DNA of 64,000 nt from assembly GCA_902777005.1 (NCBI GenBank), contig CACYSB010000004.1, forward strand, positions 62,001-126,000. Direction: 5' to 3'. A program made the translations under genes and the position numbers. This document shows positions 1-64,000 of this stretch, piece by piece. Origin of the DNA: an uncultured Bacteroidota bacterium. Lineage in GTDB: Bacteria; Bacteroidota; Bacteroidia; Bacteroidales; P3. Position 1 is the stretch's first letter. Each line of letters opens with the position of its first letter. The notes below the pieces were generated by a model. It worked only from the letters and a program-made list of their open reading frames with translations, did no database searches and had not been told where the DNA came from.

Positions 1-1
1 C

Positions 2-274
2 GAGGCGGCAGTGCTGGGTGTGCCGGCAATGAAATGCAACACCTTCGCAGGACGGTTGTCGGTACCCAATATGCTGGAGCAGAAGTATGGGCTTTGCTAT
101 GCCTATCAGCCGTCACAGTTCGAGGAGATGTACCGTCACATAGAACAACTGCTGGCGCGCAAGCCTGAAGAACTGAAGAACGAATGGCAGGGGAAACGGC
201 AGCGTATGTTAAAAGATATGATTGACCCCACTGAATTCTTCGTAGACTATATAGAAAACATAAAGAAACGTTAA
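2..274 (+). CDS. C-terminal part of DUF354-family (UDP-GlcNAc 2-epimerase-like fold) protein, 5' truncated
   Basis: Only the last 90 codons are in the window; the reading frame begins at base 2 with no start and ends in TAA. The visible residues include EAAVLGVPAMKCNTF, followed by LEQKYGLCYAY. This pattern fits the C-terminal nucleotide-sugar binding half of DUF354 proteins, which resemble UDP-N-acetylglucosamine 2-epimerases and glycosyltransferases with a GT-B fold. In that family the 'EAAVLGVPA' stretch follows the loop that contacts the sugar nucleotide. It is followed 77 bases later by an acetyltransferase and a deacetylase-like gene, so a role in capsule, O-antigen or another surface glycan is likely. 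The family assignment rests on a short C-terminal piece, so another GT-B enzyme is possible. Confidence 0.6.
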   Translation, partial: EAAVLGVPAMKCNTFAGRLSVPNMLEQKYGLCYAYQPSQFEEMYRHIEQLLARKPEELKNEWQGKRQRMLKDMIDPTEFFVDYIENIKKR

Positions 275-351
275 TTATCGTATAATTATCCGTTAATGTC
301 TTTTGTTTATCAATTATACGGTCAATTATTGGCAATTAACGTCATAACAAT

Positions 352-903
352 ATGAAAGACTATCTTGAACTGAAACGTCAATCGCTGCCGCACTACCGCC
401 GTGAAGGGCTTTGGGGCACCCTGCGCACTTCGGCGAAGGTGCATGGCTACCGCTCTGTACTGTGGTTCGGTATTATCCGTTGGAAAGACCATGTCTTCAA
501 CCAGTGGGCCATGCGCTGTCCGTGGAACGGCTTTAGGATAAGGCTGCAACGGTGGCGTGGCGTGCATGTAGGGCACAACGTCCATATCGGTCCCGGATGT
601 ACGCTTGACTACCCCTACCCCTATTTTGTGGTTATTGAGGACGGCGCCTCGCTGGCTGGCAACAACTATGTACTGGCACACAGCACTCCCATGGAATACC
701 ACGCCAAATGCGTGGAATCGTTTGTGGCCCCGACTATTATAGGCAAGAATGCCTGGGTGGGGGTGAACGCCACCATTCTCCCTGGAGTCACCATCGGCGA
801 AGGGGCCATAGTGGCTGCCGGAGCAGTGGTCACCAAAGATGTGCCGCCACGCACCCTCGTCGGAGGTGTACCCGCCAAGATCATCAAAAAACTTGACATC
901 TGA
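352..903 (+). CDS. Hexapeptide-repeat acyltransferase (surface polysaccharide O-acetyltransferase type)
   Basis: A 183-residue protein. Residues 65 to about 175 form a left-handed beta-helix signature: repeated hexapeptides such as VHIGPG, IIGKNA, ILPGVT and [13 protein letters not shown], ending in the classic GGVPAKII. A loop with LAHST carries a histidine at the place where these enzymes usually keep their catalytic His. The family moves an acetyl group from acetyl-CoA to a sugar hydroxyl or amine in the cytoplasm. The N-terminal 60 residues are basic and Trp/Arg-rich with no signal peptide. The gene's TGA overlaps the next ATG (TGATG at 901-905), which implies translational coupling. The first ATG in frame fits the family's normal length. 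The acceptor sugar cannot be read from the sequence. Confidence 0.85.
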
Positions 904-1640
904 TGGACTTTACTGTTGAGAAATACAAGGAGCTACTGGAGGCTTTGAAGAAGCATAAATGCTTTAGCCTCAGGCATGATGTGGATTTGAAGCCAGATTA
1001 CTCACTTCGCATCGCACTAGCAGAAGCAGAGATGGGACTGACGGCCACCTATTACTTCCGGATAGTGCCAGAAAGTTATGATGAGGATATAATCAAACAG
1101 ATTGTTTCCTTAGGGCATACGGCCGGATATCACTACGAATGCCTGACAACATGCAACGGCAATATTGAGTCTGCATATACAGACTTTCGCCTCAATCTTG
1201 AGAAACTACGTAATGTGGTGCCCATCAACACAGCCTGTGCTCACGGAAGTCCACGCTCACCATGGAACAGTCAGGACATTTGGAAACATTACGACATACA
1301 CACATTAGGCATTGATTATGAGCCAATGTTGGATACCGACTTCAGTAAGGCACTCTATATCACCGACACTGGCCGCCGATGGGACGGGTACAAGGTGAGT
1401 GTGCGCGACAAGGTGCCTGAGTATCAGGCGCAGTGGATAAAGGAAGGGCTGGTATTCCACACCACCAACGATATCATACAGGCGCTACGCAATCCCGGAC
1501 ATCCCATCCATAAGTACGACCTGCTCATCAACACCCACCCGCAGCGGTGGATGCTCTTCGGCCTCGGGTGGCTGAAAGAGGCTGCTCTGCAGAACGTTAA
1601 GAATATCGTCAAAAGAGTTATTATTCTCAACCAGAGATAA
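903..1640 (+). CDS. Polysaccharide deacetylase-like (NodB-fold) protein
   Basis: A 245-residue protein without a signal peptide. Residues 22-29 read SLRHDVDL. This is the HDVD form of the metal-binding motif found in a branch of polysaccharide deacetylase-like proteins that are common in surface-glycan clusters. Later motifs fit the same fold: GYHYECLT near residue 77, AHGSPRSPW near 112 and INTHPQRW near 209, which supply the His and Asp/Arg positions of the pocket. It overlaps the acetyltransferase stop codon by one base, so the two are co-translated. The likely job is removal of an acyl group from a glycan or precursor, but the substrate is unknown and some members of this branch have no shown activity. 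A terminator-like region follows. Confidence 0.75.
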   Translation: MDFTVEKYKELLEALKKHKCFSLRHDVDLKPDYSLRIALAEAEMGLTATYYFRIVPESYDEDIIKQIVSLGHTAGYHYECLTTCNGNIESAYTDFRLNLEKLRNVVPINTACAHGSPRSPWNSQDIWKHYDIHTLGIDYEPMLDTDFSKALYITDTGRRWDGYKVSVRDKVPEYQAQWIKEGLVFHTTNDIIQALRNPGHPIHKYDLLINTHPQRWMLFGLGWLKEAALQNVKNIVKRVIILNQR

Positions 1641-1748
1641 TCTCAATCAGAACACTTTTTTTTCTCTCAATCAGAACTAAAAGAGTTATCAGAAATTATA
1701 TCTCCTTCAGATTGTAAAAGATTGTAAAAGAACTCGTTGTCTTATAAA

Positions 1749-1824
1749 CTCCCACTGCGCGAGATCCTAGAAATCTTGGAGATTATCTTCTTTTTTTTCT
1801 CCTGCCTACGGCATAATCTATAAA
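1749..1824. repeat. Dispersed 75-base intergenic element, copy 1 (terminator-like)
   Basis: This stretch begins CTCCCACTGCGCGAGATC and ends near GCATAATCTATAAA. It aligns along its whole length to bases 30422-30494 at roughly three quarters identity by eye. Its first half can fold with CTCC (1749-1752) pairing GGAG (1778-1781) and AGAT pairing ATCT inside. A run of eight T follows, so it could end transcription of the polysaccharide genes upstream. Confidence 0.55.
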
Positions 1825-1865
1825 TCCAACAAATCTTCTAAATTAAAAGAACTATCAGAATAAGA

Positions 1866-1892
1866 AAAGCCCCGGCAGTTTGTCGGGGCTTT
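1866..1892. terminator. Rho-independent terminator, probably bidirectional
   Basis: Twelve-base arms 1866-1877 (AAAGCCCCGGCA) and 1881-1892 (TGTCGGGGCTTT) pair with one G-U and a three-base loop. T-rich sequence lies on both sides. It sits between the convergent ends of the deacetylase-like gene (plus strand) and the OmpA-family gene (minus strand), so it can serve both. Confidence 0.9.
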
Positions 1893-1906
1893 CTTATTTC
1901 CTTATT

Positions 1907-3397
1907 TTAGTTTTTCCGTAGGTACTTGTACTTCTCCATCCATTTTGTCACAATGGCCTCTGTCTGGGGAGTGCGCTGTATGATGAGTGCCATACGGTTG
2001 TTCTCCTGCGGCGTGTATTCCATGATACCGCCCACAGGCATCAGTAAGAGCTGGTTGGAGCTGACGTCAAAGTCGTTGACAAGCACATTGTAGGCAGCCT
2101 CGCAGCGGCGCTCCGACAGCCACTGGTTGTGACGTATCGAACCGGTTATCGAGTCGGCGGCGCCGATGACGTAGTACTCAAGAGTGTCGTCAAGCTGGTT
2201 AAGCTCTTTGGCGAACTTCTGCAGTTTCTTGATACCGTTATAGTCGATGTCGTACTTGTCGAGCTGATAGTACACTATCGTCGCCGGCAGGCCAAGCAGT
2301 TCGTTAGCATTCAGCAGGTCTTCGATGATATTGGCCGGCGGCAAGCCCATGTAGTCCTCTATGGAGTCGAGGCGCTGCTGCAGGCGGTCACGCTCCTTGC
2401 TCATATCCGCCAGTTTAGCGGCATCTATGGCGTTCCTGTCGGAGAGGTTCTGCACCGAGTCTATCTCGTTGTTCAGGCGTTCAATCCTACCCTGGAGAGT
2501 AGATACGGTGTTGCGCGAGCCGAAGGCCAGGAACTCGTGGTTCACCTTCTCGCGCGACGTACGTTTGCTGTAGGGGTCGAACTTGTTAACACTCTTAAGC
2601 AGATTCAGTTTAGCGCCGACATAGAACGACGGGATGAAGTCCACCCTGCGTATGCCGTCGTCGAGGTTGTAGTTGAAGTCATCCAAGCTGCCACGTGCGA
2701 AAGCCAGCTCCAGTGCGGCGAAGATTGACAGATGTTTGGTAGCGTAGTATTCAGCCATGAGACCGCCCGTGAAGCCCAGCTCGAAGTTCCTTCTCATCTG
2801 ACCCAACTCCACGGTAATCTCATCGGGGTTGTTGTTCACCTTGTTCACATAGTTCTGGTTGACAATCTCGCCGAACATCATCATGACGCCGAGACCGACG
2901 GGAGTATAGATATGCAGGTGGCGGTGTTTGCCCGCCTCGTAGCCGTTGAGGAAGTTCGTCCAGTCGAACGTCACGATACCCATCGCCGAGAAGTTATAGG
3001 CACTTATCGGGAAATAGGGGCCATACTGCATGCCGTCGTACACGAGCGGGTTCGTGATGTCCGTCCATGGGTTGTTGCCGCCGTGACGCGACTGGCTGTG
3101 TGCGGTAGCCATGCCCAAACGCAGCGACACCGCCACGTCGGGAATAATCCATTTTCCCACCTCGGCGCGCAAGCCGAAGTCGGCCTTGTTCCATGCGGCA
3201 GCCTTGTCGGGAGTGTTGCCCACGAAGGTCTGCACGCCACCGCTAAACAGTATATACCAGTTGTCGAAGGGTGAGGCAATGATATACTGAAGAGTGTCCC
3301 TATCGGCGCCGAGGGCAAATCCTCGTACAAACCGCTGTCCGGACACGCTTACTGTTGCAAGCAATAACAAAGTTATTATGAGCAGTCGTCTCTTCAT
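1907..3397 (-). CDS. OmpA-family outer membrane protein (beta-barrel, coiled coil, OmpA-like C-terminal domain)
   Basis: A 496-residue protein with a signal peptide ending in VSVSGQ (about residues 1-21). Residues 22 to about 280 alternate aromatic and polar residues as in an outer membrane beta-barrel (for example GLGVMMMFG and FYVGAKLNL). Residues about 295-345 form a charged coiled coil (RIERLNNEIDSVQ). Residues about 370-480 look like an OmpA C-terminal peptidoglycan-binding domain, with NQWLSERRCEAAYNVL in place of the usual N-x-x-L-S-x-x-R-A helix. It starts only four bases after the stop of the BY-kinase gene, so it is the third gene of the export operon. In Bacteroidales such proteins often accompany Wza/Wzc pairs, where it could tether the export machine to the cell wall; that role is inferred. 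Confidence 0.8.
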   Translation of the reverse strand: MKRRLLIITLLLLATVSVSGQRFVRGFALGADRDTLQYIIASPFDNWYILFSGGVQTFVGNTPDKAAAWNKADFGLRAEVGKWIIPDVAVSLRLGMATAHSQSRHGGNNPWTDITNPLVYDGMQYGPYFPISAYNFSAMGIVTFDWTNFLNGYEAGKHRHLHIYTPVGLGVMMMFGEIVNQNYVNKVNNNPDEITVELGQMRRNFELGFTGGLMAEYYATKHLSIFAALELAFARGSLDDFNYNLDDGIRRVDFIPSFYVGAKLNLLKSVNKFDPYSKRTSREKVNHEFLAFGSRNTVSTLQGRIERLNNEIDSVQNLSDRNAIDAAKLADMSKERDRLQQRLDSIEDYMGLPPANIIEDLLNANELLGLPATIVYYQLDKYDIDYNGIKKLQKFAKELNQLDDTLEYYVIGAADSITGSIRHNQWLSERRCEAAYNVLVNDFDVSSNQLLLMPVGGIMEYTPQENNRMALIIQRTPQTEAIVTKWMEKYKYLRKN

Positions 3398-3401
3398 TCC
3401 G

Positions 3402-5879
3402 CTAATTCTCTTCTTCTATATTCTTATCTTCTTTATTTCTCTTTCGTTTCGATGGCTTCTCTTCATCCACATCGCCATAGCCATAGCCATAGCCGTAACC
3501 GTAGCCATAACCATAGCCGTAACCATATCCGTAGCCGTAGCCATAGCCGTAACCGTAGCCATACTTACGCTCGTAGGGCATCAGCTTACGGTAGCGCACA
3601 TCGTTGAGCAGCAGTGCCATATTCGGGAACTCGTGTCCCTGGTACAGCTCCTCGATGTTCTCGAGCATGCGTTTGTCGAACTGACCCGAGCGGATGACAA
3701 ACAGCGTGTTGTCCACCAGATGCTTGATGACATCGGTATCCACCACCAGACCCGTCGGAGCCGAGTCGAGGATGATATACTCGTAGCGATTGCGCAATTC
3801 GGCTATCATAGCATCTAGGCGGCCGTTGCCCAGCAGCTCCGTGGGGTTGGGCGGTATGGGACCCGTGAAGATAGCGTCCACTCCGCGGCTCACGAGGTCG
3901 TGCTTGATTATCTCGTCCATACTGGCCACCTTGCCCACCAAGTAGTTGGAGAGTCCCGTATGGTGACGCGAGTAGAACAGACGCGTCAGCGAGCCGCGTC
4001 TCAGGTCGAGATCTATCACCACCGTGCGCTTGCCGGCGAAGCCGAGGCTGGCGGCAAGGTTGGACGATATGAATGTCTTACCCATGCCCGGCATGAGTGA
4101 CGTGATGAGATACACACGCGAATTCCCATGTTCCGTGTTGGTGCCGAGGAAGTCCACCTTGGCGCGCAGCAGGCGGAACGACTCGCACATAGAGTCGTGG
4201 CCGCTCTCAGACACCACGATGTTGCGGTCGTCATCCTTCTCCCGCGACGGTATCTCGCACAGGAAGGGTGCCGCTGTGGCATATATTATATCATTATGGT
4301 ATTTAACCTTAGTATCGAACAGACGGCGGAGGAAGAAGATGCCCACAGGTATCAGCAGGCCTATCACCAGGCCTATCAGCGTCGTGCGGGTCTCGTTGGG
4401 AGCCACGGGCGTGCGGTTGATACGTGCCGGGTCGAGCACCTTGCCGTTAGGCTCGATGGAGGGCTGGCTTATCATGAGCTCCTCACGGCGGCTCAGCAGG
4501 TGCAGGTAAAGGTCTTCCTTAATCTTGGAGACGCGTTCCAGACTCTCGATGTACAGCTGCTGTTGAGGCACGCGGCTCATCTTCGAGCTCGCCATATCGG
4601 CAGCTATCTGAGCCTCAGCTATGCGCTCTTGCAGGACGCTGATATACACGTCGAGCAGCGTATTCATGTCGCTCTTCAGCATATTCAGCTCAGCCATCTT
4701 CTGCCGCACCACGGGGTTGTTCTGGCTCTGGTACTTCTTGAGCTCGAGCACCAGCTCGTTGTGCTTGGCTATAAGCTCCGTGATATGCGCGTCGTCCACA
4801 CCCACGTTGTTGGGTATCAGGTGTGTCTCGTCGCTTTCGTTAATCTGTATTAGGTAGCGTGCTGTGGTGAGCTGCTTGTTCAGACGCTCTTTCTCCTCCG
4901 AGCTCTGGATGCTCGTAGCCAGATACGACTGGCCGTAGGAGGAGAGGTCGAGCAGACGGTTCTCGCGCTTGAAGTCCGCCAATGCGTTCTCCTGCACGCC
5001 GAGGTCGTTCTGCAGCAGTTTCAGACGCTCGTTGATGAAGTCATAAGTATAGGCGATGATGCGCTTCTTGTCCTGCACGGCATCATCGTTGTAGACACGT
5101 ATCGCCTCGTTGATGACGTCGGCAGCACGTATCGGCGACGGATCTTGCAGCACCACGTTGATGATGGTGTTCATGTCGTCGTCGCGCATCACCATTGTAG
5201 CGGCGCGGTAGTAGTCGGCCACAGCGTTCATGCTGCGGTGCTCCACATGTAGTGTCTGACCCATGAATGAGTTGGACATAAACCAAGTGGGATGCACCAC
5301 TATGCGGCCAAACGGCATAGCCACGGTGTCCTCGAGTTTAATCTTGCGCGATTCGTAGCCAGCCTGTGTGATGGTCAACGACTTGGTGTTGTTGATAAGC
5401 ACGTCGAACGCCACATAGTCGTCCTCGCCGTTGTCTATGAAGTCCACCTTTATCGGCGACTCGCCGTATAGATCCTTCACGCGGTTGACAATCTTTGTCT
5501 TCGACGTGTAGAAGATGTTGAGGTCGAGCGTCCTGGCCACCTCGAGCATAGCAGACTTTGACGAGAAAATCATCATCTCGTTGTTGATGCTGCTGTTGTA
5601 GAGCGACTTGGTGGAGAACATGCTCTTAATCGATGCCTCGCGGAGAGTGTTCTCGGCGTTGCCCGTCGAGGAGCCCTTGATGAGGACGCGTGCCGAGCTC
5701 TGGTAGACGTGGTTCTGGTGACGTACCCAGTAGCCGGCCACGAAAGCACCTATGGCAGCGCAGAGGATCAACCAGTGCAGGTTGCGCAACACGATGAAGA
5801 CCACGTCTTTCACGTGGAGCTTCGGTCCCTTCTTTTCGTCGAGGAACGCCATGTTGTTGTTATCCTTGCCGTCTGCCAT
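3402..5879 (-). CDS. Wzz-type chain-length regulator fused to BY-kinase (tyrosine autokinase), capsule/exopolysaccharide export
   Basis: An 825-residue inner-membrane protein. Transmembrane helices lie near residues 31-52 (WLILCAAIGAFVAGYW) and 497-516 (GLVIGLLIPVGIFFL), with a periplasmic Wzz region and coiled coils between. The cytoplasmic kinase has Walker A (PGMGKT, about residue 596), Walker A' (VVIDLDLRRG, about 618) and Walker B (YIILDSAPTG, about 700). The family polymerises and controls the length of surface polysaccharide, cycling through autophosphorylation of a C-terminal tyrosine cluster. Here that cluster is a perfect run of fifteen Tyr-Gly pairs at residues 773-802, followed by a charged tail. 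It lies 11 bases downstream of the Wza-like gene and 4 bases upstream of the OmpA-family gene. Confidence 0.92.
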   Translation of the reverse strand: MADGKDNNNMAFLDEKKGPKLHVKDVVFIVLRNLHWLILCAAIGAFVAGYWVRHQNHVYQSSARVLIKGSSTGNAENTLREASIKSMFSTKSLYNSSINNEMMIFSSKSAMLEVARTLDLNIFYTSKTKIVNRVKDLYGESPIKVDFIDNGEDDYVAFDVLINNTKSLTITQAGYESRKIKLEDTVAMPFGRIVVHPTWFMSNSFMGQTLHVEHRSMNAVADYYRAATMVMRDDDMNTIINVVLQDPSPIRAADVINEAIRVYNDDAVQDKKRIIAYTYDFINERLKLLQNDLGVQENALADFKRENRLLDLSSYGQSYLATSIQSSEEKERLNKQLTTARYLIQINESDETHLIPNNVGVDDAHITELIAKHNELVLELKKYQSQNNPVVRQKMAELNMLKSDMNTLLDVYISVLQERIAEAQIAADMASSKMSRVPQQQLYIESLERVSKIKEDLYLHLLSRREELMISQPSIEPNGKVLDPARINRTPVAPNETRTTLIGLVIGLLIPVGIFFLRRLFDTKVKYHNDIIYATAAPFLCEIPSREKDDDRNIVVSESGHDSMCESFRLLRAKVDFLGTNTEHGNSRVYLITSLMPGMGKTFISSNLAASLGFAGKRTVVIDLDLRRGSLTRLFYSRHHTGLSNYLVGKVASMDEIIKHDLVSRGVDAIFTGPIPPNPTELLGNGRLDAMIAELRNRYEYIILDSAPTGLVVDTDVIKHLVDNTLFVIRSGQFDKRMLENIEELYQGHEFPNMALLLNDVRYRKLMPYERKYGYGYGYGYGYGYGYGYGYGYGYGYGYGYGDVDEEKPSKRKRNKEDKNIEEEN
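3474..3563 (-). repeat. Hexanucleotide repeat encoding (Tyr-Gly)15 in the BY-kinase tail
   Basis: Fifteen in-frame six-base units, read on the minus strand as TA(T/C)GG(T/C/A), encode alternating Tyr and Gly. Third codon positions vary, so the amino-acid pattern is kept by selection or slow drift rather than by a fresh DNA expansion. Changes in unit number would alter the number of phosphorylatable tyrosines without shifting frame. Confidence 0.95.
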
Positions 5880-5890
5880 TGTTGCCGTTA

Positions 5891-6658
5891 TTAGTTCTTA
5901 GACATTGCTCTGTAGAGAGCTATGGAGGTTATGAGTGATGCCATGGAAATCAGTGTCGACGCCATACCCATCCAGAATGTGAACTCCTGACGCACCGTGC
6001 CGTTGTTCATGCCGTCGGTGATGATGAAGTCATTCTGGTGCATCATAAAGAAGGGGTCGTTGAAGACGTCCGACGAACGGGGGTCGAGATAGCGCATCAC
6101 CATCTTGCCGTTCACCTCGCGCATCACGGCGATGCGGTCGCGCGGTGTGAAGTTGTCGAGGCCACCGCTCATAGCCAACGCCTCGAGGAAGGTGCAACGC
6201 TCGTTGGGCACGTTGATAACCTTGCCGCTGCCGTTGCCAATAAAGAAAATCTTGAAACTGTTGAAGCGCACCACCACGAAGGGGTCTTCGAGGTATCCTC
6301 CGCGGGTGAGGCGTGCGGTGATGGTGTCCTGCAGTTGCAGACGCGTCAGGCCGGCCACATGCATCTTGCCCAGCACGGGGAAGTCGATGTTGCCGTCCAC
6401 GTCCACCAGATAGCCGCCTTTGGTGTCGCGCACCACGTTGAAGGGAGCCACAAGTTCCTGGTTAGGCTGTGCGCTCGAAACAACGATGCTCAAGTCGTCA
6501 TAGGGAGTTATGCGCGCCTCGAAACGGTTCTCAAGTTCTATCTGGCTTCCGTGTGTCATATCCTGCAGATAGTTGACACGACGAGGGGTGACGCATGATG
6601 CCATAAGCATCAGCGTCATCCCAAGTATTATTGTCGTAATTTTACCTCGCGCGCGCAT
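5891..6658 (-). CDS. Wza-like polysaccharide export lipoprotein
   Basis: A 255-residue protein. The N-terminus is a lipoprotein signal ending LMASC, with Cys22 as the lipidated residue. Residues about 45-130 match the polysaccharide export (Poly_export) domain, for example ITPYDDLSIVVSS and VDGNIDFPVLGK. Residues about 130-215 match an SLBB-type domain (FFIGNGSGKVINVP, FLEALAMSGGLDN, PRDRIAVMRE). A hydrophobic helix ends the protein (FWMGMASTLISMASLI). This short form with a C-terminal helix is typical of Bacteroidota. It forms the outer-membrane exit pore for capsule or exopolysaccharide and acts with the Wzc-like kinase encoded next. It starts 34 bases after the stop of the broken tryptophanase gene. 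A TAAGTTTG sequence in that gap may be a promoter but is very close to the ATG. Confidence 0.9.
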   Translation of the reverse strand: MRARGKITTIILGMTLMLMASCVTPRRVNYLQDMTHGSQIELENRFEARITPYDDLSIVVSSAQPNQELVAPFNVVRDTKGGYLVDVDGNIDFPVLGKMHVAGLTRLQLQDTITARLTRGGYLEDPFVVVRFNSFKIFFIGNGSGKVINVPNERCTFLEALAMSGGLDNFTPRDRIAVMREVNGKMVMRYLDPRSSDVFNDPFFMMHQNDFIITDGMNNGTVRQEFTFWMGMASTLISMASLITSIALYRAMSKN

Positions 6659-6692
6659 GTAGTCAAACTTAAATATGAGTACTATTTAGTTA

Positions 6693-7960
6693 TTAGTCAA
6701 GACGTTTGAACTGGCAGGTGAAGTGGCGCATCAGCTCGGCCTCCCAGGTAATCTCCAGACCGCGCTTGATAGTGTCGCGGCGGTCGTAGACGTTCTTCAG
6801 GGCGGCGGCGATGACATCCATGTGGTTGTTGGTGTACACGCGGCGCGGTATGCAGAGGCGCACGAAGTCGTTGCCACCGAAGCGGTTCTCGCGGGTCACG
6901 GGGTCGCGGTCGGCCAGCACATAGCCAATCTCGCAGGCGCGGATACCGGCCTCGAGGTACAGCTCGCAGGTGAGGGTCTGGGCCGGGAACTCCTCCTTCG
7001 GGATGTTGGTGAGCACCTTGTCGGCGTCGACGAAGATGGCGTGGCCACCGGCGGGACGCTGGTAGGGGATGCCGTACTCGTCGCGCCGTAGGTGAGGAAG
7101 CCCTCGAAGGGGATGCAGAACATCTTGGCACCCTCGTACCAGTCCTGCTTGTTGGTGGCGATGAAGCCGCCCATGTTCACCAGACCGTCCTTCTTGGCGC
7201 TCATGGTCATGCAGTCGGCGTAGCTGAACATCTCCAGAGCAATCTCGCGCAGGGTCTTGTTCTCATAGCCTTTCTCGCGGGTCTTGATGAAGTAGGCGTT
7301 CTCGATGAAGCGGGCGCTGTCGACGTTCACGGGCACACCGTACTTGTGGCAGAGCTCGCAGGTCTCGCGGATGTTCTGCATGCTGACGGGCTGGCCGCCG
7401 ACGGTGTTGTTAGTCACCGTGAGCACCATGAAGGGCACATTGCCCTTGTTCTCTTTCAGTATCTTCTCAAGCTTCTCGAGATCGACATTGCCCTTGAAGG
7501 GAACTTCAAGCTGGGTGTCGTAGGCCTCTTTCACGGTCACGTCGATGGCGAAAGCCTTGCGGCTCTCGATGTGGCCCTTGGTGGTATCGAAGTGGGCGTT
7601 GCCGGGGATGATGTTGCCGGGCTTCACGAGGTAGCTGAACAGCACGTTCTCGGCTGCGCGGCCCTGGTGGGTGGGGATAACATACTGGAAGCCAGTAAGC
7701 TCAGTAATAGTATCCTTCATGTGGTAGAACGAACGGGCGCCGCCGTAGCTCTCGTCGCCCATCATCATGGCGGCCCACTGGCGGTCGCTCATAGCGCCGG
7801 TGCCGGAGTCGGTCAGGAGGTCGATATAGACGTAGTCGCTTTTCAGCATAAATACATTCTGGTGGGCCTCGTTCAGCCACTTCTCGCGCTGCTCGCGAGT
7901 GCTCTTCTTGATGGGCTCAACCATCTTGATTTTCCATGCTTCTGCAAAGGGTAGTTCCAT
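6693..7960 (-). pseudogene. tnaA: Tryptophanase (tryptophan indole-lyase), broken by an internal deletion plus frameshift
   Basis: Tryptophanase is a PLP enzyme that splits L-tryptophan into indole, pyruvate and ammonia. The N-terminal part (from ATG at 7960) is well kept: KMVEPIKKSTREQREKW, VYIDLLTDSGTGAMSD, PTHQGRAAENVLFS and the PLP lysine motif MSAKKDGLVNMGG. Reading stays correct to PFEGFLTYG near base 7092, then shifts. In the next frame the protein resumes at DEYGIPYQRPAGGHAIFVDA and runs to a normal C-terminus with TAA at 6693. About 37-45 residues expected between these points in tryptophanases are missing, so the junction combines a deletion with a frame change. The intact frame on its own would give a truncated 354-residue product with a wrong tail. 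A sequencing or assembly error could also explain it. Confidence 0.85.
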
Positions 7961-8061
7961 AGTTTTTTTATTTTATATGTTATTTTTATTCATTGATTTC
8001 CTGTTACTTATATGCGCAAGACGACTCCGAGAAACACTCTCGTCGCTGTCGATACAAAATG

Positions 8062-8069
8062 CAAAGATA
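8062..8069 (-). promoter_or_regulatory. Bacteroidota-type minus-7 promoter element for tnaA
   Basis: The minus strand reads TATCTTTG, an exact match to TAnnTTTG, about 100 bases upstream of the tryptophanase ATG. A possible minus-33 TTTG lies at 8093-8096, but the 23-base spacing is slightly long. Confidence 0.6.
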
Positions 8070-8152
8070 CAAAAAAAAATCTAATCATGGAGCAAAATTT
8101 TAAAAATATTATTTTTACCCCATAAAACGCCCCTCAGAATCCCGTCCGAAGC

Positions 8153-8207
8153 CTCTCCGACTGTTCTACGTCTGTTCTACGGTTGTTCGCCAATTGTTTA
8201 ACGGTTT
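8153..8207 (-). repeat. Diverged inverted copy of the 36-base dispersed element
   Basis: Read on the minus strand it contains AAACCGTTAAACAA, then CCGTAGAACAG, then TCGGAGAGG, the same blocks in the same order as 30551-30586 and 51442-51477. It differs by two short insertions, one of which is a tandem 11-base duplication (ACGTAGAACAG after CCGTAGAACAG). Confidence 0.7.
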
Positions 8208-8277
8208 ATATCGTAAAACAGTCGGTAAACAATGGTATAACAGACGGAGGGGATACGGAGAGGGGTCGCAGGGGGTA

Positions 8278-8310
8278 TTGAAGGCCTTTTGAAGACCTAT
8301 TGAAGACCTA
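8278..8310 (+). repeat. 11-base tandem repeat, three units
   Basis: Units at 8278-8288 (TTGAAGGCCTT), 8289-8299 and 8300-8310 (both TTGAAGACCTA). It lies just upstream of the large surface protein gene, in its probable leader or promoter region. Confidence 0.85.
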
Positions 8311-8373
8311 TGGAGGGTGTCCGGGAAAACACAAAAATTAGCGCAAACACAATATTTCGCACACGCGAGCGTT

Positions 8374-11300
8374 ATGGTTTATTGTATGCTGTTGAAATCG
8401 GTGCATAACATCCTATATACAGGCCTGTTGCGTATGGCAGTCCTGCTGTTGCTGACGGCTGCCGTGCCGGCGGCGGCGCAGACGCCATGCGACAGCGTGG
8501 CGCTGCCGTGGCACGAAGACTTCGACAGCTACGGCAGTGGCGTGGATGTTACGCCAGCCTGCTGGGTGGTGTCGCGCAACTACGACATGGGCTATCCGCC
8601 GCATCTGGTTACCACGCCGGTCCACAGCGGAACGGCGGCGTTGGCGCTCTACCCCGGCACCATAGCCGAGAGCCACTACAGCATAGCCATAGCCCCGCCG
8701 TTGGTGGGCTTGGTCACGCTCGAAGGGTTATATCTGCGCTTCAGCCTCTACTCCACTAACACTGCGTCGCGTCTGCTGGTAGGTTTCTGTGCCGACACGG
8801 GGCGTTACACGAGAGCCTTCGTGGCCGTCGACACGCTGCATGTCAACCAAGGCTCGCGCTGGCAGGAGATGGTGGTGGACCTATCAGGGTACAGTGGCGC
8901 CGGACGCCGTCTGGCGTTCCGCATGGAACGGGGTCTGCAGCCCGACAACACTGAGATGTATGTCGACGATGTGCGCATAGAGCGTTGCGGTACTTCGGTG
9001 CCGACGGTGTCGCATGTGGGCAGCAGCCAGCTGACGCTGCATTTCGACAGCTATGGCGTCGGTGTGGTGGAGGTGGTCTACGGCGACGACACCGTGCGTC
9101 CTGCCACATCGCCCCTGACGCTCACAGGCCTTACGCCCGACAGCCTCTACACCTTCAGTGTGGGCTGCGTCGAAGGCGAGAAGCAGAGCATCGCGGTACG
9201 CACCCTTGAGGATGCCCATATACCCATAGCCTATCACGAGAACTTCAACAGCGTCGACAGCGTGATGCCACGCCACTGGCGGCGGCCCACGCCCAACAAG
9301 CCACAGGTCAGCAGCGGGGTGCTACGCATGCTACCCGCCGTGGGCGACAGCTGCATGGCGGTGATGCCCATGCCCGACGGGGCGGCCATTGCCGACCTCA
9401 GCATATCCCTGCGCCTCACCGCCACGGGTACGGCGCGCCTTGTGGTGGGCGCCGTGGAGTTCCCCGACGAGCCCTCCACGTTCGTGGCCATAGACACCTT
9501 GACACCCACTGGAACGCAGCCCCTGCTGCTGTCGTTGAGCAACTATACAGGCAGCGGCTCCTTCCCTGCCCTGCTGGCCATAGGCAGCGGCACCGTGACG
9601 GTGGACGACCTGCGCCTGGCGCGCTGCATGCTCGACGGGCAGCGCCTGTATAACATCACCGAGAGCGAGGCCACAGTAGCGTGGGACACCCTGCTGCTGG
9701 CCGACGGGGCCTCCGTGCTGGTGGAGTACGGCACCACCGGCTTTGCCCTCGGCAGCGGCACGCGCCTCACAGCCACACAGTGCCCGCTGACACTTGTCGC
9801 CCTGCCTGCCGACACTCCCATCGACGTATATATCTGGCCCTCGTGCGGCGACGCCCCTGCCGACTGTGACCGTCTGAGCTTCCGCACCTTCGCCCATGCC
9901 GTGGTGCCACCCTACTGTGAGGGCTTCGAAGAGAGCCTTTCCCTGCCCTTGGGATGGAGCGTTTCCGGGAATGCCGGTGTAGGCAGCAACTCCTACCGTG
10001 GCAGCCGTGCCCTGACGCTTGCAGCGGGCAGCACAGCCACCATGCCGATCCTCGACGATGCCACACCCGACAGCTGCTATCTGGAGTTCTACGCCATAGG
10101 CAGCGGAAGCCTCGTCATAGGACGCCGTTCCACGCCCTATGAGTCCTTGGTGCCCACCGACACCATCACAGGCAGCGGCTCATGGCGGCGATATGTGGTG
10201 CCCGTCGCCGACGCTGCCGGACTCTGCCTTGCCTTCAGTGCCTCGGGAGCATGGAGCATCGACATGCTGAGCCTCCGCACCACAGCCATTGACGACGCGA
10301 CGGTGAGCCATATCAGCCAGACCGAGGCCCGAGTGGCATGGAGCTATTACCATGGCGACAGTGCGAACGTGGAATACTCTGCGTTGGCCACCGGCGCCAG
10401 CGACTTCACACCCGGAAGCGGCACCACGCTGCATAGCGACAGCACCATCAACCTTACAGGGCTGCTGCCCGGCACCAACTATGCAGTCCACCTCGTCCCT
10501 CGCGGCGATGGCGACGAGGCGTCGTGCAGCTACATATCACTGCCGTTCAGCACGCTGGCCGAGCCTATGGAAGTACCCTACTGTCAGAACTTCGACGGTC
10601 TGGCGGCCGGAGCATACCCCGAAGGCTGGCGGCGATTGTCACAAGTGGGCATGTACCCCATTGTGAGCAGCCAGCGCAACCTCTCTGGAGGACGCTCGCT
10701 TCTCTTTGTGGCGCAGGCCGGCAAAGCCACAGTGGCCATCCTGCCCGATGCCGACGGCTGCCCACCGACGCGTTCCGTGGCTTTCTGGGCCAACACTACC
10801 ACAGGGCACAGCGATGCACGACTGCTGACAGGCTACGTTACCGATATCACCGACATGGGCACCTTCGTGGCAGTAGACACCATGACCTTCAGCAGAGCCG
10901 ACAAATGGCTGCACCACATAGTGCACTTAGACAGCGTACCGGGCCACATGGCCCTGATGCTTGTCACGGACGGAGCCACGGCAAACACCTACCTTGAGAG
11001 CCTCTGTGTGGAGCCTTGCATAGCCTATAACATAAGAGTCTATGGCCTCGACAGCACCTCGGCCAAGGTGAGCTGGGAGTCTGCCGACAGCCTCGACCTG
11101 CTCTGCACCATCACGCCCAGCAGCCAGAGCCGCACCGACACCCTGCGCACCTCGCCCGCCACCGTCACCGGTCTCAACGGGAACACCACCTACACCCTCA
11201 CCTTCGGGGCACTGTGCCGCTGCGGCACCTCGGGAGCTGCCTATTACAGCGGCTACGGCTCCACGGGCAACACCGGCAACCATGGGCGCACCTCGATAAG

Positions 11301-14300
11301 CATCAACACCAAGCCGCCGCTCTACCACACACCCTACTGCCAGTCTTTCGACAGCTACCTCACTGGCCAGACGCCGAACAGCTGGCGTACCCGTGGCGGA
11401 GGGGCGGTCACCGACCGCAACCACTACCGTGGCGGCCACAGTTTGCAGCTCTCCGGCGGCACTCCCGTCACGCTGCCGCCCATCGACGACGTCGGCGGTA
11501 CGGTGGTGAGCCTATACCTCTACGGCATGCACGAGAGCCTGCTGAGCGACACAGCCATAGTGGTGGGAGTGATGACAGAGCCAGACTCACTCAACACCTT
11601 CACGACGCTGGACACTGTGAGACTGACAGCCTTGGGCCGCTGGCAGCACCTTGTGGCCGATCTGGCCGACTATGAAGGCGAGGGACACTATATCACGCTA
11701 CTCACGCCGACAGGTTCCGGCACCATCTTCCTCGACGAGATATCGGTGACCACCTGCGCCATCGGCGAGGCATCGGCAAGCAGCAATACCGTGTCGTGGC
11801 GCTCGTGGCACGGTGCTGAAAGCGTTATCATAGAATACGGCCCTGCGGGCTTCACCCCGGGAGACGGCACAGGCATTCGCGACACCGTCCACACCGACGG
11901 CATCGACGGCATGCACAGCCACAGCATTCCGGACCTCATAGAAGGCTCCAGCTACGACATCTACCTATGGCCTCTGTGCGGCTCCAGCACCACCTGCCAA
12001 CGGCTTATGACAACTGTGGCACCGGCGGCGACGACGCCCTACTGCGAAAATATGGAGAACGCCTTGCCTGCCGGCCTGCCATTTGGCTGGTCTGTGGGGC
12101 GCAGCAGCAACGCCACGCCCAATATGGCCATCATCAACGGCAACCAGACGCTGCACCTCTACGCCACTACCAGTACCCCATCGATAGCGGCGCTACCGCA
12201 GCTGGCAGTGCCTGACATTGATGCGCACCAGCTCACTTTGCGTCTGCGCACCAACAACCACAACCGTGCCCGTCTCGTGGTGGGCCAGATGACGGTACCC
12301 ACGGATCCCAACACCTTCACGCCGCGCGACACCCTAACTGTCGACACCTCGGGAGCCTGGCGGACCTTGCACCTGCCGCTGACGCGCTTTGCCGGTGTCG
12401 ACAACATAGCCCTCATGGCGCAAGCCACCACGCAGAGCGTCGACATCTGGGTCGATGACTTGGCGGTGACGCGTGGTCTCACGCCCACGGCGGCCGTTGT
12501 GTCGGCCCGCAGCGTGCTCCTCACCAACAGCGATGCCGACTACTATATAGACTATGCCCCTGTCGACAGTGCCGCCTGGCACGGCACCGTGGTGCATGTC
12601 ACCACCCCTACATACCTCATCAGCGGTCTCGTGCCCGAGCAGAGCTACCGCATCTACAGCAGTCACGACGGTACGCCCGACTGTCTATCGCCCATTGTCG
12701 TCACCATGCCCAATGAAGAGAGCCTCCCCTACTGCCACCGGCGCGACACTGTGAGCAGTTTGATGCTGTCCGAAGTATCCATAGACAGTGTGCGCCATCT
12801 GCACCTCTATTTCCGCCTGCGCGGCGGCACGGCTTTGACCGTGGGGGTGCTGAGCCAGCGCGGTGTGTGGGAGAGTTTCGTGCCCATAGAGACCGTCGAG
12901 GCCCCTGCCGGCAGCTGGGGTGAGCGGCATGTGAGCATGGAGAGCTATGAGGGTGACGGCCGCTTCGTGGCTTTGCGCACCGTGGGAGGCACCAACGTCA
13001 TCATCGACGGCCTCATGGTGTCGCCATGCGAGCTGCCCACAGTGGCTCTGACCCCCGACAACCGCGCCGCCATAGAGGGGGCGGGTGTTGTGGAATACGG
13101 TCCTGCCGGCTTCACGCAAGGCAGTGGCACCAAGGTGGTGGCGCCTGCCATGGTGACCCTCGCCAACAGCACCACGTATGACTTCTACGCCCTTTGCGAC
13201 AGCGACTTCATCAGCTGCGTAGCACCGCAGCGGCTGACCACAGCCATAGACCGCTGCGAGCTGCCCGACAGCCTCTTGGTGGCGCAGCCCGGCAACGGCC
13301 GCGTAGAACTATGGTGGGACACCGCCTACAGCGGCTTCTGGATAGAGTACATGCTTGCCGGCGGTTCTCCCGGCAGCGGCACCACGTTGCAGGTAGCGGC
13401 ACCGCCGCTGGCACTGACACTGGACCCCGACACCCTCTATGACATCTACCTGCGCTGCGACTCGGCCGAGCTCACTGACCGTGCACCGCAACAAATAGCC
13501 ACCTTGTCAGCATTGGTGCAAATACCCTACTGCGAAGGCTTCGAGGAGGCCCTGAGCGGGTGGCGTGTCCTTACGAGCCGGAGCGAGAACTACGCCCGCA
13601 TCACCCCCAGCAATGCCCACAGCGGCGCCGCAAGTCTCAAGGTGAGCAACTACCTCGGCACCACCTACCTTGTGCTGCCACAGCCCGATGTCGACAGCCT
13701 GCGACGGCTTGCGGTGAACTTCCACGCTTACTTCACCGGAAGCAACGGACACAGCATAACCATTGGTGCCATGAGCGACGCCAGCGACCCGCAGACATTC
13801 GACTCGCTGGCATCGTTCACGTCGATGCAACGGAACTACAAACGCTGCTTCCACGACCTCGACAACTACTACGGCGGCGGGCGCTTCATAGCGCTGCGCT
13901 TCAAGGACGACGACATAGCATATATCGACGACCTGCAGGTCACAACCTGTGCTGCTTACAACTTCCGTATGACAGCCATGGAAGGCGACAACGTGACCAT
14001 AGAATGGCAGCAGAAAGGCACTCCCACGGTTAGCATAGCCTACCGGCCTGTCGACGGCGGCGCCGCCACGACCGTGCACCCGACGGCATCACCATGCCAT
14101 ATCGAAGACCTCTCGCCACTGACCAACTACATCTTCTATGCCACCCATATCTGCGCCGACTACTGCGACAGCACGGGAGCACCCACAGACACCTTCTACA
14201 CCTTCACCCCGCAAGGCGGCACTGGCTGCATAGACTACACCGACCTGCACGCATCGTATGTCACCTGCAGTTATGGTAGCTACGACAACCCAACAGAGCA

Positions 14301-16983
14301 TATCGGAGCTGTCGACAACGGATACTTCAACGCCACGAGCCGCCACACCGTGCACTTCGACACCACTGAACGCGACACCCGCACCGGAGGTCTGCTACGC
14401 ACCATACCGCCGGGCGAACAGGCCTCGGTACGTCTCGGCAACTGGAACAGCGGCGGCAACGCCGCTCCCGAAGCCGAAAGCATCACCTACGGCATGAACG
14501 TAGACGCCGACGACGCCGACCTGCTGGTGCTGCGCTATGCCGCCGTACTCCAAGACCCTGAGCACTCGCCGTCGCTGCAGCCTCGCTTCCGTCTGGAGAT
14601 ACTCAACCAGTACGGCCAGCCCATAGACTCCTGCTCGGTGGCCGACTTCATAGCCAACGCAGCCCTCGGCTGGAACCAGGCCCCCAACGAGGTGCTGTGG
14701 AAAGACTGGACCACCGTGGGCATAGACCTCTCACCCTACAACGGCCAGACCATCTTCGTGCGCCTCACCACACGCGACTGCGGCGAGGGCAGCCACTTCG
14801 GCTACGCCTACTTCACCCTGCGCTGCGGCTCACGACGCATGCAGACCGAGGGGTGCAGCACGGTGCCCAACAACCGCTTCACGGTGCCCACAGGCTTCTC
14901 CTACCGCTGGTACACATCGGCCGACACCACAGCCACCATCTCCGACTCAGCCAGCATCTGGGTGCGCAGCGACAACAGCATCACCTACTTCTGCCAGCTC
15001 TCGTTCATCGACAACCCACAGTGCCACTTCACCATGAGCGCCTTCGCCGGCGCACGCTACCCATTGGCGCTCTTCGACACAACACTCACGGTTGAAAACT
15101 GCCAGTTCGACCTGCAGCTGACCAACCGCAGCACCATCAGCGGCGACGGCGTGACGCCGCTGGGTACCGGCGAGCCCGTGGAGACCTTCCGCTGGCTGCT
15201 GCCCGACAGCACGGAGAGCACCGCGTCGGCCCCCCTGCTGCACCTGACAGACACCGGCACCGTCAGTATCACCCTGATAGCAGGCATCGCCGGCGACCAG
15301 TGCATAGACACCCTGCAGCGCACCATCGTCGTGCAACGCCCCTATCCCGCCGCCCTCCTCGAAGGGCGCAGCGAACGCTGCCGCAACGACGGCACCGACA
15401 CATTGAAGGCGCTTCATGCCACCAGCTACGGCTGGCTGGGCGGCACCTTCGGCAGCCCCGCCACGATAGACAGCAACAGCGTGGTGCTCGACGGCTATGT
15501 GGCTGCCGACACCACCCTCACCTGCTTCACTACCGACAGCAACGGCTGCCGCGATACCCTGCAGCACACCATCACTGTACATCCCACCTACATGCGCCTT
15601 TATGCCGACAGCGTCTGCTCGTCGGACGGCAGCTACAGCTGGCTCGACACCATAGTAACCTTCGACAGCTGCGCCAGCAGCCTACTGGCGCGCCTCGACA
15701 GGCACGACCAGTACGGCTGTGACAGCGTGATGACACTGCAGCTACACCTGTGGCCCTCCTACTATCCCACACCGAGGGACACCATCTGTGACGACAGCGA
15801 GCTGGCCTACTATGACACCGTGCTCAACACCACGGGCAGCTACCTGCATGTCGACAGCACCGTGCATGGCTGCGACAGCATAGTCACCCTCACGCTGGCC
15901 GTGATGCCCACCTACAGCATCGACGTGAACCCCGAGGCCTGCGATTCGCTGCGCTGGATTGACGGCCGCCTGTACGCCGCCGATACCGCGGATGTAAGGG
16001 ACACCCTAAGCACTTCCTTCGGCTGCGACAGCGTGGTAGTTATGCAGCTCAAGGTACACAGCTCCTATTACAGCGTCTACTACGACACCTTCTGTGCCTC
16101 CACGCCCTACCTGTTCCGCGGGCATTACTACAGCGAGAGCGGTCACTACAGCGACACTTTGCCAAGCATCTACGGCTGCGACAGCGTGCTGGCGGTTCAG
16201 TTGAAGCGCCTGGAGATCCCAGGTCTCTCCACGGAGCTGCTGTACAACTGTGCCGACGAGAACTACACGCTGGTGGCGCACTCCACGGCACCCTATCTGC
16301 TGTGGAGCAGCAGCGGCAGAGACAGCATCCCCGACCCCAATGCCGAGAGCATCGTCGTAGACCCCGAATTCACCACGTTGTACACCCTCTTCACCGACTA
16401 TGGGGAGAACCCGCAGTGTCCGGCCACCACAACGGTGAAGGTGCGCCCCTTTGTGAAGCCTCAGGCGCAGATGCGCGTGACGCCGCAGCTGCTGTCGCAG
16501 GAGCATCTAACCTTCGAGGCCCGCAACACCGACGATGACAGCCGGTTAGAGTTCCTTTGGTATATCGACAGTGTGCCGCTGGCCACCGACGACAGGGTCA
16601 TCTACGGCAGTGCCTCCCCGGAGGCCGACACCTGCAGCGTGTGGCTGGTGGTCTATGACGGTCACTGTTATGACACCGCCATAGCTTTGCTGCCGATACA
16701 GCGCAGCGACGTGGCGTTGCCCAACATCTTCACCCCGGATGCTGAGAGCAACAACCGCTTCACCGTCTATGTCCACAACATAGAGAAGTACGAGATGCGC
16801 ATCTACAACCGACGTGGCATTATGGTGTACCACAGCACCAACATCAACGACGCGTGGGACGGCAGAGACCAGAACGGCAACCCCTGTCCGCCGGGCAGTT
16901 ATGTCTACCATCTGCGTTATTCCACCATCTACAGGCCCCTGTCGTACCAGAAAGTCATCGGTTCAGTGCTACTATTACGATAG
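8374..16983 (+). CDS. Giant T9SS type B surface protein with jelly-roll/Fn3-like units and GCDS repeats
   Basis: I place the start at ATG 8374 (2869 residues). An in-frame GTG at 8317 lies upstream, and ATGs at 8386 and 8434 are also possible. The hydrophobic signal LLLLTAAVPAAAQ ends near residue 36. Eight units of about 220-260 residues follow, each opening with a motif like PYCEGFEE or PYCQSFDS, then a jelly-roll with a VDDLRL-type strand, then an Fn3-like part with LxPxTxYxxY. A unique domain begins near base 14220. PKD-like and GCDSV repeats fill 15100-16215. The end (from about 16711: LPNIFTPDAESNN, AWDGRDQNG, GSYVYHLRY, GSVLLLR) is the gliding-motility-associated C-terminal domain, which is the T9SS type B sorting signal. 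It is therefore exported through the Sec system and T9SS to the cell surface, probably as an adhesin. The ligand is unknown. Confidence 0.88.
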   Translation: MVYCMLLKSVHNILYTGLLRMAVLLLLTAAVPAAAQTPCDSVALPWHEDFDSYGSGVDVTPACWVVSRNYDMGYPPHLVTTPVHSGTAALALYPGTIAESHYSIAIAPPLVGLVTLEGLYLRFSLYSTNTASRLLVGFCADTGRYTRAFVAVDTLHVNQGSRWQEMVVDLSGYSGAGRRLAFRMERGLQPDNTEMYVDDVRIERCGTSVPTVSHVGSSQLTLHFDSYGVGVVEVVYGDDTVRPATSPLTLTGLTPDSLYTFSVGCVEGEKQSIAVRTLEDAHIPIAYHENFNSVDSVMPRHWRRPTPNKPQVSSGVLRMLPAVGDSCMAVMPMPDGAAIADLSISLRLTATGTARLVVGAVEFPDEPSTFVAIDTLTPTGTQPLLLSLSNYTGSGSFPALLAIGSGTVTVDDLRLARCMLDGQRLYNITESEATVAWDTLLLADGASVLVEYGTTGFALGSGTRLTATQCPLTLVALPADTPIDVYIWPSCGDAPADCDRLSFRTFAHAVVPPYCEGFEESLSLPLGWSVSGNAGVGSNSYRGSRALTLAAGSTATMPILDDATPDSCYLEFYAIGSGSLVIGRRSTPYESLVPTDTITGSGSWRRYVVPVADAAGLCLAFSASGAWSIDMLSLRTTAIDDATVSHISQTEARVAWSYYHGDSANVEYSALATGASDFTPGSGTTLHSDSTINLTGLLPGTNYAVHLVPRGDGDEASCSYISLPFSTLAEPMEVPYCQNFDGLAAGAYPEGWRRLSQVGMYPIVSSQRNLSGGRSLLFVAQAGKATVAILPDADGCPPTRSVAFWANTTTGHSDARLLTGYVTDITDMGTFVAVDTMTFSRADKWLHHIVHLDSVPGHMALMLVTDGATANTYLESLCVEPCIAYNIRVYGLDSTSAKVSWESADSLDLLCTITPSSQSRTDTLRTSPATVTGLNGNTTYTLTFGALCRCGTSGAAYYSGYGSTGNTGNHGRTSISINTKPPLYHTPYCQSFDSYLTGQTPNSWRTRGGGAVTDRNHYRGGHSLQLSGGTPVTLPPIDDVGGTVVSLYLYGMHESLLSDTAIVVGVMTEPDSLNTFTTLDTVRLTALGRWQHLVADLADYEGEGHYITLLTPTGSGTIFLDEISVTTCAIGEASASSNTVSWRSWHGAESVIIEYGPAGFTPGDGTGIRDTVHTDGIDGMHSHSIPDLIEGSSYDIYLWPLCGSSTTCQRLMTTVAPAATTPYCENMENALPAGLPFGWSVGRSSNATPNMAIINGNQTLHLYATTSTPSIAALPQLAVPDIDAHQLTLRLRTNNHNRARLVVGQMTVPTDPNTFTPRDTLTVDTSGAWRTLHLPLTRFAGVDNIALMAQATTQSVDIWVDDLAVTRGLTPTAAVVSARSVLLTNSDADYYIDYAPVDSAAWHGTVVHVTTPTYLISGLVPEQSYRIYSSHDGTPDCLSPIVVTMPNEESLPYCHRRDTVSSLMLSEVSIDSVRHLHLYFRLRGGTALTVGVLSQRGVWESFVPIETVEAPAGSWGERHVSMESYEGDGRFVALRTVGGTNVIIDGLMVSPCELPTVALTPDNRAAIEGAGVVEYGPAGFTQGSGTKVVAPAMVTLANSTTYDFYALCDSDFISCVAPQRLTTAIDRCELPDSLLVAQPGNGRVELWWDTAYSGFWIEYMLAGGSPGSGTTLQVAAPPLALTLDPDTLYDIYLRCDSAELTDRAPQQIATLSALVQIPYCEGFEEALSGWRVLTSRSENYARITPSNAHSGAASLKVSNYLGTTYLVLPQPDVDSLRRLAVNFHAYFTGSNGHSITIGAMSDASDPQTFDSLASFTSMQRNYKRCFHDLDNYYGGGRFIALRFKDDDIAYIDDLQVTTCAAYNFRMTAMEGDNVTIEWQQKGTPTVSIAYRPVDGGAATTVHPTASPCHIEDLSPLTNYIFYATHICADYCDSTGAPTDTFYTFTPQGGTGCIDYTDLHASYVTCSYGSYDNPTEHIGAVDNGYFNATSRHTVHFDTTERDTRTGGLLRTIPPGEQASVRLGNWNSGGNAAPEAESITYGMNVDADDADLLVLRYAAVLQDPEHSPSLQPRFRLEILNQYGQPIDSCSVADFIANAALGWNQAPNEVLWKDWTTVGIDLSPYNGQTIFVRLTTRDCGEGSHFGYAYFTLRCGSRRMQTEGCSTVPNNRFTVPTGFSYRWYTSADTTATISDSASIWVRSDNSITYFCQLSFIDNPQCHFTMSAFAGARYPLALFDTTLTVENCQFDLQLTNRSTISGDGVTPLGTGEPVETFRWLLPDSTESTASAPLLHLTDTGTVSITLIAGIAGDQCIDTLQRTIVVQRPYPAALLEGRSERCRNDGTDTLKALHATSYGWLGGTFGSPATIDSNSVVLDGYVAADTTLTCFTTDSNGCRDTLQHTITVHPTYMRLYADSVCSSDGSYSWLDTIVTFDSCASSLLARLDRHDQYGCDSVMTLQLHLWPSYYPTPRDTICDDSELAYYDTVLNTTGSYLHVDSTVHGCDSIVTLTLAVMPTYSIDVNPEACDSLRWIDGRLYAADTADVRDTLSTSFGCDSVVVMQLKVHSSYYSVYYDTFCASTPYLFRGHYYSESGHYSDTLPSIYGCDSVLAVQLKRLEIPGLSTELLYNCADENYTLVAHSTAPYLLWSSSGRDSIPDPNAESIVVDPEFTTLYTLFTDYGENPQCPATTTVKVRPFVKPQAQMRVTPQLLSQEHLTFEARNTDDDSRLEFLWYIDSVPLATDDRVIYGSASPEADTCSVWLVVYDGHCYDTAIALLPIQRSDVALPNIFTPDAESNNRFTVYVHNIEKYEMRIYNRRGIMVYHSTNINDAWDGRDQNGNPCPPGSYVYHLRYSTIYRPLSYQKVIGSVLLLR
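8490..14220 (+). repeat. Eight tandem jelly-roll plus Fn3-like protein units
   Basis: Unit openings lie near bases 8490, 9230, 9905, 10570, 11325, 12030, 12720 and 13520. Typical opening motifs are PYCEGFEE, PYCQNFDG and PYCENMEN. Each has GRxVVG or LVVGxM-like strands, a TFVAIDT strand and a final DDLxVxxC strand before the Fn3-like half. The units are diverged at DNA level, so this is an old expansion. The seventh unit (near 12720) is the most reduced. Confidence 0.75.
16711..16980 (+). other. T9SS type B sorting domain (gliding motility-associated C-terminal domain)
   Basis: Part of the 2869-residue protein. Signature strings are NIFTPDAESNNRF, IYNRRGIMVYHS, AWDGRDQNGNP, PPGSYVYHLRY and a final GSVLLLR. 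The pattern matches the family that directs proteins to the type IX secretion system and is the main evidence for T9SS in this organism. Confidence 0.9.
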
Positions 16984-17012
16984 CGCGCGGACAGGCGCGA
17001 AATATTTTTTTT
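16984..17012 (+). terminator. Probable terminator after the type B surface protein
   Basis: CGCGC (16984-16988) pairs with GCGCG (16995-16999) around a six-base loop, followed by AAATA and eight T. The short stem makes it weak. Its T-run also overlaps the possible minus-33 box of the next promoter. Confidence 0.45.
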
Positions 17013-17041
17013 GCGCACGTAATTTTTTTTTATTATCTTTG
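17010..17041 (+). promoter_or_regulatory. Bacteroidota-type promoter for the GLUG paralog operon
   Basis: Minus-33-like TTTG at 17010-17013 and minus-7 TATCTTTG at 17034-17041 (TAnnTTTG) are 20 bases apart. The bases just after it, GCAGAAATAACCCACAT, recur exactly after the promoter at 30705-30712. Confidence 0.75.
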
Positions 17042-17066
17042 CAGAAATAACCCACATACCGTAAGC

Positions 17067-17080
17067 CACGCAAAAGCGTG
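17067..17080 (+). promoter_or_regulatory. Leader hairpin, copy 1
   Basis: CACGC (17067-17071) pairs with GCGTG (17076-17080) around AAAA in the 5' leader of the first GLUG paralog. The leader of the 6869-residue gene has a hairpin in the same place with a different but still pairing stem, which hints at a kept RNA structure. Confidence 0.45.
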
Positions 17081-17111
17081 CTTATCAGCATGTATAGTCG
17101 TATATATAACA

Positions 17112-20100
17112 ATGATGACGAGCAATAATAAAACATACTACACCAAAAAAGGGAAAGTCTCCACTGCCCTGTGGCTACTGCTGGCGGTGCTGCTGCCAGT
17201 GACTGTGTGGGCACAAAACAATGTGACTAACGAGAGTGAATTGATGGCTTTGAATGGCCAAAGCGGTACCTACACCATCACACAAGACATCACTATCACC
17301 AATAGTTTCAATACCATCGCATCTTTCAGCGGCACGCTGGAGGCGGCTATCAATCCTGCCACCAAGATGCCATACCGCATCAAGAACCTTTCTGCCCCCC
17401 TCTTCGAGACCCTCACCGGCACCGTAAAGAACTTGGTGCTCGACGGCGTGGCCATCAGCGGCAATACCGGCAATACCGGAGCCATAGCCTGCACCGCCAA
17501 CGGTGCGGCACGTGTCTATAATGTTGGCATCCTCTCCGGTTCAGTGGGCGGCACTGGCTATACCGGCGGACTCGTGGGCTACCTCGACGGCACCGCCCGC
17601 GTGGTCAACTGCTACAGTTACGCCAACATCACCGGTGGCACCAACGTCGGCGGCATTGTCGGCCACAACAATTTGGCCACTGCGAGCAACAACCTCAAGA
17701 CCATGGTCTATTGTTGCATGTTTTATGGTGACATCACTGGGGGCACAAACAAGGCTCCTATCTATAACGGCACAAACATCACCAACGTAAGCAACAACGG
17801 CGTGAGCAACTATAACTACTTCCGTGCCGAAGCCTCATACGTAAGGAGTATCAACACCTACAACTGCGCCCTGATGGCTGAAACGCGCTTCCTTAACCGC
17901 TTCGAGTTCTTCCGGCATATTCTCAACAGTCACCGCGAGGTGGCTGCATGGTGGGTCAACAGCACCAGTCCTGACACATCGGAGATTATGAAATGGGTGC
18001 TGCTGCCCGACAGTATTGGCACAAGTCATGGTTACCCAATCCTGAAGAAGTGGGGGCGCTACCCTTCGGTAGTAAACATCGATGCCGAACATGCACAAGA
18101 GAACAAACCCCGTAACCAGGGCGGTAAACTGGGCACACTGACGGTAAATATCCAAATGGGGGATGGTGAAGTGTACAACCATCCCGGCACGGGGGAAACC
18201 GAAGCTCAAATCACCACTTCACAACTCACCCTCAACATCACCGACAAGGACACAGCACACTTCAACTTCAACTACTACAAGGTGCAGCTACCCTACTACA
18301 ATGACGTGGGCACCAAAAACTACACGGGCAACCGCGTGGTGACGGGCTGGAAGATTGTCGGCATCACCGGTGGGACGCCCGGTTCATTCATTACAGGTGT
18401 TGACGCGCCGGCCTACAATTTCGCCGACCGCAAATGCACCAACAAGGACCTATACAGCGTCAGCGGACGTGTCTTCAACCAGGGTGCCTACTGGGATGTA
18501 CCCGAGGGGGTAACGGCCATCACCATCGAACCCTATTGGGCCAAATGCGCCTATTTGGCAGATGCCAATGCCGATGTGGTGTACAATGCAGACATGGGTA
18601 CAGCCAGAAGTGTGCCCAATGTCGGCGGCGGACAGATATACTCCAACGGCGGCAGTTATCCCATCGCTGGAGATAACCAGTTTGTCTACACCTCTAGGGG
18701 CAACGCTATCTCAAGTACGAATAGTACAGGACTATTTGTTGACGTTGAAGGGGATCCAAACGATCAAACAGTTTATGATTATGCCGTGGTGCTTGTAGGT
18801 AATTATCATCATGTTGGCGAGATGGAAGCAAGTAACAGCAAGCCTTATACGTTTACCTCTGTTGACCTTGATGGAGACAATGAACCCGACTATTCCTATA
18901 TCCTGCGTTTTAATAAACGTAATAAACTACATCCCGTAAGAGTTGACTTTATCAACATCCCTGGTCTCGGTATGGCGCAGAAAACCCATGGCGGAAAAGG
19001 CACCTACAATTTCGGCATTATGCAACCCATCGGATGGTTCGAATCCACCAATACTTCACTCTTCCGAGAAACACAGTTTGAATACGATATCCCTGATAGG
19101 AAGGCTGCTCCTTTGATTTTGCAAGGTGGCGTCATGGAACAGTGGGTTAACACTCAGAACAGCGCTCCAAGCAACAAGACCACCTATTTCCATGTAGGTG
19201 GCAACGTATGGTTCAAGGAGTTTCACCGTGGAACTCACCAAGACAAAACGTTTCAAACCAAGCATCCTCCTATTTCAGTTACCGGTGGCGACTACGACCA
19301 ATTCTACCTCACCGGCCTCTATACAGGTAATGTCACCAGCTACAACGACAATGCCGAATGCTACATCAATGGAGGACGCTTCGACACCATTGCCGGTGCC
19401 GGTATGGAAGGTATCGGCGACCCATCAACCCATGCCAATGGCAACATCACTTGGATTATCGACAATGCCGACATCAAGGAGTTCTATGCGGGAGGCATCA
19501 ATGCAGCCAAGCCCGTCGAAGGCAACCTTCACACCACCATCAGCAACAGCCGTGTGTGGCGTTTCGTCGGTGGCCCCAAATTCGGCGATATGAACAGTGG
19601 GCGTACTGTCAGCACCACAGCCACCAACTGTGACTTCGTCCTTTTCTTTGGTGCTGGCTATGGCGGCAACTCTTACAACCGTTATCCTCCATATAACTAC
19701 AACGATGTCAAATACAACATCAACTGGAATGATTGGGTAAACGGTGTTATTCACGTTGCCGGTTATGATGCAGGCTATGTTGGTTTCCAGCATGAATACA
19801 ACAGCACCTATAATGGCGTTTCCGCGCAAATTGACTATCAGTTCATCCCCATGTCAGGTAATGCCGATAACTGCTGTCGACTCTGGATTGAATACGTTAA
19901 ATTCTCGCTAGCCAGAACTCACAACGTCACTTCCACTCTCACAGGATGTACCATCGACAGTAACTTCTACGGTGGCGGCAGCCTCGGTAAGGTTGAAGGC
20001 AATGATACTTCTATTCTCGACTCCTGCATCGTGAAGGGCAATGTCTTTGGCGCTGGATACTCGGCCACTGTACCCCAGGTACCAGTGATGAACCGTGGCG

Positions 20101-20540
20101 GATTTATTGTACCTCCAGATTATGACCAAAACACTGGTAGTTATCTTCCTGCCACCTTCCCCGACACAGTACATTACACATGGGCTCCTGCGGCCGGAGA
20201 TGTTATTAACTCAAATGAAACAGCTCGTGACACCAACGCACATATTCTCTATACACTCGAGGACCTTAATGCCCTCGGCACAGTGCAGGGCAATGTCACA
20301 CTCACCCTCAAGGGTAACACCACGGTTGGAACACTTGTAGGCGATGTCATCAAACCGGGTACCGGCAATGTCTTCGGTGGCGGCGACATGAGCGGCGTGC
20401 TGCAAATTGACGCAAGTACTCCAGCACAAGTCAAGGTCAACCTCGAAGAGGGCGTCACTGTCTACGGCAACGTCTACGGCGGCGGCAACGAAGGACCTGT
20501 GGGGGGCAGTTCAGAGGTGAAGATAAAGGATCTGCCATAA
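17112..20540 (+). CDS. Exported GLUG-motif protein with short C-terminal YGGG repeats, paralog 1
   Basis: The start is ATG 17112, giving 1142 residues; longer readings run into the previous gene. The signal peptide has core LLLAVLLPVTVWAQ (cleavage near residue 34). Residues about 120-190 carry GLUG-type motifs (GGLVGYLDGTARVVNCYSYA and VGGIVGHN). A large core of unknown family follows, shared with the genes at 20589 and 26943, and it includes VDLDGDNEPDYS near residue 585, which looks like a calcium loop. The last 200 residues have FYGGGSLGKV, VFGGGDMSGV and VYGGGNEGPVGGSS. No T9SS sorting domain is seen at the C-terminus. It is the first gene of an operon and is probably surface-located or periplasmic. 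I do not know its function. Confidence 0.8.
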   Translation: MMTSNNKTYYTKKGKVSTALWLLLAVLLPVTVWAQNNVTNESELMALNGQSGTYTITQDITITNSFNTIASFSGTLEAAINPATKMPYRIKNLSAPLFETLTGTVKNLVLDGVAISGNTGNTGAIACTANGAARVYNVGILSGSVGGTGYTGGLVGYLDGTARVVNCYSYANITGGTNVGGIVGHNNLATASNNLKTMVYCCMFYGDITGGTNKAPIYNGTNITNVSNNGVSNYNYFRAEASYVRSINTYNCALMAETRFLNRFEFFRHILNSHREVAAWWVNSTSPDTSEIMKWVLLPDSIGTSHGYPILKKWGRYPSVVNIDAEHAQENKPRNQGGKLGTLTVNIQMGDGEVYNHPGTGETEAQITTSQLTLNITDKDTAHFNFNYYKVQLPYYNDVGTKNYTGNRVVTGWKIVGITGGTPGSFITGVDAPAYNFADRKCTNKDLYSVSGRVFNQGAYWDVPEGVTAITIEPYWAKCAYLADANADVVYNADMGTARSVPNVGGGQIYSNGGSYPIAGDNQFVYTSRGNAISSTNSTGLFVDVEGDPNDQTVYDYAVVLVGNYHHVGEMEASNSKPYTFTSVDLDGDNEPDYSYILRFNKRNKLHPVRVDFINIPGLGMAQKTHGGKGTYNFGIMQPIGWFESTNTSLFRETQFEYDIPDRKAAPLILQGGVMEQWVNTQNSAPSNKTTYFHVGGNVWFKEFHRGTHQDKTFQTKHPPISVTGGDYDQFYLTGLYTGNVTSYNDNAECYINGGRFDTIAGAGMEGIGDPSTHANGNITWIIDNADIKEFYAGGINAAKPVEGNLHTTISNSRVWRFVGGPKFGDMNSGRTVSTTATNCDFVLFFGAGYGGNSYNRYPPYNYNDVKYNINWNDWVNGVIHVAGYDAGYVGFQHEYNSTYNGVSAQIDYQFIPMSGNADNCCRLWIEYVKFSLARTHNVTSTLTGCTIDSNFYGGGSLGKVEGNDTSILDSCIVKGNVFGAGYSATVPQVPVMNRGGFIVPPDYDQNTGSYLPATFPDTVHYTWAPAAGDVINSNETARDTNAHILYTLEDLNALGTVQGNVTLTLKGNTTVGTLVGDVIKPGTGNVFGGGDMSGVLQIDASTPAQVKVNLEEGVTVYGNVYGGGNEGPVGGSSEVKIKDLP

Positions 20541-20588
20541 TGTAAGCCACGAGACAGTAAAAACTATAGCATATAACCAACATAGACA

Positions 20589-23500
20589 ATGATGGCACGA
20601 AATAATAAACATAAGGACAGACGCATTTACCATTACGTAGTGATGATGGCGCTGATGCTGGGTACGGCTCTGCCGGCAAGGGCTCAGGGCAGCTACGACA
20701 TGGAGAGCGGCTTCTACTATCTGGAAAACAAGCAGAATAACGAAGGCTACTTCCTAGTGCCAGCGGGCGGTAGCGGCACTATGAAGTACTTCAACAACGA
20801 CGCCAACACTCCCTACCTCACTACCTATAAAAAGAGCAAGGAGTCCACCGATGAGGCTATCAACAACTTCATCTGGTATGTCGAGAAAGTATCGACAGGC
20901 ATCTACCGTCTGCGCCACATGCTTACGGGTCGTTATGTGGTCATCCATGGTGTTGTGGACAGCAAAAACCCCTCTCGCCTGCGCTTCCATCTGGAGACCC
21001 AGCAGGTTCCCGACGAAAATACCCAATTCCTATTCTTAGCGCATAGCACTACTATAGGCATCCGCCATGCCTCTGTCTACGCCCAGCAAGATGCTACCAC
21101 CCAATATTGGTGGATGGACGTCTCCGACGGAAATAAGGACAACTACTCGCAAAACGACTACAAAGGCTTGATGGGCCTGTGGGAGTTGATTGGCGCGGAC
21201 GGAGGACGCCAGAAATGGGCCCAGCCTGCAGCTATCGAATCCAGCAAGAAAGTCTGCCTCCCTCCGGTCATCAGCTATGACGGCTCACAGGTAACCATCA
21301 GCAGCTATGAGGGAGCCGCCGACGTGGACTTTTACTACACCACCGACGGCAGTGTCCCCACCACCTCGTCGACCCACTACACAGCCCCCTTTACCTTGGC
21401 CACAGGCACCGTGAAGGCCATCGCCGTACGCGACGGCAGCTTCCAAAACCCCACTGTCACCATCTACAACACGCAGCAGTGCGCGACCCCCACCATCACC
21501 TTCAACCGCAACACCGGCAAGTACGGCCTCAGCTGTGCAACCTCCGGCGTTACTTACTACTACACCACCGATGGCACCCTTCCCACCTCCACATCCAGCA
21601 CCAGCACTGATAGCATCACCCTACCGCTGGATCTTGACGGAGAGCAACTGCGTGTAGTGGCCGCCCGTACCGCTGGCGATTTCAGCGATGCCTCCGCTCC
21701 CGCAACCGTGGCGATACCTATATGCGCAGCCCCCACCATCACCATGACCATTGAAGGCGACAAGGCAAATATTGCGATGTCGTGCGACACCGCCAATGCC
21801 ACGATAAGATACAACAATGGTGGCAATGTACCCACCTCCACCTCTGGTACAGTATACTCTACACCCATACAAAAAACCATCAACAGTGCTTCCTCAACCC
21901 ATACGGCGCGAGCTTTCAGACAAGGCTACCGCCGTTCGTTATCAACAAAATACGACTACCCCAAGCTTGCCACCCCGAAAATCACTGGCGTCAATGCCGA
22001 CGGCTCGCTGACCTTGACACCTGCTGGTGCCACCTTCCGCTATACCACCTCGACGACTGCCACACTTCCCGGTGACCCCGGATCCGGACAGCCCGAACTG
22101 GTGGCTGGCACCACCGTAGTGCTGCCGGCAGGTACCAACGTAACCGTGGTGAAAGTGCGTGGGTACAAGCTGGGCAACGGATACTCCGATGTGCTGACCT
22201 ACTATATCCACGCACTACAGGAGCCCACCATCACCGAGAGCGAAGGCAACATCACCATCAGCGGTGAGACCGGTGCTACTTTCTACTACACCACCGATGG
22301 CAGCGACCCCACTTCCTCATCGAATATATACTCCGCCCCCTTTGCCAAGGGCAGCGTCACGGTGATACGCGCCTATGCTTCCAAAGCGGGCTACCACGAT
22401 TCCCCCATTGCCACCCTTCAAGATGCTGTGGAGGTAAATTCCACCGACGAAATCACCAGTATGATGGGCAACTACAAGCTGGCCGCCGGCTTCACCATCA
22501 ACGGCTCTATTGGCACCGCCGCAGCACCCTTCAGAGGCACCATCGACGGACAGAACAATCGCATCGCCTCATCTAGCCACCCCTTGGTGGCCTATGCCCA
22601 GGATGCCAAGATAAAAAACATCCTCCTCACCACAGCCACCGTCAGTGACGACACCGTAGGGGCCATCTGTAACATTGCCACTGGCTACACCCGCATCTAC
22701 AACTGCGGCCTGCAGGGCGGTACCGTTACAGGCTCCATTATCGCCGGCAGCTTGGTGGGATTCCTCGATGGCAACGCCCGTGTCATCAACTGCTACAGCT
22801 ACGCCAACGTCAGCGGCGGCACCTATGCCGCCGGCATTGTGGGCTACAACAACTTCTCCACCACCAGTGACGACCTCGCCAAGATAAAGACCATGGTAAT
22901 GAACTGCATGTTCTACGGCGACATCACCGGCGGCACCAACAAATCACCCATCTATGGCGGCAATATTATCACCAATCGTGGCGACCAAAACGGCGTGGGC
23001 AACTACAACTACTTCCGCCTCGAGGCCCCGTTTGTACAGCCCACGGGTATCGCCTATAACTGTGCCCTCGGTGCCGAGGACCGTTTCTTGCAGCGCTTTG
23101 AGTTCTACCGTCACCTCCTAAATAGCCACCGCGAGTTGGCTGGCTGGTGGGCCACCGGTACCTACGACAAAACGCCCATGTACAAGTGGGTGCTATCCCC
23201 CGACAGCATCGGCACCTCGCACCCCTACCCCATACTGATGCCGTTCGACAAATATCCTTCGGTGGTGAACATCGACGCCGAGCATGCTACCACCGGCAAG
23301 GACCGCAACCAAGGCGGCAAACTGGGCACTCTCTCGTTGACTATCCAGATGGGCAGCGGCGGTGCAGTATATGGGCCACCGACAGGAGCCGAAATCACCA
23401 ATTCCGACACCACCCTTATCATCACCGATAAGGACCCTGACCACTTCAATTTCAATTACTACAAGGTGCAGCTGCCCTACTATAACGATGTGGGCACCAA

Positions 23501-25745
23501 GAACTACAACGGCAACCGCGTGGTGACCGGCTGGAAGATTGTCGGCATTACCGGCGGTACGCCTGGAAACTATAGCACTGGTGAAGATGTGACCTATACA
23601 GACGGCGTGTTGACAGCAACCCCATACAACTTCGCCGACCGAAACTGCACCAACAAAGACCTCTACAGCGAGAGCGGCCGTGTATTCAACCAGGGTGCCT
23701 ACTGGGATGTGCCATACGGTGTCACCGCCATCACCATTGAACCTTATTGGGCAAAATGTACATATCTGGCCGACGCCTATGCCGACAAGGTGTATAACCA
23801 AGCAATGACTACCGGATATGATGTCCCCAACGTAGGCGGCGGACAGATATACACCAACGGCGACAGCTATTCCATCGCCGGAGAGAGCCAAAAGGTTTTC
23901 ACCACCAAGGGCAACGCCACTTCATCTTCGAACTCGGGACTTTTCCAAGGAACGACTAATCCGGGTAATCACACCGTTTATGATTATGCTGTGGTGCTTG
24001 TGGGTAATTATCATAATTATAATGACATGGAAGCATCAATGGACAAGCCCTATACGGTTACCTCTGTTGACCTTGACGGCGACAATGAACCCGACTATTC
24101 CTATATCCTGCGTTTTGACAGTCGTAAAAAAGTACACCCCGTGAGGGTTGACTTTATCAATATCCCCGGCCTCGGCATGGCGCAGAAATCGTACGGTGGT
24201 ACGGGCACATACAACTTCGGCATCATGCAGCCTAAAGGCTGGTTCGAGAGCACCAATACCTCGCTCTTCCGTGAAACGCAGTTCGAGTATGACAATTCTG
24301 AGCGTATTGCAGCACCTTATATCCTGCAGGGTGGCGTGATGGAGCAGTGGGTGAATGGACAGAGCGCTGGTCATGCCAATAAGACCACCTATTTCCATGT
24401 GGGTGGCAACGTGTGGTTCAAGGAGTTCCACCGCGGAACGCACCAAGACCAGAACTACGACGCAAACCATTCTCCAGTGTCGGTTACGGGCGGTGATTTC
24501 GACCAGTTCCACCTCACGGGTCTCTACCGCGCCGATGTCACCATCTGTGACGACAACGCCGAGTGCTACATCACCGGCGGTCGTTTCGGCGTGGTAGCAG
24601 GCACCGGCATGGACGGCATAGGCCACCCCACCAATCATACCAATGGCAACATCACCTGGATTATCGACAATGCCGACATCAAGGAGTTCTACGCTGGCAG
24701 TTTCAACGCCGACAAACCTGCGCAAGGCAACCTCCACACCATCGTCAACGGCGGACATATCGATTTCTTCTGCGGCGGCCCCAAATTCGGCGACATGAAC
24801 GCTGGACGCACCGTCACCACCACGGCCACGGGCTGCACCTTCGGCACCTTCTTCGGCGCCGGCTACGGCGGCAACTCCTACAGCCGTCAGGCTCCATACA
24901 ACGCCAATAACAAGATGAATATCGATTGGAATAAATGGATTAAAAACGAGATAAATTTTAAAAATGAGGCCGATTTCAACGGTTATCAGCGTGACTATAA
25001 ATCGAAATTCGGCGGTGTGTCTACACAGTTTAATTATCAGTTTATCCCAATGTCTGGCAATGCCGACAACTGCGCCCGTCTGTGGATTGAGTATGTGAAG
25101 TTTTCGTTGGCCAAGACTCATACCGTCACCTCCACGCTGAAGCACTGCACCATCGACAGCAACTTCTACGGTGGTGGTAGCCTCGGCAAAGTTGAAGGTA
25201 ACGTCACCTCTGTCCTCGATTCCTGCACCGTGAAGGGCAATGTCTTCGGAGCCGGTTTCTCTGCCTCGCTGCCGACTGTCGAGGCCGACAGCATAGGCTT
25301 CCGTGTGGAACCGTACTATTATGAGAGCCTCGGTACCTACCGTACTGGCATTAAGGGTCACACCGTCACATACACATGGCGTGATACCACCGTGACCGTC
25401 AACAGCACGGCAACTGCTGTCGACAATGAAAAGCATTTCCTCTACACTAACGAAGACCTCAATACCCTCGGCACCGTGCAGGGCAATGTCACCCTCACCC
25501 TCAAGGGCAATACCACGGTGGGAACCATGGAAGGCACTCCTGGTTCGCAAACGCTAAAATCCGGTACTGGCAATGTCTTCGGTGGCGGCGACGAGAGCGG
25601 TGTGCTGGAAATCAACGAAAGTACTCCCGCACAAGTCAAGGTTAACCTCGAAGAGGGCGTCACTGTCTACGGCAACGTCTACGGCGGGGGCAACGAAGGT
25701 CCTGTGGGTGGCAGCTCGGAGGTGAAGATAAAGGACCAGCCATAA
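20589..25745 (+). CDS. Exported GLUG-motif protein with chitobiase-like repeats and C-terminal YGGG repeats, paralog 2
   Basis: A 1718-residue protein starting 48 bases after paralog 1. The signal peptide ends TALPARAQ (about residue 33). Residues 34-210 form an extra N-terminal domain (FYYLENKQNNEGYFLVP, RLRHMLTGRYVVIHG) that may be lectin-like. Residues about 215-615 hold some five repeats of the chitobiase/hexosaminidase C-terminal type (YYTTDGSVPTTSS, YYTTDGTLPTS, YYTTDGSDPTSSS). GLUG motifs follow near 690-750, and then the same core as paralog 1, about three quarters identical by eye. It includes VDLDGDNEPDYS near 1160 and ends with VYGGGNEGPVGGSSEVKIKD. There is no T9SS tail. The 48-base spacer contains GTAAGCCACG, also found in the leader of paralog 1, so the duplication included leader sequence. 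Confidence 0.8.
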   Translation: MMARNNKHKDRRIYHYVVMMALMLGTALPARAQGSYDMESGFYYLENKQNNEGYFLVPAGGSGTMKYFNNDANTPYLTTYKKSKESTDEAINNFIWYVEKVSTGIYRLRHMLTGRYVVIHGVVDSKNPSRLRFHLETQQVPDENTQFLFLAHSTTIGIRHASVYAQQDATTQYWWMDVSDGNKDNYSQNDYKGLMGLWELIGADGGRQKWAQPAAIESSKKVCLPPVISYDGSQVTISSYEGAADVDFYYTTDGSVPTTSSTHYTAPFTLATGTVKAIAVRDGSFQNPTVTIYNTQQCATPTITFNRNTGKYGLSCATSGVTYYYTTDGTLPTSTSSTSTDSITLPLDLDGEQLRVVAARTAGDFSDASAPATVAIPICAAPTITMTIEGDKANIAMSCDTANATIRYNNGGNVPTSTSGTVYSTPIQKTINSASSTHTARAFRQGYRRSLSTKYDYPKLATPKITGVNADGSLTLTPAGATFRYTTSTTATLPGDPGSGQPELVAGTTVVLPAGTNVTVVKVRGYKLGNGYSDVLTYYIHALQEPTITESEGNITISGETGATFYYTTDGSDPTSSSNIYSAPFAKGSVTVIRAYASKAGYHDSPIATLQDAVEVNSTDEITSMMGNYKLAAGFTINGSIGTAAAPFRGTIDGQNNRIASSSHPLVAYAQDAKIKNILLTTATVSDDTVGAICNIATGYTRIYNCGLQGGTVTGSIIAGSLVGFLDGNARVINCYSYANVSGGTYAAGIVGYNNFSTTSDDLAKIKTMVMNCMFYGDITGGTNKSPIYGGNIITNRGDQNGVGNYNYFRLEAPFVQPTGIAYNCALGAEDRFLQRFEFYRHLLNSHRELAGWWATGTYDKTPMYKWVLSPDSIGTSHPYPILMPFDKYPSVVNIDAEHATTGKDRNQGGKLGTLSLTIQMGSGGAVYGPPTGAEITNSDTTLIITDKDPDHFNFNYYKVQLPYYNDVGTKNYNGNRVVTGWKIVGITGGTPGNYSTGEDVTYTDGVLTATPYNFADRNCTNKDLYSESGRVFNQGAYWDVPYGVTAITIEPYWAKCTYLADAYADKVYNQAMTTGYDVPNVGGGQIYTNGDSYSIAGESQKVFTTKGNATSSSNSGLFQGTTNPGNHTVYDYAVVLVGNYHNYNDMEASMDKPYTVTSVDLDGDNEPDYSYILRFDSRKKVHPVRVDFINIPGLGMAQKSYGGTGTYNFGIMQPKGWFESTNTSLFRETQFEYDNSERIAAPYILQGGVMEQWVNGQSAGHANKTTYFHVGGNVWFKEFHRGTHQDQNYDANHSPVSVTGGDFDQFHLTGLYRADVTICDDNAECYITGGRFGVVAGTGMDGIGHPTNHTNGNITWIIDNADIKEFYAGSFNADKPAQGNLHTIVNGGHIDFFCGGPKFGDMNAGRTVTTTATGCTFGTFFGAGYGGNSYSRQAPYNANNKMNIDWNKWIKNEINFKNEADFNGYQRDYKSKFGGVSTQFNYQFIPMSGNADNCARLWIEYVKFSLAKTHTVTSTLKHCTIDSNFYGGGSLGKVEGNVTSVLDSCTVKGNVFGAGFSASLPTVEADSIGFRVEPYYYESLGTYRTGIKGHTVTYTWRDTTVTVNSTATAVDNEKHFLYTNEDLNTLGTVQGNVTLTLKGNTTVGTMEGTPGSQTLKSGTGNVFGGGDESGVLEINESTPAQVKVNLEEGVTVYGNVYGGGNEGPVGGSSEVKIKDQP
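21250..22430 (+). repeat. About five chitobiase/hexosaminidase C-terminal-like (YTTDG) repeats
   Basis: Repeats of about 75-90 residues in the second paralog, each with a Y-Y-T-T-D-G-x-x-P-T-S-type hairpin followed by a strand ending in V-K-A-I-A-V or V-I-R-A-Y-A. The fourth copy is the most altered (FRYTTSTTATLPG). Similar repeats close the 6869-residue protein at about 50400-51389. Confidence 0.75.
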
Positions 25746-25778
25746 ATATACCGACAGTTGAACCCTACCCAGCACAGC

Positions 25779-26936
25779 ATGACCCGTCGCGCGGCGGCTC
25801 ACGACTACAGCCGCCCCGGCACCTACCACATCACCCTGCATGTGGCAGAAGGGAGGGGCTGCCCGCTGGGCACTGTGGTGGGCGACCCGATGGCCGCCGA
25901 CGGCAGCCCCGAGGCACCGCGTGTCGACCTCTCGCCCGTAGGACAGATGGTGAAGAACGAGCTGCTCACCGCCATCTGCGCCTGCTACCCAATGGTAGAG
26001 GTTCAAGAGCATGTCGTCATGCCCGACCACCTGCATGCGCTGATAAGGGTTACGGCGCCCCTCAAAAACAAGGCCGGCAAAAGCACGCACCTGGGTATGG
26101 TTGTCAAGGGCTTCAAATACGGCTGCAACCGCCGCTACTGGCAACTGCTGGGTCTGCCGACGGGCCACCGGCCGACCGAGTCGACCGGCACAGTGTCGGC
26201 GACCCGTGTGTCCGCCGACTCGGTCGGCGGGGGCTACCCCTCCCTTTTCCAGGAGGGCTACTGCGATGTGATGCCCGTCGATGCCGCACAGATGGAGACC
26301 CAGCGCGCCTATATCCTGGGCAACACGCGCAGCCGCTTGCTGCGCCTGTCGCACCGCGACTGGCTTACGACCCAGCGCGGCGCCATCCCGACGGCCCTCA
26401 CGCCGTCTGCCCTTACGGGCTACCTGCGGCGTCATTGCGCCCCCTCGCAGGCCACGCCCGAGGCGCTCGCCGCCATCGCGGAGCGCCTGCTCATGCGGCC
26501 GGCGGGGCAGGAGATTGTCTGCGACAGCTATGGCGATCGCTCCCTATTGGAGAAGAGGCTGCTGCCCGTAGTATGCCACCGGAAAGACAAGACCCGCTTC
26601 GCGGAGCAGAAGCGGCGTTGTCTGGAAGAGGCACAACGTGAAGCCGTGCTCGTCTCGCCACGCATCGCCAAGGGCGAGCAGGAGATCATCGACGAGGCGG
26701 TATGTGATGGGTTCCCCGTGGTGATCATCCACGACAACGGCTTCCCCGAGCGCTACCACCCCTCCGCCGAGCGGCTCGACCGGTGTGCCGCAGGCCGTCT
26801 GCTCCTCGTAAGCCACTGGCGGTACCGTTACCGACCCAAGGGCGAGGACATCACCGTGGCGGAATGCAAGACCATGAACTGTGTCGCCCAGGCCCTCAGC
26901 CGTCAGAAAGACGACTGGTGGAAAGATAACAAATGA
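25779..26936 (+). CDS. REP-associated tyrosine transposase (RAYT, Y1/IS200-like) with a C-terminal Rossmann-like domain
   Basis: The start is taken at ATG 25779 (385 residues); a TTG at 25758 is possible. Residues about 1-200 form a Y1 transposase: the HUH motif is in VVMPDHLHALI, followed by GFKYGCNRRYW, LFQEGYCD and ETQRAYILGNTRSRLL, whose Tyr is the likely nucleophile. RAYTs are single-copy housekeeping-like relatives of IS200 transposases that act on REP hairpins. Residues about 255-385 resemble a DprA-like Rossmann domain (AVLVSPRIAKGEQEIIDEA, VVIIHDNGFPERY, GRLLLVSHW); this second assignment is tentative. A low-complexity stretch between the HUH and Tyr parts is encoded by DNA containing a perfect 13-base inverted repeat. 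The gene lies between two GLUG paralogs with only 33 and 6 bases of spacing and in the same direction. Confidence 0.85.
   Translation: MTRRAAAHDYSRPGTYHITLHVAEGRGCPLGTVVGDPMAADGSPEAPRVDLSPVGQMVKNELLTAICACYPMVEVQEHVVMPDHLHALIRVTAPLKNKAGKSTHLGMVVKGFKYGCNRRYWQLLGLPTGHRPTESTGTVSATRVSADSVGGGYPSLFQEGYCDVMPVDAAQMETQRAYILGNTRSRLLRLSHRDWLTTQRGAIPTALTPSALTGYLRRHCAPSQATPEALAAIAERLLMRPAGQEIVCDSYGDRSLLEKRLLPVVCHRKDKTRFAEQKRRCLEEAQREAVLVSPRIAKGEQEIIDEAVCDGFPVVIIHDNGFPERYHPSAERLDRCAAGRLLLVSHWRYRYRPKGEDITVAECKTMNCVAQALSRQKDDWWKDNK
26171..26228. repeat. Perfect 13-base inverted repeat inside the RAYT gene (REP-like)
   Basis: GCCGACCGAGTCG (26171-26183) and its exact reverse complement (26216-26228) flank 32 bases that also hold GTCGG and CGACCC blocks. 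The same GTCGG/CCGAC words are clustered at 30501-30550. The encoded residues (TGHRPTESTGTVSATR and SADSVGGG) look like an insertion relative to the usual RAYT spacing. Confidence 0.8.
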
Positions 26937-26942
26937 AAAACA

Positions 26943-29900
26943 ATGAGAACAATGAAGCATATAAGAAAACTGATGATGCTGGCGGTGCTGTTGCCGGTGA
27001 CTGTGTGGGGACAGACGACGATTACCTCGCTGAGCGATATCGGCTCAAGTGGCGACTATATCATTACCGACGATATCGACGCAAGCGGCTTTGATGCAAG
27101 TATAGTCTCTTTCAGCGGTACGCTGACGGCGCAGGCTAAGAGCGACGGTACCTTCCCTGTCATCAGCGGGCTCGACAAACCGCTGTTCACCACCGCCACC
27201 GGTGCCACCATCAGCAACATCATGCTGAAGGACGTCGAGATCAGCCAGGCGGGCTACGTGGGTGCTATCGCCTGCACCGCCAACGGTGCCACCCGCATAT
27301 ATAACTGCGGCATACTGCCTAACAACCCCCAGTACAGCGACACCTCCACAGTGGCCAGCACCAACAGCTACTGCGGCGGCCTGGTGGGTTTCCTCGACGG
27401 CACCGCACGCGTCGTCAATTGCTTCAGCTTCGCAAATATCACTGGAGGAACTGTTAAAGCCGGTATTGTAGGTTACAATAATTACGCCTCCAAATACAAC
27501 AACCTCAAGACCATGGTGATGAACTGCATGTTCTATGGCAACATAGACTACAGCAGCGGCAGTGTATACCCTATCTATGGCGGACAAAATATTAGTAATG
27601 ACTACAAAGCCAGCACCGGCAACCGCCTCAACAACTATAACTACTTTGTATATGAAGCTCCTTTCAGTATAAACAACCATACTGAGACACCGACCATCAC
27701 TGCCTATAACTGTGCATTGGCCGCCGAGAGGCGCTATCTGGTGCGCTTTGAGTTCTACCGTCACCTGTTGAACTCCAACCGCGAACTGGCGGCGTGGTAC
27801 GCCACAGGTGATGCCGCCAATGGCAAGGGTGTGGGTGCAGCCAACAAGATGCTCAAGTGGGTGCTCGACAAGACCATAGCACCCTATCCTATCCTAAAGC
27901 AGCAGGGCAAATACCCCTCGGTGGTGAACTACGACCCCACCAACACCATCAACCCGACTACGGGGACCAGCGTGACGCGTGCCAGCGTTACCACCCCCAA
28001 CCAGGGTGGCATAGTGACCACATTGGGCACCAACGGACAGCTTACCATAAACATCCAGATGGGCAGTGGCGGCGCGATATTCGACAAACCCGCGGGCGCC
28101 TCGATTACCACTTCCAGTCTTACACGTCCTATCATCGACAAGGATACCGCCCAGTACAACTTCAATTACGGCAAGGTGCAGCTGCCCTACTATAACGAGG
28201 TGGGGACAAAGAACTACACTGAAAACCGTATTGTGACAGGTTGGAAGATCGTGAGCATGACGGGAGGTACAGGAGGTGGTTATACCGAGACCAACTACGA
28301 CGCTCCCAACTACAACTATGCCGACCGTGACCACTATGGTAAAGATATCTATACCAGTGGAGCTGGAAACAGTGGCCGTATCTTCGCCCAGGGAGGCTAT
28401 TTCAATGTACCAACCGGTGTGACGGCCATCACCATCGAACCCTATTGGGCCAAATGTGCCTATCTCTCAAACAAATACTACGACCGCTACGGCTACAACA
28501 CCACCGATGACTTGAGCCAGATAGGTGGTTCGCACTACGAAGCCGCTACGCCTACCATTACTATTGACGGCAGCACCCAAACCGTATTTACCACATTGGC
28601 CACCGCAAGAAGTTCCATGGGAAGCACTTATGAGACTGGTTCTACTGTCTATGACCATGTCATAGTGTTAGTGGGCAACTATCACCATCACACAGATGAT
28701 AGGGCTGGTGAAGGCGATGAGCTCAATAGTGTGACAGAAAAGCCACTTACCATTACCTCCGTGGATTTAAACGAAGACAACGAACCTGACTATTGCCTCA
28801 TTTTCAGAAGTGGCAAACAGAAACCAGTTGCTTCTACTCGTTACGACTTTATCACCCTCCCCGGTATGGCTATGGCTATGAAGATGGCCAGCCATACGAA
28901 TCTGGCCATACCTGGCAACTGCAAACCACGAGGATGGTTTGAGGTTACCACCACCGGACTCATCAAGTTCGGACAGTTCGAGCATAGCTGGGAACAAAAG
29001 ACACTATCCCCCCTTATCTTGATGGGCGGTGTGATAGACCAGTTTGTCTCTAATAACTCAAACACTGGAATTAATTACACGAACAAGACCAAATATATTC
29101 TTTTGGGAGATAACGTATGGTTCCAGCTGTTGAGCGACGGAACCCACTCGGACAAGACGAGCCCTACGCCTCACCGTCCCATCTCCATCACAGGTGGCGA
29201 ATTTGAAGTCCTGTACCTGTCAGGATATTTTCGACCTGATGCTACTGCATGTACCGAAGGTAGCGGCGACTGCAACGCCAAGTGCTACATAGACGGTGGC
29301 AAGTTCGGAGAGGTAGCAGGAGCAGGACAGGAAAAGATTGACGGCAATGTCACGTGGGTTATCAATCATGCCGATATCAGGGATTTCTATGGGGGTGGTA
29401 TCAACTCTGCCAAAGCCATTACGGGCAACATCTCTACCACCATCAAAAACAGCCGTGTCGATGTGTTTTGCGGCGGTCCTAAATTCGGCAATATGGCATC
29501 TGGGAAAACGGTGGTCACCACAGCCACTGGATGCACATTTAGAAAATATTTCGGTGCAGGATATGGAGGAACGGCCATCTATAGGAATCGTATCCAAAAT
29601 CAATGGGAATCACTCAATTATATCAGCGATTCAAAAGGAGACTGGGCCACCTGGATAAGCAACAGCTACGAAAGTTCATCTCAAGATAGTTATCGAGGTA
29701 AATATATTTCGGGGCAAGGCGTCGCCGTGAACTATGAATACGAGTTCTTTGGCGGCTCCAAAGGAAATGTAGCCCGTTTGTATATCGACTATGCCTCCTT
29801 CTCGTTGGCACAAACCAACAATGTCACCTCAACACTCACAGGCTGCACCGTGCTTGAGAACTTCTATGGCGGTGGCTCGCTGGGTGCTGTGGCAGGCGAT

Positions 29901-30419
29901 GCCACATCAGAATTGACCGATTGCACCGTTAAGGGCAATGTGTTCGGTGCAGGCTATTCAGTAGAGATACCTACGGTGGCAGTACGAAATGCTGGAGGTT
30001 GGTCCATTGTTCCATATTACAACAACTCAACAGCTATCTATGAGGAACCCGTTTGGCAGGACGTTGTTGTCTACACCTGGGACCAGCAGAGTGTTTCTGC
30101 TGGAGGCCAGGCCTTAGTTAACGAAGGGTTCAAAATCAAGACCAACGAGTCTCTCACAGGTCTCGGCGCCGTCAATGGCAACGTTATCCTCACAATTAAG
30201 GGCAACAGTACTATAGGAACCCTCGACAATGGGAATCTTGTCGCTGGCACCGGAAATGTCTATGGCGGCGGTGACGAGAGTTCCGTCAACAAGACCGGTG
30301 GCGAGAAGGGCAACACAATGGTCACCCTTCAGGATGGCGTCACGGTGCATGGGAGTGTGTTTGGCGGGGGGAATAACGGAACTGTGGGGGGGAGCTCGTC
30401 GGTGACTATACAGGATTGA
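26943..30419 (+). CDS. Exported GLUG-motif protein with C-terminal YGGG repeats, paralog 3
   Basis: A 1158-residue protein; ATG 26952 is an alternative start. Its signal core LAVLLPVTVWGQ is nearly the same as in paralog 1, also at DNA level. GLUG motifs (GGLVGFLDGTARVVNCFSFA) lie near residues 135-185. The common core follows (KWVLDKTIAPYPILKQQ, KVQLPYYNEVGTKNY, AITIEPYWAKCAYL), more diverged than between paralogs 1 and 2. The calcium-like loop is changed to VDLNEDNEPDY near 606. The end has FYGGGSLGAV, VYGGGDESSV and VFGGGNNGTVGGSSSV. No T9SS sorting domain is seen. It starts six bases after the RAYT stop codon, so it depends on the same transcript or on read-through. Function unknown. Confidence 0.8.
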   Translation: MRTMKHIRKLMMLAVLLPVTVWGQTTITSLSDIGSSGDYIITDDIDASGFDASIVSFSGTLTAQAKSDGTFPVISGLDKPLFTTATGATISNIMLKDVEISQAGYVGAIACTANGATRIYNCGILPNNPQYSDTSTVASTNSYCGGLVGFLDGTARVVNCFSFANITGGTVKAGIVGYNNYASKYNNLKTMVMNCMFYGNIDYSSGSVYPIYGGQNISNDYKASTGNRLNNYNYFVYEAPFSINNHTETPTITAYNCALAAERRYLVRFEFYRHLLNSNRELAAWYATGDAANGKGVGAANKMLKWVLDKTIAPYPILKQQGKYPSVVNYDPTNTINPTTGTSVTRASVTTPNQGGIVTTLGTNGQLTINIQMGSGGAIFDKPAGASITTSSLTRPIIDKDTAQYNFNYGKVQLPYYNEVGTKNYTENRIVTGWKIVSMTGGTGGGYTETNYDAPNYNYADRDHYGKDIYTSGAGNSGRIFAQGGYFNVPTGVTAITIEPYWAKCAYLSNKYYDRYGYNTTDDLSQIGGSHYEAATPTITIDGSTQTVFTTLATARSSMGSTYETGSTVYDHVIVLVGNYHHHTDDRAGEGDELNSVTEKPLTITSVDLNEDNEPDYCLIFRSGKQKPVASTRYDFITLPGMAMAMKMASHTNLAIPGNCKPRGWFEVTTTGLIKFGQFEHSWEQKTLSPLILMGGVIDQFVSNNSNTGINYTNKTKYILLGDNVWFQLLSDGTHSDKTSPTPHRPISITGGEFEVLYLSGYFRPDATACTEGSGDCNAKCYIDGGKFGEVAGAGQEKIDGNVTWVINHADIRDFYGGGINSAKAITGNISTTIKNSRVDVFCGGPKFGNMASGKTVVTTATGCTFRKYFGAGYGGTAIYRNRIQNQWESLNYISDSKGDWATWISNSYESSSQDSYRGKYISGQGVAVNYEYEFFGGSKGNVARLYIDYASFSLAQTNNVTSTLTGCTVLENFYGGGSLGAVAGDATSELTDCTVKGNVFGAGYSVEIPTVAVRNAGGWSIVPYYNNSTAIYEEPVWQDVVVYTWDQQSVSAGGQALVNEGFKIKTNESLTGLGAVNGNVILTIKGNSTIGTLDNGNLVAGTGNVYGGGDESSVNKTGGEKGNTMVTLQDGVTVHGSVFGGGNNGTVGGSSSVTIQD

Positions 30420-30421
30420 AT

Positions 30422-30494
30422 CTCCCGCTGCGCGAGATCTTGGAAATCTGGGAGATATGCTTCTATTTTCCCCGCCTGCGGCGTGATCTATGGA
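30422..30494. repeat. Dispersed 75-base intergenic element, copy 2 (terminator-like)
   Basis: It aligns to 1749-1824. A stem of ATCTCCC (30420-30426) with GGGAGAT (30450-30456), with AGAT/ATCT inside, is stronger than in copy 1. The second half reads CCGCCTGCGGCGTGATCTAT. It directly follows the stop codon of paralog 3, so it may end the operon, although the T-run after it is interrupted. Confidence 0.55.
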
Positions 30495-30500
30495 GCCAAT

Positions 30501-30550
30501 CCGTAGTCGGGCCGAAGGTGGTCCGACGTCGGGTCGATGTCGGTCCGACG
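30501..30550. repeat. Cluster of GTCGG/CCGAC inverted words (REP-like)
   Basis: GTCGG at 30506-30510, CCGAC at 30523-30527, GTCGG at 30528-30532 and a near-perfect palindrome GTCGGTCCGAC at 30539-30549. A GTAG tetranucleotide precedes the first word. The same words make up the inverted repeat in the RAYT gene 4.3 kb upstream. Confidence 0.5.
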
Positions 30551-30586
30551 AAAAACCGTTAAACAACCGTAGAACAGTCGGAGCGG
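30551..30586 (+). repeat. 36-base dispersed element, copy upstream of the 6869-residue gene
   Basis: Identical over 36 bases to 51442-51477 (blocks AAAAACCGTTAAACAA, CCGTAGAACAG, TCGGAGCGG). It ends 193 bases before the start codon at 30780. Confidence 0.9.
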
Positions 30587-30704
30587 GTACGGAGCGGGGG
30601 CGGAGTGCCGTCGGCACTACAGTGGAGGGGTATGAGATGGGTAAGAGATGGATAAGGGCAGGGTAAGGGCATAAAATTTTTTTTTCGGGGTTTAAATTTT
30701 TTCG

Positions 30705-30712
30705 TATATTTG
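30705..30712 (+). promoter_or_regulatory. Bacteroidota-type minus-7 element for the 6869-residue gene
   Basis: TATATTTG matches TAnnTTTG and is followed by GCAGAAATAACCCACAT, exactly as after the promoter at 17034-17041. T-rich sequence lies at the minus-33 position without a clear TTTG. The element is 67 bases upstream of the ATG. Confidence 0.7.
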
Positions 30713-30736
30713 CAGAAATAACCCACATGCTGTTGG

Positions 30737-30752
30737 CCACGCAAGTACGTGG
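30737..30752 (+). promoter_or_regulatory. Leader hairpin, copy 2
   Basis: CCACG (30737-30741) pairs with CGTGG (30748-30752) around a six-base loop. It is at the same place in the leader as the hairpin at 17067-17080. The two differ in sequence in the 3' arm yet both pair. Confidence 0.45.
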
Positions 30753-30779
30753 TTGTCAGTGTGTATAACTGCATAGACT

Positions 30780-33700
30780 ATGATGATGCACTCTAATAAA
30801 ACATATCACGCACAACGCGCAATGGATAAAAAAAGCGTTAACAGGTTACGGTTTACAGGTTACAGGTTACAGTTTACTGTTTACTGTTTACTGCTGATGG
30901 CATGCTGTCTTCCGTTCACGGCGAAGGCCCAGCATGTCACCGTCGGTGGCAATGTCTTCGGCGGCGGCAACAAGGCTTCGGTGGCCCGCGGCACCACGGT
31001 GCTGATAAACAACGACAGTGCCTTTATCAAGGGCGACGTCTATGGCGGCGGCGCACTGGCTAAGGTGGACACGGCCATCTCATCTCTCAACCCCAGCCCC
31101 GTTCCGGCTACCTCTATCGACTCCACGCTGGTGACTATCATCCGAGGCAATGTGTGGGGCAATGTCTACGGTGGCGGCCTCGGCCAGAAGAATGGCTTGA
31201 ATGGTGCCACGAGCGACATTGAGGCCAATGTCTACGGCGGCGTGCATGTCAGCATCGGCGACACCACCATCGGTGCCTCCTCTGTAACGATTTCCGGTAA
31301 CGCATTCTTCGGCAACCACGCCAGTCTCAACGACACGACAGGCAATATCTTCGGCTGCAACAATATCAACGGCTCGCCGATGAAAGACGTGAAGGTCGAC
31401 ATCTGGCAGACGGGCCACACCGAAGACGATGTCGTGGGTACTTTCGCAGACACAGCGGCCTTCGTGACGTATTTAGGGTCCGCAGCAGCACATTCCCATG
31501 CCAAGTTCGCCATTCAAGGTGTCTATGGCGGCGGCAACAAGGCCAGCTACACGCCCATTGAGAAATCCACGGGCGTCGGCTACGACATCTCGGTCTATAT
31601 CCACAACTGCGACAACACCGTCAAGATGGTCTACGGCGGCGGCCGTTCGGCCGATGTGGGCACCACCAGTCCTTCACGCACCTCAGACACCTATATCACC
31701 GTCGACGGCGGTCGCATCGACACCATATTTTCTGGTGGCGACGGTCACCTCAAGGACGGTGGCGGAAACTACCTCTCGGCTAACATCTACGGTAACACCA
31801 ACACCGAGGTGCATGGCGGCTTCTACACCGCCATCTTCGGTGCATCGAACACCAGTGGTACCATCACGGGCGACAAGAGCGTCAGCATTGAAAACGACGG
31901 TCCCTGTAGTTCCACGCAGGACGAGCTCATAGGCTCGCTCTTCGGCGGCGGCAACCTGGCCGATATCAGCGGCGCTGTGGATCTCACCATCGGTTGTGGC
32001 GCAGGCTATTTCCACGAACTCTATGGCGGCTCCAACAAGGCCGACATCACCGGCAACGTCACCCTCACCGTCAAGGGCGGCACGTTCGACGAGGTCTACG
32101 GCGGCTCGAAGGGTGTGAGAGCACCTGTTGACTCCATCGCCGCCGACATCAGCGGCAACGTCACCCTCAACCTCTACGGCGGCAAGATTGGCGACGCCTT
32201 CGGCGGTAGCAACGCCTGTGGCAACATCGGCGGCAGCATCACCGTCAACGTGCTCGACTACGAGGTCTCCGACTGCGAGCTCGACGTCACCAACATCTAC
32301 GGCGCCGGCAACCTGACCTCATACCGTCCCACCACTCCCTCCATCACCTCGCCCACGGTCAACGTGATGCACATCAAGCAGACAGCCGGTGTGCGCGGCA
32401 ACGTCTTCGGCGGCGGCAAGGGTGTGGCCGGCGAAGATCTGGCTACCGTTAAGGCCAACCCCAAAGTAATCATCGGCTACGACAATACCACCATGTCGAG
32501 TCTCATCCCCGTCGACTATCCTGCAGGCGCTGCTTCCACCTTCAACACCGCCCCGCGTGCCTATGTCAGCGGCAACGTCTACGGCGGCGGCAACGCTGCC
32601 AAGGTGACGGGCACAACCACGGTGCTTATGCACAACGGCACCGTGGCGCATGATGTATATGGCGGCGGCAACCTGGCCAACGTGTCGGGTGCCACGGATG
32701 TGGACATCAACGGCGGTACCGTGACGCAGGATGTCTACGGTGGCGGCGCACTGGCCAACACCGGCGGCGCCAACGTCGCCCTCAGCGGCGGCACCGTGCG
32801 CAACCTCTACGGCGGCGGACTGGGACAGGCCGACGACCCCGGTGTGGATGGCGACCAAAGCATCGCCGCCTCGGTTACCGGCGCGGTGCAGGTCACCGTC
32901 AACAGCGGCACGGTCACCGACGTCTTCGGATGCAACAATATCCATGGTGCCCCGACGAGCACCGTGCGTGTCGACATCAACAACAATGTGGGCGGCAACG
33001 TCTATGGCGGCGGTAACCAAGCTGCTGCCACAGTCAGTCCGACAGTATATCTCAACAGCGGCACTGTGGCACATAATGCCTTCGGCGGCGGCTATGGAGA
33101 AACGGCCCGCATCACCGGCGACCCGGAGGTCAACCTCGTGGGCGGCACCGTCACCGGCAAACTCTTCGGCGGCGGCTCGGCGGCTCCTGTCACGGGCGAT
33201 CCCACCGTCGACGCCAGCTATGGTACCGTCGACAGTGTCTTCGGCGGTGGCCTGGGTGCCACAGCCATTGTCACCGGCGATCCCACCGTGGTGGTCGACA
33301 AAGACCCAAGCAATGCGCTGACAGTCGTCGATGTCTTCGGCGGCGGTGATGCTGCCGGCGTCACCGGCAACACCACTGTAGAACTCACGGCAGGCAGCAT
33401 CAGCCGTGCCTTCGGCGGCGGCAACGTGGCCGACATCACTGGTACCACCAGTGTTACACTTCAGGGTGCTACGGCGGCCAACATCTATGGCGGCGGCAAC
33501 CAAGCCAGCGTCAGCAGCACCACCACTGTCACCGTCAGCAGCGGCAATGCCACCACCGGTGTCTACGGCGGCTGCAACACCACGGGCAATGTAGGCGGCG
33601 ACATAACCGTCAATGTCACCGGCGGCACCGTGGGCACCAGCACCAGCGTGCGCGCCAATGGCGTCTTCGGCGGCGGCTATGGTTCCTCCACCACCACCGA

Positions 33701-36700
33701 CGGCAACGTCACCGTCAATATCGCCAGCAACGCCGCTGTTTCGGGTCCCACTATCTATGGCGATATCTATGGCGGCTCAGCTCTCGGCCAGGTCAGCGCC
33801 AGCGGCCTGCTCACCCAGGTCAACTTCTACAAGGGCACCGTCAACGGCGACGTCTATGGCGGTGGTCTTGGTGACAATAGTCATCCCGCTGAGGTCTCCG
33901 GAGACGTCGAGGTGAACATCCGCGGCGGCGTTTTCAATGCTGCCAACGGTACCGCCGGCGGCGGCATGGTCTTCGGTGCCAACAACGCCAACGGCACGCC
34001 CATGGGCGACGTGGCGGTGAACATCTACGGCACCGACCACGGCAGTGGCATCACTAACAATGAATACCCCCTGCCCTACGGTACTATCACCACGGCGTCG
34101 GCTTTGGCCACCAACGCAGCCACGCAGACCTACGCCATAGCGGCGGTTTACGGCGGCGGCAACTTGGCCTCCTACACCCCCGATGCCAGCAAGAGCGCCA
34201 CGGTGCATGTCTATAACTGCAACAACACCATCAAGGATGTCTACGGCGGCGGCAATGCTGCCAATGTGGGTACCAGCAGCGTCAGCACCAACACCAGCGT
34301 CGTCATCGACGGCGGCCGCATCCACCGCGTCTTCGGCGGCGGCAACGGCGAGGTGACGCCTGCCAACACCTATGGCACCGCCACCACCACCGTCAACGCC
34401 GGTCTTATAGACCAGATCTTCGGCTGCGGCAATATGCAGGGTTCCATCACTGCCACCGACCTACAGCTCCTCAAGACAGGCTCCTGCACCGACGAGGTGT
34501 GGGGCGAGGTCTTCGGCGGAGCCAATATGGCCGTCATCAGCAGCGACCTCAGCACTACCATCGGCTGCGGCGTGGGCAACATCGGTGACTTCTACGGCGG
34601 CTCCAACAAGGCCAGCATCACCGGCGATGTCACCCTCACCATCATGGGCGGCACCTTTGCCAACGTCTTCGGCGGTTCGAAGGGTGTCCGCGGCAACGGT
34701 AGCACCATCGTGGACACCGCTGCCAACATCACCGGCAAGGTTACCCTTAACCTGCACGGCGGCACCATCGGCAACGCCTTTGGCGGCAGCAACCAGATGG
34801 GCAACATCACCGACAGTATCATCGTCAACGTGCTCGACTTCAAAACCGCCTGCCCGCTCAACGTCACCAACATATACGGCGGTGGTAACGAGACTCCTTA
34901 TACACCCACCGATGCCTCCATCACTTCACCTGTTGTCAACGTGATGCATATAGCCCAGAGCGGTGGCATCCTCGGCAGCGTCTACGGCGGCGGCAAGGGC
35001 GCCACAGCTATCGTCACAGCCAACCCCAAAGTCACTATAGGCTATGACGCCAGCACCATGTCCGGATACACCGACGGCCATACTGTGAATGCCGACACCC
35101 TTGTGGCCTATGTCACAGGCAACGTCTTCGGCGGCGGCGATGCTGCTGAGGTCAGCGGCAACACTACGGTGATTATGCAGAAAAACAACAGCCATACTGC
35201 AGCCCTCTTCGGCGGCGGCAATGTGGCAGTTGTTACAGGCAACACCAGCGTGACCATGGACAACGGCACCACCGCCAATGTCTATGGCGGCGGTAACCAG
35301 GCCGGTGTCACCGGCACTACCTCTGTCACCCTCGCCGACGGTACTGTATCCACGGGTCTCTACGGCGGCTGCAACACCAGCGGCACTGTGGGCGGCAACA
35401 TCACCGTGGCCCTCAACGGCGGCACAGTGGGTGCAGCGGCTTCGGGTACTCCCGGAGATCCCGGCTATATAGCCGAACAGCGTGCCGATGTCTTTGGTGG
35501 CGGCTATGGCCATATCACATACACTGGCGGCAACGTCAGTGTCACACTGGATGGTGCCACCATCTACGGAGACCTCTACGGCGGCTCGGCTCTCGGCTCG
35601 GTCAACGCCAACACCAGCAACACCACTACCGTCACCCTCAGCAGCAACGGCCTACACGGCACGGTCTTCGGCGGCGGTCAAGGTTCTGGTTCCGGTGCTT
35701 CCACACAGGCCACCACCCTCGGCAACGTGGTCGTCAACTACAACTATGCCAATACTGCCCTCACCGGCATCTATGGCGGTGCCAATGTCAACGGCGACGT
35801 GGCCGGCGATATTGAGGTCAATGTCACAGCCAACGTCGGTGCTTCGGGCGTAGGTAACAGCGTCGACATTTTCGGCGGCGGCCTTGGTTCTGTCACCACC
35901 ACTGGCGGCGATGTCACTGTCACCGTGGGCGACAATGCGGGTACTTATACGCCCGTCGTCTATGGCGACGTCTACGGCGGTTCAGGCTACGGTGACGTCA
36001 ACAACGAGAGCACCGACATGACCACCGTCAATATACTCTCCGGCACCGTCAATGGCAACATCTACGGCGGCGGTCTGGGCGACACAACAACCTTAGGAGT
36101 GGGTCATTACAACTACGCCGCCAAGGAGTACGGCACTGTGACTGTCAATATCGGCTCCGGCACACCAGATGCCTCTGTCACCGGCGGTGCCACCGACCTC
36201 GCTGGCAGCGCCACCATCAACGGCGATGTCTACGGTTGCAACAACACCAATGGTTCGCCGCAGAATAATGTTACTGTGAACATATATGCTACTACACACA
36301 CCCCTAGCGTGAACACGGTGGATGACAACGGCTACTCCATCGCCAATGTCTTCGGCGGCGGTAAGAATGCCGACTTCAGCGCCAGCGGCAAGACCGCAAC
36401 AGTCAATGTCTACACCTGCTACAACACCATACAGGATCTCTTCGGCGGTGGCGATGCCGCTGCTGTCACCGGCTCGGTGGTGAACATCTATGGCGGTCAC
36501 TTCGAGCGCGTCTTCGGCGGCGGTAACGGTGAAATCACCGCAGCCAATATCGGCAACCGCGGCATCACCCTCAGTATGCACGGCGGCAACATCGGCACCC
36601 TCGTCAGCGCCAGTAACGAGCGCGGTACCGTAGGCGGTGCCATCAATGTCACTGTCGACAATAGCAGCAACTGCAACGAGGAGGTCGAGGACTTCTTTGG

Positions 36701-39700
36701 CGGTGCCAACCAAGTGAACATCACTGCCGATGTCACCACCACCATCGAGTGCGGCGCCGGTACCTTCAGAAATGTCTACGGCGGCTCAAATAAGGCCAAC
36801 ATCACCGGCGATGTCACCCTCATTGTGCAAGGTGGCAACATAGGCCGTGTGTTCGGTGGCTCGAAGGGCGACCTTGCCTCGCTGGGTGGTGGCCACTCTA
36901 ATATTTCCGCCGACATTTCAGGAAGTGTCACACTGACCCTTAACGGCGGCACCATTGGCTGCGCCTTTGGCGGCAGCAACATCAACGGCTCTATCGGTGG
37001 AGACATTACCGTCAACGTCGAGAATCTGGGTGGCACCTGCCCCCTGGCCATCGACAGCGTCTTCGGCGCCGGTAACCTGACACCTTATACAGGCACTCCC
37101 ACAGTTAATATCAAACACGGCACTGTGGGTAACATTGTGGACGGTGTCGTCTTCGGCGGCGGCAAAGGTTCCACGGCCATTGTCACCGGCAATCCCACAG
37201 TGAATATCGGCGACAATATTGCTGCACACCGTGCCATTGTCACTGGCTCTGTCTTTGGCGGCGGCGACGCTGCTGCCGTCACCGGCAACACCACCGTGGT
37301 TATGAACAACGACAACAGCCAAGTCGCCAACCTCTATGGCGGCGGCAACAACATTGTGACCGACGGCGTCAGCGACAACACAACCGTCACCGTGAACGGC
37401 GGTACGGTCACCGACGGTATCTACGGCGGCTGCAACACCGACGGTACGGTGGGAGGCAACGCCACTGTCACCCTCTTGGGCGGCACCGTTGGCAGCAAAG
37501 CCGACAACGCACGCGTCTTCGGCGGCGGCTTCGGTCAGTCCACCGAGGTGGAGGGCAATGTGCACGTGACCCTCGGCAACACTGCCTGCACAGCCACACC
37601 TATCGTTTATGGTGAGATCTACGGCGGCTCGGCTCTTGGCAATGTCAACACCAAGGCTGGCGGCCACATCGACAGTCATGGTATGAACACTGTCGAGACC
37701 ACCACCATCAACCTCTTCAGCGGTACTGTAGAAGGCAATGTCTTCGGTGGCGGCCTGGGCCAGAAGGACGGCTACCAGGGTGCCTCCGGCGACATCGCTG
37801 CCCTCGTCCGCGGCAAGATACAGATCAATGTCGGCTACGAATCAGCAGGCGACTACTACGGCAATGCCGTACTAAACAAAGCCACCATCTACGGCTGCAA
37901 CAACATCAACGGCACCCCGCAGAACGACGTCTATATCGACGTCTACAAGACCTACCGCAGGGCCACCGATACGGTCGGCGCCGATGATGAAATTGCCACT
38001 TTTGCCATAGACCACATATACGGCGGCGGCAACCGCGCCGACTATGCGCCAACATACATCTACAGAGGAGATTCGGCTACCATCGCTGCTTATTTAACTT
38101 CACAAAGTATAGTAGTCAACGACTCGACTCTTCGCCCCTATGTCAAGAAGCCCCATGTCTATGTTCACGGCTGCGAAAACACCGTCTTTGAGATGTATGG
38201 CGGCGGCAACGCTGCGGCAGTGACGGGCGACAGCGTAGTCTTTGACGGCGGCCGCTACGACGTAGTCTTCGGCGGCGGCAACGGTCTTATCATACCAGCC
38301 AATGTCGGCGTGGGCGGTGTCTTCCTCGAAGGCAAGGGCGGCTTTGTCGGTTACATCTACGAACACTGTAACAAGCGCGGTGCCGTCGTTGGCAGTGTGA
38401 CCTTCATCAGCGGTAGCGGACATCCGAGTGACTGTAACAGAGGTGTGCTGAAGGTGTACAAACACTTCTGCGGCGGTAACGAGGTGGACATTATGGGCAA
38501 CTTTACCCATACGTTCACATGTGGTGAAGGTGAGTTTGGCAATTTGGATTTCGCCGAACTATATGGTGGCTGCCGACTGGGCACCACCTATGGCAACATC
38601 ACCCTGATTATCGAGGGTGGCCGATTCGGCACCATCTACGGCGGTCCCCGAGGCGACGTCGGCTTCCCTGCCTCCGTCAAGAAATTCCCGACGCAGGCCG
38701 AGATAGATGCCGACCAAGCCATTGTCAACCCGGATGACCGTAAGTTCTCACAAAAGATGCTTGATTGGTTGACTACTGAGCGTACCAAAGAGGGCGGCCA
38801 CGACTGGCGTGGCGAGGGCGGCAATGTCACCATCATCCTTAGGGGCGGCACCGTAGGTACCGTCTTTGGTGGCTGCGACCGCAACGGTAACGTCGAAGGC
38901 CGCATCACCATCATCGTCGACTCCACAGGTGACGCCTGTCCGTTGGACGTCAACACCATCTATGGCGGCGGCAACCTGGCTGTCTACAATCCTGACAGCG
39001 CTGCCACCGTGGCCAACTACGCCTTCCCCTTAATCGACCTCCAGAACGGCCATGTCAACCGCAACGTCTATGGTGGCGGCAGGGGTAGCAGCGACGCACT
39101 CACCGATGGCTTGGTCACCTCCAACCCCTACGTCCACATGCATCCCGACGTTGCCAACAACAAGAAGTTCCGCGTCGGAGGCGACATCTTTGGCGGCGGC
39201 GAGCTGGGCCAGGTGCATGGCAACACCAAGGTAGACATTGAGGAAGGTACCGTCAAAGGCTCCGTCTACGGTGCCGGTCTCGGTAACGTTGCCGACGCAA
39301 GCTTCGGTCTTGTGACCAAGAACACCTGGGTCGACATGCAAGGCGGCCAGGTGGAACGCAGTATCTATGGTGGCGGCGAGCTGGGCTCGGTGGGCACATG
39401 GACGGCCACCTATGGCGCCGGAGAGAGCCCCCTCCATGTTGAGGGCGAGCCCAAGACCTGCCAGACGGGTACCGGCGTAGCCAAGGTAACCATCTCGGGC
39501 AACAGCTTGGTGGGTGTTATCAACCAAGCCCTCATGCCCCCGCCCGACCCCGAAGAGGATGACTACGGATACATCTTCTGCGGCAGCCGCGGCGAGGCCG
39601 ACTCCATACACTACTCCACTGCCAACAAGCTCGCCGTGGTCGACAGCACCTACCTTGAGATTGGCGGCAACGCCCTCGTCACCGCCTCGGCCTATGGCGG

Positions 39701-42700
39701 CTGTGAGAACGGCCAGGTGCTGCGCAACACCATGGTCAAGATTACCGGCAACAGCCAGATAGGCGTGGGCTACCACAAAGATGCCGGCAACCATGTGTTC
39801 GACGCCAAGTACACCGCCGCGCAGTGGACAGGTGCTAACCCCGCCAACTTCCACGAGGTCTCCCACTGGCCCTACCGTGCTCCTTTCGAGGTTTATGATG
39901 CCTATGCCGATGAGGTGGGTTACGACTCCCACGGCGGCAGCACCAGTGCCACCAACGGCCACAGCTTCTACGGCAACGTCTTCGGCGGCGGTTCCGGTTA
40001 CTATGCCATCGAGCCCGACGGCGTCGACGTGCAGCCAGGCACCTGGCGCCGCTCGGCAGGCCGTGTGAACGGCAACACCCACGTCGTTGTCGACGGCGGC
40101 CATATCCTCAACAACCTCTACGGCGGCAACGAGTTGACCGACGTCCTCGGCAGCATCACCGTCGACATGAGCGGCGGCACCCTCGGTGTGCCGCGCACCG
40201 TCGACTCCATCCTGGCCCGCCCCGTCAGCTGCTACCTCTTCGGTGGCGGCAAGGGTGACGGGCGCACGTTCTTCAACAAGATGACCAATGTGCAGAGCGT
40301 CACTGTCAACGTCACCGGCGGCCGCATCTTCGGCTCCGTCTTCGGTGGCGGCGAGGATGGCCACGTGCTGGGCGACGTCACGGTCAACATCAACCTGCCC
40401 GCTGGCGACACCCTCGGCACCACAGGTACCTCCTACGTTGACGGCAACGTCTTCGGCGGCGGCCGCGGTTTCGACGGCACTGCACTTACGGCAGGCAACG
40501 TGGGCGGCAACATCACCGTCAACATCTCCTCGGGCAAGATCCTCGGCTCCGTCTATGGCGGCGGCCGTTTGGCCTCGGTGGGCTACGACTTCTGCTTCCC
40601 CAACGAAGCCTGCTACGGCCAGATGTCCTCCGACCCCGACCGCGGTAACATCACCGTCAACATCACCGGCGGCACCATCGGCAACGATGACCCCGCCGAC
40701 TATAATCTGGCCCACTCGCGTGGCGGCAACGTCTACGGCGGCTCCATGGGACGTCTCACCAAACTCGACGGCACCATGGTTCTGCCCGATTGGCACAGGC
40801 TGGGTTCCGCCAAGTCGACCACTGTCAACATCGATGGTCTCACCAATCCCATCCATATCAAGGGCAATGTCTACGGCGGCTCCGAGCTGGGCACCGTGAC
40901 CGAGGACATCGAGGTCAACATCTCCGGCAATGTCATTGTCGGTCGCAACAGCGCTGGCTCCACCAGCCACGGCAACGTCTACGGCGGCGGCTTCGGCCAG
41001 CCTGAACTGACTGCTGCACAGAGGGCCGAGGTGGGCAACGACGCCACGAGCGACAGTATCCCCACCTTCGCGGGTCTCACCGGCGGCACCATCCAGGTCA
41101 ATATCCACAGCGGCGCCATCAACAACAATGTCTATGGTGCCGGCGAGCTGGCCTCTGTGGGCACCATCGCCACCGTCACCAAGCATACCGACCCCAACAC
41201 CAGCTACTACCTCAGCTGGCCCTATGAATATACCTATAGTGGTACCTCGGGCGACGCCCGCGTGAACATCACCGGCGGCACCATAGGCTTCATCAATGGC
41301 AGCGACACCACTGGTGGCAACATCTACGGCTCGGCTCGCGGCACCGTGGGCGACCGCTACGTGACGGGACGTCTGGCTACGGCCCGCGTCACCCACGTCG
41401 ACATCAACCTGACCAACCCCGCCGACAAGATTATCGGCGACGTCTACGGCTCGGGCGAGAACGGCCACGTCTACGACTCTGCCGTCGTCACCCTCCGCAA
41501 CGGTCTCGTGCTCGGCTCCGTCTATGGCGGCGGCAAGGGTACCGACAAGTATACCACCCAGCTGAAGAACACCTCCACCGACGCCCCCTACGATGCCGAC
41601 GTCTACGACATCGTCGCCGGCAAGGTCTTCGGCAACACCTATGTGAATATCCTCGGCGGCCGTGTGGAGAAGAATGTCTACGGCGGCGGCAACCTGGCCT
41701 CCGTGGGTATTGGTAACTACAAGGACTATGGCGAGGGCAGCAATGTCTCGCAGGCCGACAGCCTCCTGGCCGAGAACTCGGGTCACTGCTATGTGACCAT
41801 CCTCGGCGGCATCGTGGGCCCCGACTCCCTCGTCAACGGCACCATCGACAGTAGTGTCTACGCCGTTACTACCGGCAATGTCTACGGCGCCGGCAAGGGT
41901 ATCGTCTTCCCCGCCGCCCCGAAGGAGGGCTATGACTACGGCCGCGACTACTTTATGGCCTGTGTTAACAAGACTACTGTCATCTTCGGCGACTCCACAC
42001 AGCGCAGCTGCGCTGCCTCCATCCTCTATCCCCAAGCCACCGGCGAGATTTTCGGCGGCGGCGAGAACGGCCGCGTCCGCTTCGACACCTACGTCCAGAC
42101 CAACCGCGGCCAGATCGGCGTGCGTCCTCGGGCCACAACTACCCCATCTAACATAGGACACTGGAACGACCGCGGCAACATCTTCGGTGCCGGCCGCGGC
42201 GAGGACAAGAACTCCGATGGCACCTACTGTCTGTCGGCAGGCCACGTCGGCCGCAACACCACCATCGACATCCTCGGCGGCCGCATCTACCGCAACGTGC
42301 AGGCCGGCGGCTCCATGGCCGCGGTGGGTCCCTTTAAGGGCCAGACCGGCGACAGCTCTCTCTGCGTCATCAATGTCCGTCTTCCCCAGGTTGACGATAC
42401 CATCGGCGCCGGTCCTAATAATAACAAGGACTTCGGCGGTTATGTCAGCGGCGGCAGCCGTGGTATCCCCAGCCCCGACGGTCACGACAGCTCGAGGTTC
42501 GCCACCTGCCACAACAGCCAAATCAACATCTATCAGGGTCGCCTCAAAAACACCATCTACGGTGGCGGCGAGAACGGCCAGATGCTCGGCAACACCGAGG
42601 TGAATATCTACGGCGGCTATATCCGCTCGGCCATCTACGCCGGCGGCAAGGGCTCGTGGAAGGCACCTGCCAGCGAACAGTACATTCCCGGCGACTACAC

Positions 42701-45700
42701 TGACGACACCCTCTCCGGCTATGTCTACGGCAACACCATGATCAACGCCCTCGGCGGCCAGCTGCCCTTCCTCTATGGCGGCTGCCGTCGCGCCAGCGTG
42801 GGCGGCAACGCCACTGTCAACATCGGCAAAGACAACGGCGACGGTACCTACAGCGGCGATGCATCCTTCATTGTCGGTAAGGATAAGGTCTACGGCGGCA
42901 ACCAGTATGCCGGTTCGCCCCGTGGCAACATCTATGTCAACGTCTACAAGACAGCACACACCATCACAGATGATGCCACCTATACTGAAGATGATGGCGT
43001 GAATGGCGCTCCCAAATATGCTATCAACTATGTCTATGGCGGCAGCTACAACTCGCCCTATCTGCCTCACGATTCCGGCCACTATGCCCAGGTGCATATC
43101 TACGGCTGCGAAAACACCATCGACACCGTCTATGGCGGTTGCGCCGCAGCCGATGCGGGTGCCAAGCCCGGCATCGGTGCCAACACCAGGCTCATCATCG
43201 ACGGTGGCCGCTTCAGCGCCGTCTTCGGCGGCGGCGACGGCACCTTCGACCGCTATCTCGGCCAAGCCGTCCCGGCCAACATCTATGGTGCTGCCATCAC
43301 CGAAATCCACGGCGGCACCATCGGCAGCCTCTTCGGCGGCAGTAACTACCGCGGTGCTGCCGACACCATCCGCCTCTCCGTCGACAACGAAGGCCCCTGC
43401 GGCGACACCGTCGAGGGCGACGAGTTCTTCGGCGGCTCCAACCTGGCAGACCTCGACAACGTCGAGCTTTCCACCACCCTGGGTTGCGGTGTGAAGTTCA
43501 GAGCTGCCTATGGCGGCTCCAACCAGGCCGACATCACCGGCAACGTCGCCCTCACCATCAAGGGTGGCGAGTTCGGCGAGGTCTACGGCGGCTCCAAGGG
43601 CGCCATCATCGCCCCCAGCGCAAGCGCTGGCATGAAGGACACCGTCAAAGCCGACATCGACGGCAACACCCACCTCACCATCCTCGGCGGCAAGATCCAC
43701 AACGCCTTCGGTGGTTCCAACATCAACGGTAACATCACGGGTACCATCACCGTCGACATCGACAGTACATACAATACCTGCGACTATCAGGTCGTCAACG
43801 TCTATGGCGGTTCCAACCTGACCCAGTACACCCCCAACGCCACCTCCACGCCCACGCCGCTGGTCAACATCCTCTGCGGCACCGTCGACAGCAATGTCTT
43901 CGGCGGCGGCAAGGGTACCAACACCGACTTCTCGGCCGGTCTCGTCACTTCCAACCCCAAGGTAACCATGTCGCAAACCGCGAAGGGCAACACCTGGGTG
44001 AAGGGTGACATCTATGGTGGCGGCGAAATGGCCTCGGTGGGAGTCTTCACCCGCAACGCCAACGACTCCATCACCGCCTCGGTGGCCGACAGCGGCAACA
44101 CCTGGGTGGCCATCACCGGCGGCACCGTGGGTCCCAGCAGTGTGTCCCCCACCGCCAATGACATCAAGGGTCACGTCTTCGGCGGCTGCCTCGGTAAAGC
44201 CGGCCATGTCGGCAACCCGGGCGACCCCGGTTACGTCAACTATGCCAACTTCGCCTACGTCAACACCGCACGCGTCGACATCAGTGGCACCACCCACGTG
44301 CGCGGCTCGGTCTTCGGCGGCGGCGAGAACGGTCACGTTTTCGACAGCACCCTGGTCAATATCGAGGGTGGCACAGTGGGTAACGGCATCTACCGTGACG
44401 AATATGCATGGCTCAACCCCATCACCGGCAATGTCTATGGCGGCGGTCGTGGTCTCGACCTCAGCACCGACCACACGCTCAACATCACTGCCGGATGGGT
44501 GCGTGGCGCCACCCACGTCCTCGTCAGCGGCGGCCACATCCACCACAACGTCTATGGTGGCGGTTCGATGGCCTCGGTAGGTCCGCGTATCTCCACATTA
44601 GGCTACAACAACACCTACGGTCTCGGCGACCACAACGGCCGCACCTGGGTTGAAGTCACCGGTGGCCTCATAGGCATCTGCATCGACTCCACCGACCGCG
44701 ACCAGAACTACTACGGCAGCGTCTACGGCGCAGGCCGCGGTCGTTCAGGTGTCGACATAGACTATGGCAACGACTGGACCGGCTTCACCTTCGTCCACAA
44801 TGCCAAGGTCATCATCAACTACTCCAACACGGCATTGCCCAACGTCTCTGCCGAAACTGCCTATGGCACCCAGCATATCGTGGGTAACGTCTTCGGCGGC
44901 GGCTTCAACGGCCATGTCAACAACAACACCTCCGTCACCATCACCCGCGGCCGCATAGGCAGCCACGGCGCCATGGGCTACGGCTCGCTCGAAGGCAACG
45001 TCTTCGGTGGCGGCTGCGGCGAGGAGCCCTTCAAAGCCTACCTCGTCCGCGACGGCTACTACATCACCAACGCCCAGCTGGCCAACGGCACCGGCAACAC
45101 CGGCATCCCCTACAGCAAGTCCGACCGCTCCGCTGTCGAAGCCTACTATAACACCCCGCGTAGTCACAACGATTCCTTGGCCGTGACCGACTCCCTCTCC
45201 CCCACCGCAGGTCTCGTCTATGGCGACGCCACAGTGCTCATCAACGGTGCGACCAAGAACGATGTCCATGTGAAGCACAACGTCTACGGCGGCGGCTCCA
45301 TGGCCTCGGTCGGCGACTTCTGGATTTATCCTGCCACGGTGGGTACCGGCGTTGACGAGACAGAAACCCTCGGCGAGGTCTATCCCCTCACGGCCAACAA
45401 GAGCGGCAGTCCCTACAACGCCCCGACCAACCATGCCGGCAGCAACACCGCCACAGGTATCTGCACCGTCACCATCACCGGCGGCACCTTCGGCACTACC
45501 GGCGGCAACAACGGCATGATCTTCGGCGGCTGCCGCGGTCTCGAGGGCAACCTCACAGACATCACCAACGCCATGGCCTACTTCAACGACGCCCGTGTCA
45601 CCCTTGGCACCACGTCGACCCTCGTCGACTACGACGACCCGCAGATACTCGTCAACGGCTCCATCTATGGCGGCGGCGAGAACGGCCACGGCACCGGCTC

Positions 45701-48700
45701 CACCTACGTCACCATCCACGACGGCAAGATAGGCAACCATGCCACCGAATACAACCGCATCAAGACCCTCGACGACAAGGTCGAGGACGGTACAGCCACA
45801 CAGGCAGAGATCAACGAGATGAACGAATTGCTCGCCTTCGTCGCCAACTGCGGCAACGTCTACGGCGGTGGCTGCGGTAGCGACAAGTACCACGACAGCG
45901 ACACCATCGTCACCCGCGTCATCGGCGGCGTCCTCGACACCCTCAAGAGCGTCGTCAACCCCGCCAACGACTCCATCGAGGCTGTCTACCGCTACAACCC
46001 CTACTGCGGCGTGGTCTACGGCAATTCTACCGTCGTCATCGACGGCGGCTACGTCGAGCACAACATCTACGGCGGCGGCTCCATGGCTAACGTCGGCCGT
46101 CGTGTGGGCCCGATGGTTCCCCACATCGACGCTGCCAGTTCCTTCGCGCTCTCGTGGCCTGTCGAGGTCACCGTGCGCCGCGGCACCGGCTACACCAACG
46201 TCGCCGTCAGCGGCAAAGCCCGCATAGGCTATAGCGGCTCTGACAACGGCGACATCTTCGGTGGTGCTCGCGGCGATGCCGGCGACCGCTACGAGATGGC
46301 CCGCTACGCCAACGTCTACTCCACCAACGTCACCGTCGACCTTCCCATGCCGGGCGGCTACGACTACACCCGCACCGAGAAGCAGATTAAGAACAACGTC
46401 ATCAAGCAGTACGGCACCCTGGTGCCCCTGGTTGCAGGTTCCGTCTATGGAGGCTCCGAGAACGGCCAGGTCATCAACAGAACCAACCTCACCCTCACCA
46501 ACGGCATCGTGGGCCACTCCCTCTATGGCGGCGGCAAGGGTAAAGGCACCTACACCACCCACACCCTCAAATACAAAGAGGACAACGCCGACGGTGTGCA
46601 CATGGCTGGCGACGACTCCACAGCCGTCATCTACGGCCTCACCTCCGGTAAGGTCTTCGGCAACACCGCCGTCACCATGACCGCCGGCCATGTGGTGCGC
46701 AACATCTACGGCGGCGGCAACCTGGGCTCCATAGGCAAGGGCAACTACGCCGGCGGCGTAGGCGACTACAGCAACGCCGGCTACGGCGAACGCTGGCCCG
46801 ACGGCAACGCGGGCATGCGCGACTCCCTCGTCAACTCAGGCCACGCCGTCGTCGCCGTCAATGGCGGCTACGTAGGCACCTTAGGCAGCACCAAGGACGG
46901 CCTGCCCACCGGCAACGTCTTCGGCGGCGCACGAGGCCAGGCGGCTCCCAACGACAACACCAGCCCCCGCTACCTCTACACTCCCGCCTACTTCCTCGGC
47001 TACGTCAACCACACCACCGTCACCATCGGCAGCAGCGTGGGCAGCAACGCCACGCCGCAGATCTACGGCTCCGTCTACGGCGGCGGCCAGGACGGTCACG
47101 TGCGCGGCAACACCGTGGTCACCGTCAACGACGGCGTCATCGGCTGCCAGTACAACTCCACCAACATAGCCCTGCAGGGCGACATCAGCGACAAGGAGAA
47201 TATCCAGTGGAAGCTCCGCGGCAACGTCTTCGGCGCCGGCTCGGGTCTCGGCCAATACACCGACCACGCCGGCAACCTGCAGTATAACAACGCCTCGGGT
47301 TCCGTCACCGACTCCACCGTCGTCTTCATCCTTGGCGGCCAGGTGGCCCGCAACGTCTACGGCGGCGGCTCCTTCGCCACCGTGGGCCCGCCCAAGATAC
47401 CGCCCATCACCGACGATCCCACCTATGCCCAGTCGCATTCGCGTGTCATCGTCAGCGGTGGCACAGTGGGCTACACCCCGACCGACCTCGACGACACCAC
47501 CACCTTCTACGGCGGCGATGTCTTCGGCGCCGGCCGCGGTCTCGCCAGCGACGACTACAAGGGCTACTGCAACGTGCCCCACACCGATGTCTACATCGCC
47601 AGCACCGTCAAGGGCAACGTCTACGGCGCCGGCGAGGATGGTCACGTCATAGGCAACACTAACGTCAAGATTACCACCGGTGCTGTTGTCGGCGTCGGCG
47701 GCACCATCTACCTTGAAGGCTCCGTCTACGGCGGCGGCAAGGGTAGCGGCGAGGCCATCGACCACGACGACAACAATAGCACTCCCGACGAGTTCCGCAT
47801 CAACAAGACCTGCGGCCGTGTGGGCGGCAACACCACCGTCACCATGGACAACGGCATGATTCACGGCTCCATCTTCGGCGGCGGCCGACTGGCACTCACC
47901 GGCGTCGGCGACACTGGCAGCTACGCCAACTTCGTCACCTCCGACCTCTACGACTCCATCAACCACGGCCTCGCCACCATCATCGTCACCGGCGGCACCA
48001 TCGGTACCACCGACCCGGAAGACCTACTGGCCTGCGACTGGAGCACCGGCGACATCATGGGCTCCGGCAAGGGCGACATCGAGCACTACGAGGATGTCTG
48101 GGCAGGCCGTGTGGCCAACGCCGTTGTCTCCGTCAGCGGCAGCCCCGTCATCCGCGGCTCCGTCTTCGGTGGCGGCGAGATGGCAAGCGTGGGCTACTGG
48201 CCCGAGGATAATGGCCACTCCTTCGTGGCTCAGACCGGTACCTCCACCGTCACCCTCAGCGGCGGCACCATAGGGCTCGACTACGAGTACACGATGGATC
48301 CCGCCCATCCTATCGGCAAATGGACTATGTACAACGACGACAAGGACACCCTCATCCACACCTGCACCGGCAACGTCTTCGGCGCCTGTCAGGGCGATGT
48401 TGACCCGTCGGCGCCCCACTGGATCTCCATGGCCCGCTCACGTCGGGCTGTGGTCAGCATCAGCGGTACGACCCATGTCAAGGGCAACGTCTACGGCGGC
48501 TCCGAGCAGGGCACTGTGACCGAGAACACACACGTCACCATCAACGGCGGCACCTTCGGCTACACCGGCGCCCTCGGCACAGGTCTTACCAAGGCCTACA
48601 CCGGTGACATCTACGCTGCTGGCTACGGCTCCGACGACCCCGCCGAGTGGGACGACAGTACGCCTAACGACTCCACCGATGCCAGCATAGCTATGGGTCT

Positions 48701-51389
48701 CGGATGGAGCACGGGCCTCCTGTCTGGCCGCACCTTCGGCAACAGCCAGGTCGACATCCTCGGCGGCACCATCCACGGCTCCGTCTACGGCGGCGGCTCC
48801 TTCGCCTCGGTGGGCGACGACAAGTCCATGAGCACCATGTACACCACCTCGGACTACCCCATCAACGGCGTCACCACCGTCAACATCGGCCTGCCCGGCA
48901 TCCCTGACGACGATGCCACACAGGCCACTGGCTCGGCCACCATCTACGGCGAGATCTTCGGCGGCAACAACTTCAAGGGCACCCCCTATGGCAACACCAA
49001 CGTGCACATCTACAAGACCGCGCACACTGTGGCCAACACCTGCCCCGCTGCCGACACCTGGGCTAGCCTCGACGGCGACGCCAGCGAGCTCACACGCGAG
49101 GATGTGCTGGCACTCGACTCCACCTCCGCCAACTTCGCCCTGCAGGCCGTCTACGGCGGCGGCAACCACGCTGCCCACGAACCCATCGATGCCGACGGCA
49201 CCACCCTCGTCTACATCCACTACTGCGACGAGAACACCGTCAAGACCATCTACGGCGGCGGCAATGCGGCCAGCACCAACAATAACCACATCATCGTCGA
49301 CGGCGGCCGCATCAAGGAGGTCTTCGGCGGCGGCAACGGCGCCGGCGCCAACAACCCGGGAGCCGACGTCAACGGCACCGCATGGACCGAAATCAAGGGC
49401 GGTCTCATCACCGATGTCTTCGGCGGCTCCAACTCCAAAGGTAACATAGGCAACACGCAACTCGATATTGCGCCCGACAACGTGAACTGCGACATCATGG
49501 TAGCCAACACCTACGGCGGCGGTAACGAAGCCGAGGGCGGCGGCGGTGTCATCAACCTCTTGTGCGGCACCAATATCGGTACCTTCTACGGTGGCTCGCG
49601 CAACGCCAACCTTGTGGGCGACGTCGTCCTCAACGTCTACGGCGGCACCTACGAGAACATCTTCGGTGGCTCGCAGGGTATTCCTGGCAAGCCCGCCGAC
49701 ATCACCGGCAACGTCACCGTCAACTTCTACGGCGGCAATGTGCAGCGCCTCTTCGGCGGCTCTGATGTCAACGGCAACATCTCGGGTACCATCATCGTCA
49801 ACGTAGACATCGATCCCGACTACAACTGTGCCGACGGCCTGCGTCTCGACACCGTCTACGGCGCTGGCCACGACGCAGCCTACACTCCCTTCGATCCCTT
49901 CCGCGGCTCGCCCACGGTCAACATCATGAACAACCGCCACCACGTCAGTGGCTCCACCGGCACCATGGCTGACTCCGCCTGGGTCAATATCATCGACGTC
50001 TTCGGCGGCGGCCTCGGTGCCACAGCTATCACCACCTCCTATCCGCGCGTGATCATCGGCGGCTTCCCCGACTCGGTGCGTAACACCGGCACCGAGCTGG
50101 CTCCCGTGTGGGAGACCGTGTATACCCGCGGCGTACACATCTTCGGCAACGCCTACGGCGGCGGCTCCTTGGCCCCCACCCATGGCAACACCATCGTCTA
50201 TGTGCGCGACGCCGTTATCGGCGAGGCCGAGCAGCAGTTCACCTCGGGTAACCTCTTCGGCGGCGGCTACGGTACCTCCTCCAAGGTCACGGGCGACACC
50301 TACGTGGGTGTCTTCGGCCTCTCCGACATCAAGGGCAGCGTCTACGGCGGCGGCAATGCCGGTATCGTCACCGGCAACACCGAGGTGGTCCTGGGCTACC
50401 AGCCGCAAATACTGCCGCCGGAATTCGTGGCCTACCTCGACACCGTCGACAAAGGTCAGCCAACACAACGAATCAGAGTCATGGGTGGCTTCCACAGCAC
50501 CACACCGGGTGTCTACTTCCGCTACACCAAGGACGGCACCATACCCACAACTTCCGACGGCAACCTCATCACCGACGACATCCTCAGCCCCACCCACGAC
50601 AAAGCCAATGACTTCGAGTTCGGTTGGAACGACTCCATCTATATGATTGCCTACCTCTGGGACGAGGCCAACAGCAAGGTCGACAGTAGCATGATACCCT
50701 CTATCGTGGGCTTCGACAGGTCCACACAGCCTATCATCAGCTTCAAGGACGGCGGCACCGACCCCGATTCCGCCATATTCAACGGCACCATAGGCGCACG
50801 TGTCTACTACACCCTCGACGGCAGCACACCCACAACGTCGAGCACCTTGTGGGGCGTCGCGGGAGAGACTCCCGGCAGACCCGTCGCCATTGGTGAGAAT
50901 GATGTCGTCAAGGCCTTTGCCTGGCAGCGCGGATGCTTCAACTCCGGAGTCTCTTTCCTCACTGCCGATCACCCCACGGTGGACAACGGCGACAACACCG
51001 CCACCTTCACCATCACCGCCAAACCTGGCGAGCGCATCATCTACACCGTCGGCACCACCGACACACCCACGCCCATCTCGCTCATGAACCAGGGGCAGCG
51101 ACCCGGCACAGGTCCCGGTGAGACCGGCATGGTGGAGAGCGTCGACGGCGAATACAGCTACACCACCAGCGCCTCCGCGGGCAGCACAGTGACCCACAAG
51201 AAGCGCGTGTACACCGACAGTAAGGGCGTCGAGAAGACCTACCGCTGGAGCGAAGTCACCGCTGCCAGCAGCGGCAACACCACTGTCACCATCACCGTAC
51301 CCACCGATTCCGACTACACCGTCAAGGCCATCGTCGAGCATGCCGGCTATGTTCCCAGCAACATCGGCGCCGCCGTGTATAGACACTAA
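30780..51389 (+). CDS. 6869-residue exported YGGG-repeat protein (probable giant beta-solenoid)
   Basis: The first ATG is at 30780. A signal peptide (YCLLLMACCLPFTAKAQ) ends near residue 50. Mature sequence begins at once with VGGNVFGGGNKASV and continues as Y/F-G-G repeats to about residue 6540. I counted 36 in the first 1400 residues, about one per 38. In simple stretches the period is 24-27 residues: VYGGGN-x-A-x-VTG-x-TTV-x(4)-G-x-V. Regular short strands with Gly turns suggest a right-handed beta-helix. Six super-repeats are described separately; between them lie ENGHV/ENGQV and GGSMASVG modules. The C-terminus (about 6545-6869) is chitobiase-like (YYTLDGSTPTTSS). No T9SS sorting domain is visible, so how it is held at the surface is unclear. 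It is flanked by other genes with the same module. Function unknown; a surface fibre, adhesin or coat is a guess. Confidence 0.85.
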   Translation: MMMHSNKTYHAQRAMDKKSVNRLRFTGYRLQFTVYCLLLMACCLPFTAKAQHVTVGGNVFGGGNKASVARGTTVLINNDSAFIKGDVYGGGALAKVDTAISSLNPSPVPATSIDSTLVTIIRGNVWGNVYGGGLGQKNGLNGATSDIEANVYGGVHVSIGDTTIGASSVTISGNAFFGNHASLNDTTGNIFGCNNINGSPMKDVKVDIWQTGHTEDDVVGTFADTAAFVTYLGSAAAHSHAKFAIQGVYGGGNKASYTPIEKSTGVGYDISVYIHNCDNTVKMVYGGGRSADVGTTSPSRTSDTYITVDGGRIDTIFSGGDGHLKDGGGNYLSANIYGNTNTEVHGGFYTAIFGASNTSGTITGDKSVSIENDGPCSSTQDELIGSLFGGGNLADISGAVDLTIGCGAGYFHELYGGSNKADITGNVTLTVKGGTFDEVYGGSKGVRAPVDSIAADISGNVTLNLYGGKIGDAFGGSNACGNIGGSITVNVLDYEVSDCELDVTNIYGAGNLTSYRPTTPSITSPTVNVMHIKQTAGVRGNVFGGGKGVAGEDLATVKANPKVIIGYDNTTMSSLIPVDYPAGAASTFNTAPRAYVSGNVYGGGNAAKVTGTTTVLMHNGTVAHDVYGGGNLANVSGATDVDINGGTVTQDVYGGGALANTGGANVALSGGTVRNLYGGGLGQADDPGVDGDQSIAASVTGAVQVTVNSGTVTDVFGCNNIHGAPTSTVRVDINNNVGGNVYGGGNQAAATVSPTVYLNSGTVAHNAFGGGYGETARITGDPEVNLVGGTVTGKLFGGGSAAPVTGDPTVDASYGTVDSVFGGGLGATAIVTGDPTVVVDKDPSNALTVVDVFGGGDAAGVTGNTTVELTAGSISRAFGGGNVADITGTTSVTLQGATAANIYGGGNQASVSSTTTVTVSSGNATTGVYGGCNTTGNVGGDITVNVTGGTVGTSTSVRANGVFGGGYGSSTTTDGNVTVNIASNAAVSGPTIYGDIYGGSALGQVSASGLLTQVNFYKGTVNGDVYGGGLGDNSHPAEVSGDVEVNIRGGVFNAANGTAGGGMVFGANNANGTPMGDVAVNIYGTDHGSGITNNEYPLPYGTITTASALATNAATQTYAIAAVYGGGNLASYTPDASKSATVHVYNCNNTIKDVYGGGNAANVGTSSVSTNTSVVIDGGRIHRVFGGGNGEVTPANTYGTATTTVNAGLIDQIFGCGNMQGSITATDLQLLKTGSCTDEVWGEVFGGANMAVISSDLSTTIGCGVGNIGDFYGGSNKASITGDVTLTIMGGTFANVFGGSKGVRGNGSTIVDTAANITGKVTLNLHGGTIGNAFGGSNQMGNITDSIIVNVLDFKTACPLNVTNIYGGGNETPYTPTDASITSPVVNVMHIAQSGGILGSVYGGGKGATAIVTANPKVTIGYDASTMSGYTDGHTVNADTLVAYVTGNVFGGGDAAEVSGNTTVIMQKNNSHTAALFGGGNVAVVTGNTSVTMDNGTTANVYGGGNQAGVTGTTSVTLADGTVSTGLYGGCNTSGTVGGNITVALNGGTVGAAASGTPGDPGYIAEQRADVFGGGYGHITYTGGNVSVTLDGATIYGDLYGGSALGSVNANTSNTTTVTLSSNGLHGTVFGGGQGSGSGASTQATTLGNVVVNYNYANTALTGIYGGANVNGDVAGDIEVNVTANVGASGVGNSVDIFGGGLGSVTTTGGDVTVTVGDNAGTYTPVVYGDVYGGSGYGDVNNESTDMTTVNILSGTVNGNIYGGGLGDTTTLGVGHYNYAAKEYGTVTVNIGSGTPDASVTGGATDLAGSATINGDVYGCNNTNGSPQNNVTVNIYATTHTPSVNTVDDNGYSIANVFGGGKNADFSASGKTATVNVYTCYNTIQDLFGGGDAAAVTGSVVNIYGGHFERVFGGGNGEITAANIGNRGITLSMHGGNIGTLVSASNERGTVGGAINVTVDNSSNCNEEVEDFFGGANQVNITADVTTTIECGAGTFRNVYGGSNKANITGDVTLIVQGGNIGRVFGGSKGDLASLGGGHSNISADISGSVTLTLNGGTIGCAFGGSNINGSIGGDITVNVENLGGTCPLAIDSVFGAGNLTPYTGTPTVNIKHGTVGNIVDGVVFGGGKGSTAIVTGNPTVNIGDNIAAHRAIVTGSVFGGGDAAAVTGNTTVVMNNDNSQVANLYGGGNNIVTDGVSDNTTVTVNGGTVTDGIYGGCNTDGTVGGNATVTLLGGTVGSKADNARVFGGGFGQSTEVEGNVHVTLGNTACTATPIVYGEIYGGSALGNVNTKAGGHIDSHGMNTVETTTINLFSGTVEGNVFGGGLGQKDGYQGASGDIAALVRGKIQINVGYESAGDYYGNAVLNKATIYGCNNINGTPQNDVYIDVYKTYRRATDTVGADDEIATFAIDHIYGGGNRADYAPTYIYRGDSATIAAYLTSQSIVVNDSTLRPYVKKPHVYVHGCENTVFEMYGGGNAAAVTGDSVVFDGGRYDVVFGGGNGLIIPANVGVGGVFLEGKGGFVGYIYEHCNKRGAVVGSVTFISGSGHPSDCNRGVLKVYKHFCGGNEVDIMGNFTHTFTCGEGEFGNLDFAELYGGCRLGTTYGNITLIIEGGRFGTIYGGPRGDVGFPASVKKFPTQAEIDADQAIVNPDDRKFSQKMLDWLTTERTKEGGHDWRGEGGNVTIILRGGTVGTVFGGCDRNGNVEGRITIIVDSTGDACPLDVNTIYGGGNLAVYNPDSAATVANYAFPLIDLQNGHVNRNVYGGGRGSSDALTDGLVTSNPYVHMHPDVANNKKFRVGGDIFGGGELGQVHGNTKVDIEEGTVKGSVYGAGLGNVADASFGLVTKNTWVDMQGGQVERSIYGGGELGSVGTWTATYGAGESPLHVEGEPKTCQTGTGVAKVTISGNSLVGVINQALMPPPDPEEDDYGYIFCGSRGEADSIHYSTANKLAVVDSTYLEIGGNALVTASAYGGCENGQVLRNTMVKITGNSQIGVGYHKDAGNHVFDAKYTAAQWTGANPANFHEVSHWPYRAPFEVYDAYADEVGYDSHGGSTSATNGHSFYGNVFGGGSGYYAIEPDGVDVQPGTWRRSAGRVNGNTHVVVDGGHILNNLYGGNELTDVLGSITVDMSGGTLGVPRTVDSILARPVSCYLFGGGKGDGRTFFNKMTNVQSVTVNVTGGRIFGSVFGGGEDGHVLGDVTVNINLPAGDTLGTTGTSYVDGNVFGGGRGFDGTALTAGNVGGNITVNISSGKILGSVYGGGRLASVGYDFCFPNEACYGQMSSDPDRGNITVNITGGTIGNDDPADYNLAHSRGGNVYGGSMGRLTKLDGTMVLPDWHRLGSAKSTTVNIDGLTNPIHIKGNVYGGSELGTVTEDIEVNISGNVIVGRNSAGSTSHGNVYGGGFGQPELTAAQRAEVGNDATSDSIPTFAGLTGGTIQVNIHSGAINNNVYGAGELASVGTIATVTKHTDPNTSYYLSWPYEYTYSGTSGDARVNITGGTIGFINGSDTTGGNIYGSARGTVGDRYVTGRLATARVTHVDINLTNPADKIIGDVYGSGENGHVYDSAVVTLRNGLVLGSVYGGGKGTDKYTTQLKNTSTDAPYDADVYDIVAGKVFGNTYVNILGGRVEKNVYGGGNLASVGIGNYKDYGEGSNVSQADSLLAENSGHCYVTILGGIVGPDSLVNGTIDSSVYAVTTGNVYGAGKGIVFPAAPKEGYDYGRDYFMACVNKTTVIFGDSTQRSCAASILYPQATGEIFGGGENGRVRFDTYVQTNRGQIGVRPRATTTPSNIGHWNDRGNIFGAGRGEDKNSDGTYCLSAGHVGRNTTIDILGGRIYRNVQAGGSMAAVGPFKGQTGDSSLCVINVRLPQVDDTIGAGPNNNKDFGGYVSGGSRGIPSPDGHDSSRFATCHNSQINIYQGRLKNTIYGGGENGQMLGNTEVNIYGGYIRSAIYAGGKGSWKAPASEQYIPGDYTDDTLSGYVYGNTMINALGGQLPFLYGGCRRASVGGNATVNIGKDNGDGTYSGDASFIVGKDKVYGGNQYAGSPRGNIYVNVYKTAHTITDDATYTEDDGVNGAPKYAINYVYGGSYNSPYLPHDSGHYAQVHIYGCENTIDTVYGGCAAADAGAKPGIGANTRLIIDGGRFSAVFGGGDGTFDRYLGQAVPANIYGAAITEIHGGTIGSLFGGSNYRGAADTIRLSVDNEGPCGDTVEGDEFFGGSNLADLDNVELSTTLGCGVKFRAAYGGSNQADITGNVALTIKGGEFGEVYGGSKGAIIAPSASAGMKDTVKADIDGNTHLTILGGKIHNAFGGSNINGNITGTITVDIDSTYNTCDYQVVNVYGGSNLTQYTPNATSTPTPLVNILCGTVDSNVFGGGKGTNTDFSAGLVTSNPKVTMSQTAKGNTWVKGDIYGGGEMASVGVFTRNANDSITASVADSGNTWVAITGGTVGPSSVSPTANDIKGHVFGGCLGKAGHVGNPGDPGYVNYANFAYVNTARVDISGTTHVRGSVFGGGENGHVFDSTLVNIEGGTVGNGIYRDEYAWLNPITGNVYGGGRGLDLSTDHTLNITAGWVRGATHVLVSGGHIHHNVYGGGSMASVGPRISTLGYNNTYGLGDHNGRTWVEVTGGLIGICIDSTDRDQNYYGSVYGAGRGRSGVDIDYGNDWTGFTFVHNAKVIINYSNTALPNVSAETAYGTQHIVGNVFGGGFNGHVNNNTSVTITRGRIGSHGAMGYGSLEGNVFGGGCGEEPFKAYLVRDGYYITNAQLANGTGNTGIPYSKSDRSAVEAYYNTPRSHNDSLAVTDSLSPTAGLVYGDATVLINGATKNDVHVKHNVYGGGSMASVGDFWIYPATVGTGVDETETLGEVYPLTANKSGSPYNAPTNHAGSNTATGICTVTITGGTFGTTGGNNGMIFGGCRGLEGNLTDITNAMAYFNDARVTLGTTSTLVDYDDPQILVNGSIYGGGENGHGTGSTYVTIHDGKIGNHATEYNRIKTLDDKVEDGTATQAEINEMNELLAFVANCGNVYGGGCGSDKYHDSDTIVTRVIGGVLDTLKSVVNPANDSIEAVYRYNPYCGVVYGNSTVVIDGGYVEHNIYGGGSMANVGRRVGPMVPHIDAASSFALSWPVEVTVRRGTGYTNVAVSGKARIGYSGSDNGDIFGGARGDAGDRYEMARYANVYSTNVTVDLPMPGGYDYTRTEKQIKNNVIKQYGTLVPLVAGSVYGGSENGQVINRTNLTLTNGIVGHSLYGGGKGKGTYTTHTLKYKEDNADGVHMAGDDSTAVIYGLTSGKVFGNTAVTMTAGHVVRNIYGGGNLGSIGKGNYAGGVGDYSNAGYGERWPDGNAGMRDSLVNSGHAVVAVNGGYVGTLGSTKDGLPTGNVFGGARGQAAPNDNTSPRYLYTPAYFLGYVNHTTVTIGSSVGSNATPQIYGSVYGGGQDGHVRGNTVVTVNDGVIGCQYNSTNIALQGDISDKENIQWKLRGNVFGAGSGLGQYTDHAGNLQYNNASGSVTDSTVVFILGGQVARNVYGGGSFATVGPPKIPPITDDPTYAQSHSRVIVSGGTVGYTPTDLDDTTTFYGGDVFGAGRGLASDDYKGYCNVPHTDVYIASTVKGNVYGAGEDGHVIGNTNVKITTGAVVGVGGTIYLEGSVYGGGKGSGEAIDHDDNNSTPDEFRINKTCGRVGGNTTVTMDNGMIHGSIFGGGRLALTGVGDTGSYANFVTSDLYDSINHGLATIIVTGGTIGTTDPEDLLACDWSTGDIMGSGKGDIEHYEDVWAGRVANAVVSVSGSPVIRGSVFGGGEMASVGYWPEDNGHSFVAQTGTSTVTLSGGTIGLDYEYTMDPAHPIGKWTMYNDDKDTLIHTCTGNVFGACQGDVDPSAPHWISMARSRRAVVSISGTTHVKGNVYGGSEQGTVTENTHVTINGGTFGYTGALGTGLTKAYTGDIYAAGYGSDDPAEWDDSTPNDSTDASIAMGLGWSTGLLSGRTFGNSQVDILGGTIHGSVYGGGSFASVGDDKSMSTMYTTSDYPINGVTTVNIGLPGIPDDDATQATGSATIYGEIFGGNNFKGTPYGNTNVHIYKTAHTVANTCPAADTWASLDGDASELTREDVLALDSTSANFALQAVYGGGNHAAHEPIDADGTTLVYIHYCDENTVKTIYGGGNAASTNNNHIIVDGGRIKEVFGGGNGAGANNPGADVNGTAWTEIKGGLITDVFGGSNSKGNIGNTQLDIAPDNVNCDIMVANTYGGGNEAEGGGGVINLLCGTNIGTFYGGSRNANLVGDVVLNVYGGTYENIFGGSQGIPGKPADITGNVTVNFYGGNVQRLFGGSDVNGNISGTIIVNVDIDPDYNCADGLRLDTVYGAGHDAAYTPFDPFRGSPTVNIMNNRHHVSGSTGTMADSAWVNIIDVFGGGLGATAITTSYPRVIIGGFPDSVRNTGTELAPVWETVYTRGVHIFGNAYGGGSLAPTHGNTIVYVRDAVIGEAEQQFTSGNLFGGGYGTSSKVTGDTYVGVFGLSDIKGSVYGGGNAGIVTGNTEVVLGYQPQILPPEFVAYLDTVDKGQPTQRIRVMGGFHSTTPGVYFRYTKDGTIPTTSDGNLITDDILSPTHDKANDFEFGWNDSIYMIAYLWDEANSKVDSSMIPSIVGFDRSTQPIISFKDGGTDPDSAIFNGTIGARVYYTLDGSTPTTSSTLWGVAGETPGRPVAIGENDVVKAFAWQRGCFNSGVSFLTADHPTVDNGDNTATFTITAKPGERIIYTVGTTDTPTPISLMNQGQRPGTGPGETGMVESVDGEYSYTTSASAGSTVTHKKRVYTDSKGVEKTYRWSEVTAASSGNTTVTITVPTDSDYTVKAIVEHAGYVPSNIGAAVYRH
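30844..30892 (+). repeat. Seven-copy heptanucleotide repeat in the signal-peptide codons
   Basis: Seven consecutive units of consensus G(G/T)TTAC(A/T/G); the last three are all GTTTACT. They encode residues 22-38 (LRFTGYR then LQFTVYC), leading into the hydrophobic core. Because seven is not a multiple of three, gain or loss of a unit would shift the frame of the whole gene. Confidence 0.95.
31341..32490 (+). repeat. YGGG super-repeat copy 1 (residues 188-570)
   Basis: Ordered blocks: FGCNNINGSP, VYIHNCDNTVKMVYGGG, VDGGRIDTIF, GPCSSTQDE, TIGCGAG-YF, LYGGSNKADITGNVTLT, VYGGSKG, AFGGSNACGNIGGSITVNV, DVTNIYGAGNLTSYRP and VFGGGKG ending in NPKVIIG. The same order recurs in five later copies. Confidence 0.85.
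33963..35060 (+). repeat. YGGG super-repeat copy 2 (residues 1062-1427)
   Basis: Blocks in the same order: FGANNANGTP, VHVYNCNNTIKDVYGGG, IDGGRIHRVFGGGNG, GSCTDEVWGEVFGGAN, TIGCGVGNIGDFYGGSNK, VFGGSKG, AFGGSNQMGNI, ACPLNVTNIYGGGN and VYGGGKG ending in NPKVTIG. Confidence 0.85.
36222..37220 (+). repeat. YGGG super-repeat copy 3 (residues 1815-2147)
   Basis: Blocks: YGCNNTNGSP, VNVYTCYNTIQDLFGGG, IYGGHFERVFGGGNG, NCNEEVEDFFGGAN, TIECGAGTFRNVYGGSNK, VFGGSKG, AFGGSNINGSIGGDITVNV, CPLAIDSVFGAGNLTPYT and VFGGGKG ending in NPTVNIG. It is the shortest copy. Confidence 0.85.
37881..39140 (+). repeat. YGGG super-repeat copy 4 (residues 2368-2787)
   Basis: Blocks: YGCNNINGTP, VYVHGCENTVFEMYGGG, FDGGRYDVVFGGGNG, SDCNRGVLK with FCGGNEVDI, FTCGEGEF, LYGGCRLG, IYGGPRG, VFGGCDRNGNVEGRITI, ACPLDVNTIYGGGNLAVY and VYGGGRG. 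It is the longest copy, with an inserted charged stretch (about 38690-38815) between the seventh and eighth blocks. Confidence 0.8.
42882..43970 (+). repeat. YGGG super-repeat copy 5 (residues 4035-4397)
   Basis: Blocks: YGGNQYAGSP, VHIYGCENTIDTVYGGC, IDGGRFSAVFGGGDG, GPCGDTVEGDEFFGGSN, TLGCGVKFRAAYGGSNQ, VYGGSKG, AFGGSNINGNITGTITVDI, TCDYQVVNVYGGSNLTQYTP and VFGGGKG ending in NPKVTM. Confidence 0.85.
48948..50063 (+). repeat. YGGG super-repeat copy 6 (residues 6057-6428)
   Basis: Blocks: FGGNNFKGTP, VYIHYCDENTVKTIYGGG, VDGGRIKEVFGGGNG, NCDIMVANTYGGGN, LLCGTNIGTFYGGSRN, IFGGSQG, LFGGSDVNGNISGTIIVNV, NCADGLRLDTVYGAGHDAAYTP and VFGGGLG ending in YPRVIIGG. It is the last large block before the C-terminal domain. 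Confidence 0.82.
50401..51389 (+). other. C-terminal chitobiase-like region of the 6869-residue protein
   Basis: The YGGG repeats stop near VYGGGNAGIVTGNTEV. The rest has about three repeats of the YTTDG type: FRYTKDGTIPTTSD, YYTLDGSTPTTSS and a more altered IIYTVGTTDTPTP. The same fold occurs in tandem in the paralog at 20589. No T9SS type A or B motif follows; the protein ends IGAAVYRH. Confidence 0.7.
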
Positions 51390-51415
51390 TAAACACCGAC
51401 CCGTCCCAGCTCCGT

Positions 51416-51504
51416 ATCCTCTCCGACCTCTCTACGACAAAAAACCGTTAAACAACCGTAGAACAGTCGGAGCGGATACGAAGGGGAGGCGGAGCGGAGA
51501 GGAT
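51416..51504. repeat. Imperfect inverted repeat around the 36-base element
   Basis: ATCCTCTCTCCG (51416-51427) pairs with CGGAGAGGAT (51495-51504) with a two-base bulge. The bracketed region includes the 36-base element. A further CGTATCC/GGATACG pairing (51413-51419 with 51476-51482) overlaps it as an alternative fold. It may act as a terminator or as a REP-type element. Confidence 0.4.
51442..51477 (+). repeat. 36-base dispersed element, copy upstream of the 4107-residue gene
   Basis: Identical to 30551-30586 over 36 bases. It ends 166 bases before the ATG at 51644. Both perfect copies are in the same orientation relative to the downstream giant gene. Confidence 0.9.
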
Positions 51505-51546
51505 GCAAAAAAAACGTTAAAATTATGCAGTATCGGAAATATTTTG

Positions 51547-51554
51547 TAACTTTG
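51547..51554 (+). promoter_or_regulatory. Bacteroidota-type minus-7 element for the 4107-residue gene
   Basis: TAACTTTG matches TAnnTTTG 89 bases upstream of the ATG. No clear minus-33 TTTG is seen at the right distance. The leader does not carry the GCAGAAATAACCC box of the other two promoters. Confidence 0.6.
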
Positions 51555-51643
51555 CCTATTGGACAAGACTATGCAGCGCAGCATACAGTATTATATGCCA
51601 GATAAATGCATAGTGTTGGCCGCTAAAGTTAATTGTAGAGAAC

Positions 51644-54600
51644 ATGTCAATGAACGCAAAAAATAGATATATATCGCCCGCATACGCGCGAAAGCTCGCG
51701 CTGCTGGTGTTGCTGCTGTGGGGGGCGGCGGCACAGGCGCAGGGCTACTTCACCCTAACCAACGGCCGCCTCTGGTGGTCCAACGGTCTGGTAGACCAAA
51801 ACGACGACGCCTGGAAAGACCCTGTGGCCTTCGACGAAGCGAATGACGGGGCCGAGGTGCACCCCCACGGCGACGACCATGTCACCAACATCACAGCCCA
51901 GGGCGACACATATCTGGCACTTGACATCACCAATATAAACGGCAATGGCGGCACCTCCGCCAACCCCAAGATTGTATCCCTCCCCCACAACAGCTTCAAC
52001 CTCTACTGCGTCTGGTACCGCACCGGCAACACCGGCTACTACTACCAGGAGTGGTACAACGAAAGCGACGAGAAGACCTACCGCTACTATATCATAGCCA
52101 ACTCCGACCGCGACGAACTCGAGATTGTGCGCGCAGAGGTGGGACAGCCCCTGGAGAAGAGCACCTACTGGTACAACTGGGACTATGGTGCCGCCACCTG
52201 GGAGACGCCCACTATCAACGGTGAGCAGCAGAACCGCTACTACTGGATGATGCTGCAGGACCGTAGCCGCACCGACGCCTCGTCGATAACGCCGGTATGG
52301 AAACTCTCGCACCGCACATACCAACGCCCCGAGGTCATCTACTACGAGAACTACGCAGCCTATGTTGCCAACCCCAGCCAAAACAGCGACAAGAAGCACT
52401 ACTATGACGAGGTTGACGGTGGAGATGTTAACTACCCCGCCGGTAACGGTGCCCTCTATATGCCCGTCACCGTGAAAGGGCATGAGGACAGCATCATAGC
52501 CATAGCCCGCGACGGCGGCATCCCCTACGGCCTGCAGAGCCTCACCGCAGCGCAATCCACGCTGGTGTTCGGCACTGACGACGGCACCATCGTCACGGCC
52601 AACATGAAGTACAAGAACGGCGACAAGGTGCCCATGACGACGAGGCCCGCCTACACCGAGTACATAGAGGAGACCTACCGCCGCGGTATACACATCAACT
52701 ACCGCTACCGCACCGAGGAGGGCGTCTTCAACTCGGCCGGTATCGGCACCTTCCGCCAGCACAACTACTGGGGCGGCACGGACCACGGCAGCGCCGTACC
52801 TGACGAAGATGACGTCGATGCCACCGTCGACACCATCGTCTTCAGCGTCGAGAGCCGCAGCCGCCGCTACATTGACATAGACACCGCCTACGCAAGAATC
52901 CATGCCAACGATGGGACGGCACAAATCAATTTCTTCGCCCCCTGTAGCGGTACCCATCCTGCCGAGGTCTACGTCACCGTGCGCTACAGCAACGGTGCCG
53001 TGCAACGCGACACCGTAGAAATCACGCTGCAGTACACCAAGGAGCCACGTATCATCGACAAGCCCACCGTGGGACCTGTGGTGCGCGGAGCTGTCTTCGG
53101 CGGCGGCCGCATGGCCAATGTTGGCGGCGGCACCGAGATATACATACACAGTGTCGACACCATCAAGAACCTCTATGGCGGCAACGACATAGCGGGCTGG
53201 GTACAGGGCACCATGGGTGCCAACATCACCATAGGCACCGAGTTCACCAGCGAGGAGCACCCCGTGCACATAGGCAATGTCTATGGCGGCGGCAATGGAT
53301 ACTACACCTACCAAGGCATCAACGCCAGCTACAATGAATCCACGGGCGAGCACATCAACCCCTACTTCTGGAAGAATAGCACCGTCCTGGGCTATCAGGC
53401 CTACTACTTCAATGGCAAGGTGTACCCCTGGAACACGCTGCCCGCCGGCTATATGGCCAGTGCCAGCGAGGCCGACCGCATCAACAGAGACCAGAGCGAG
53501 TGGGCGGGGCTGACGCCGGTGACCACTCACGAATTTGAATACACTCCTTACTACATAGGCCGTCCCGACCTGGTGGACCAGGCTGAGACCGGTGACGACG
53601 GCGACGGCACCATCCCTTACATCAAGACGGCCCACATCACCGTGGGTGTCCCAGAGGGCAGCACTCCATTTGTCTGTGAACATGACAACGACTCGACGCA
53701 CTGGTACAACGACCATATCCTGATCGACACCATCTTCGGCGGCGCGCGCAACGCCTTCATCGGCGTCACCGCCAACGAAGGCGAGAGTCCCGAGAACGGC
53801 GTCACCATCGACATCAACGGCGGCACCATGTTCGCTGTCTTCGGCGGCAACAATGTGGGCGGCTCGGTGGCCAACCTATCTACGGTCTTCGTCAACGTCA
53901 ACAACACCAAGCTCCTGCCCTCGGACGGCGAGGTGGAGGAAACCTTCATCACCGGCTACGGACGCGACTTCGGCATACGCTACCTCTTCGGCGGCGGCAA
54001 CCTGGTCGACGGCTCGCACGCCAACATCACGATACATGGCGGCATGATAGACACCGCCTATCTGGGCGGCAACAACGCCACGGTGCTGAACCCCATCGGC
54101 ACTGTAGAGTGCAACAAAACGGGCACCGTCAACGGCTTCGGCTACGACGGCCACTTCATCTGCACCAACACCACCTACCCCGACCCCTACTCATTCACCG
54201 ACCCTGTGAAGGCCCTCGATGACGACCCGACCTTCTTCGACGGCTACGGTCCGGACAACTTCTACCCCGAAGAGGGACTGTACAACATACGCTGTCTGTT
54301 CGGCGGCAACAACGCGGCCGACATGGCCAACCTTACCACCATCCAGCTGCACTCCGGCGGCATCAGCTCCGTCTATGGCGGCGGCAACATCGGTGACATG
54401 GTCAACGACCAGACCTACGATATCCCTACGGGCACCCCGGGCGACACGCTCCGCAACCAGCCCTTCCCGCAGATGTTATACAACACACTCTTCAACACAG
54501 CCTTTGACATAGACGCCAGCGGCAACAATATCCCCGGCGGCTGGGCCGACGTCTACGGCCGCCTGACGATGCCCAGCAAGGTGGGCACCCTCGTCACCGC

Positions 54601-57600
54601 ACTGCCCAACTCGAATATTGTGTGCGACTATGTTTTCGGCGGCGCTCGTATGGGTAACATCAAGAATGCCGCAGGCGTCTACCTGGCGGGCGGCATCTAC
54701 GGCTACGTCACCGGCGGCAACGACGTGTCTGGCGACGTAGGCTCGGAGACCGGCAGCGGTGTCTACCTGCTGCTCGACAGCAACGCCCTCGTGGTGGGCG
54801 ATGCTGTGGGCGGCTCGGACGGTTACTACCACTGCGACGACGGCACGGGCCACTACGGCGACGGCGAACTCTACGACACCTACGCCAACGACGAGGATGC
54901 TATAGCTTACGACCCCTACAACGAGTATGTAGGCGAACTGCTGCCCACGCACAACAACGTCAACTTCTACATGCGTGACGGCCTGGTGCTGGGTCAGATA
55001 GTTGCCGGCGGTGTGCATGCCGATGTGGGCTTCGACCAGCTCGACAGCAAGATTCATAAGAAGCTCCACGATGGCACCCGCAACGACACCATCATAGACC
55101 TCCGCACCGTGGGCGGCGAGCGCCGCGGCACCGTACACTTCATGGCCAGTGGCGGCCATGTGCTTGGCAACGGCTTCGGCGGCGGCTTCCAGTCGAAGAT
55201 CCACGGCCTCTCCTACCTTACCATACGCGACAAGGCGCGCATCGACGGTTCCTTCTTCTGCGGCAACGACTGCACAGGCTCCATTCGTTCCTTCGGCGCC
55301 TATATGAACCCCAACGACTACCAGCGCCACTATGACGAAAACATAGATGCTGGTATGAGCCCAGCGGAGGCCGATGCTGATGCACTTGTCAAAGCCTACC
55401 AGGACATGGAGGCTTCCGACGGCACAGCCCTCAATACATTTGACGGTTCCTCATGGGGCGCCGCCACTTCGGCCTACCTGCGCATCAAGGACACCCCCTA
55501 CGTGCACTGCGTCTATGGTTCGGGCAACGGTGCCTACGACTACGACGGCAGCCGTCCGCAGTACGATGCAATCTCCTACTGCCCCGATCCTTCGGGCAGC
55601 GTCACCCCATTGCAATCGTCCACCTTTATCGACATCAACACCTCGGGAGTCAACCCGATAGTCGGTGACGGTATCGACACCGTCTTCGGCGGCGGCAACG
55701 GCGTGGGTGTGGAGCAAAAGGTCATTGTGCTCCTCAACAACACGGCGAGCGACGTGCATGCCGTGCACACTATCTTCGGTGGCAACAACGTCGACGACAT
55801 GCTCGACGTGGTGCCCGAGATACGCCTCCTTATGGGCAAGGTGAACACCGTATTTGCCGGTGCCAACAACGGCGTCATGGGAGCCAAGAAAAGCAGCGAA
55901 TTCCAAGACGTCCTCGGCCACGAAGTGGCAGATGTCTCCACCCATGTGAGGCTCAACAGCGAGGATGTCACCATCATAGACACCCTCTTCGGCGGCAGCC
56001 GCATGAGTAACATTGAGGGCAACACCTTCGTCGAGGTGATAAAGACCAATGCCGGCGGCGTGAACAATATCTTCGGCGGCAACGACATCAGCGGCACCAT
56101 CAGCGGCACCACACGTATCGACGTCAGCGGCGGCACGGTGCACAACATCTTCGGCGGCTCGAACGGCCGTTATGACTTCGTGGAGATTGGCCACAACGAG
56201 TATGCCGTCTATCCCTTCAACACCGTGGATGTCACCGATACCACGGGAATGCGCATCACCATTGCAGCCTACACTGAGATTGACAGTACCAACATCAACA
56301 TCTGGGGCGGCACTGTGGGTACCACTGCCGGCGGTGTCTATGGCGGCGGCTCGATGGCCGACTGCCGTGCCACCAGTGTGGTGGTCAACGACACCGTGGA
56401 GGACAACGTCCTCAACGGCGAAGCCACCATCTACGGCACTGTCTTCGGCGGCGGCATGGGTGACTATGAAGACCTCAACAACCGCAACCTGCGCGGCGAG
56501 CGCTACGGCAACGTCGACGAGGCCACCCATGTGCATCTCCACCACGCCGAGCTGCTCAGCAGCGCCAAAGCCTACGGCGGCGGCCGCGGCGGCGACGTGA
56601 TGAACACCTATATCACCACCTATGAAGGATGGGACACCCAGCTCGACAGTCTCTTCGGCGGCTGCTGGGGCTCGGATGTGCGCGGCACAACGCATGTCAC
56701 CATCAACGGCAAGAAACCGGCAAGCGGCTATAATGTGGCACAGCTCTTCGGCGGCAACGACTTCGCGGGCGACGTCTACAAGACCGACGTCACCGTCAAT
56801 TCGGGCTACTTCAACTTTATCTACGGCGCCGGCAACGGCGATTATCCCGACAGCCGCTACAACACCGGCACTTACGCCGACAACCCGAGCGCCGAGCCTC
56901 CGGTATACAGACATATCCACCGCCCGAACGCCGAGTATGTCAAGCTCACCTTCAACGCCGGTGTGGTGGAAGGCAACCTCTACGGCGGCGGCAAGCTGGG
57001 CTCCACCTGGGCCTACCAGAAAGACGCCAACCAAGAGTACGTGATTGGCGAGCACGGCCACAAGGTTCCCGACACGTCTCTCACAACCGCCCAAGCCCAT
57101 GCCGACCCCAAGGACTACTCCTATATCATCACCAACATACACGGCGGCACCTTCAAGAGCAACATCTATGGCGGCGCTGCAGGTTCCAAGGAGCTCACGC
57201 ACCCGCTGGTCTATGGCCTGAAGGTGGTGAACATGGATGCCGGCAAGGTCAACGTGTCGCTCTACGGCGGCTCGCAGAGTGTCGACGACGGCTACCCGGC
57301 GGAGTGCAAGAACAGCACCACCACCACCAAGCGTCCCTCGTCCATAGTCAACCTCACCGGCGGCACCATTGATAACAATATCTATGGTGGCGGCTATCTG
57401 GGCTTGACCCACGGCTCGGCCTACCTTAACATAGGTACTGACGCTATAGACAGTTGTATAGCCTACACGCAGCGCTATGGCAGCGGTGCCAAGAGTACCG
57501 CCGACAGCGTATACTGGCAGTTCAAGCCGGGCGAGGAGGGCAGCCTATCAGACGCCCTCGGCAAGACGGACGTGCTGCTCAACCGTAGCGTCTACGTGGG

Positions 57601-60600
57601 TTCCAACTGGGGTAACGCCGGTGGTTCTGCCGACTTCACCCAACCAGGATTCCATGGTGGCGAGAGCAAGATAATCATCGATGGTAAGGGCTACAACACC
57701 GACAACAATGAGCTGAACAGTGACCCGGAGATGAACATCGCCAAGAGTGTCTTCTGCGCCGGTACCTCGGTGAGCGGCGGCGATATAGTCAATAGTAAGA
57801 ACATTGACATCTGGAACTACGGCGCGATAGTCAACTGCCAGCCCACCAGAAAGCTGGAGTCGGTGCAGCGCAGCGATAGCCTTATGTTCCACAATACGGC
57901 CATTGAACTTACGGGTGCTATCGATGCCACCTCCGCCTACCAGAGTATACCCTATTCACTGAAGAATATCAAGACAGCAAGTTTCCGTGGCTACAATGTG
58001 CTGGAATTCGATGCCGTTATCGAAAATGTGACAGAGATGCACTTCTTCGAGGAGCCTCTGCTAGTCGACGGTAGTCTGGAATATGTACCCATACAGACGT
58101 TGCGCCAACAGACCGGCACTGATGCCTGTGGTGCCGATGCCACCACCTGCTCCAACCTGGAGGTGGTAGACCCCGTGACAGACGGCATGCAGCACACGGT
58201 GTTCATCCTCAACAACGGTATTGATTTCGAGGTAGCCAAGACCGACGCTCCTGCTGCTCCAGGAATAATCTCTGGCTTTGGCTATGTCTTCACCCCGAAT
58301 GGCTACAACTCGACCATTCTTGCCACCGCCACCGCCAAAAATGGCAGCAGTGCAATTACTCCAGGATCTTTTGACTGGGACAGCGGCCTTGGCGGCTTTG
58401 CATCGCCCTGCGACACGACCAACAAGTATACCGCAGACCGCGGCGTTGTGAATTGGCAAGACTACTCCGGCGACGCACAACGCCTGGTATCGGAGCATCC
58501 CTACACCAACTATGCAGGCGGTTCCTATGACTACTACCGTGTGTGGGAGATTGGCAATGGTACGCGTCTGCGCGAGACCACCATCCTTGCTCATGCCATA
58601 CCGGATTCACTGGCACAGGATGTCTCATTCCGCACGCAGGGCAACAGCAAGATGGCCGTGGCCGAGGCCAGCATCAAGCTGCCAGCAACCTCGACAGGAC
58701 ACTACTACAAGCTGGTATCGGGTGTCACCCTATCCAGCGAGAACGAGACGCTGAACCTTATCGACTCGGCCTTCATGCCGTCGCAGACTTTTGGATATCT
58801 TGATACACTCTACGACGGCGGCGGCAGAATCGACACATCTGCCACGGATAGACAGGGTAAGATTATGGGTGTCTCGCTCGACAACCTGGGTGTGGCGACA
58901 GGCCTGCAGGACATCATCGACCATCCCACCAATACCTTCGGCCTGGTCATGGTTCCGGGAGAGCTCTTCCAGGGTGTCCCCGATGGGTATTTCAATGTCC
59001 GAGACACAAACAACTTCGTCATGCCGGAGGGTGCTCCGCAAGACTCGTCGCTGTTCATCTTCACCGGCAACTCGCACGTCACATCCTTCGAGCACTACAT
59101 AACTCCCAAGGTGGCATCAGGCACGGCCTTAACCCCCACCATGAATTTCTACCTCACCTACAACACCGACTTTGCCACTGCCCTGCTCGGTACCGCCCAA
59201 TTCACGCTGATGGAGTTTGACGAGAACGGTGACACGGTGGCTCCCATCGAAGTCAAGGTCTATATCTCCACCATCATCGAGGAGTTCAAGCCCATCACCA
59301 CCAATGTGCTGGCCATGTACAACGCCGGCCGCACCAACACCTTCAACCGCAAGGTGGTGCTGCCCGCCACCCTCGAGGAGAACCGCCAGCTCTATCTGGA
59401 AAGTGTAAAATGGCTACCCACCACCATCAACGGTGAGGATGCCGAAGACTCGACACGCTTCTACTTAGTGAAGAACGAGGCCGCCGTCACCGGCGCTGCC
59501 GCCTTTGTCAACAACCTCTTCGCACTGAATGTAATCCCGGCGGAAGACCTCACGAGCGAGATGGCCAGTAACCTTGGTTGGTCGACCATCAACCAGCCGA
59601 ACATCAACGTATACGACCTCAAGACCAACCCGTCACATACAACAGCCGTACGCTACAGCGATAGTACCGGAGCAAAGGCTCCCAAGGCTATCGACCTCAC
59701 CGGAGACGGTGCAAGTAATGGTCTCTTGATAGGTACTCTTGACGGCCGCGGTACTGCGGTGCTCAATATGCAGCTCACCTTTGACGGCGAGCGTACATAC
59801 CCCGACACAAAGGGTAAAGGCTATGTGGGCAAGGTGATATTCAATATGGCTAGCCGCCTAAACGATGGTGAGCCCAAGCGATTCCCCATCACCGTCTATG
59901 TGAAGACCCGCGACAAGGCAGACACCATCTACCTCGCCTCGGCCGCTTCGGTGACCCGCGGTGGCTACACTGTGAACCCTTACACGGCTAACAGCGAATA
60001 CACAGACGTGATGACAAACCCAGGCAGCACACAGATCCAAAAGGATGCTGCCCTTGCCAAGGTAGGCAAGTCGCCGGACTGGTATGTGCATACCTTCCAG
60101 GAGGCTTTGAGCACCAAGATATATGAAGAGGGCGATGTGCTGTGTATCCTCGACACCGTGAAGGTCGACCAAGGACTAGGCCTCGCCATACACGGAGGCG
60201 ACGGTTCTGCCATCGAGGTGATACGCTACGAAGGCCACCACCACGAGCTGCCCGGTGAGGGCGGTGTCTACCGCAACGGCCCGATGATACAGATTGCTAA
60301 GAACGGCAGCAGCTTTACGGCAACGAACATCGCCTTCCACGGCAGCGCCGGCGCCCTCATCAAAAACGACCCCGATGTAGACGTCAAGGTGCCAGATACC
60401 AACTGCGTCTTCGGTCCCATATTCCAAGTGATGGACAACGGCTCACTGGTACTGCACGAGAGCACGTCGGTGCGCCACAACTGGAATGCCTATGGTTCAG
60501 ATGCCTCGCAGCTCGATGCCAACGGCCTGCCCAAGAACGCGCGCGACATGGGTGCAATAAGCCTTACAGATAACGGCTCGCTGACCTTGCGCGGCAATGT

Positions 60601-63600
60601 GGACATCAGCCAGAACCTCAGCCACACCTATGTAGGCGACCGTACCGGCAATCCGTCGTACGACGCCAATCATCCCTTCAACGGAGCTGTCTATGTCGAC
60701 GGCGGAAAGGTGATACTGCCTGAATCGAAAGAAAGCACAGCCATCACCCTTACCGAGAACTGGCTGGTCGATCCGCAAATCCACGAGCTCTCCAACAATG
60801 TATGCTGGTGGGATACCGTGACCATTGGAGGAAATCCTGTCCGTTGGGCATTCGACACCGCCAAGGTGGCCGACTGGCAGAAGGCCAATGTCTTCCTAAC
60901 GCGTAAAGCCGCCACCACCGGCAATACCGTGATGAATGATTCGCAGAGCGACATGATAGTCCTCATGGGACCTGTGGCCGAAGACTCCCGCATAGGCGTG
61001 CGCAAGTGGTTCCCCGGACCCACGGAGCGCGACACCATACGCATAGCCACCACTGGCGGCAGTAACCTCACGGTGCTCTCGAAAGCTGTAGAGGACAGTG
61101 TTTTCGTCTCCGACGATGGCGAACTGGTGTTCTACAACGCCATGGTCAATAACAACTTCGTATACCTCTTCCGCTGCGCCACCTTCAGGCACCAGATGAA
61201 GACTGTTGACCTGCCGCTGGCCAAAGCCGACGGCTCGGGCAACTACAAGGGTGACGACGTGCTCGACTACCTCGTCATGCCGGGCAACCATTGCCCCGTG
61301 GGCGGCGACTCGATACTCTACCGCGTGCAGGGTGGCTTCTCGCCCTACACCTTCACCTGGAGCGGTGCCGTGAGCCGCGAGTACACCAAGCCCTACTCGA
61401 ACATCCAGATAGAGAACGCCCTCGCCACACACGACTCCTCACTCTACTGGGCCTCGATAACCGATACCTTCGTAACCACCTACGTGGAGACGGCACGCCG
61501 TGCACAGACCCTTGAGGCCGAAGTGCATGTTAAGGCCGTCGACGCCACTGGCTACTGCGAGCTATCGAAAGACATCATCGTCCGCGCCCACCTGGTGGAT
61601 TCCCTGAAAGAGCACGAGCTTTGGGAGCCTGTCACCTCGCCCAACAACGGCTGGGCTGACACTATATCAGCAGACTCGGTGAACCGCAAGACAGCCGTCG
61701 GCGACCGCTACTTCGAGGGTATCTCCATCACCCCGTATGTGTATACCAATCCCTCGGCAGGCTATATCGCTGCTGTCTATTATGATCAGGCTGGTAAGCA
61801 CCTCTACCGCTACATCGACGAGGAGAACCGCCATGAACTTGACACCGTGCTCTTCTGCGGCGGTGAGGACATACGCCTCAAGACCGACCCCAACAGCGCC
61901 TCGCACGAGTTCATCATGTGGAGCTTCAACCCCTACACCGACAACCCCGCCAGCTATGTGGTGCCGCCCCACAGCGAGAACGTCATAGCCTACTACGCCC
62001 CCAAGTACCACTGGAACGATACCATCACCAACATGGCCAGAGCGGGCGCCATCTACGACGACCACTACTATTATACTGCGCGCCCGAGCGTAGCCTCTTA
62101 TAATCTGGCCACCGGCGACGGCTCGACAACCACTACTGCAGCAGGCTATGTCACCACCTATCACGGCGATGTGCACATCTACAACGAGAACGGCTTGGCA
62201 TGGTTCATCAGTGTGGTGAACGGCCTCAACGGTTCGCAGTCACGCCAGTTCTACTTCAACAAGGTGTTCCTGCACCAGAAGGATGGCGGCTACGACATGC
62301 AGAACTTCCTGTGGACGCCCACTGGCACGCAGCATCAGCCCTTCCGCGGCTGGTTCATCGGCGTGGGCAGCGATGCCGCCGACACGGCGGTGCTGACAGG
62401 CGGCAGCAAGGTCATCATCAAGAACCTCATCATCAACGAGCCCGAGATGGCGTACACCGGCCTCTTCGGCCACATAGACACGGCACGCATCAGCGGCATA
62501 CAGCTCCAGGCCTCATTCATACGCGGCGGCCAGTATGTGGGTGCTCTGGCAGCAAGCTCAAGATATGCCCGCATCGACAACGTCGTTGTCTCCGATGCCA
62601 CCGAGCCTGACCTGCCCACCACAACACCCAGCAACACCACCATCCTCGTTACCCACTACGCCAGTGGCGGTATGATAGGTCTCTCTGACCACGACCAGCT
62701 TACCCACTTCACTTCCGAAGCCAAGTATGTGGGCGACGCCGTCTACAGCGGCGGTGTGGTTGGTATCGGTACCTCGACGGAGATTACCAACTCGCAAACG
62801 CGTAACGACAACCGCATGAGCGGCCTCTACATCGGCGGTATCGCCGGTTCGCTCGACGGCACAGCGCCCACCAAGGGCGGCCTCTTCAAGCGCAAGAGCG
62901 CCGGAGCACCCTCGAAGGTGATGAACAACTACGTGCGCCTTGAGAACAACGAAGGCTCGCGCGTGGGTGGTATCGTGGGCTATGCCAAGAACACGATGAT
63001 AGAGAACAACTACTTCTACGGTGACATCACCGGTGCCGGCGAAGGCAGCGGTGTGGCCGCCTCGCTCGACCACAGCGACGCCGACGGCAACTTCTACCAG
63101 AGCGGTGCCGCCAGCCAGAGCGTAGGCTCGCAGAGCCACGGCAGCACCGTGGAGAACACCTCGACCTTCGAGGGCAAGGGCAACGCCGTCATGCTGGCGG
63201 ACCGTGTGCACGGCCGCAACAACCTGACGCGAGTGCTCAACGCCTGGGTGCGCGAGCACAACGCCAACGGCGGCAACTACAAGACCTGGCGCAGCGACCT
63301 CGACGGCAACAACGAAGGCTTCCCGCTCTTCGGCGAGCCCGACATGATACCGGTGCGCGACACCATGACCGTCTACGGCTGCGACAGCCTGGAATGGGAA
63401 GGCACAGCCTACAACAACGGCGACACCCTGTCGCTGCACTTCGTCGACCAGGTGGAGATGATAGACAGCACCATGCACATACGCTTCGTGCTGCACTACG
63501 GCAGCCTCACCAATTATGCCGACAGCGCCACCATCGGCGAGGCCTACGAAGGCTACGGCTTCAGCCTCACGGCCACCGAGACCGAACTGCTGCGTGAGTC

Positions 63601-63967
63601 GCTCGACAGCCACGGCACCACCACCCTTGTGCTCGCCGACACCATGCAGAGTGTCCACGGATGCGACAGCATAGTGAACCTCACCCTCACCTTCCACGCC
63701 AAGTCGATACCCGACGAGGAGCCTCAGGAGGCACCCGTCAACGACGTCAAGGCCTACCCCAACCCCACGCTCAACTTCGTCACCATCGAAGCCAACGACA
63801 TGCAGCATGTGGAGCTCTACGACAACGACGGCCGCCTGCTCGAGGACTACGATGCCGAAGGCAAGAAGAAGATCACCATCAACGTGGGCAGCTACTCCAC
63901 CGGCATCTACTACCTGCGCATCCATTCGGCGGCAGGCGTAACGATACAGAAACTCATCAAGCAGTAA
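51644..63967 (+). CDS. 4107-residue T9SS type A surface protein with YGG repeats, GLUG and GCDS parts
   Basis: The start is ATG 51644 (or 51650). The signal core LLVLLLWGAAAQAQ ends near residue 33. Residues 34 to about 480 are unique and aromatic-rich (YYYQEWYNESDEK), with Ig-like strands at the end. Residues about 480-2010 carry YGG repeats (AVFGGGRMANVGGG, NVYGGGNGYYTY, TIFGGARNAF). A long middle part (about 2010-3560) has no family I can name. GLUG-type motifs (TGLFGHIDTA, YSGGVVGIG, GGIAGSLDG, VGGIVGYAKN) lie at about 3585-3820. GCDS repeats (VYGCDSLEW, VHGCDSIVNLTL) lie at about 3905-4015. The end is a T9SS type A sorting domain. This is the only protein of the YGGG group with a recognisable surface-anchoring signal, so it may hold the others. 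Function unknown. Confidence 0.87.
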   Translation: MSMNAKNRYISPAYARKLALLVLLLWGAAAQAQGYFTLTNGRLWWSNGLVDQNDDAWKDPVAFDEANDGAEVHPHGDDHVTNITAQGDTYLALDITNINGNGGTSANPKIVSLPHNSFNLYCVWYRTGNTGYYYQEWYNESDEKTYRYYIIANSDRDELEIVRAEVGQPLEKSTYWYNWDYGAATWETPTINGEQQNRYYWMMLQDRSRTDASSITPVWKLSHRTYQRPEVIYYENYAAYVANPSQNSDKKHYYDEVDGGDVNYPAGNGALYMPVTVKGHEDSIIAIARDGGIPYGLQSLTAAQSTLVFGTDDGTIVTANMKYKNGDKVPMTTRPAYTEYIEETYRRGIHINYRYRTEEGVFNSAGIGTFRQHNYWGGTDHGSAVPDEDDVDATVDTIVFSVESRSRRYIDIDTAYARIHANDGTAQINFFAPCSGTHPAEVYVTVRYSNGAVQRDTVEITLQYTKEPRIIDKPTVGPVVRGAVFGGGRMANVGGGTEIYIHSVDTIKNLYGGNDIAGWVQGTMGANITIGTEFTSEEHPVHIGNVYGGGNGYYTYQGINASYNESTGEHINPYFWKNSTVLGYQAYYFNGKVYPWNTLPAGYMASASEADRINRDQSEWAGLTPVTTHEFEYTPYYIGRPDLVDQAETGDDGDGTIPYIKTAHITVGVPEGSTPFVCEHDNDSTHWYNDHILIDTIFGGARNAFIGVTANEGESPENGVTIDINGGTMFAVFGGNNVGGSVANLSTVFVNVNNTKLLPSDGEVEETFITGYGRDFGIRYLFGGGNLVDGSHANITIHGGMIDTAYLGGNNATVLNPIGTVECNKTGTVNGFGYDGHFICTNTTYPDPYSFTDPVKALDDDPTFFDGYGPDNFYPEEGLYNIRCLFGGNNAADMANLTTIQLHSGGISSVYGGGNIGDMVNDQTYDIPTGTPGDTLRNQPFPQMLYNTLFNTAFDIDASGNNIPGGWADVYGRLTMPSKVGTLVTALPNSNIVCDYVFGGARMGNIKNAAGVYLAGGIYGYVTGGNDVSGDVGSETGSGVYLLLDSNALVVGDAVGGSDGYYHCDDGTGHYGDGELYDTYANDEDAIAYDPYNEYVGELLPTHNNVNFYMRDGLVLGQIVAGGVHADVGFDQLDSKIHKKLHDGTRNDTIIDLRTVGGERRGTVHFMASGGHVLGNGFGGGFQSKIHGLSYLTIRDKARIDGSFFCGNDCTGSIRSFGAYMNPNDYQRHYDENIDAGMSPAEADADALVKAYQDMEASDGTALNTFDGSSWGAATSAYLRIKDTPYVHCVYGSGNGAYDYDGSRPQYDAISYCPDPSGSVTPLQSSTFIDINTSGVNPIVGDGIDTVFGGGNGVGVEQKVIVLLNNTASDVHAVHTIFGGNNVDDMLDVVPEIRLLMGKVNTVFAGANNGVMGAKKSSEFQDVLGHEVADVSTHVRLNSEDVTIIDTLFGGSRMSNIEGNTFVEVIKTNAGGVNNIFGGNDISGTISGTTRIDVSGGTVHNIFGGSNGRYDFVEIGHNEYAVYPFNTVDVTDTTGMRITIAAYTEIDSTNINIWGGTVGTTAGGVYGGGSMADCRATSVVVNDTVEDNVLNGEATIYGTVFGGGMGDYEDLNNRNLRGERYGNVDEATHVHLHHAELLSSAKAYGGGRGGDVMNTYITTYEGWDTQLDSLFGGCWGSDVRGTTHVTINGKKPASGYNVAQLFGGNDFAGDVYKTDVTVNSGYFNFIYGAGNGDYPDSRYNTGTYADNPSAEPPVYRHIHRPNAEYVKLTFNAGVVEGNLYGGGKLGSTWAYQKDANQEYVIGEHGHKVPDTSLTTAQAHADPKDYSYIITNIHGGTFKSNIYGGAAGSKELTHPLVYGLKVVNMDAGKVNVSLYGGSQSVDDGYPAECKNSTTTTKRPSSIVNLTGGTIDNNIYGGGYLGLTHGSAYLNIGTDAIDSCIAYTQRYGSGAKSTADSVYWQFKPGEEGSLSDALGKTDVLLNRSVYVGSNWGNAGGSADFTQPGFHGGESKIIIDGKGYNTDNNELNSDPEMNIAKSVFCAGTSVSGGDIVNSKNIDIWNYGAIVNCQPTRKLESVQRSDSLMFHNTAIELTGAIDATSAYQSIPYSLKNIKTASFRGYNVLEFDAVIENVTEMHFFEEPLLVDGSLEYVPIQTLRQQTGTDACGADATTCSNLEVVDPVTDGMQHTVFILNNGIDFEVAKTDAPAAPGIISGFGYVFTPNGYNSTILATATAKNGSSAITPGSFDWDSGLGGFASPCDTTNKYTADRGVVNWQDYSGDAQRLVSEHPYTNYAGGSYDYYRVWEIGNGTRLRETTILAHAIPDSLAQDVSFRTQGNSKMAVAEASIKLPATSTGHYYKLVSGVTLSSENETLNLIDSAFMPSQTFGYLDTLYDGGGRIDTSATDRQGKIMGVSLDNLGVATGLQDIIDHPTNTFGLVMVPGELFQGVPDGYFNVRDTNNFVMPEGAPQDSSLFIFTGNSHVTSFEHYITPKVASGTALTPTMNFYLTYNTDFATALLGTAQFTLMEFDENGDTVAPIEVKVYISTIIEEFKPITTNVLAMYNAGRTNTFNRKVVLPATLEENRQLYLESVKWLPTTINGEDAEDSTRFYLVKNEAAVTGAAAFVNNLFALNVIPAEDLTSEMASNLGWSTINQPNINVYDLKTNPSHTTAVRYSDSTGAKAPKAIDLTGDGASNGLLIGTLDGRGTAVLNMQLTFDGERTYPDTKGKGYVGKVIFNMASRLNDGEPKRFPITVYVKTRDKADTIYLASAASVTRGGYTVNPYTANSEYTDVMTNPGSTQIQKDAALAKVGKSPDWYVHTFQEALSTKIYEEGDVLCILDTVKVDQGLGLAIHGGDGSAIEVIRYEGHHHELPGEGGVYRNGPMIQIAKNGSSFTATNIAFHGSAGALIKNDPDVDVKVPDTNCVFGPIFQVMDNGSLVLHESTSVRHNWNAYGSDASQLDANGLPKNARDMGAISLTDNGSLTLRGNVDISQNLSHTYVGDRTGNPSYDANHPFNGAVYVDGGKVILPESKESTAITLTENWLVDPQIHELSNNVCWWDTVTIGGNPVRWAFDTAKVADWQKANVFLTRKAATTGNTVMNDSQSDMIVLMGPVAEDSRIGVRKWFPGPTERDTIRIATTGGSNLTVLSKAVEDSVFVSDDGELVFYNAMVNNNFVYLFRCATFRHQMKTVDLPLAKADGSGNYKGDDVLDYLVMPGNHCPVGGDSILYRVQGGFSPYTFTWSGAVSREYTKPYSNIQIENALATHDSSLYWASITDTFVTTYVETARRAQTLEAEVHVKAVDATGYCELSKDIIVRAHLVDSLKEHELWEPVTSPNNGWADTISADSVNRKTAVGDRYFEGISITPYVYTNPSAGYIAAVYYDQAGKHLYRYIDEENRHELDTVLFCGGEDIRLKTDPNSASHEFIMWSFNPYTDNPASYVVPPHSENVIAYYAPKYHWNDTITNMARAGAIYDDHYYYTARPSVASYNLATGDGSTTTTAAGYVTTYHGDVHIYNENGLAWFISVVNGLNGSQSRQFYFNKVFLHQKDGGYDMQNFLWTPTGTQHQPFRGWFIGVGSDAADTAVLTGGSKVIIKNLIINEPEMAYTGLFGHIDTARISGIQLQASFIRGGQYVGALAASSRYARIDNVVVSDATEPDLPTTTPSNTTILVTHYASGGMIGLSDHDQLTHFTSEAKYVGDAVYSGGVVGIGTSTEITNSQTRNDNRMSGLYIGGIAGSLDGTAPTKGGLFKRKSAGAPSKVMNNYVRLENNEGSRVGGIVGYAKNTMIENNYFYGDITGAGEGSGVAASLDHSDADGNFYQSGAASQSVGSQSHGSTVENTSTFEGKGNAVMLADRVHGRNNLTRVLNAWVREHNANGGNYKTWRSDLDGNNEGFPLFGEPDMIPVRDTMTVYGCDSLEWEGTAYNNGDTLSLHFVDQVEMIDSTMHIRFVLHYGSLTNYADSATIGEAYEGYGFSLTATETELLRESLDSHGTTTLVLADTMQSVHGCDSIVNLTLTFHAKSIPDEEPQEAPVNDVKAYPNPTLNFVTIEANDMQHVELYDNDGRLLEDYDAEGKKKITINVGSYSTGIYYLRIHSAAGVTIQKLIKQ
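63745..63964 (+). other. T9SS type A sorting domain (Por secretion tail)
   Basis: Residues about 4034-4107 contain VKAYPNPTLNFVTIEA, ELYDNDGRLLEDY, INVGSYSTGIYYLRI and a final VTIQKLIKQ. These match the four blocks of the type A tail that is cleaved after passage through the type IX system, with attachment to surface lipopolysaccharide in known species. Confidence 0.93.
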
Positions 63968-63970
63968 ACG

Positions 63971-64000
63971 ATGAAGAGACAATATATACAACCAGCGCTG
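63971..64000 (+). CDS. Start of a following gene (N-terminal fragment only)
   Basis: An ATG three bases after the previous stop opens MKRQYIQPAL and runs off the window. A start of the type MKK-x-Y-x-x-P is common in small Bacteroidales proteins of unknown function that sit beside exported proteins. Ten codons are too few to name it. Confidence 0.45.
   Translation, partial: MKRQYIQPAL

Follow-up and report, generated by a model that had tools for sequence, protein, structure and literature searches.

A 6869-residue YGGG-repeat protein of an uncultured Bacteroidota bacterium is predicted to be a beta-solenoid rod and may be the shaft of a modular surface fibre

INTRODUCTION

Solenoid fibres and giant adhesins are, as such, already known. 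In curli, the subunit CsgA is small and its curlin repeats are about 23 residues long, and the part of the curli study cited here states that imperfect or blocked ends prevent other beta-solenoid proteins from polymerising; in that part, the authors' own search yielded no other polymerising beta-solenoid proteins (PMC10192328). In Apilactobacillus kunkeei, the consecutive genes Giant1-5 encode extracellular proteins of 3,000-8,000 residues with solenoid parts and show within-gene sequence exchange, according to the excerpt used here (PMC12863079). We describe a giant repeat protein, F, and its neighbours A to E and G, all encoded on one strand of a 64,000-nucleotide stretch of DNA (the window).

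RESULTS

A first-pass annotation had reported a 20.6-kb open frame for F, and its coordinates, strand and length were exact (Table 1). The 6869 codons contain no internal stop, and the remaining two plus-strand frames contain 130 and 147. As read by eye, the putative signal peptide of F ends in AKA before a Q, and Q directly follows the export site in all six products of the locus, as expected from the Q rule of Bacteroidetes. A change of one unit in the 7-bp array within the signal-peptide codons would shift the frame, so the array might switch F on and off. This array (GGTTACN type) encodes the core of the signal peptide, and its heptamer pattern has 69 matches in the genome, the F site included, and 0 in the control. 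The element TANNTTTGC, which we take to be of the Bacteroidetes -7 promoter type, precedes B, F and G; its six matches in the window are close to the 4.2 expected by chance, which makes it weak promoter evidence by itself. Antisense frames of 1838, 982 and 648 aa mirror F (for example, 39030-44546, minus strand), and the full antisense frame holds merely 29 stops in 6869 codons; this scarcity is a shadow of codon use and repeats.

Table 1. Features of the locus, in window coordinates
Feature	Position	Strand	Remarks
A, fn3 protein with type B secretion tail	8317-16983	+	2888 aa; CHU_C 49.6 bits
TANNTTTGC promoter-like element	17034-17042	+	78 bp upstream of B
B, E-type cap protein, end in mid-repeat	17112-20540	+	listed frame from 16854; likely start 17112
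C, E-type cap protein, four chitobiase-type domains at front, end in mid-repeat	20589-25745	+	
D, between C and E	25758-26936	+	392 aa; weak Y1_Tnp match
E, E-type cap protein, M26_N-like N-terminal part	26943-30419	+	PF05342, 44.7 bits
Last 19 codons of E, unfinished repeat FGGG...VTIQD	30360-30416	+	
TANNTTTGC promoter-like element	30705-30713	+	75 bp upstream of F
F, giant YGGG-repeat protein, proposed shaft	30780-51389	+	6869 aa, stop-free frame
Signal peptide of F	30780-30929	+	judged by eye; predicted mature start Q51; alternative ATG 30822
7-bp tandem array within signal-peptide codons of F	30837-30891	+	sequence repeat
YGGG-repeat region of F	30957-50414	+	first anchor residue 60, last anchor 6522
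Regular folded slice, F 590-1000	32547-33779	+	model m75513f685077; AlphaFold2 pLDDT 90.9, pTM 0.90
Irregular folded slice, F 4860-5330	45357-46769	+	model m09a16991f662; AlphaFold2 pLDDT 80.0, pTM 0.83
Fn3_assoc / CHB_HEX_C_1 domain close to C-terminus of F	50778-50954	+	Pfam 37.5 and 34.1 bits, above cut-off
TANNTTTGC promoter-like element	51547-51555	+	97 bp upstream of G
G, proposed anchor, YGGG stretch at residues 485-1914, type IX secretion tail	51644-63967	+	4107 aa
Por_Secre_tail of G	63755-63958	+	44.6 bits

The strict motif [YF]GG[GSC] occurs 123 times in F against 4.3 times in shuffles. With the looser [YF]G[GA][GSCAN], 148 motifs were counted, 36 of them within the first 1400 residues; the latter number is that of the first-pass annotation, whose extrapolation to about 170 overshot the total. 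A 26-position repeat profile, built from F and run on F, three shuffles and reversed F, marked 74 stretches in F (1704 of 6869 residues) and 0 in the shuffles or the reversed protein. The period of 24-27 residues described earlier is present but is a minority pattern, since only 30 of 147 successive spacings measure 23-28 residues, and spacings of 35-70 residues are common in the later part. The first block of alignment profile A1 matched F six times, starting near residues 48, 899, 1689, 2196, 3910 and 5983 (converted from genome positions), which indicates a higher order of repetition with units several hundred residues long. At a rise of 0.48 nm per solenoid turn, the 151 anchors across 6462 residues would correspond to about 150-250 turns and 72-119 nm, so the previous figure of several hundred turns was too high.

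Two slices, together 13% of F, were folded with AlphaFold2. The regular slice gave a confident all-beta model, and the irregular slice gave a weaker beta model with inserts, its pLDDT falling below 50 at slice residues 1-31 and 183-209. Neither was predicted as disordered or as a known non-solenoid fold: the nearest solved structures to both were beta-solenoids, with curli CsgA ranked first and SRRP and Ag43 among the neighbours. On these models, F is predicted to fold as a long beta-solenoid rod, as the first-pass annotation had supposed.

In Pfam (F searched in three pieces, matches up to E 1 considered), the YGGG repeat matched no family, and the Fn3_assoc/CHB_HEX_C_1 domain was the sole named one. 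NCBIfam gave no match, PHROGs gave one chance-level row and nothing else, PDB-sequence profiles gave no match at E 0.1, and no treatment of the repeat was found in the literature searched. Thus, the earlier statement that the repeat belongs to no named family stands for these four libraries, and a strong match to a characterised family appeared in none of them. The family is undescribed in the sense that none of the libraries searched names it, but its members are public by the hundred, unnamed or under a chitobiase label. In the protein database, at least 698 of 702 scored candidates were relatives of a 1311-residue stretch of F, at least 858 of 7992 of a 411-residue piece, and at least 2288 of 7995 of E. 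The 120 listed giant relatives of F are 3818-7345 aa long. Relatives, where named, go by "hypothetical protein" or "chitobiase/beta-hexosaminidase C-terminal domain-containing protein," and their taxa are Bacteroidales, Bacteroidaceae and Prevotella. F is a member of a real, very large, unnamed family of predicted beta-solenoid proteins.

A genome scan for YGGG loci returned at least 590 pattern matches and at least 488 relatives, and 72 loci were kept. Most of these listed loci come from metagenome genomes that bear the label Bacteroidales, Bacteroidaceae, Prevotellaceae or Prevotella, with the rumen and the herbivore gut as frequent sources; four bear the label Bacilli, Tenericutes or Clostridia. 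Within the order, the spread of F-type sequence is patchy: F 1-600 occurs in 17 of the 37 genomes that belong to the window's genus, against 0 of 24 from elsewhere in the order, and a search of 198 genomes across the order with profile A1 gave matches in 5, its own genome among them. In three Firmicutes-labelled loci (L097, L105 and L109), the YGGG protein is 2717-3230 aa long. Beyond its last YGGG, about 900 residues form a stretch common to the three, and it shares a cassette with small exported AWFTSN proteins that are 40-43% identical among the loci. In L105 and L109, the cassette region further encodes a signal peptidase (SipW-like) over the TIGR02228 cut-off. The cassette has the look of TasA/SipW matrix operons, with the family match below the cut-off.

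The order cap-F-G on one strand recurs in seven of nine same-genus loci (G023, G022, G015, G012, G009, G029 and G025); in G002, F runs to the contig end, and in G016, F and G lie on opposite strands. Among the 37 genomes of the genus, F occurs in 17, G in 13 and both in 12 (p 5.7e-5), and F and E occur together in 13 (p 9e-4). E and G occur together in 8 of these genomes, with no significant association (p 0.19); E was counted as present at E <1e-30, with three weak rows dropped. A lipoprotein-like gene follows G on its 3' side, encoding 792 aa in the window's genome and 756-881 aa in G023, G015, G012, G009, G029 and G025; Pfam finds at most a GLUG motif in it (window genome's copy). This conserved gene is found after G at L130:10578-12929 and L043:156-2534. 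A has a counterpart in the same place in G023, and the caps B, C and E are all M26_N-like. D is a transposase-like gene with an HLH motif, and relatives of 53-71% identity lie in 4 of the 72 listed loci (L056, L090, L093 and L113). Further upstream on the minus strand are a tyrosine-kinase-like capsule protein (3402-5879), whose YGYGYG tail is encoded by a degenerate tandem repeat (3470-3563), and a 354-aa beta-eliminating lyase (tryptophanase-like; 6896-7960) with a divergent end, which has 458 aa in several same-genus relatives adjoining the same locus.

A further point, absent from the first-pass annotation, is that F is one segment of a multigene set whose members end and start in register with the repeat. 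Of 120 listed E relatives, 113 stop 16-28 residues past the last YGGG anchor, 69 of them at 18-20, against 30% of random cuts in giants, and 53 of 71 closed YGGG frames in the 72 listed loci end at 16-26 against 21% expected (the sequences in these and the fusion counts are related, and the counts are not independent). The first YGGG of F lies 9 residues after its signal peptide, which together with the 19 residues at the end of E makes 28. In the listed loci, 27 frames have an early YGGG and an export-like site, with 8-17 residues between the two in 15 (exactly 8 in six); the other frames have a misplaced site or a different N-terminal domain. Split caps (27 frames in 18 listed loci) end 18-27 residues past the last anchor in 19 cases and at 33-51 in 8, and three caps beside F without an E-domain match (G009, G025 and G012) have the common end too. 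The C-terminus is likewise open, at 16-28 past the last anchor, in 59 of the 120 listed giants; the rest end otherwise.

Cap and shaft form one protein in 24 of the 72 listed loci, L059 and L107 being near-copies; the 26-residue spacing is kept at the join in 16 of these and not in 7. In G011, of the same genus, a single 7795-aa frame joins a cap domain (34-38% identity to B, C and E), a YGGG part and a G-like part (residues 4976-7795 match G 1274-4107 at 31-36% identity). It ends in a Por_Secre_tail (42.9 bits) and is followed by a 783-aa gene with 34% identity to the window's 792-aa gene. Since the frame has only 19 strict YGGG motifs, the long shaft is probably what F-bearing species added or kept between cap and G.

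We tentatively propose, at somewhat less than even confidence, that F is the shaft of a modular surface fibre, docked on the caps B, C and E and held at the surface through G. The beta-solenoid shaft would dock in register on the open C-terminal end of the caps and would be retained at the cell surface via the neighbouring G with its type IX secretion tail, giving a modular rod of cap, shaft and anchor docked end to end. The repeat, the gene order, the constant cut point at cap ends and shaft starts, the natural fusions, the tail of G, and the translocon and sortase in the same genome are observed; the export of E and F, the docking of separate chains and the attachment to G are inferences, and the fibre may serve in adhesion or in a matrix between cells. 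The C-terminus of F is a chitobiase-type domain, so the contact of F with G would not, as far as seen, be made by solenoid stacking. Against the model stand the tail-less E and F, the E-G value of p 0.19, the opposite strands in G016, 7 of the 24 fusions and 8 of the 27 split caps, and an ordinary domain boundary could explain the constant end of the caps as well. A bolder version is a noncovalent megafibre in which open-ended caps, shafts and a tailed anchor stack in register into one continuous beta-solenoid, the type IX machinery draws out the entire stack by the one tail of G, and species alter length and tip by splitting, fusing or adding segments at one phase of the 26-residue repeat. 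Such a polymer would function like curli while consisting of unlike giant parts; we consider it speculative and give it a low probability.

Somewhat less probable, in our view, is that E, F and G each act alone as giant beta-solenoid adhesins or receptors whose repeat is shared by descent, their ends reflecting turn closure with no docking. Domain ends often fall at complete turns, whereas the caps break off after about 19 residues of a 26-residue repeat, and F supplies the missing 8-9. The several N-terminal types among the caps and the self-standing adhesins SRRP and Ag43 among the structural neighbours agree with separate proteins; the frequent cap-shaft and cap-solenoid-G fusions do not.

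The genome holds SprA, PorU and Por_Secre_tail at 31 places (28 over the cut-off), and G, with its C-terminal sorting domain and the translocon in the genome, qualifies as type IX cargo. In Pfam and NCBIfam searches, no C-terminal sorting domain was found on F, and B, C, E and F have signal peptides with no secretion tail; among precomputed domains, PF18962 occurs in 0 of 120 listed giants and 0 of 120 listed E relatives. In the part cited here of the work on translocon structures (PMC10994853), substrates are bound by their tail, which leaves a tail-less partner with no known route. Our guess is that G carries B, C, E and F outward, and this step is the weakest link of the fibre model.

The same absence of tails would fit a periplasmic location of F and the caps, which would serve there as a long scaffold or spacer while G and A alone reach the surface. 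We find this improbable, because the periplasm would need to accommodate a rod of 72-119 nm lengthwise, the G011 chain combines cap and solenoid parts with a secretion tail, and an outer membrane is absent from the Firmicutes relatives. A calcium- or ice-binding beta-roll, as in the Marinomonas adhesin, is highly improbable: the 6869 residues of F contain 0 GTGND motifs (shuffled, 0.1) and 2 RTX nonapeptides (shuffled, 0.7), and neither Pfam nor NCBIfam gave an RTX family match.

The frame itself was compared with that of G023, a separate assembly of the same genus, in which one 6385-aa frame is 64% identical to F 587-6548 and collinear with it. The alignment covers 5738 codons, with a dN of 0.20 and a dS of 0.42. 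Divided into 12 bins of 500 codons, it shows dN as the lower value in 11; the last, short bin had a dN of 0.495 and a dS of 0.466. The dS per 500 codons ranged from 0.04 to 1.09, and this unevenness within one gene suggests that segments of F have been exchanged between species as a mosaic. Repeats are easily misassembled in genomes built from short-read metagenomes, and several relatives have shorter or split versions, but the collinear G023 frame, the dN/dS pattern and the at least 698 giant relatives make it hardly credible that a collapsed repeat produced the frame through faulty assembly or gene calling.

DISCUSSION

If the fibre model is true, the statement on solenoid ends in the cited part of PMC10192328 would meet a counter-example in these open ends with their constant phase. 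Very long rods would then be made from open-ended solenoids by thousands of proteins of a family that has no name and is seen mostly in Bacteroidales metagenome genomes from gut and rumen, and the tail-less segments question what the type IX machine can carry. The natural fusions make docking testable with short pieces.

The Marinomonas antifreeze adhesin region IV (3p4g) has a calcium motif that is missing from F. Compared with the Ag43 autotransporter and SRRP adhesins, F lacks an autotransporter barrel and a sequence-family match in Pfam and NCBIfam. For two-partner secretion adhesins, a search of the genome for a TpsB (ShlB) transporter gave no match, and its control matched nowhere. The Por_Secre_tail of type IX cargo with a type A tail is present on G and on the G011 fusion and absent from F, B, C and E. 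F resembles curli CsgA (Pontibacter korlensis, 8c50) in the beta-solenoid fold, which for F is predicted, and the constant ends and the fusions bear indirectly on a head-to-tail polymer of separate subunits. However, the curlin family gave no Pfam match to F (E up to 1, three pieces), the CsgG pore was found in 0 of 1 genome (control positive in 4 of 14), and the window's subunits are of 1-7 kaa, of different kinds and beside type IX secretion cargo. The proposed fibre would function in the manner of curli, although these tests do not place it within curli. With Giant1-5, the locus shares consecutive genes, giant size, solenoid parts and, apparently, sequence exchange within genes. The host of those proteins is Gram positive, unlike the window's organism, and in the excerpt cited (PMC12863079), Giant1-3 have an alpha-helical long part, with the solenoid confined to a short domain at the N-terminus, whereas in F the solenoid is the long part.
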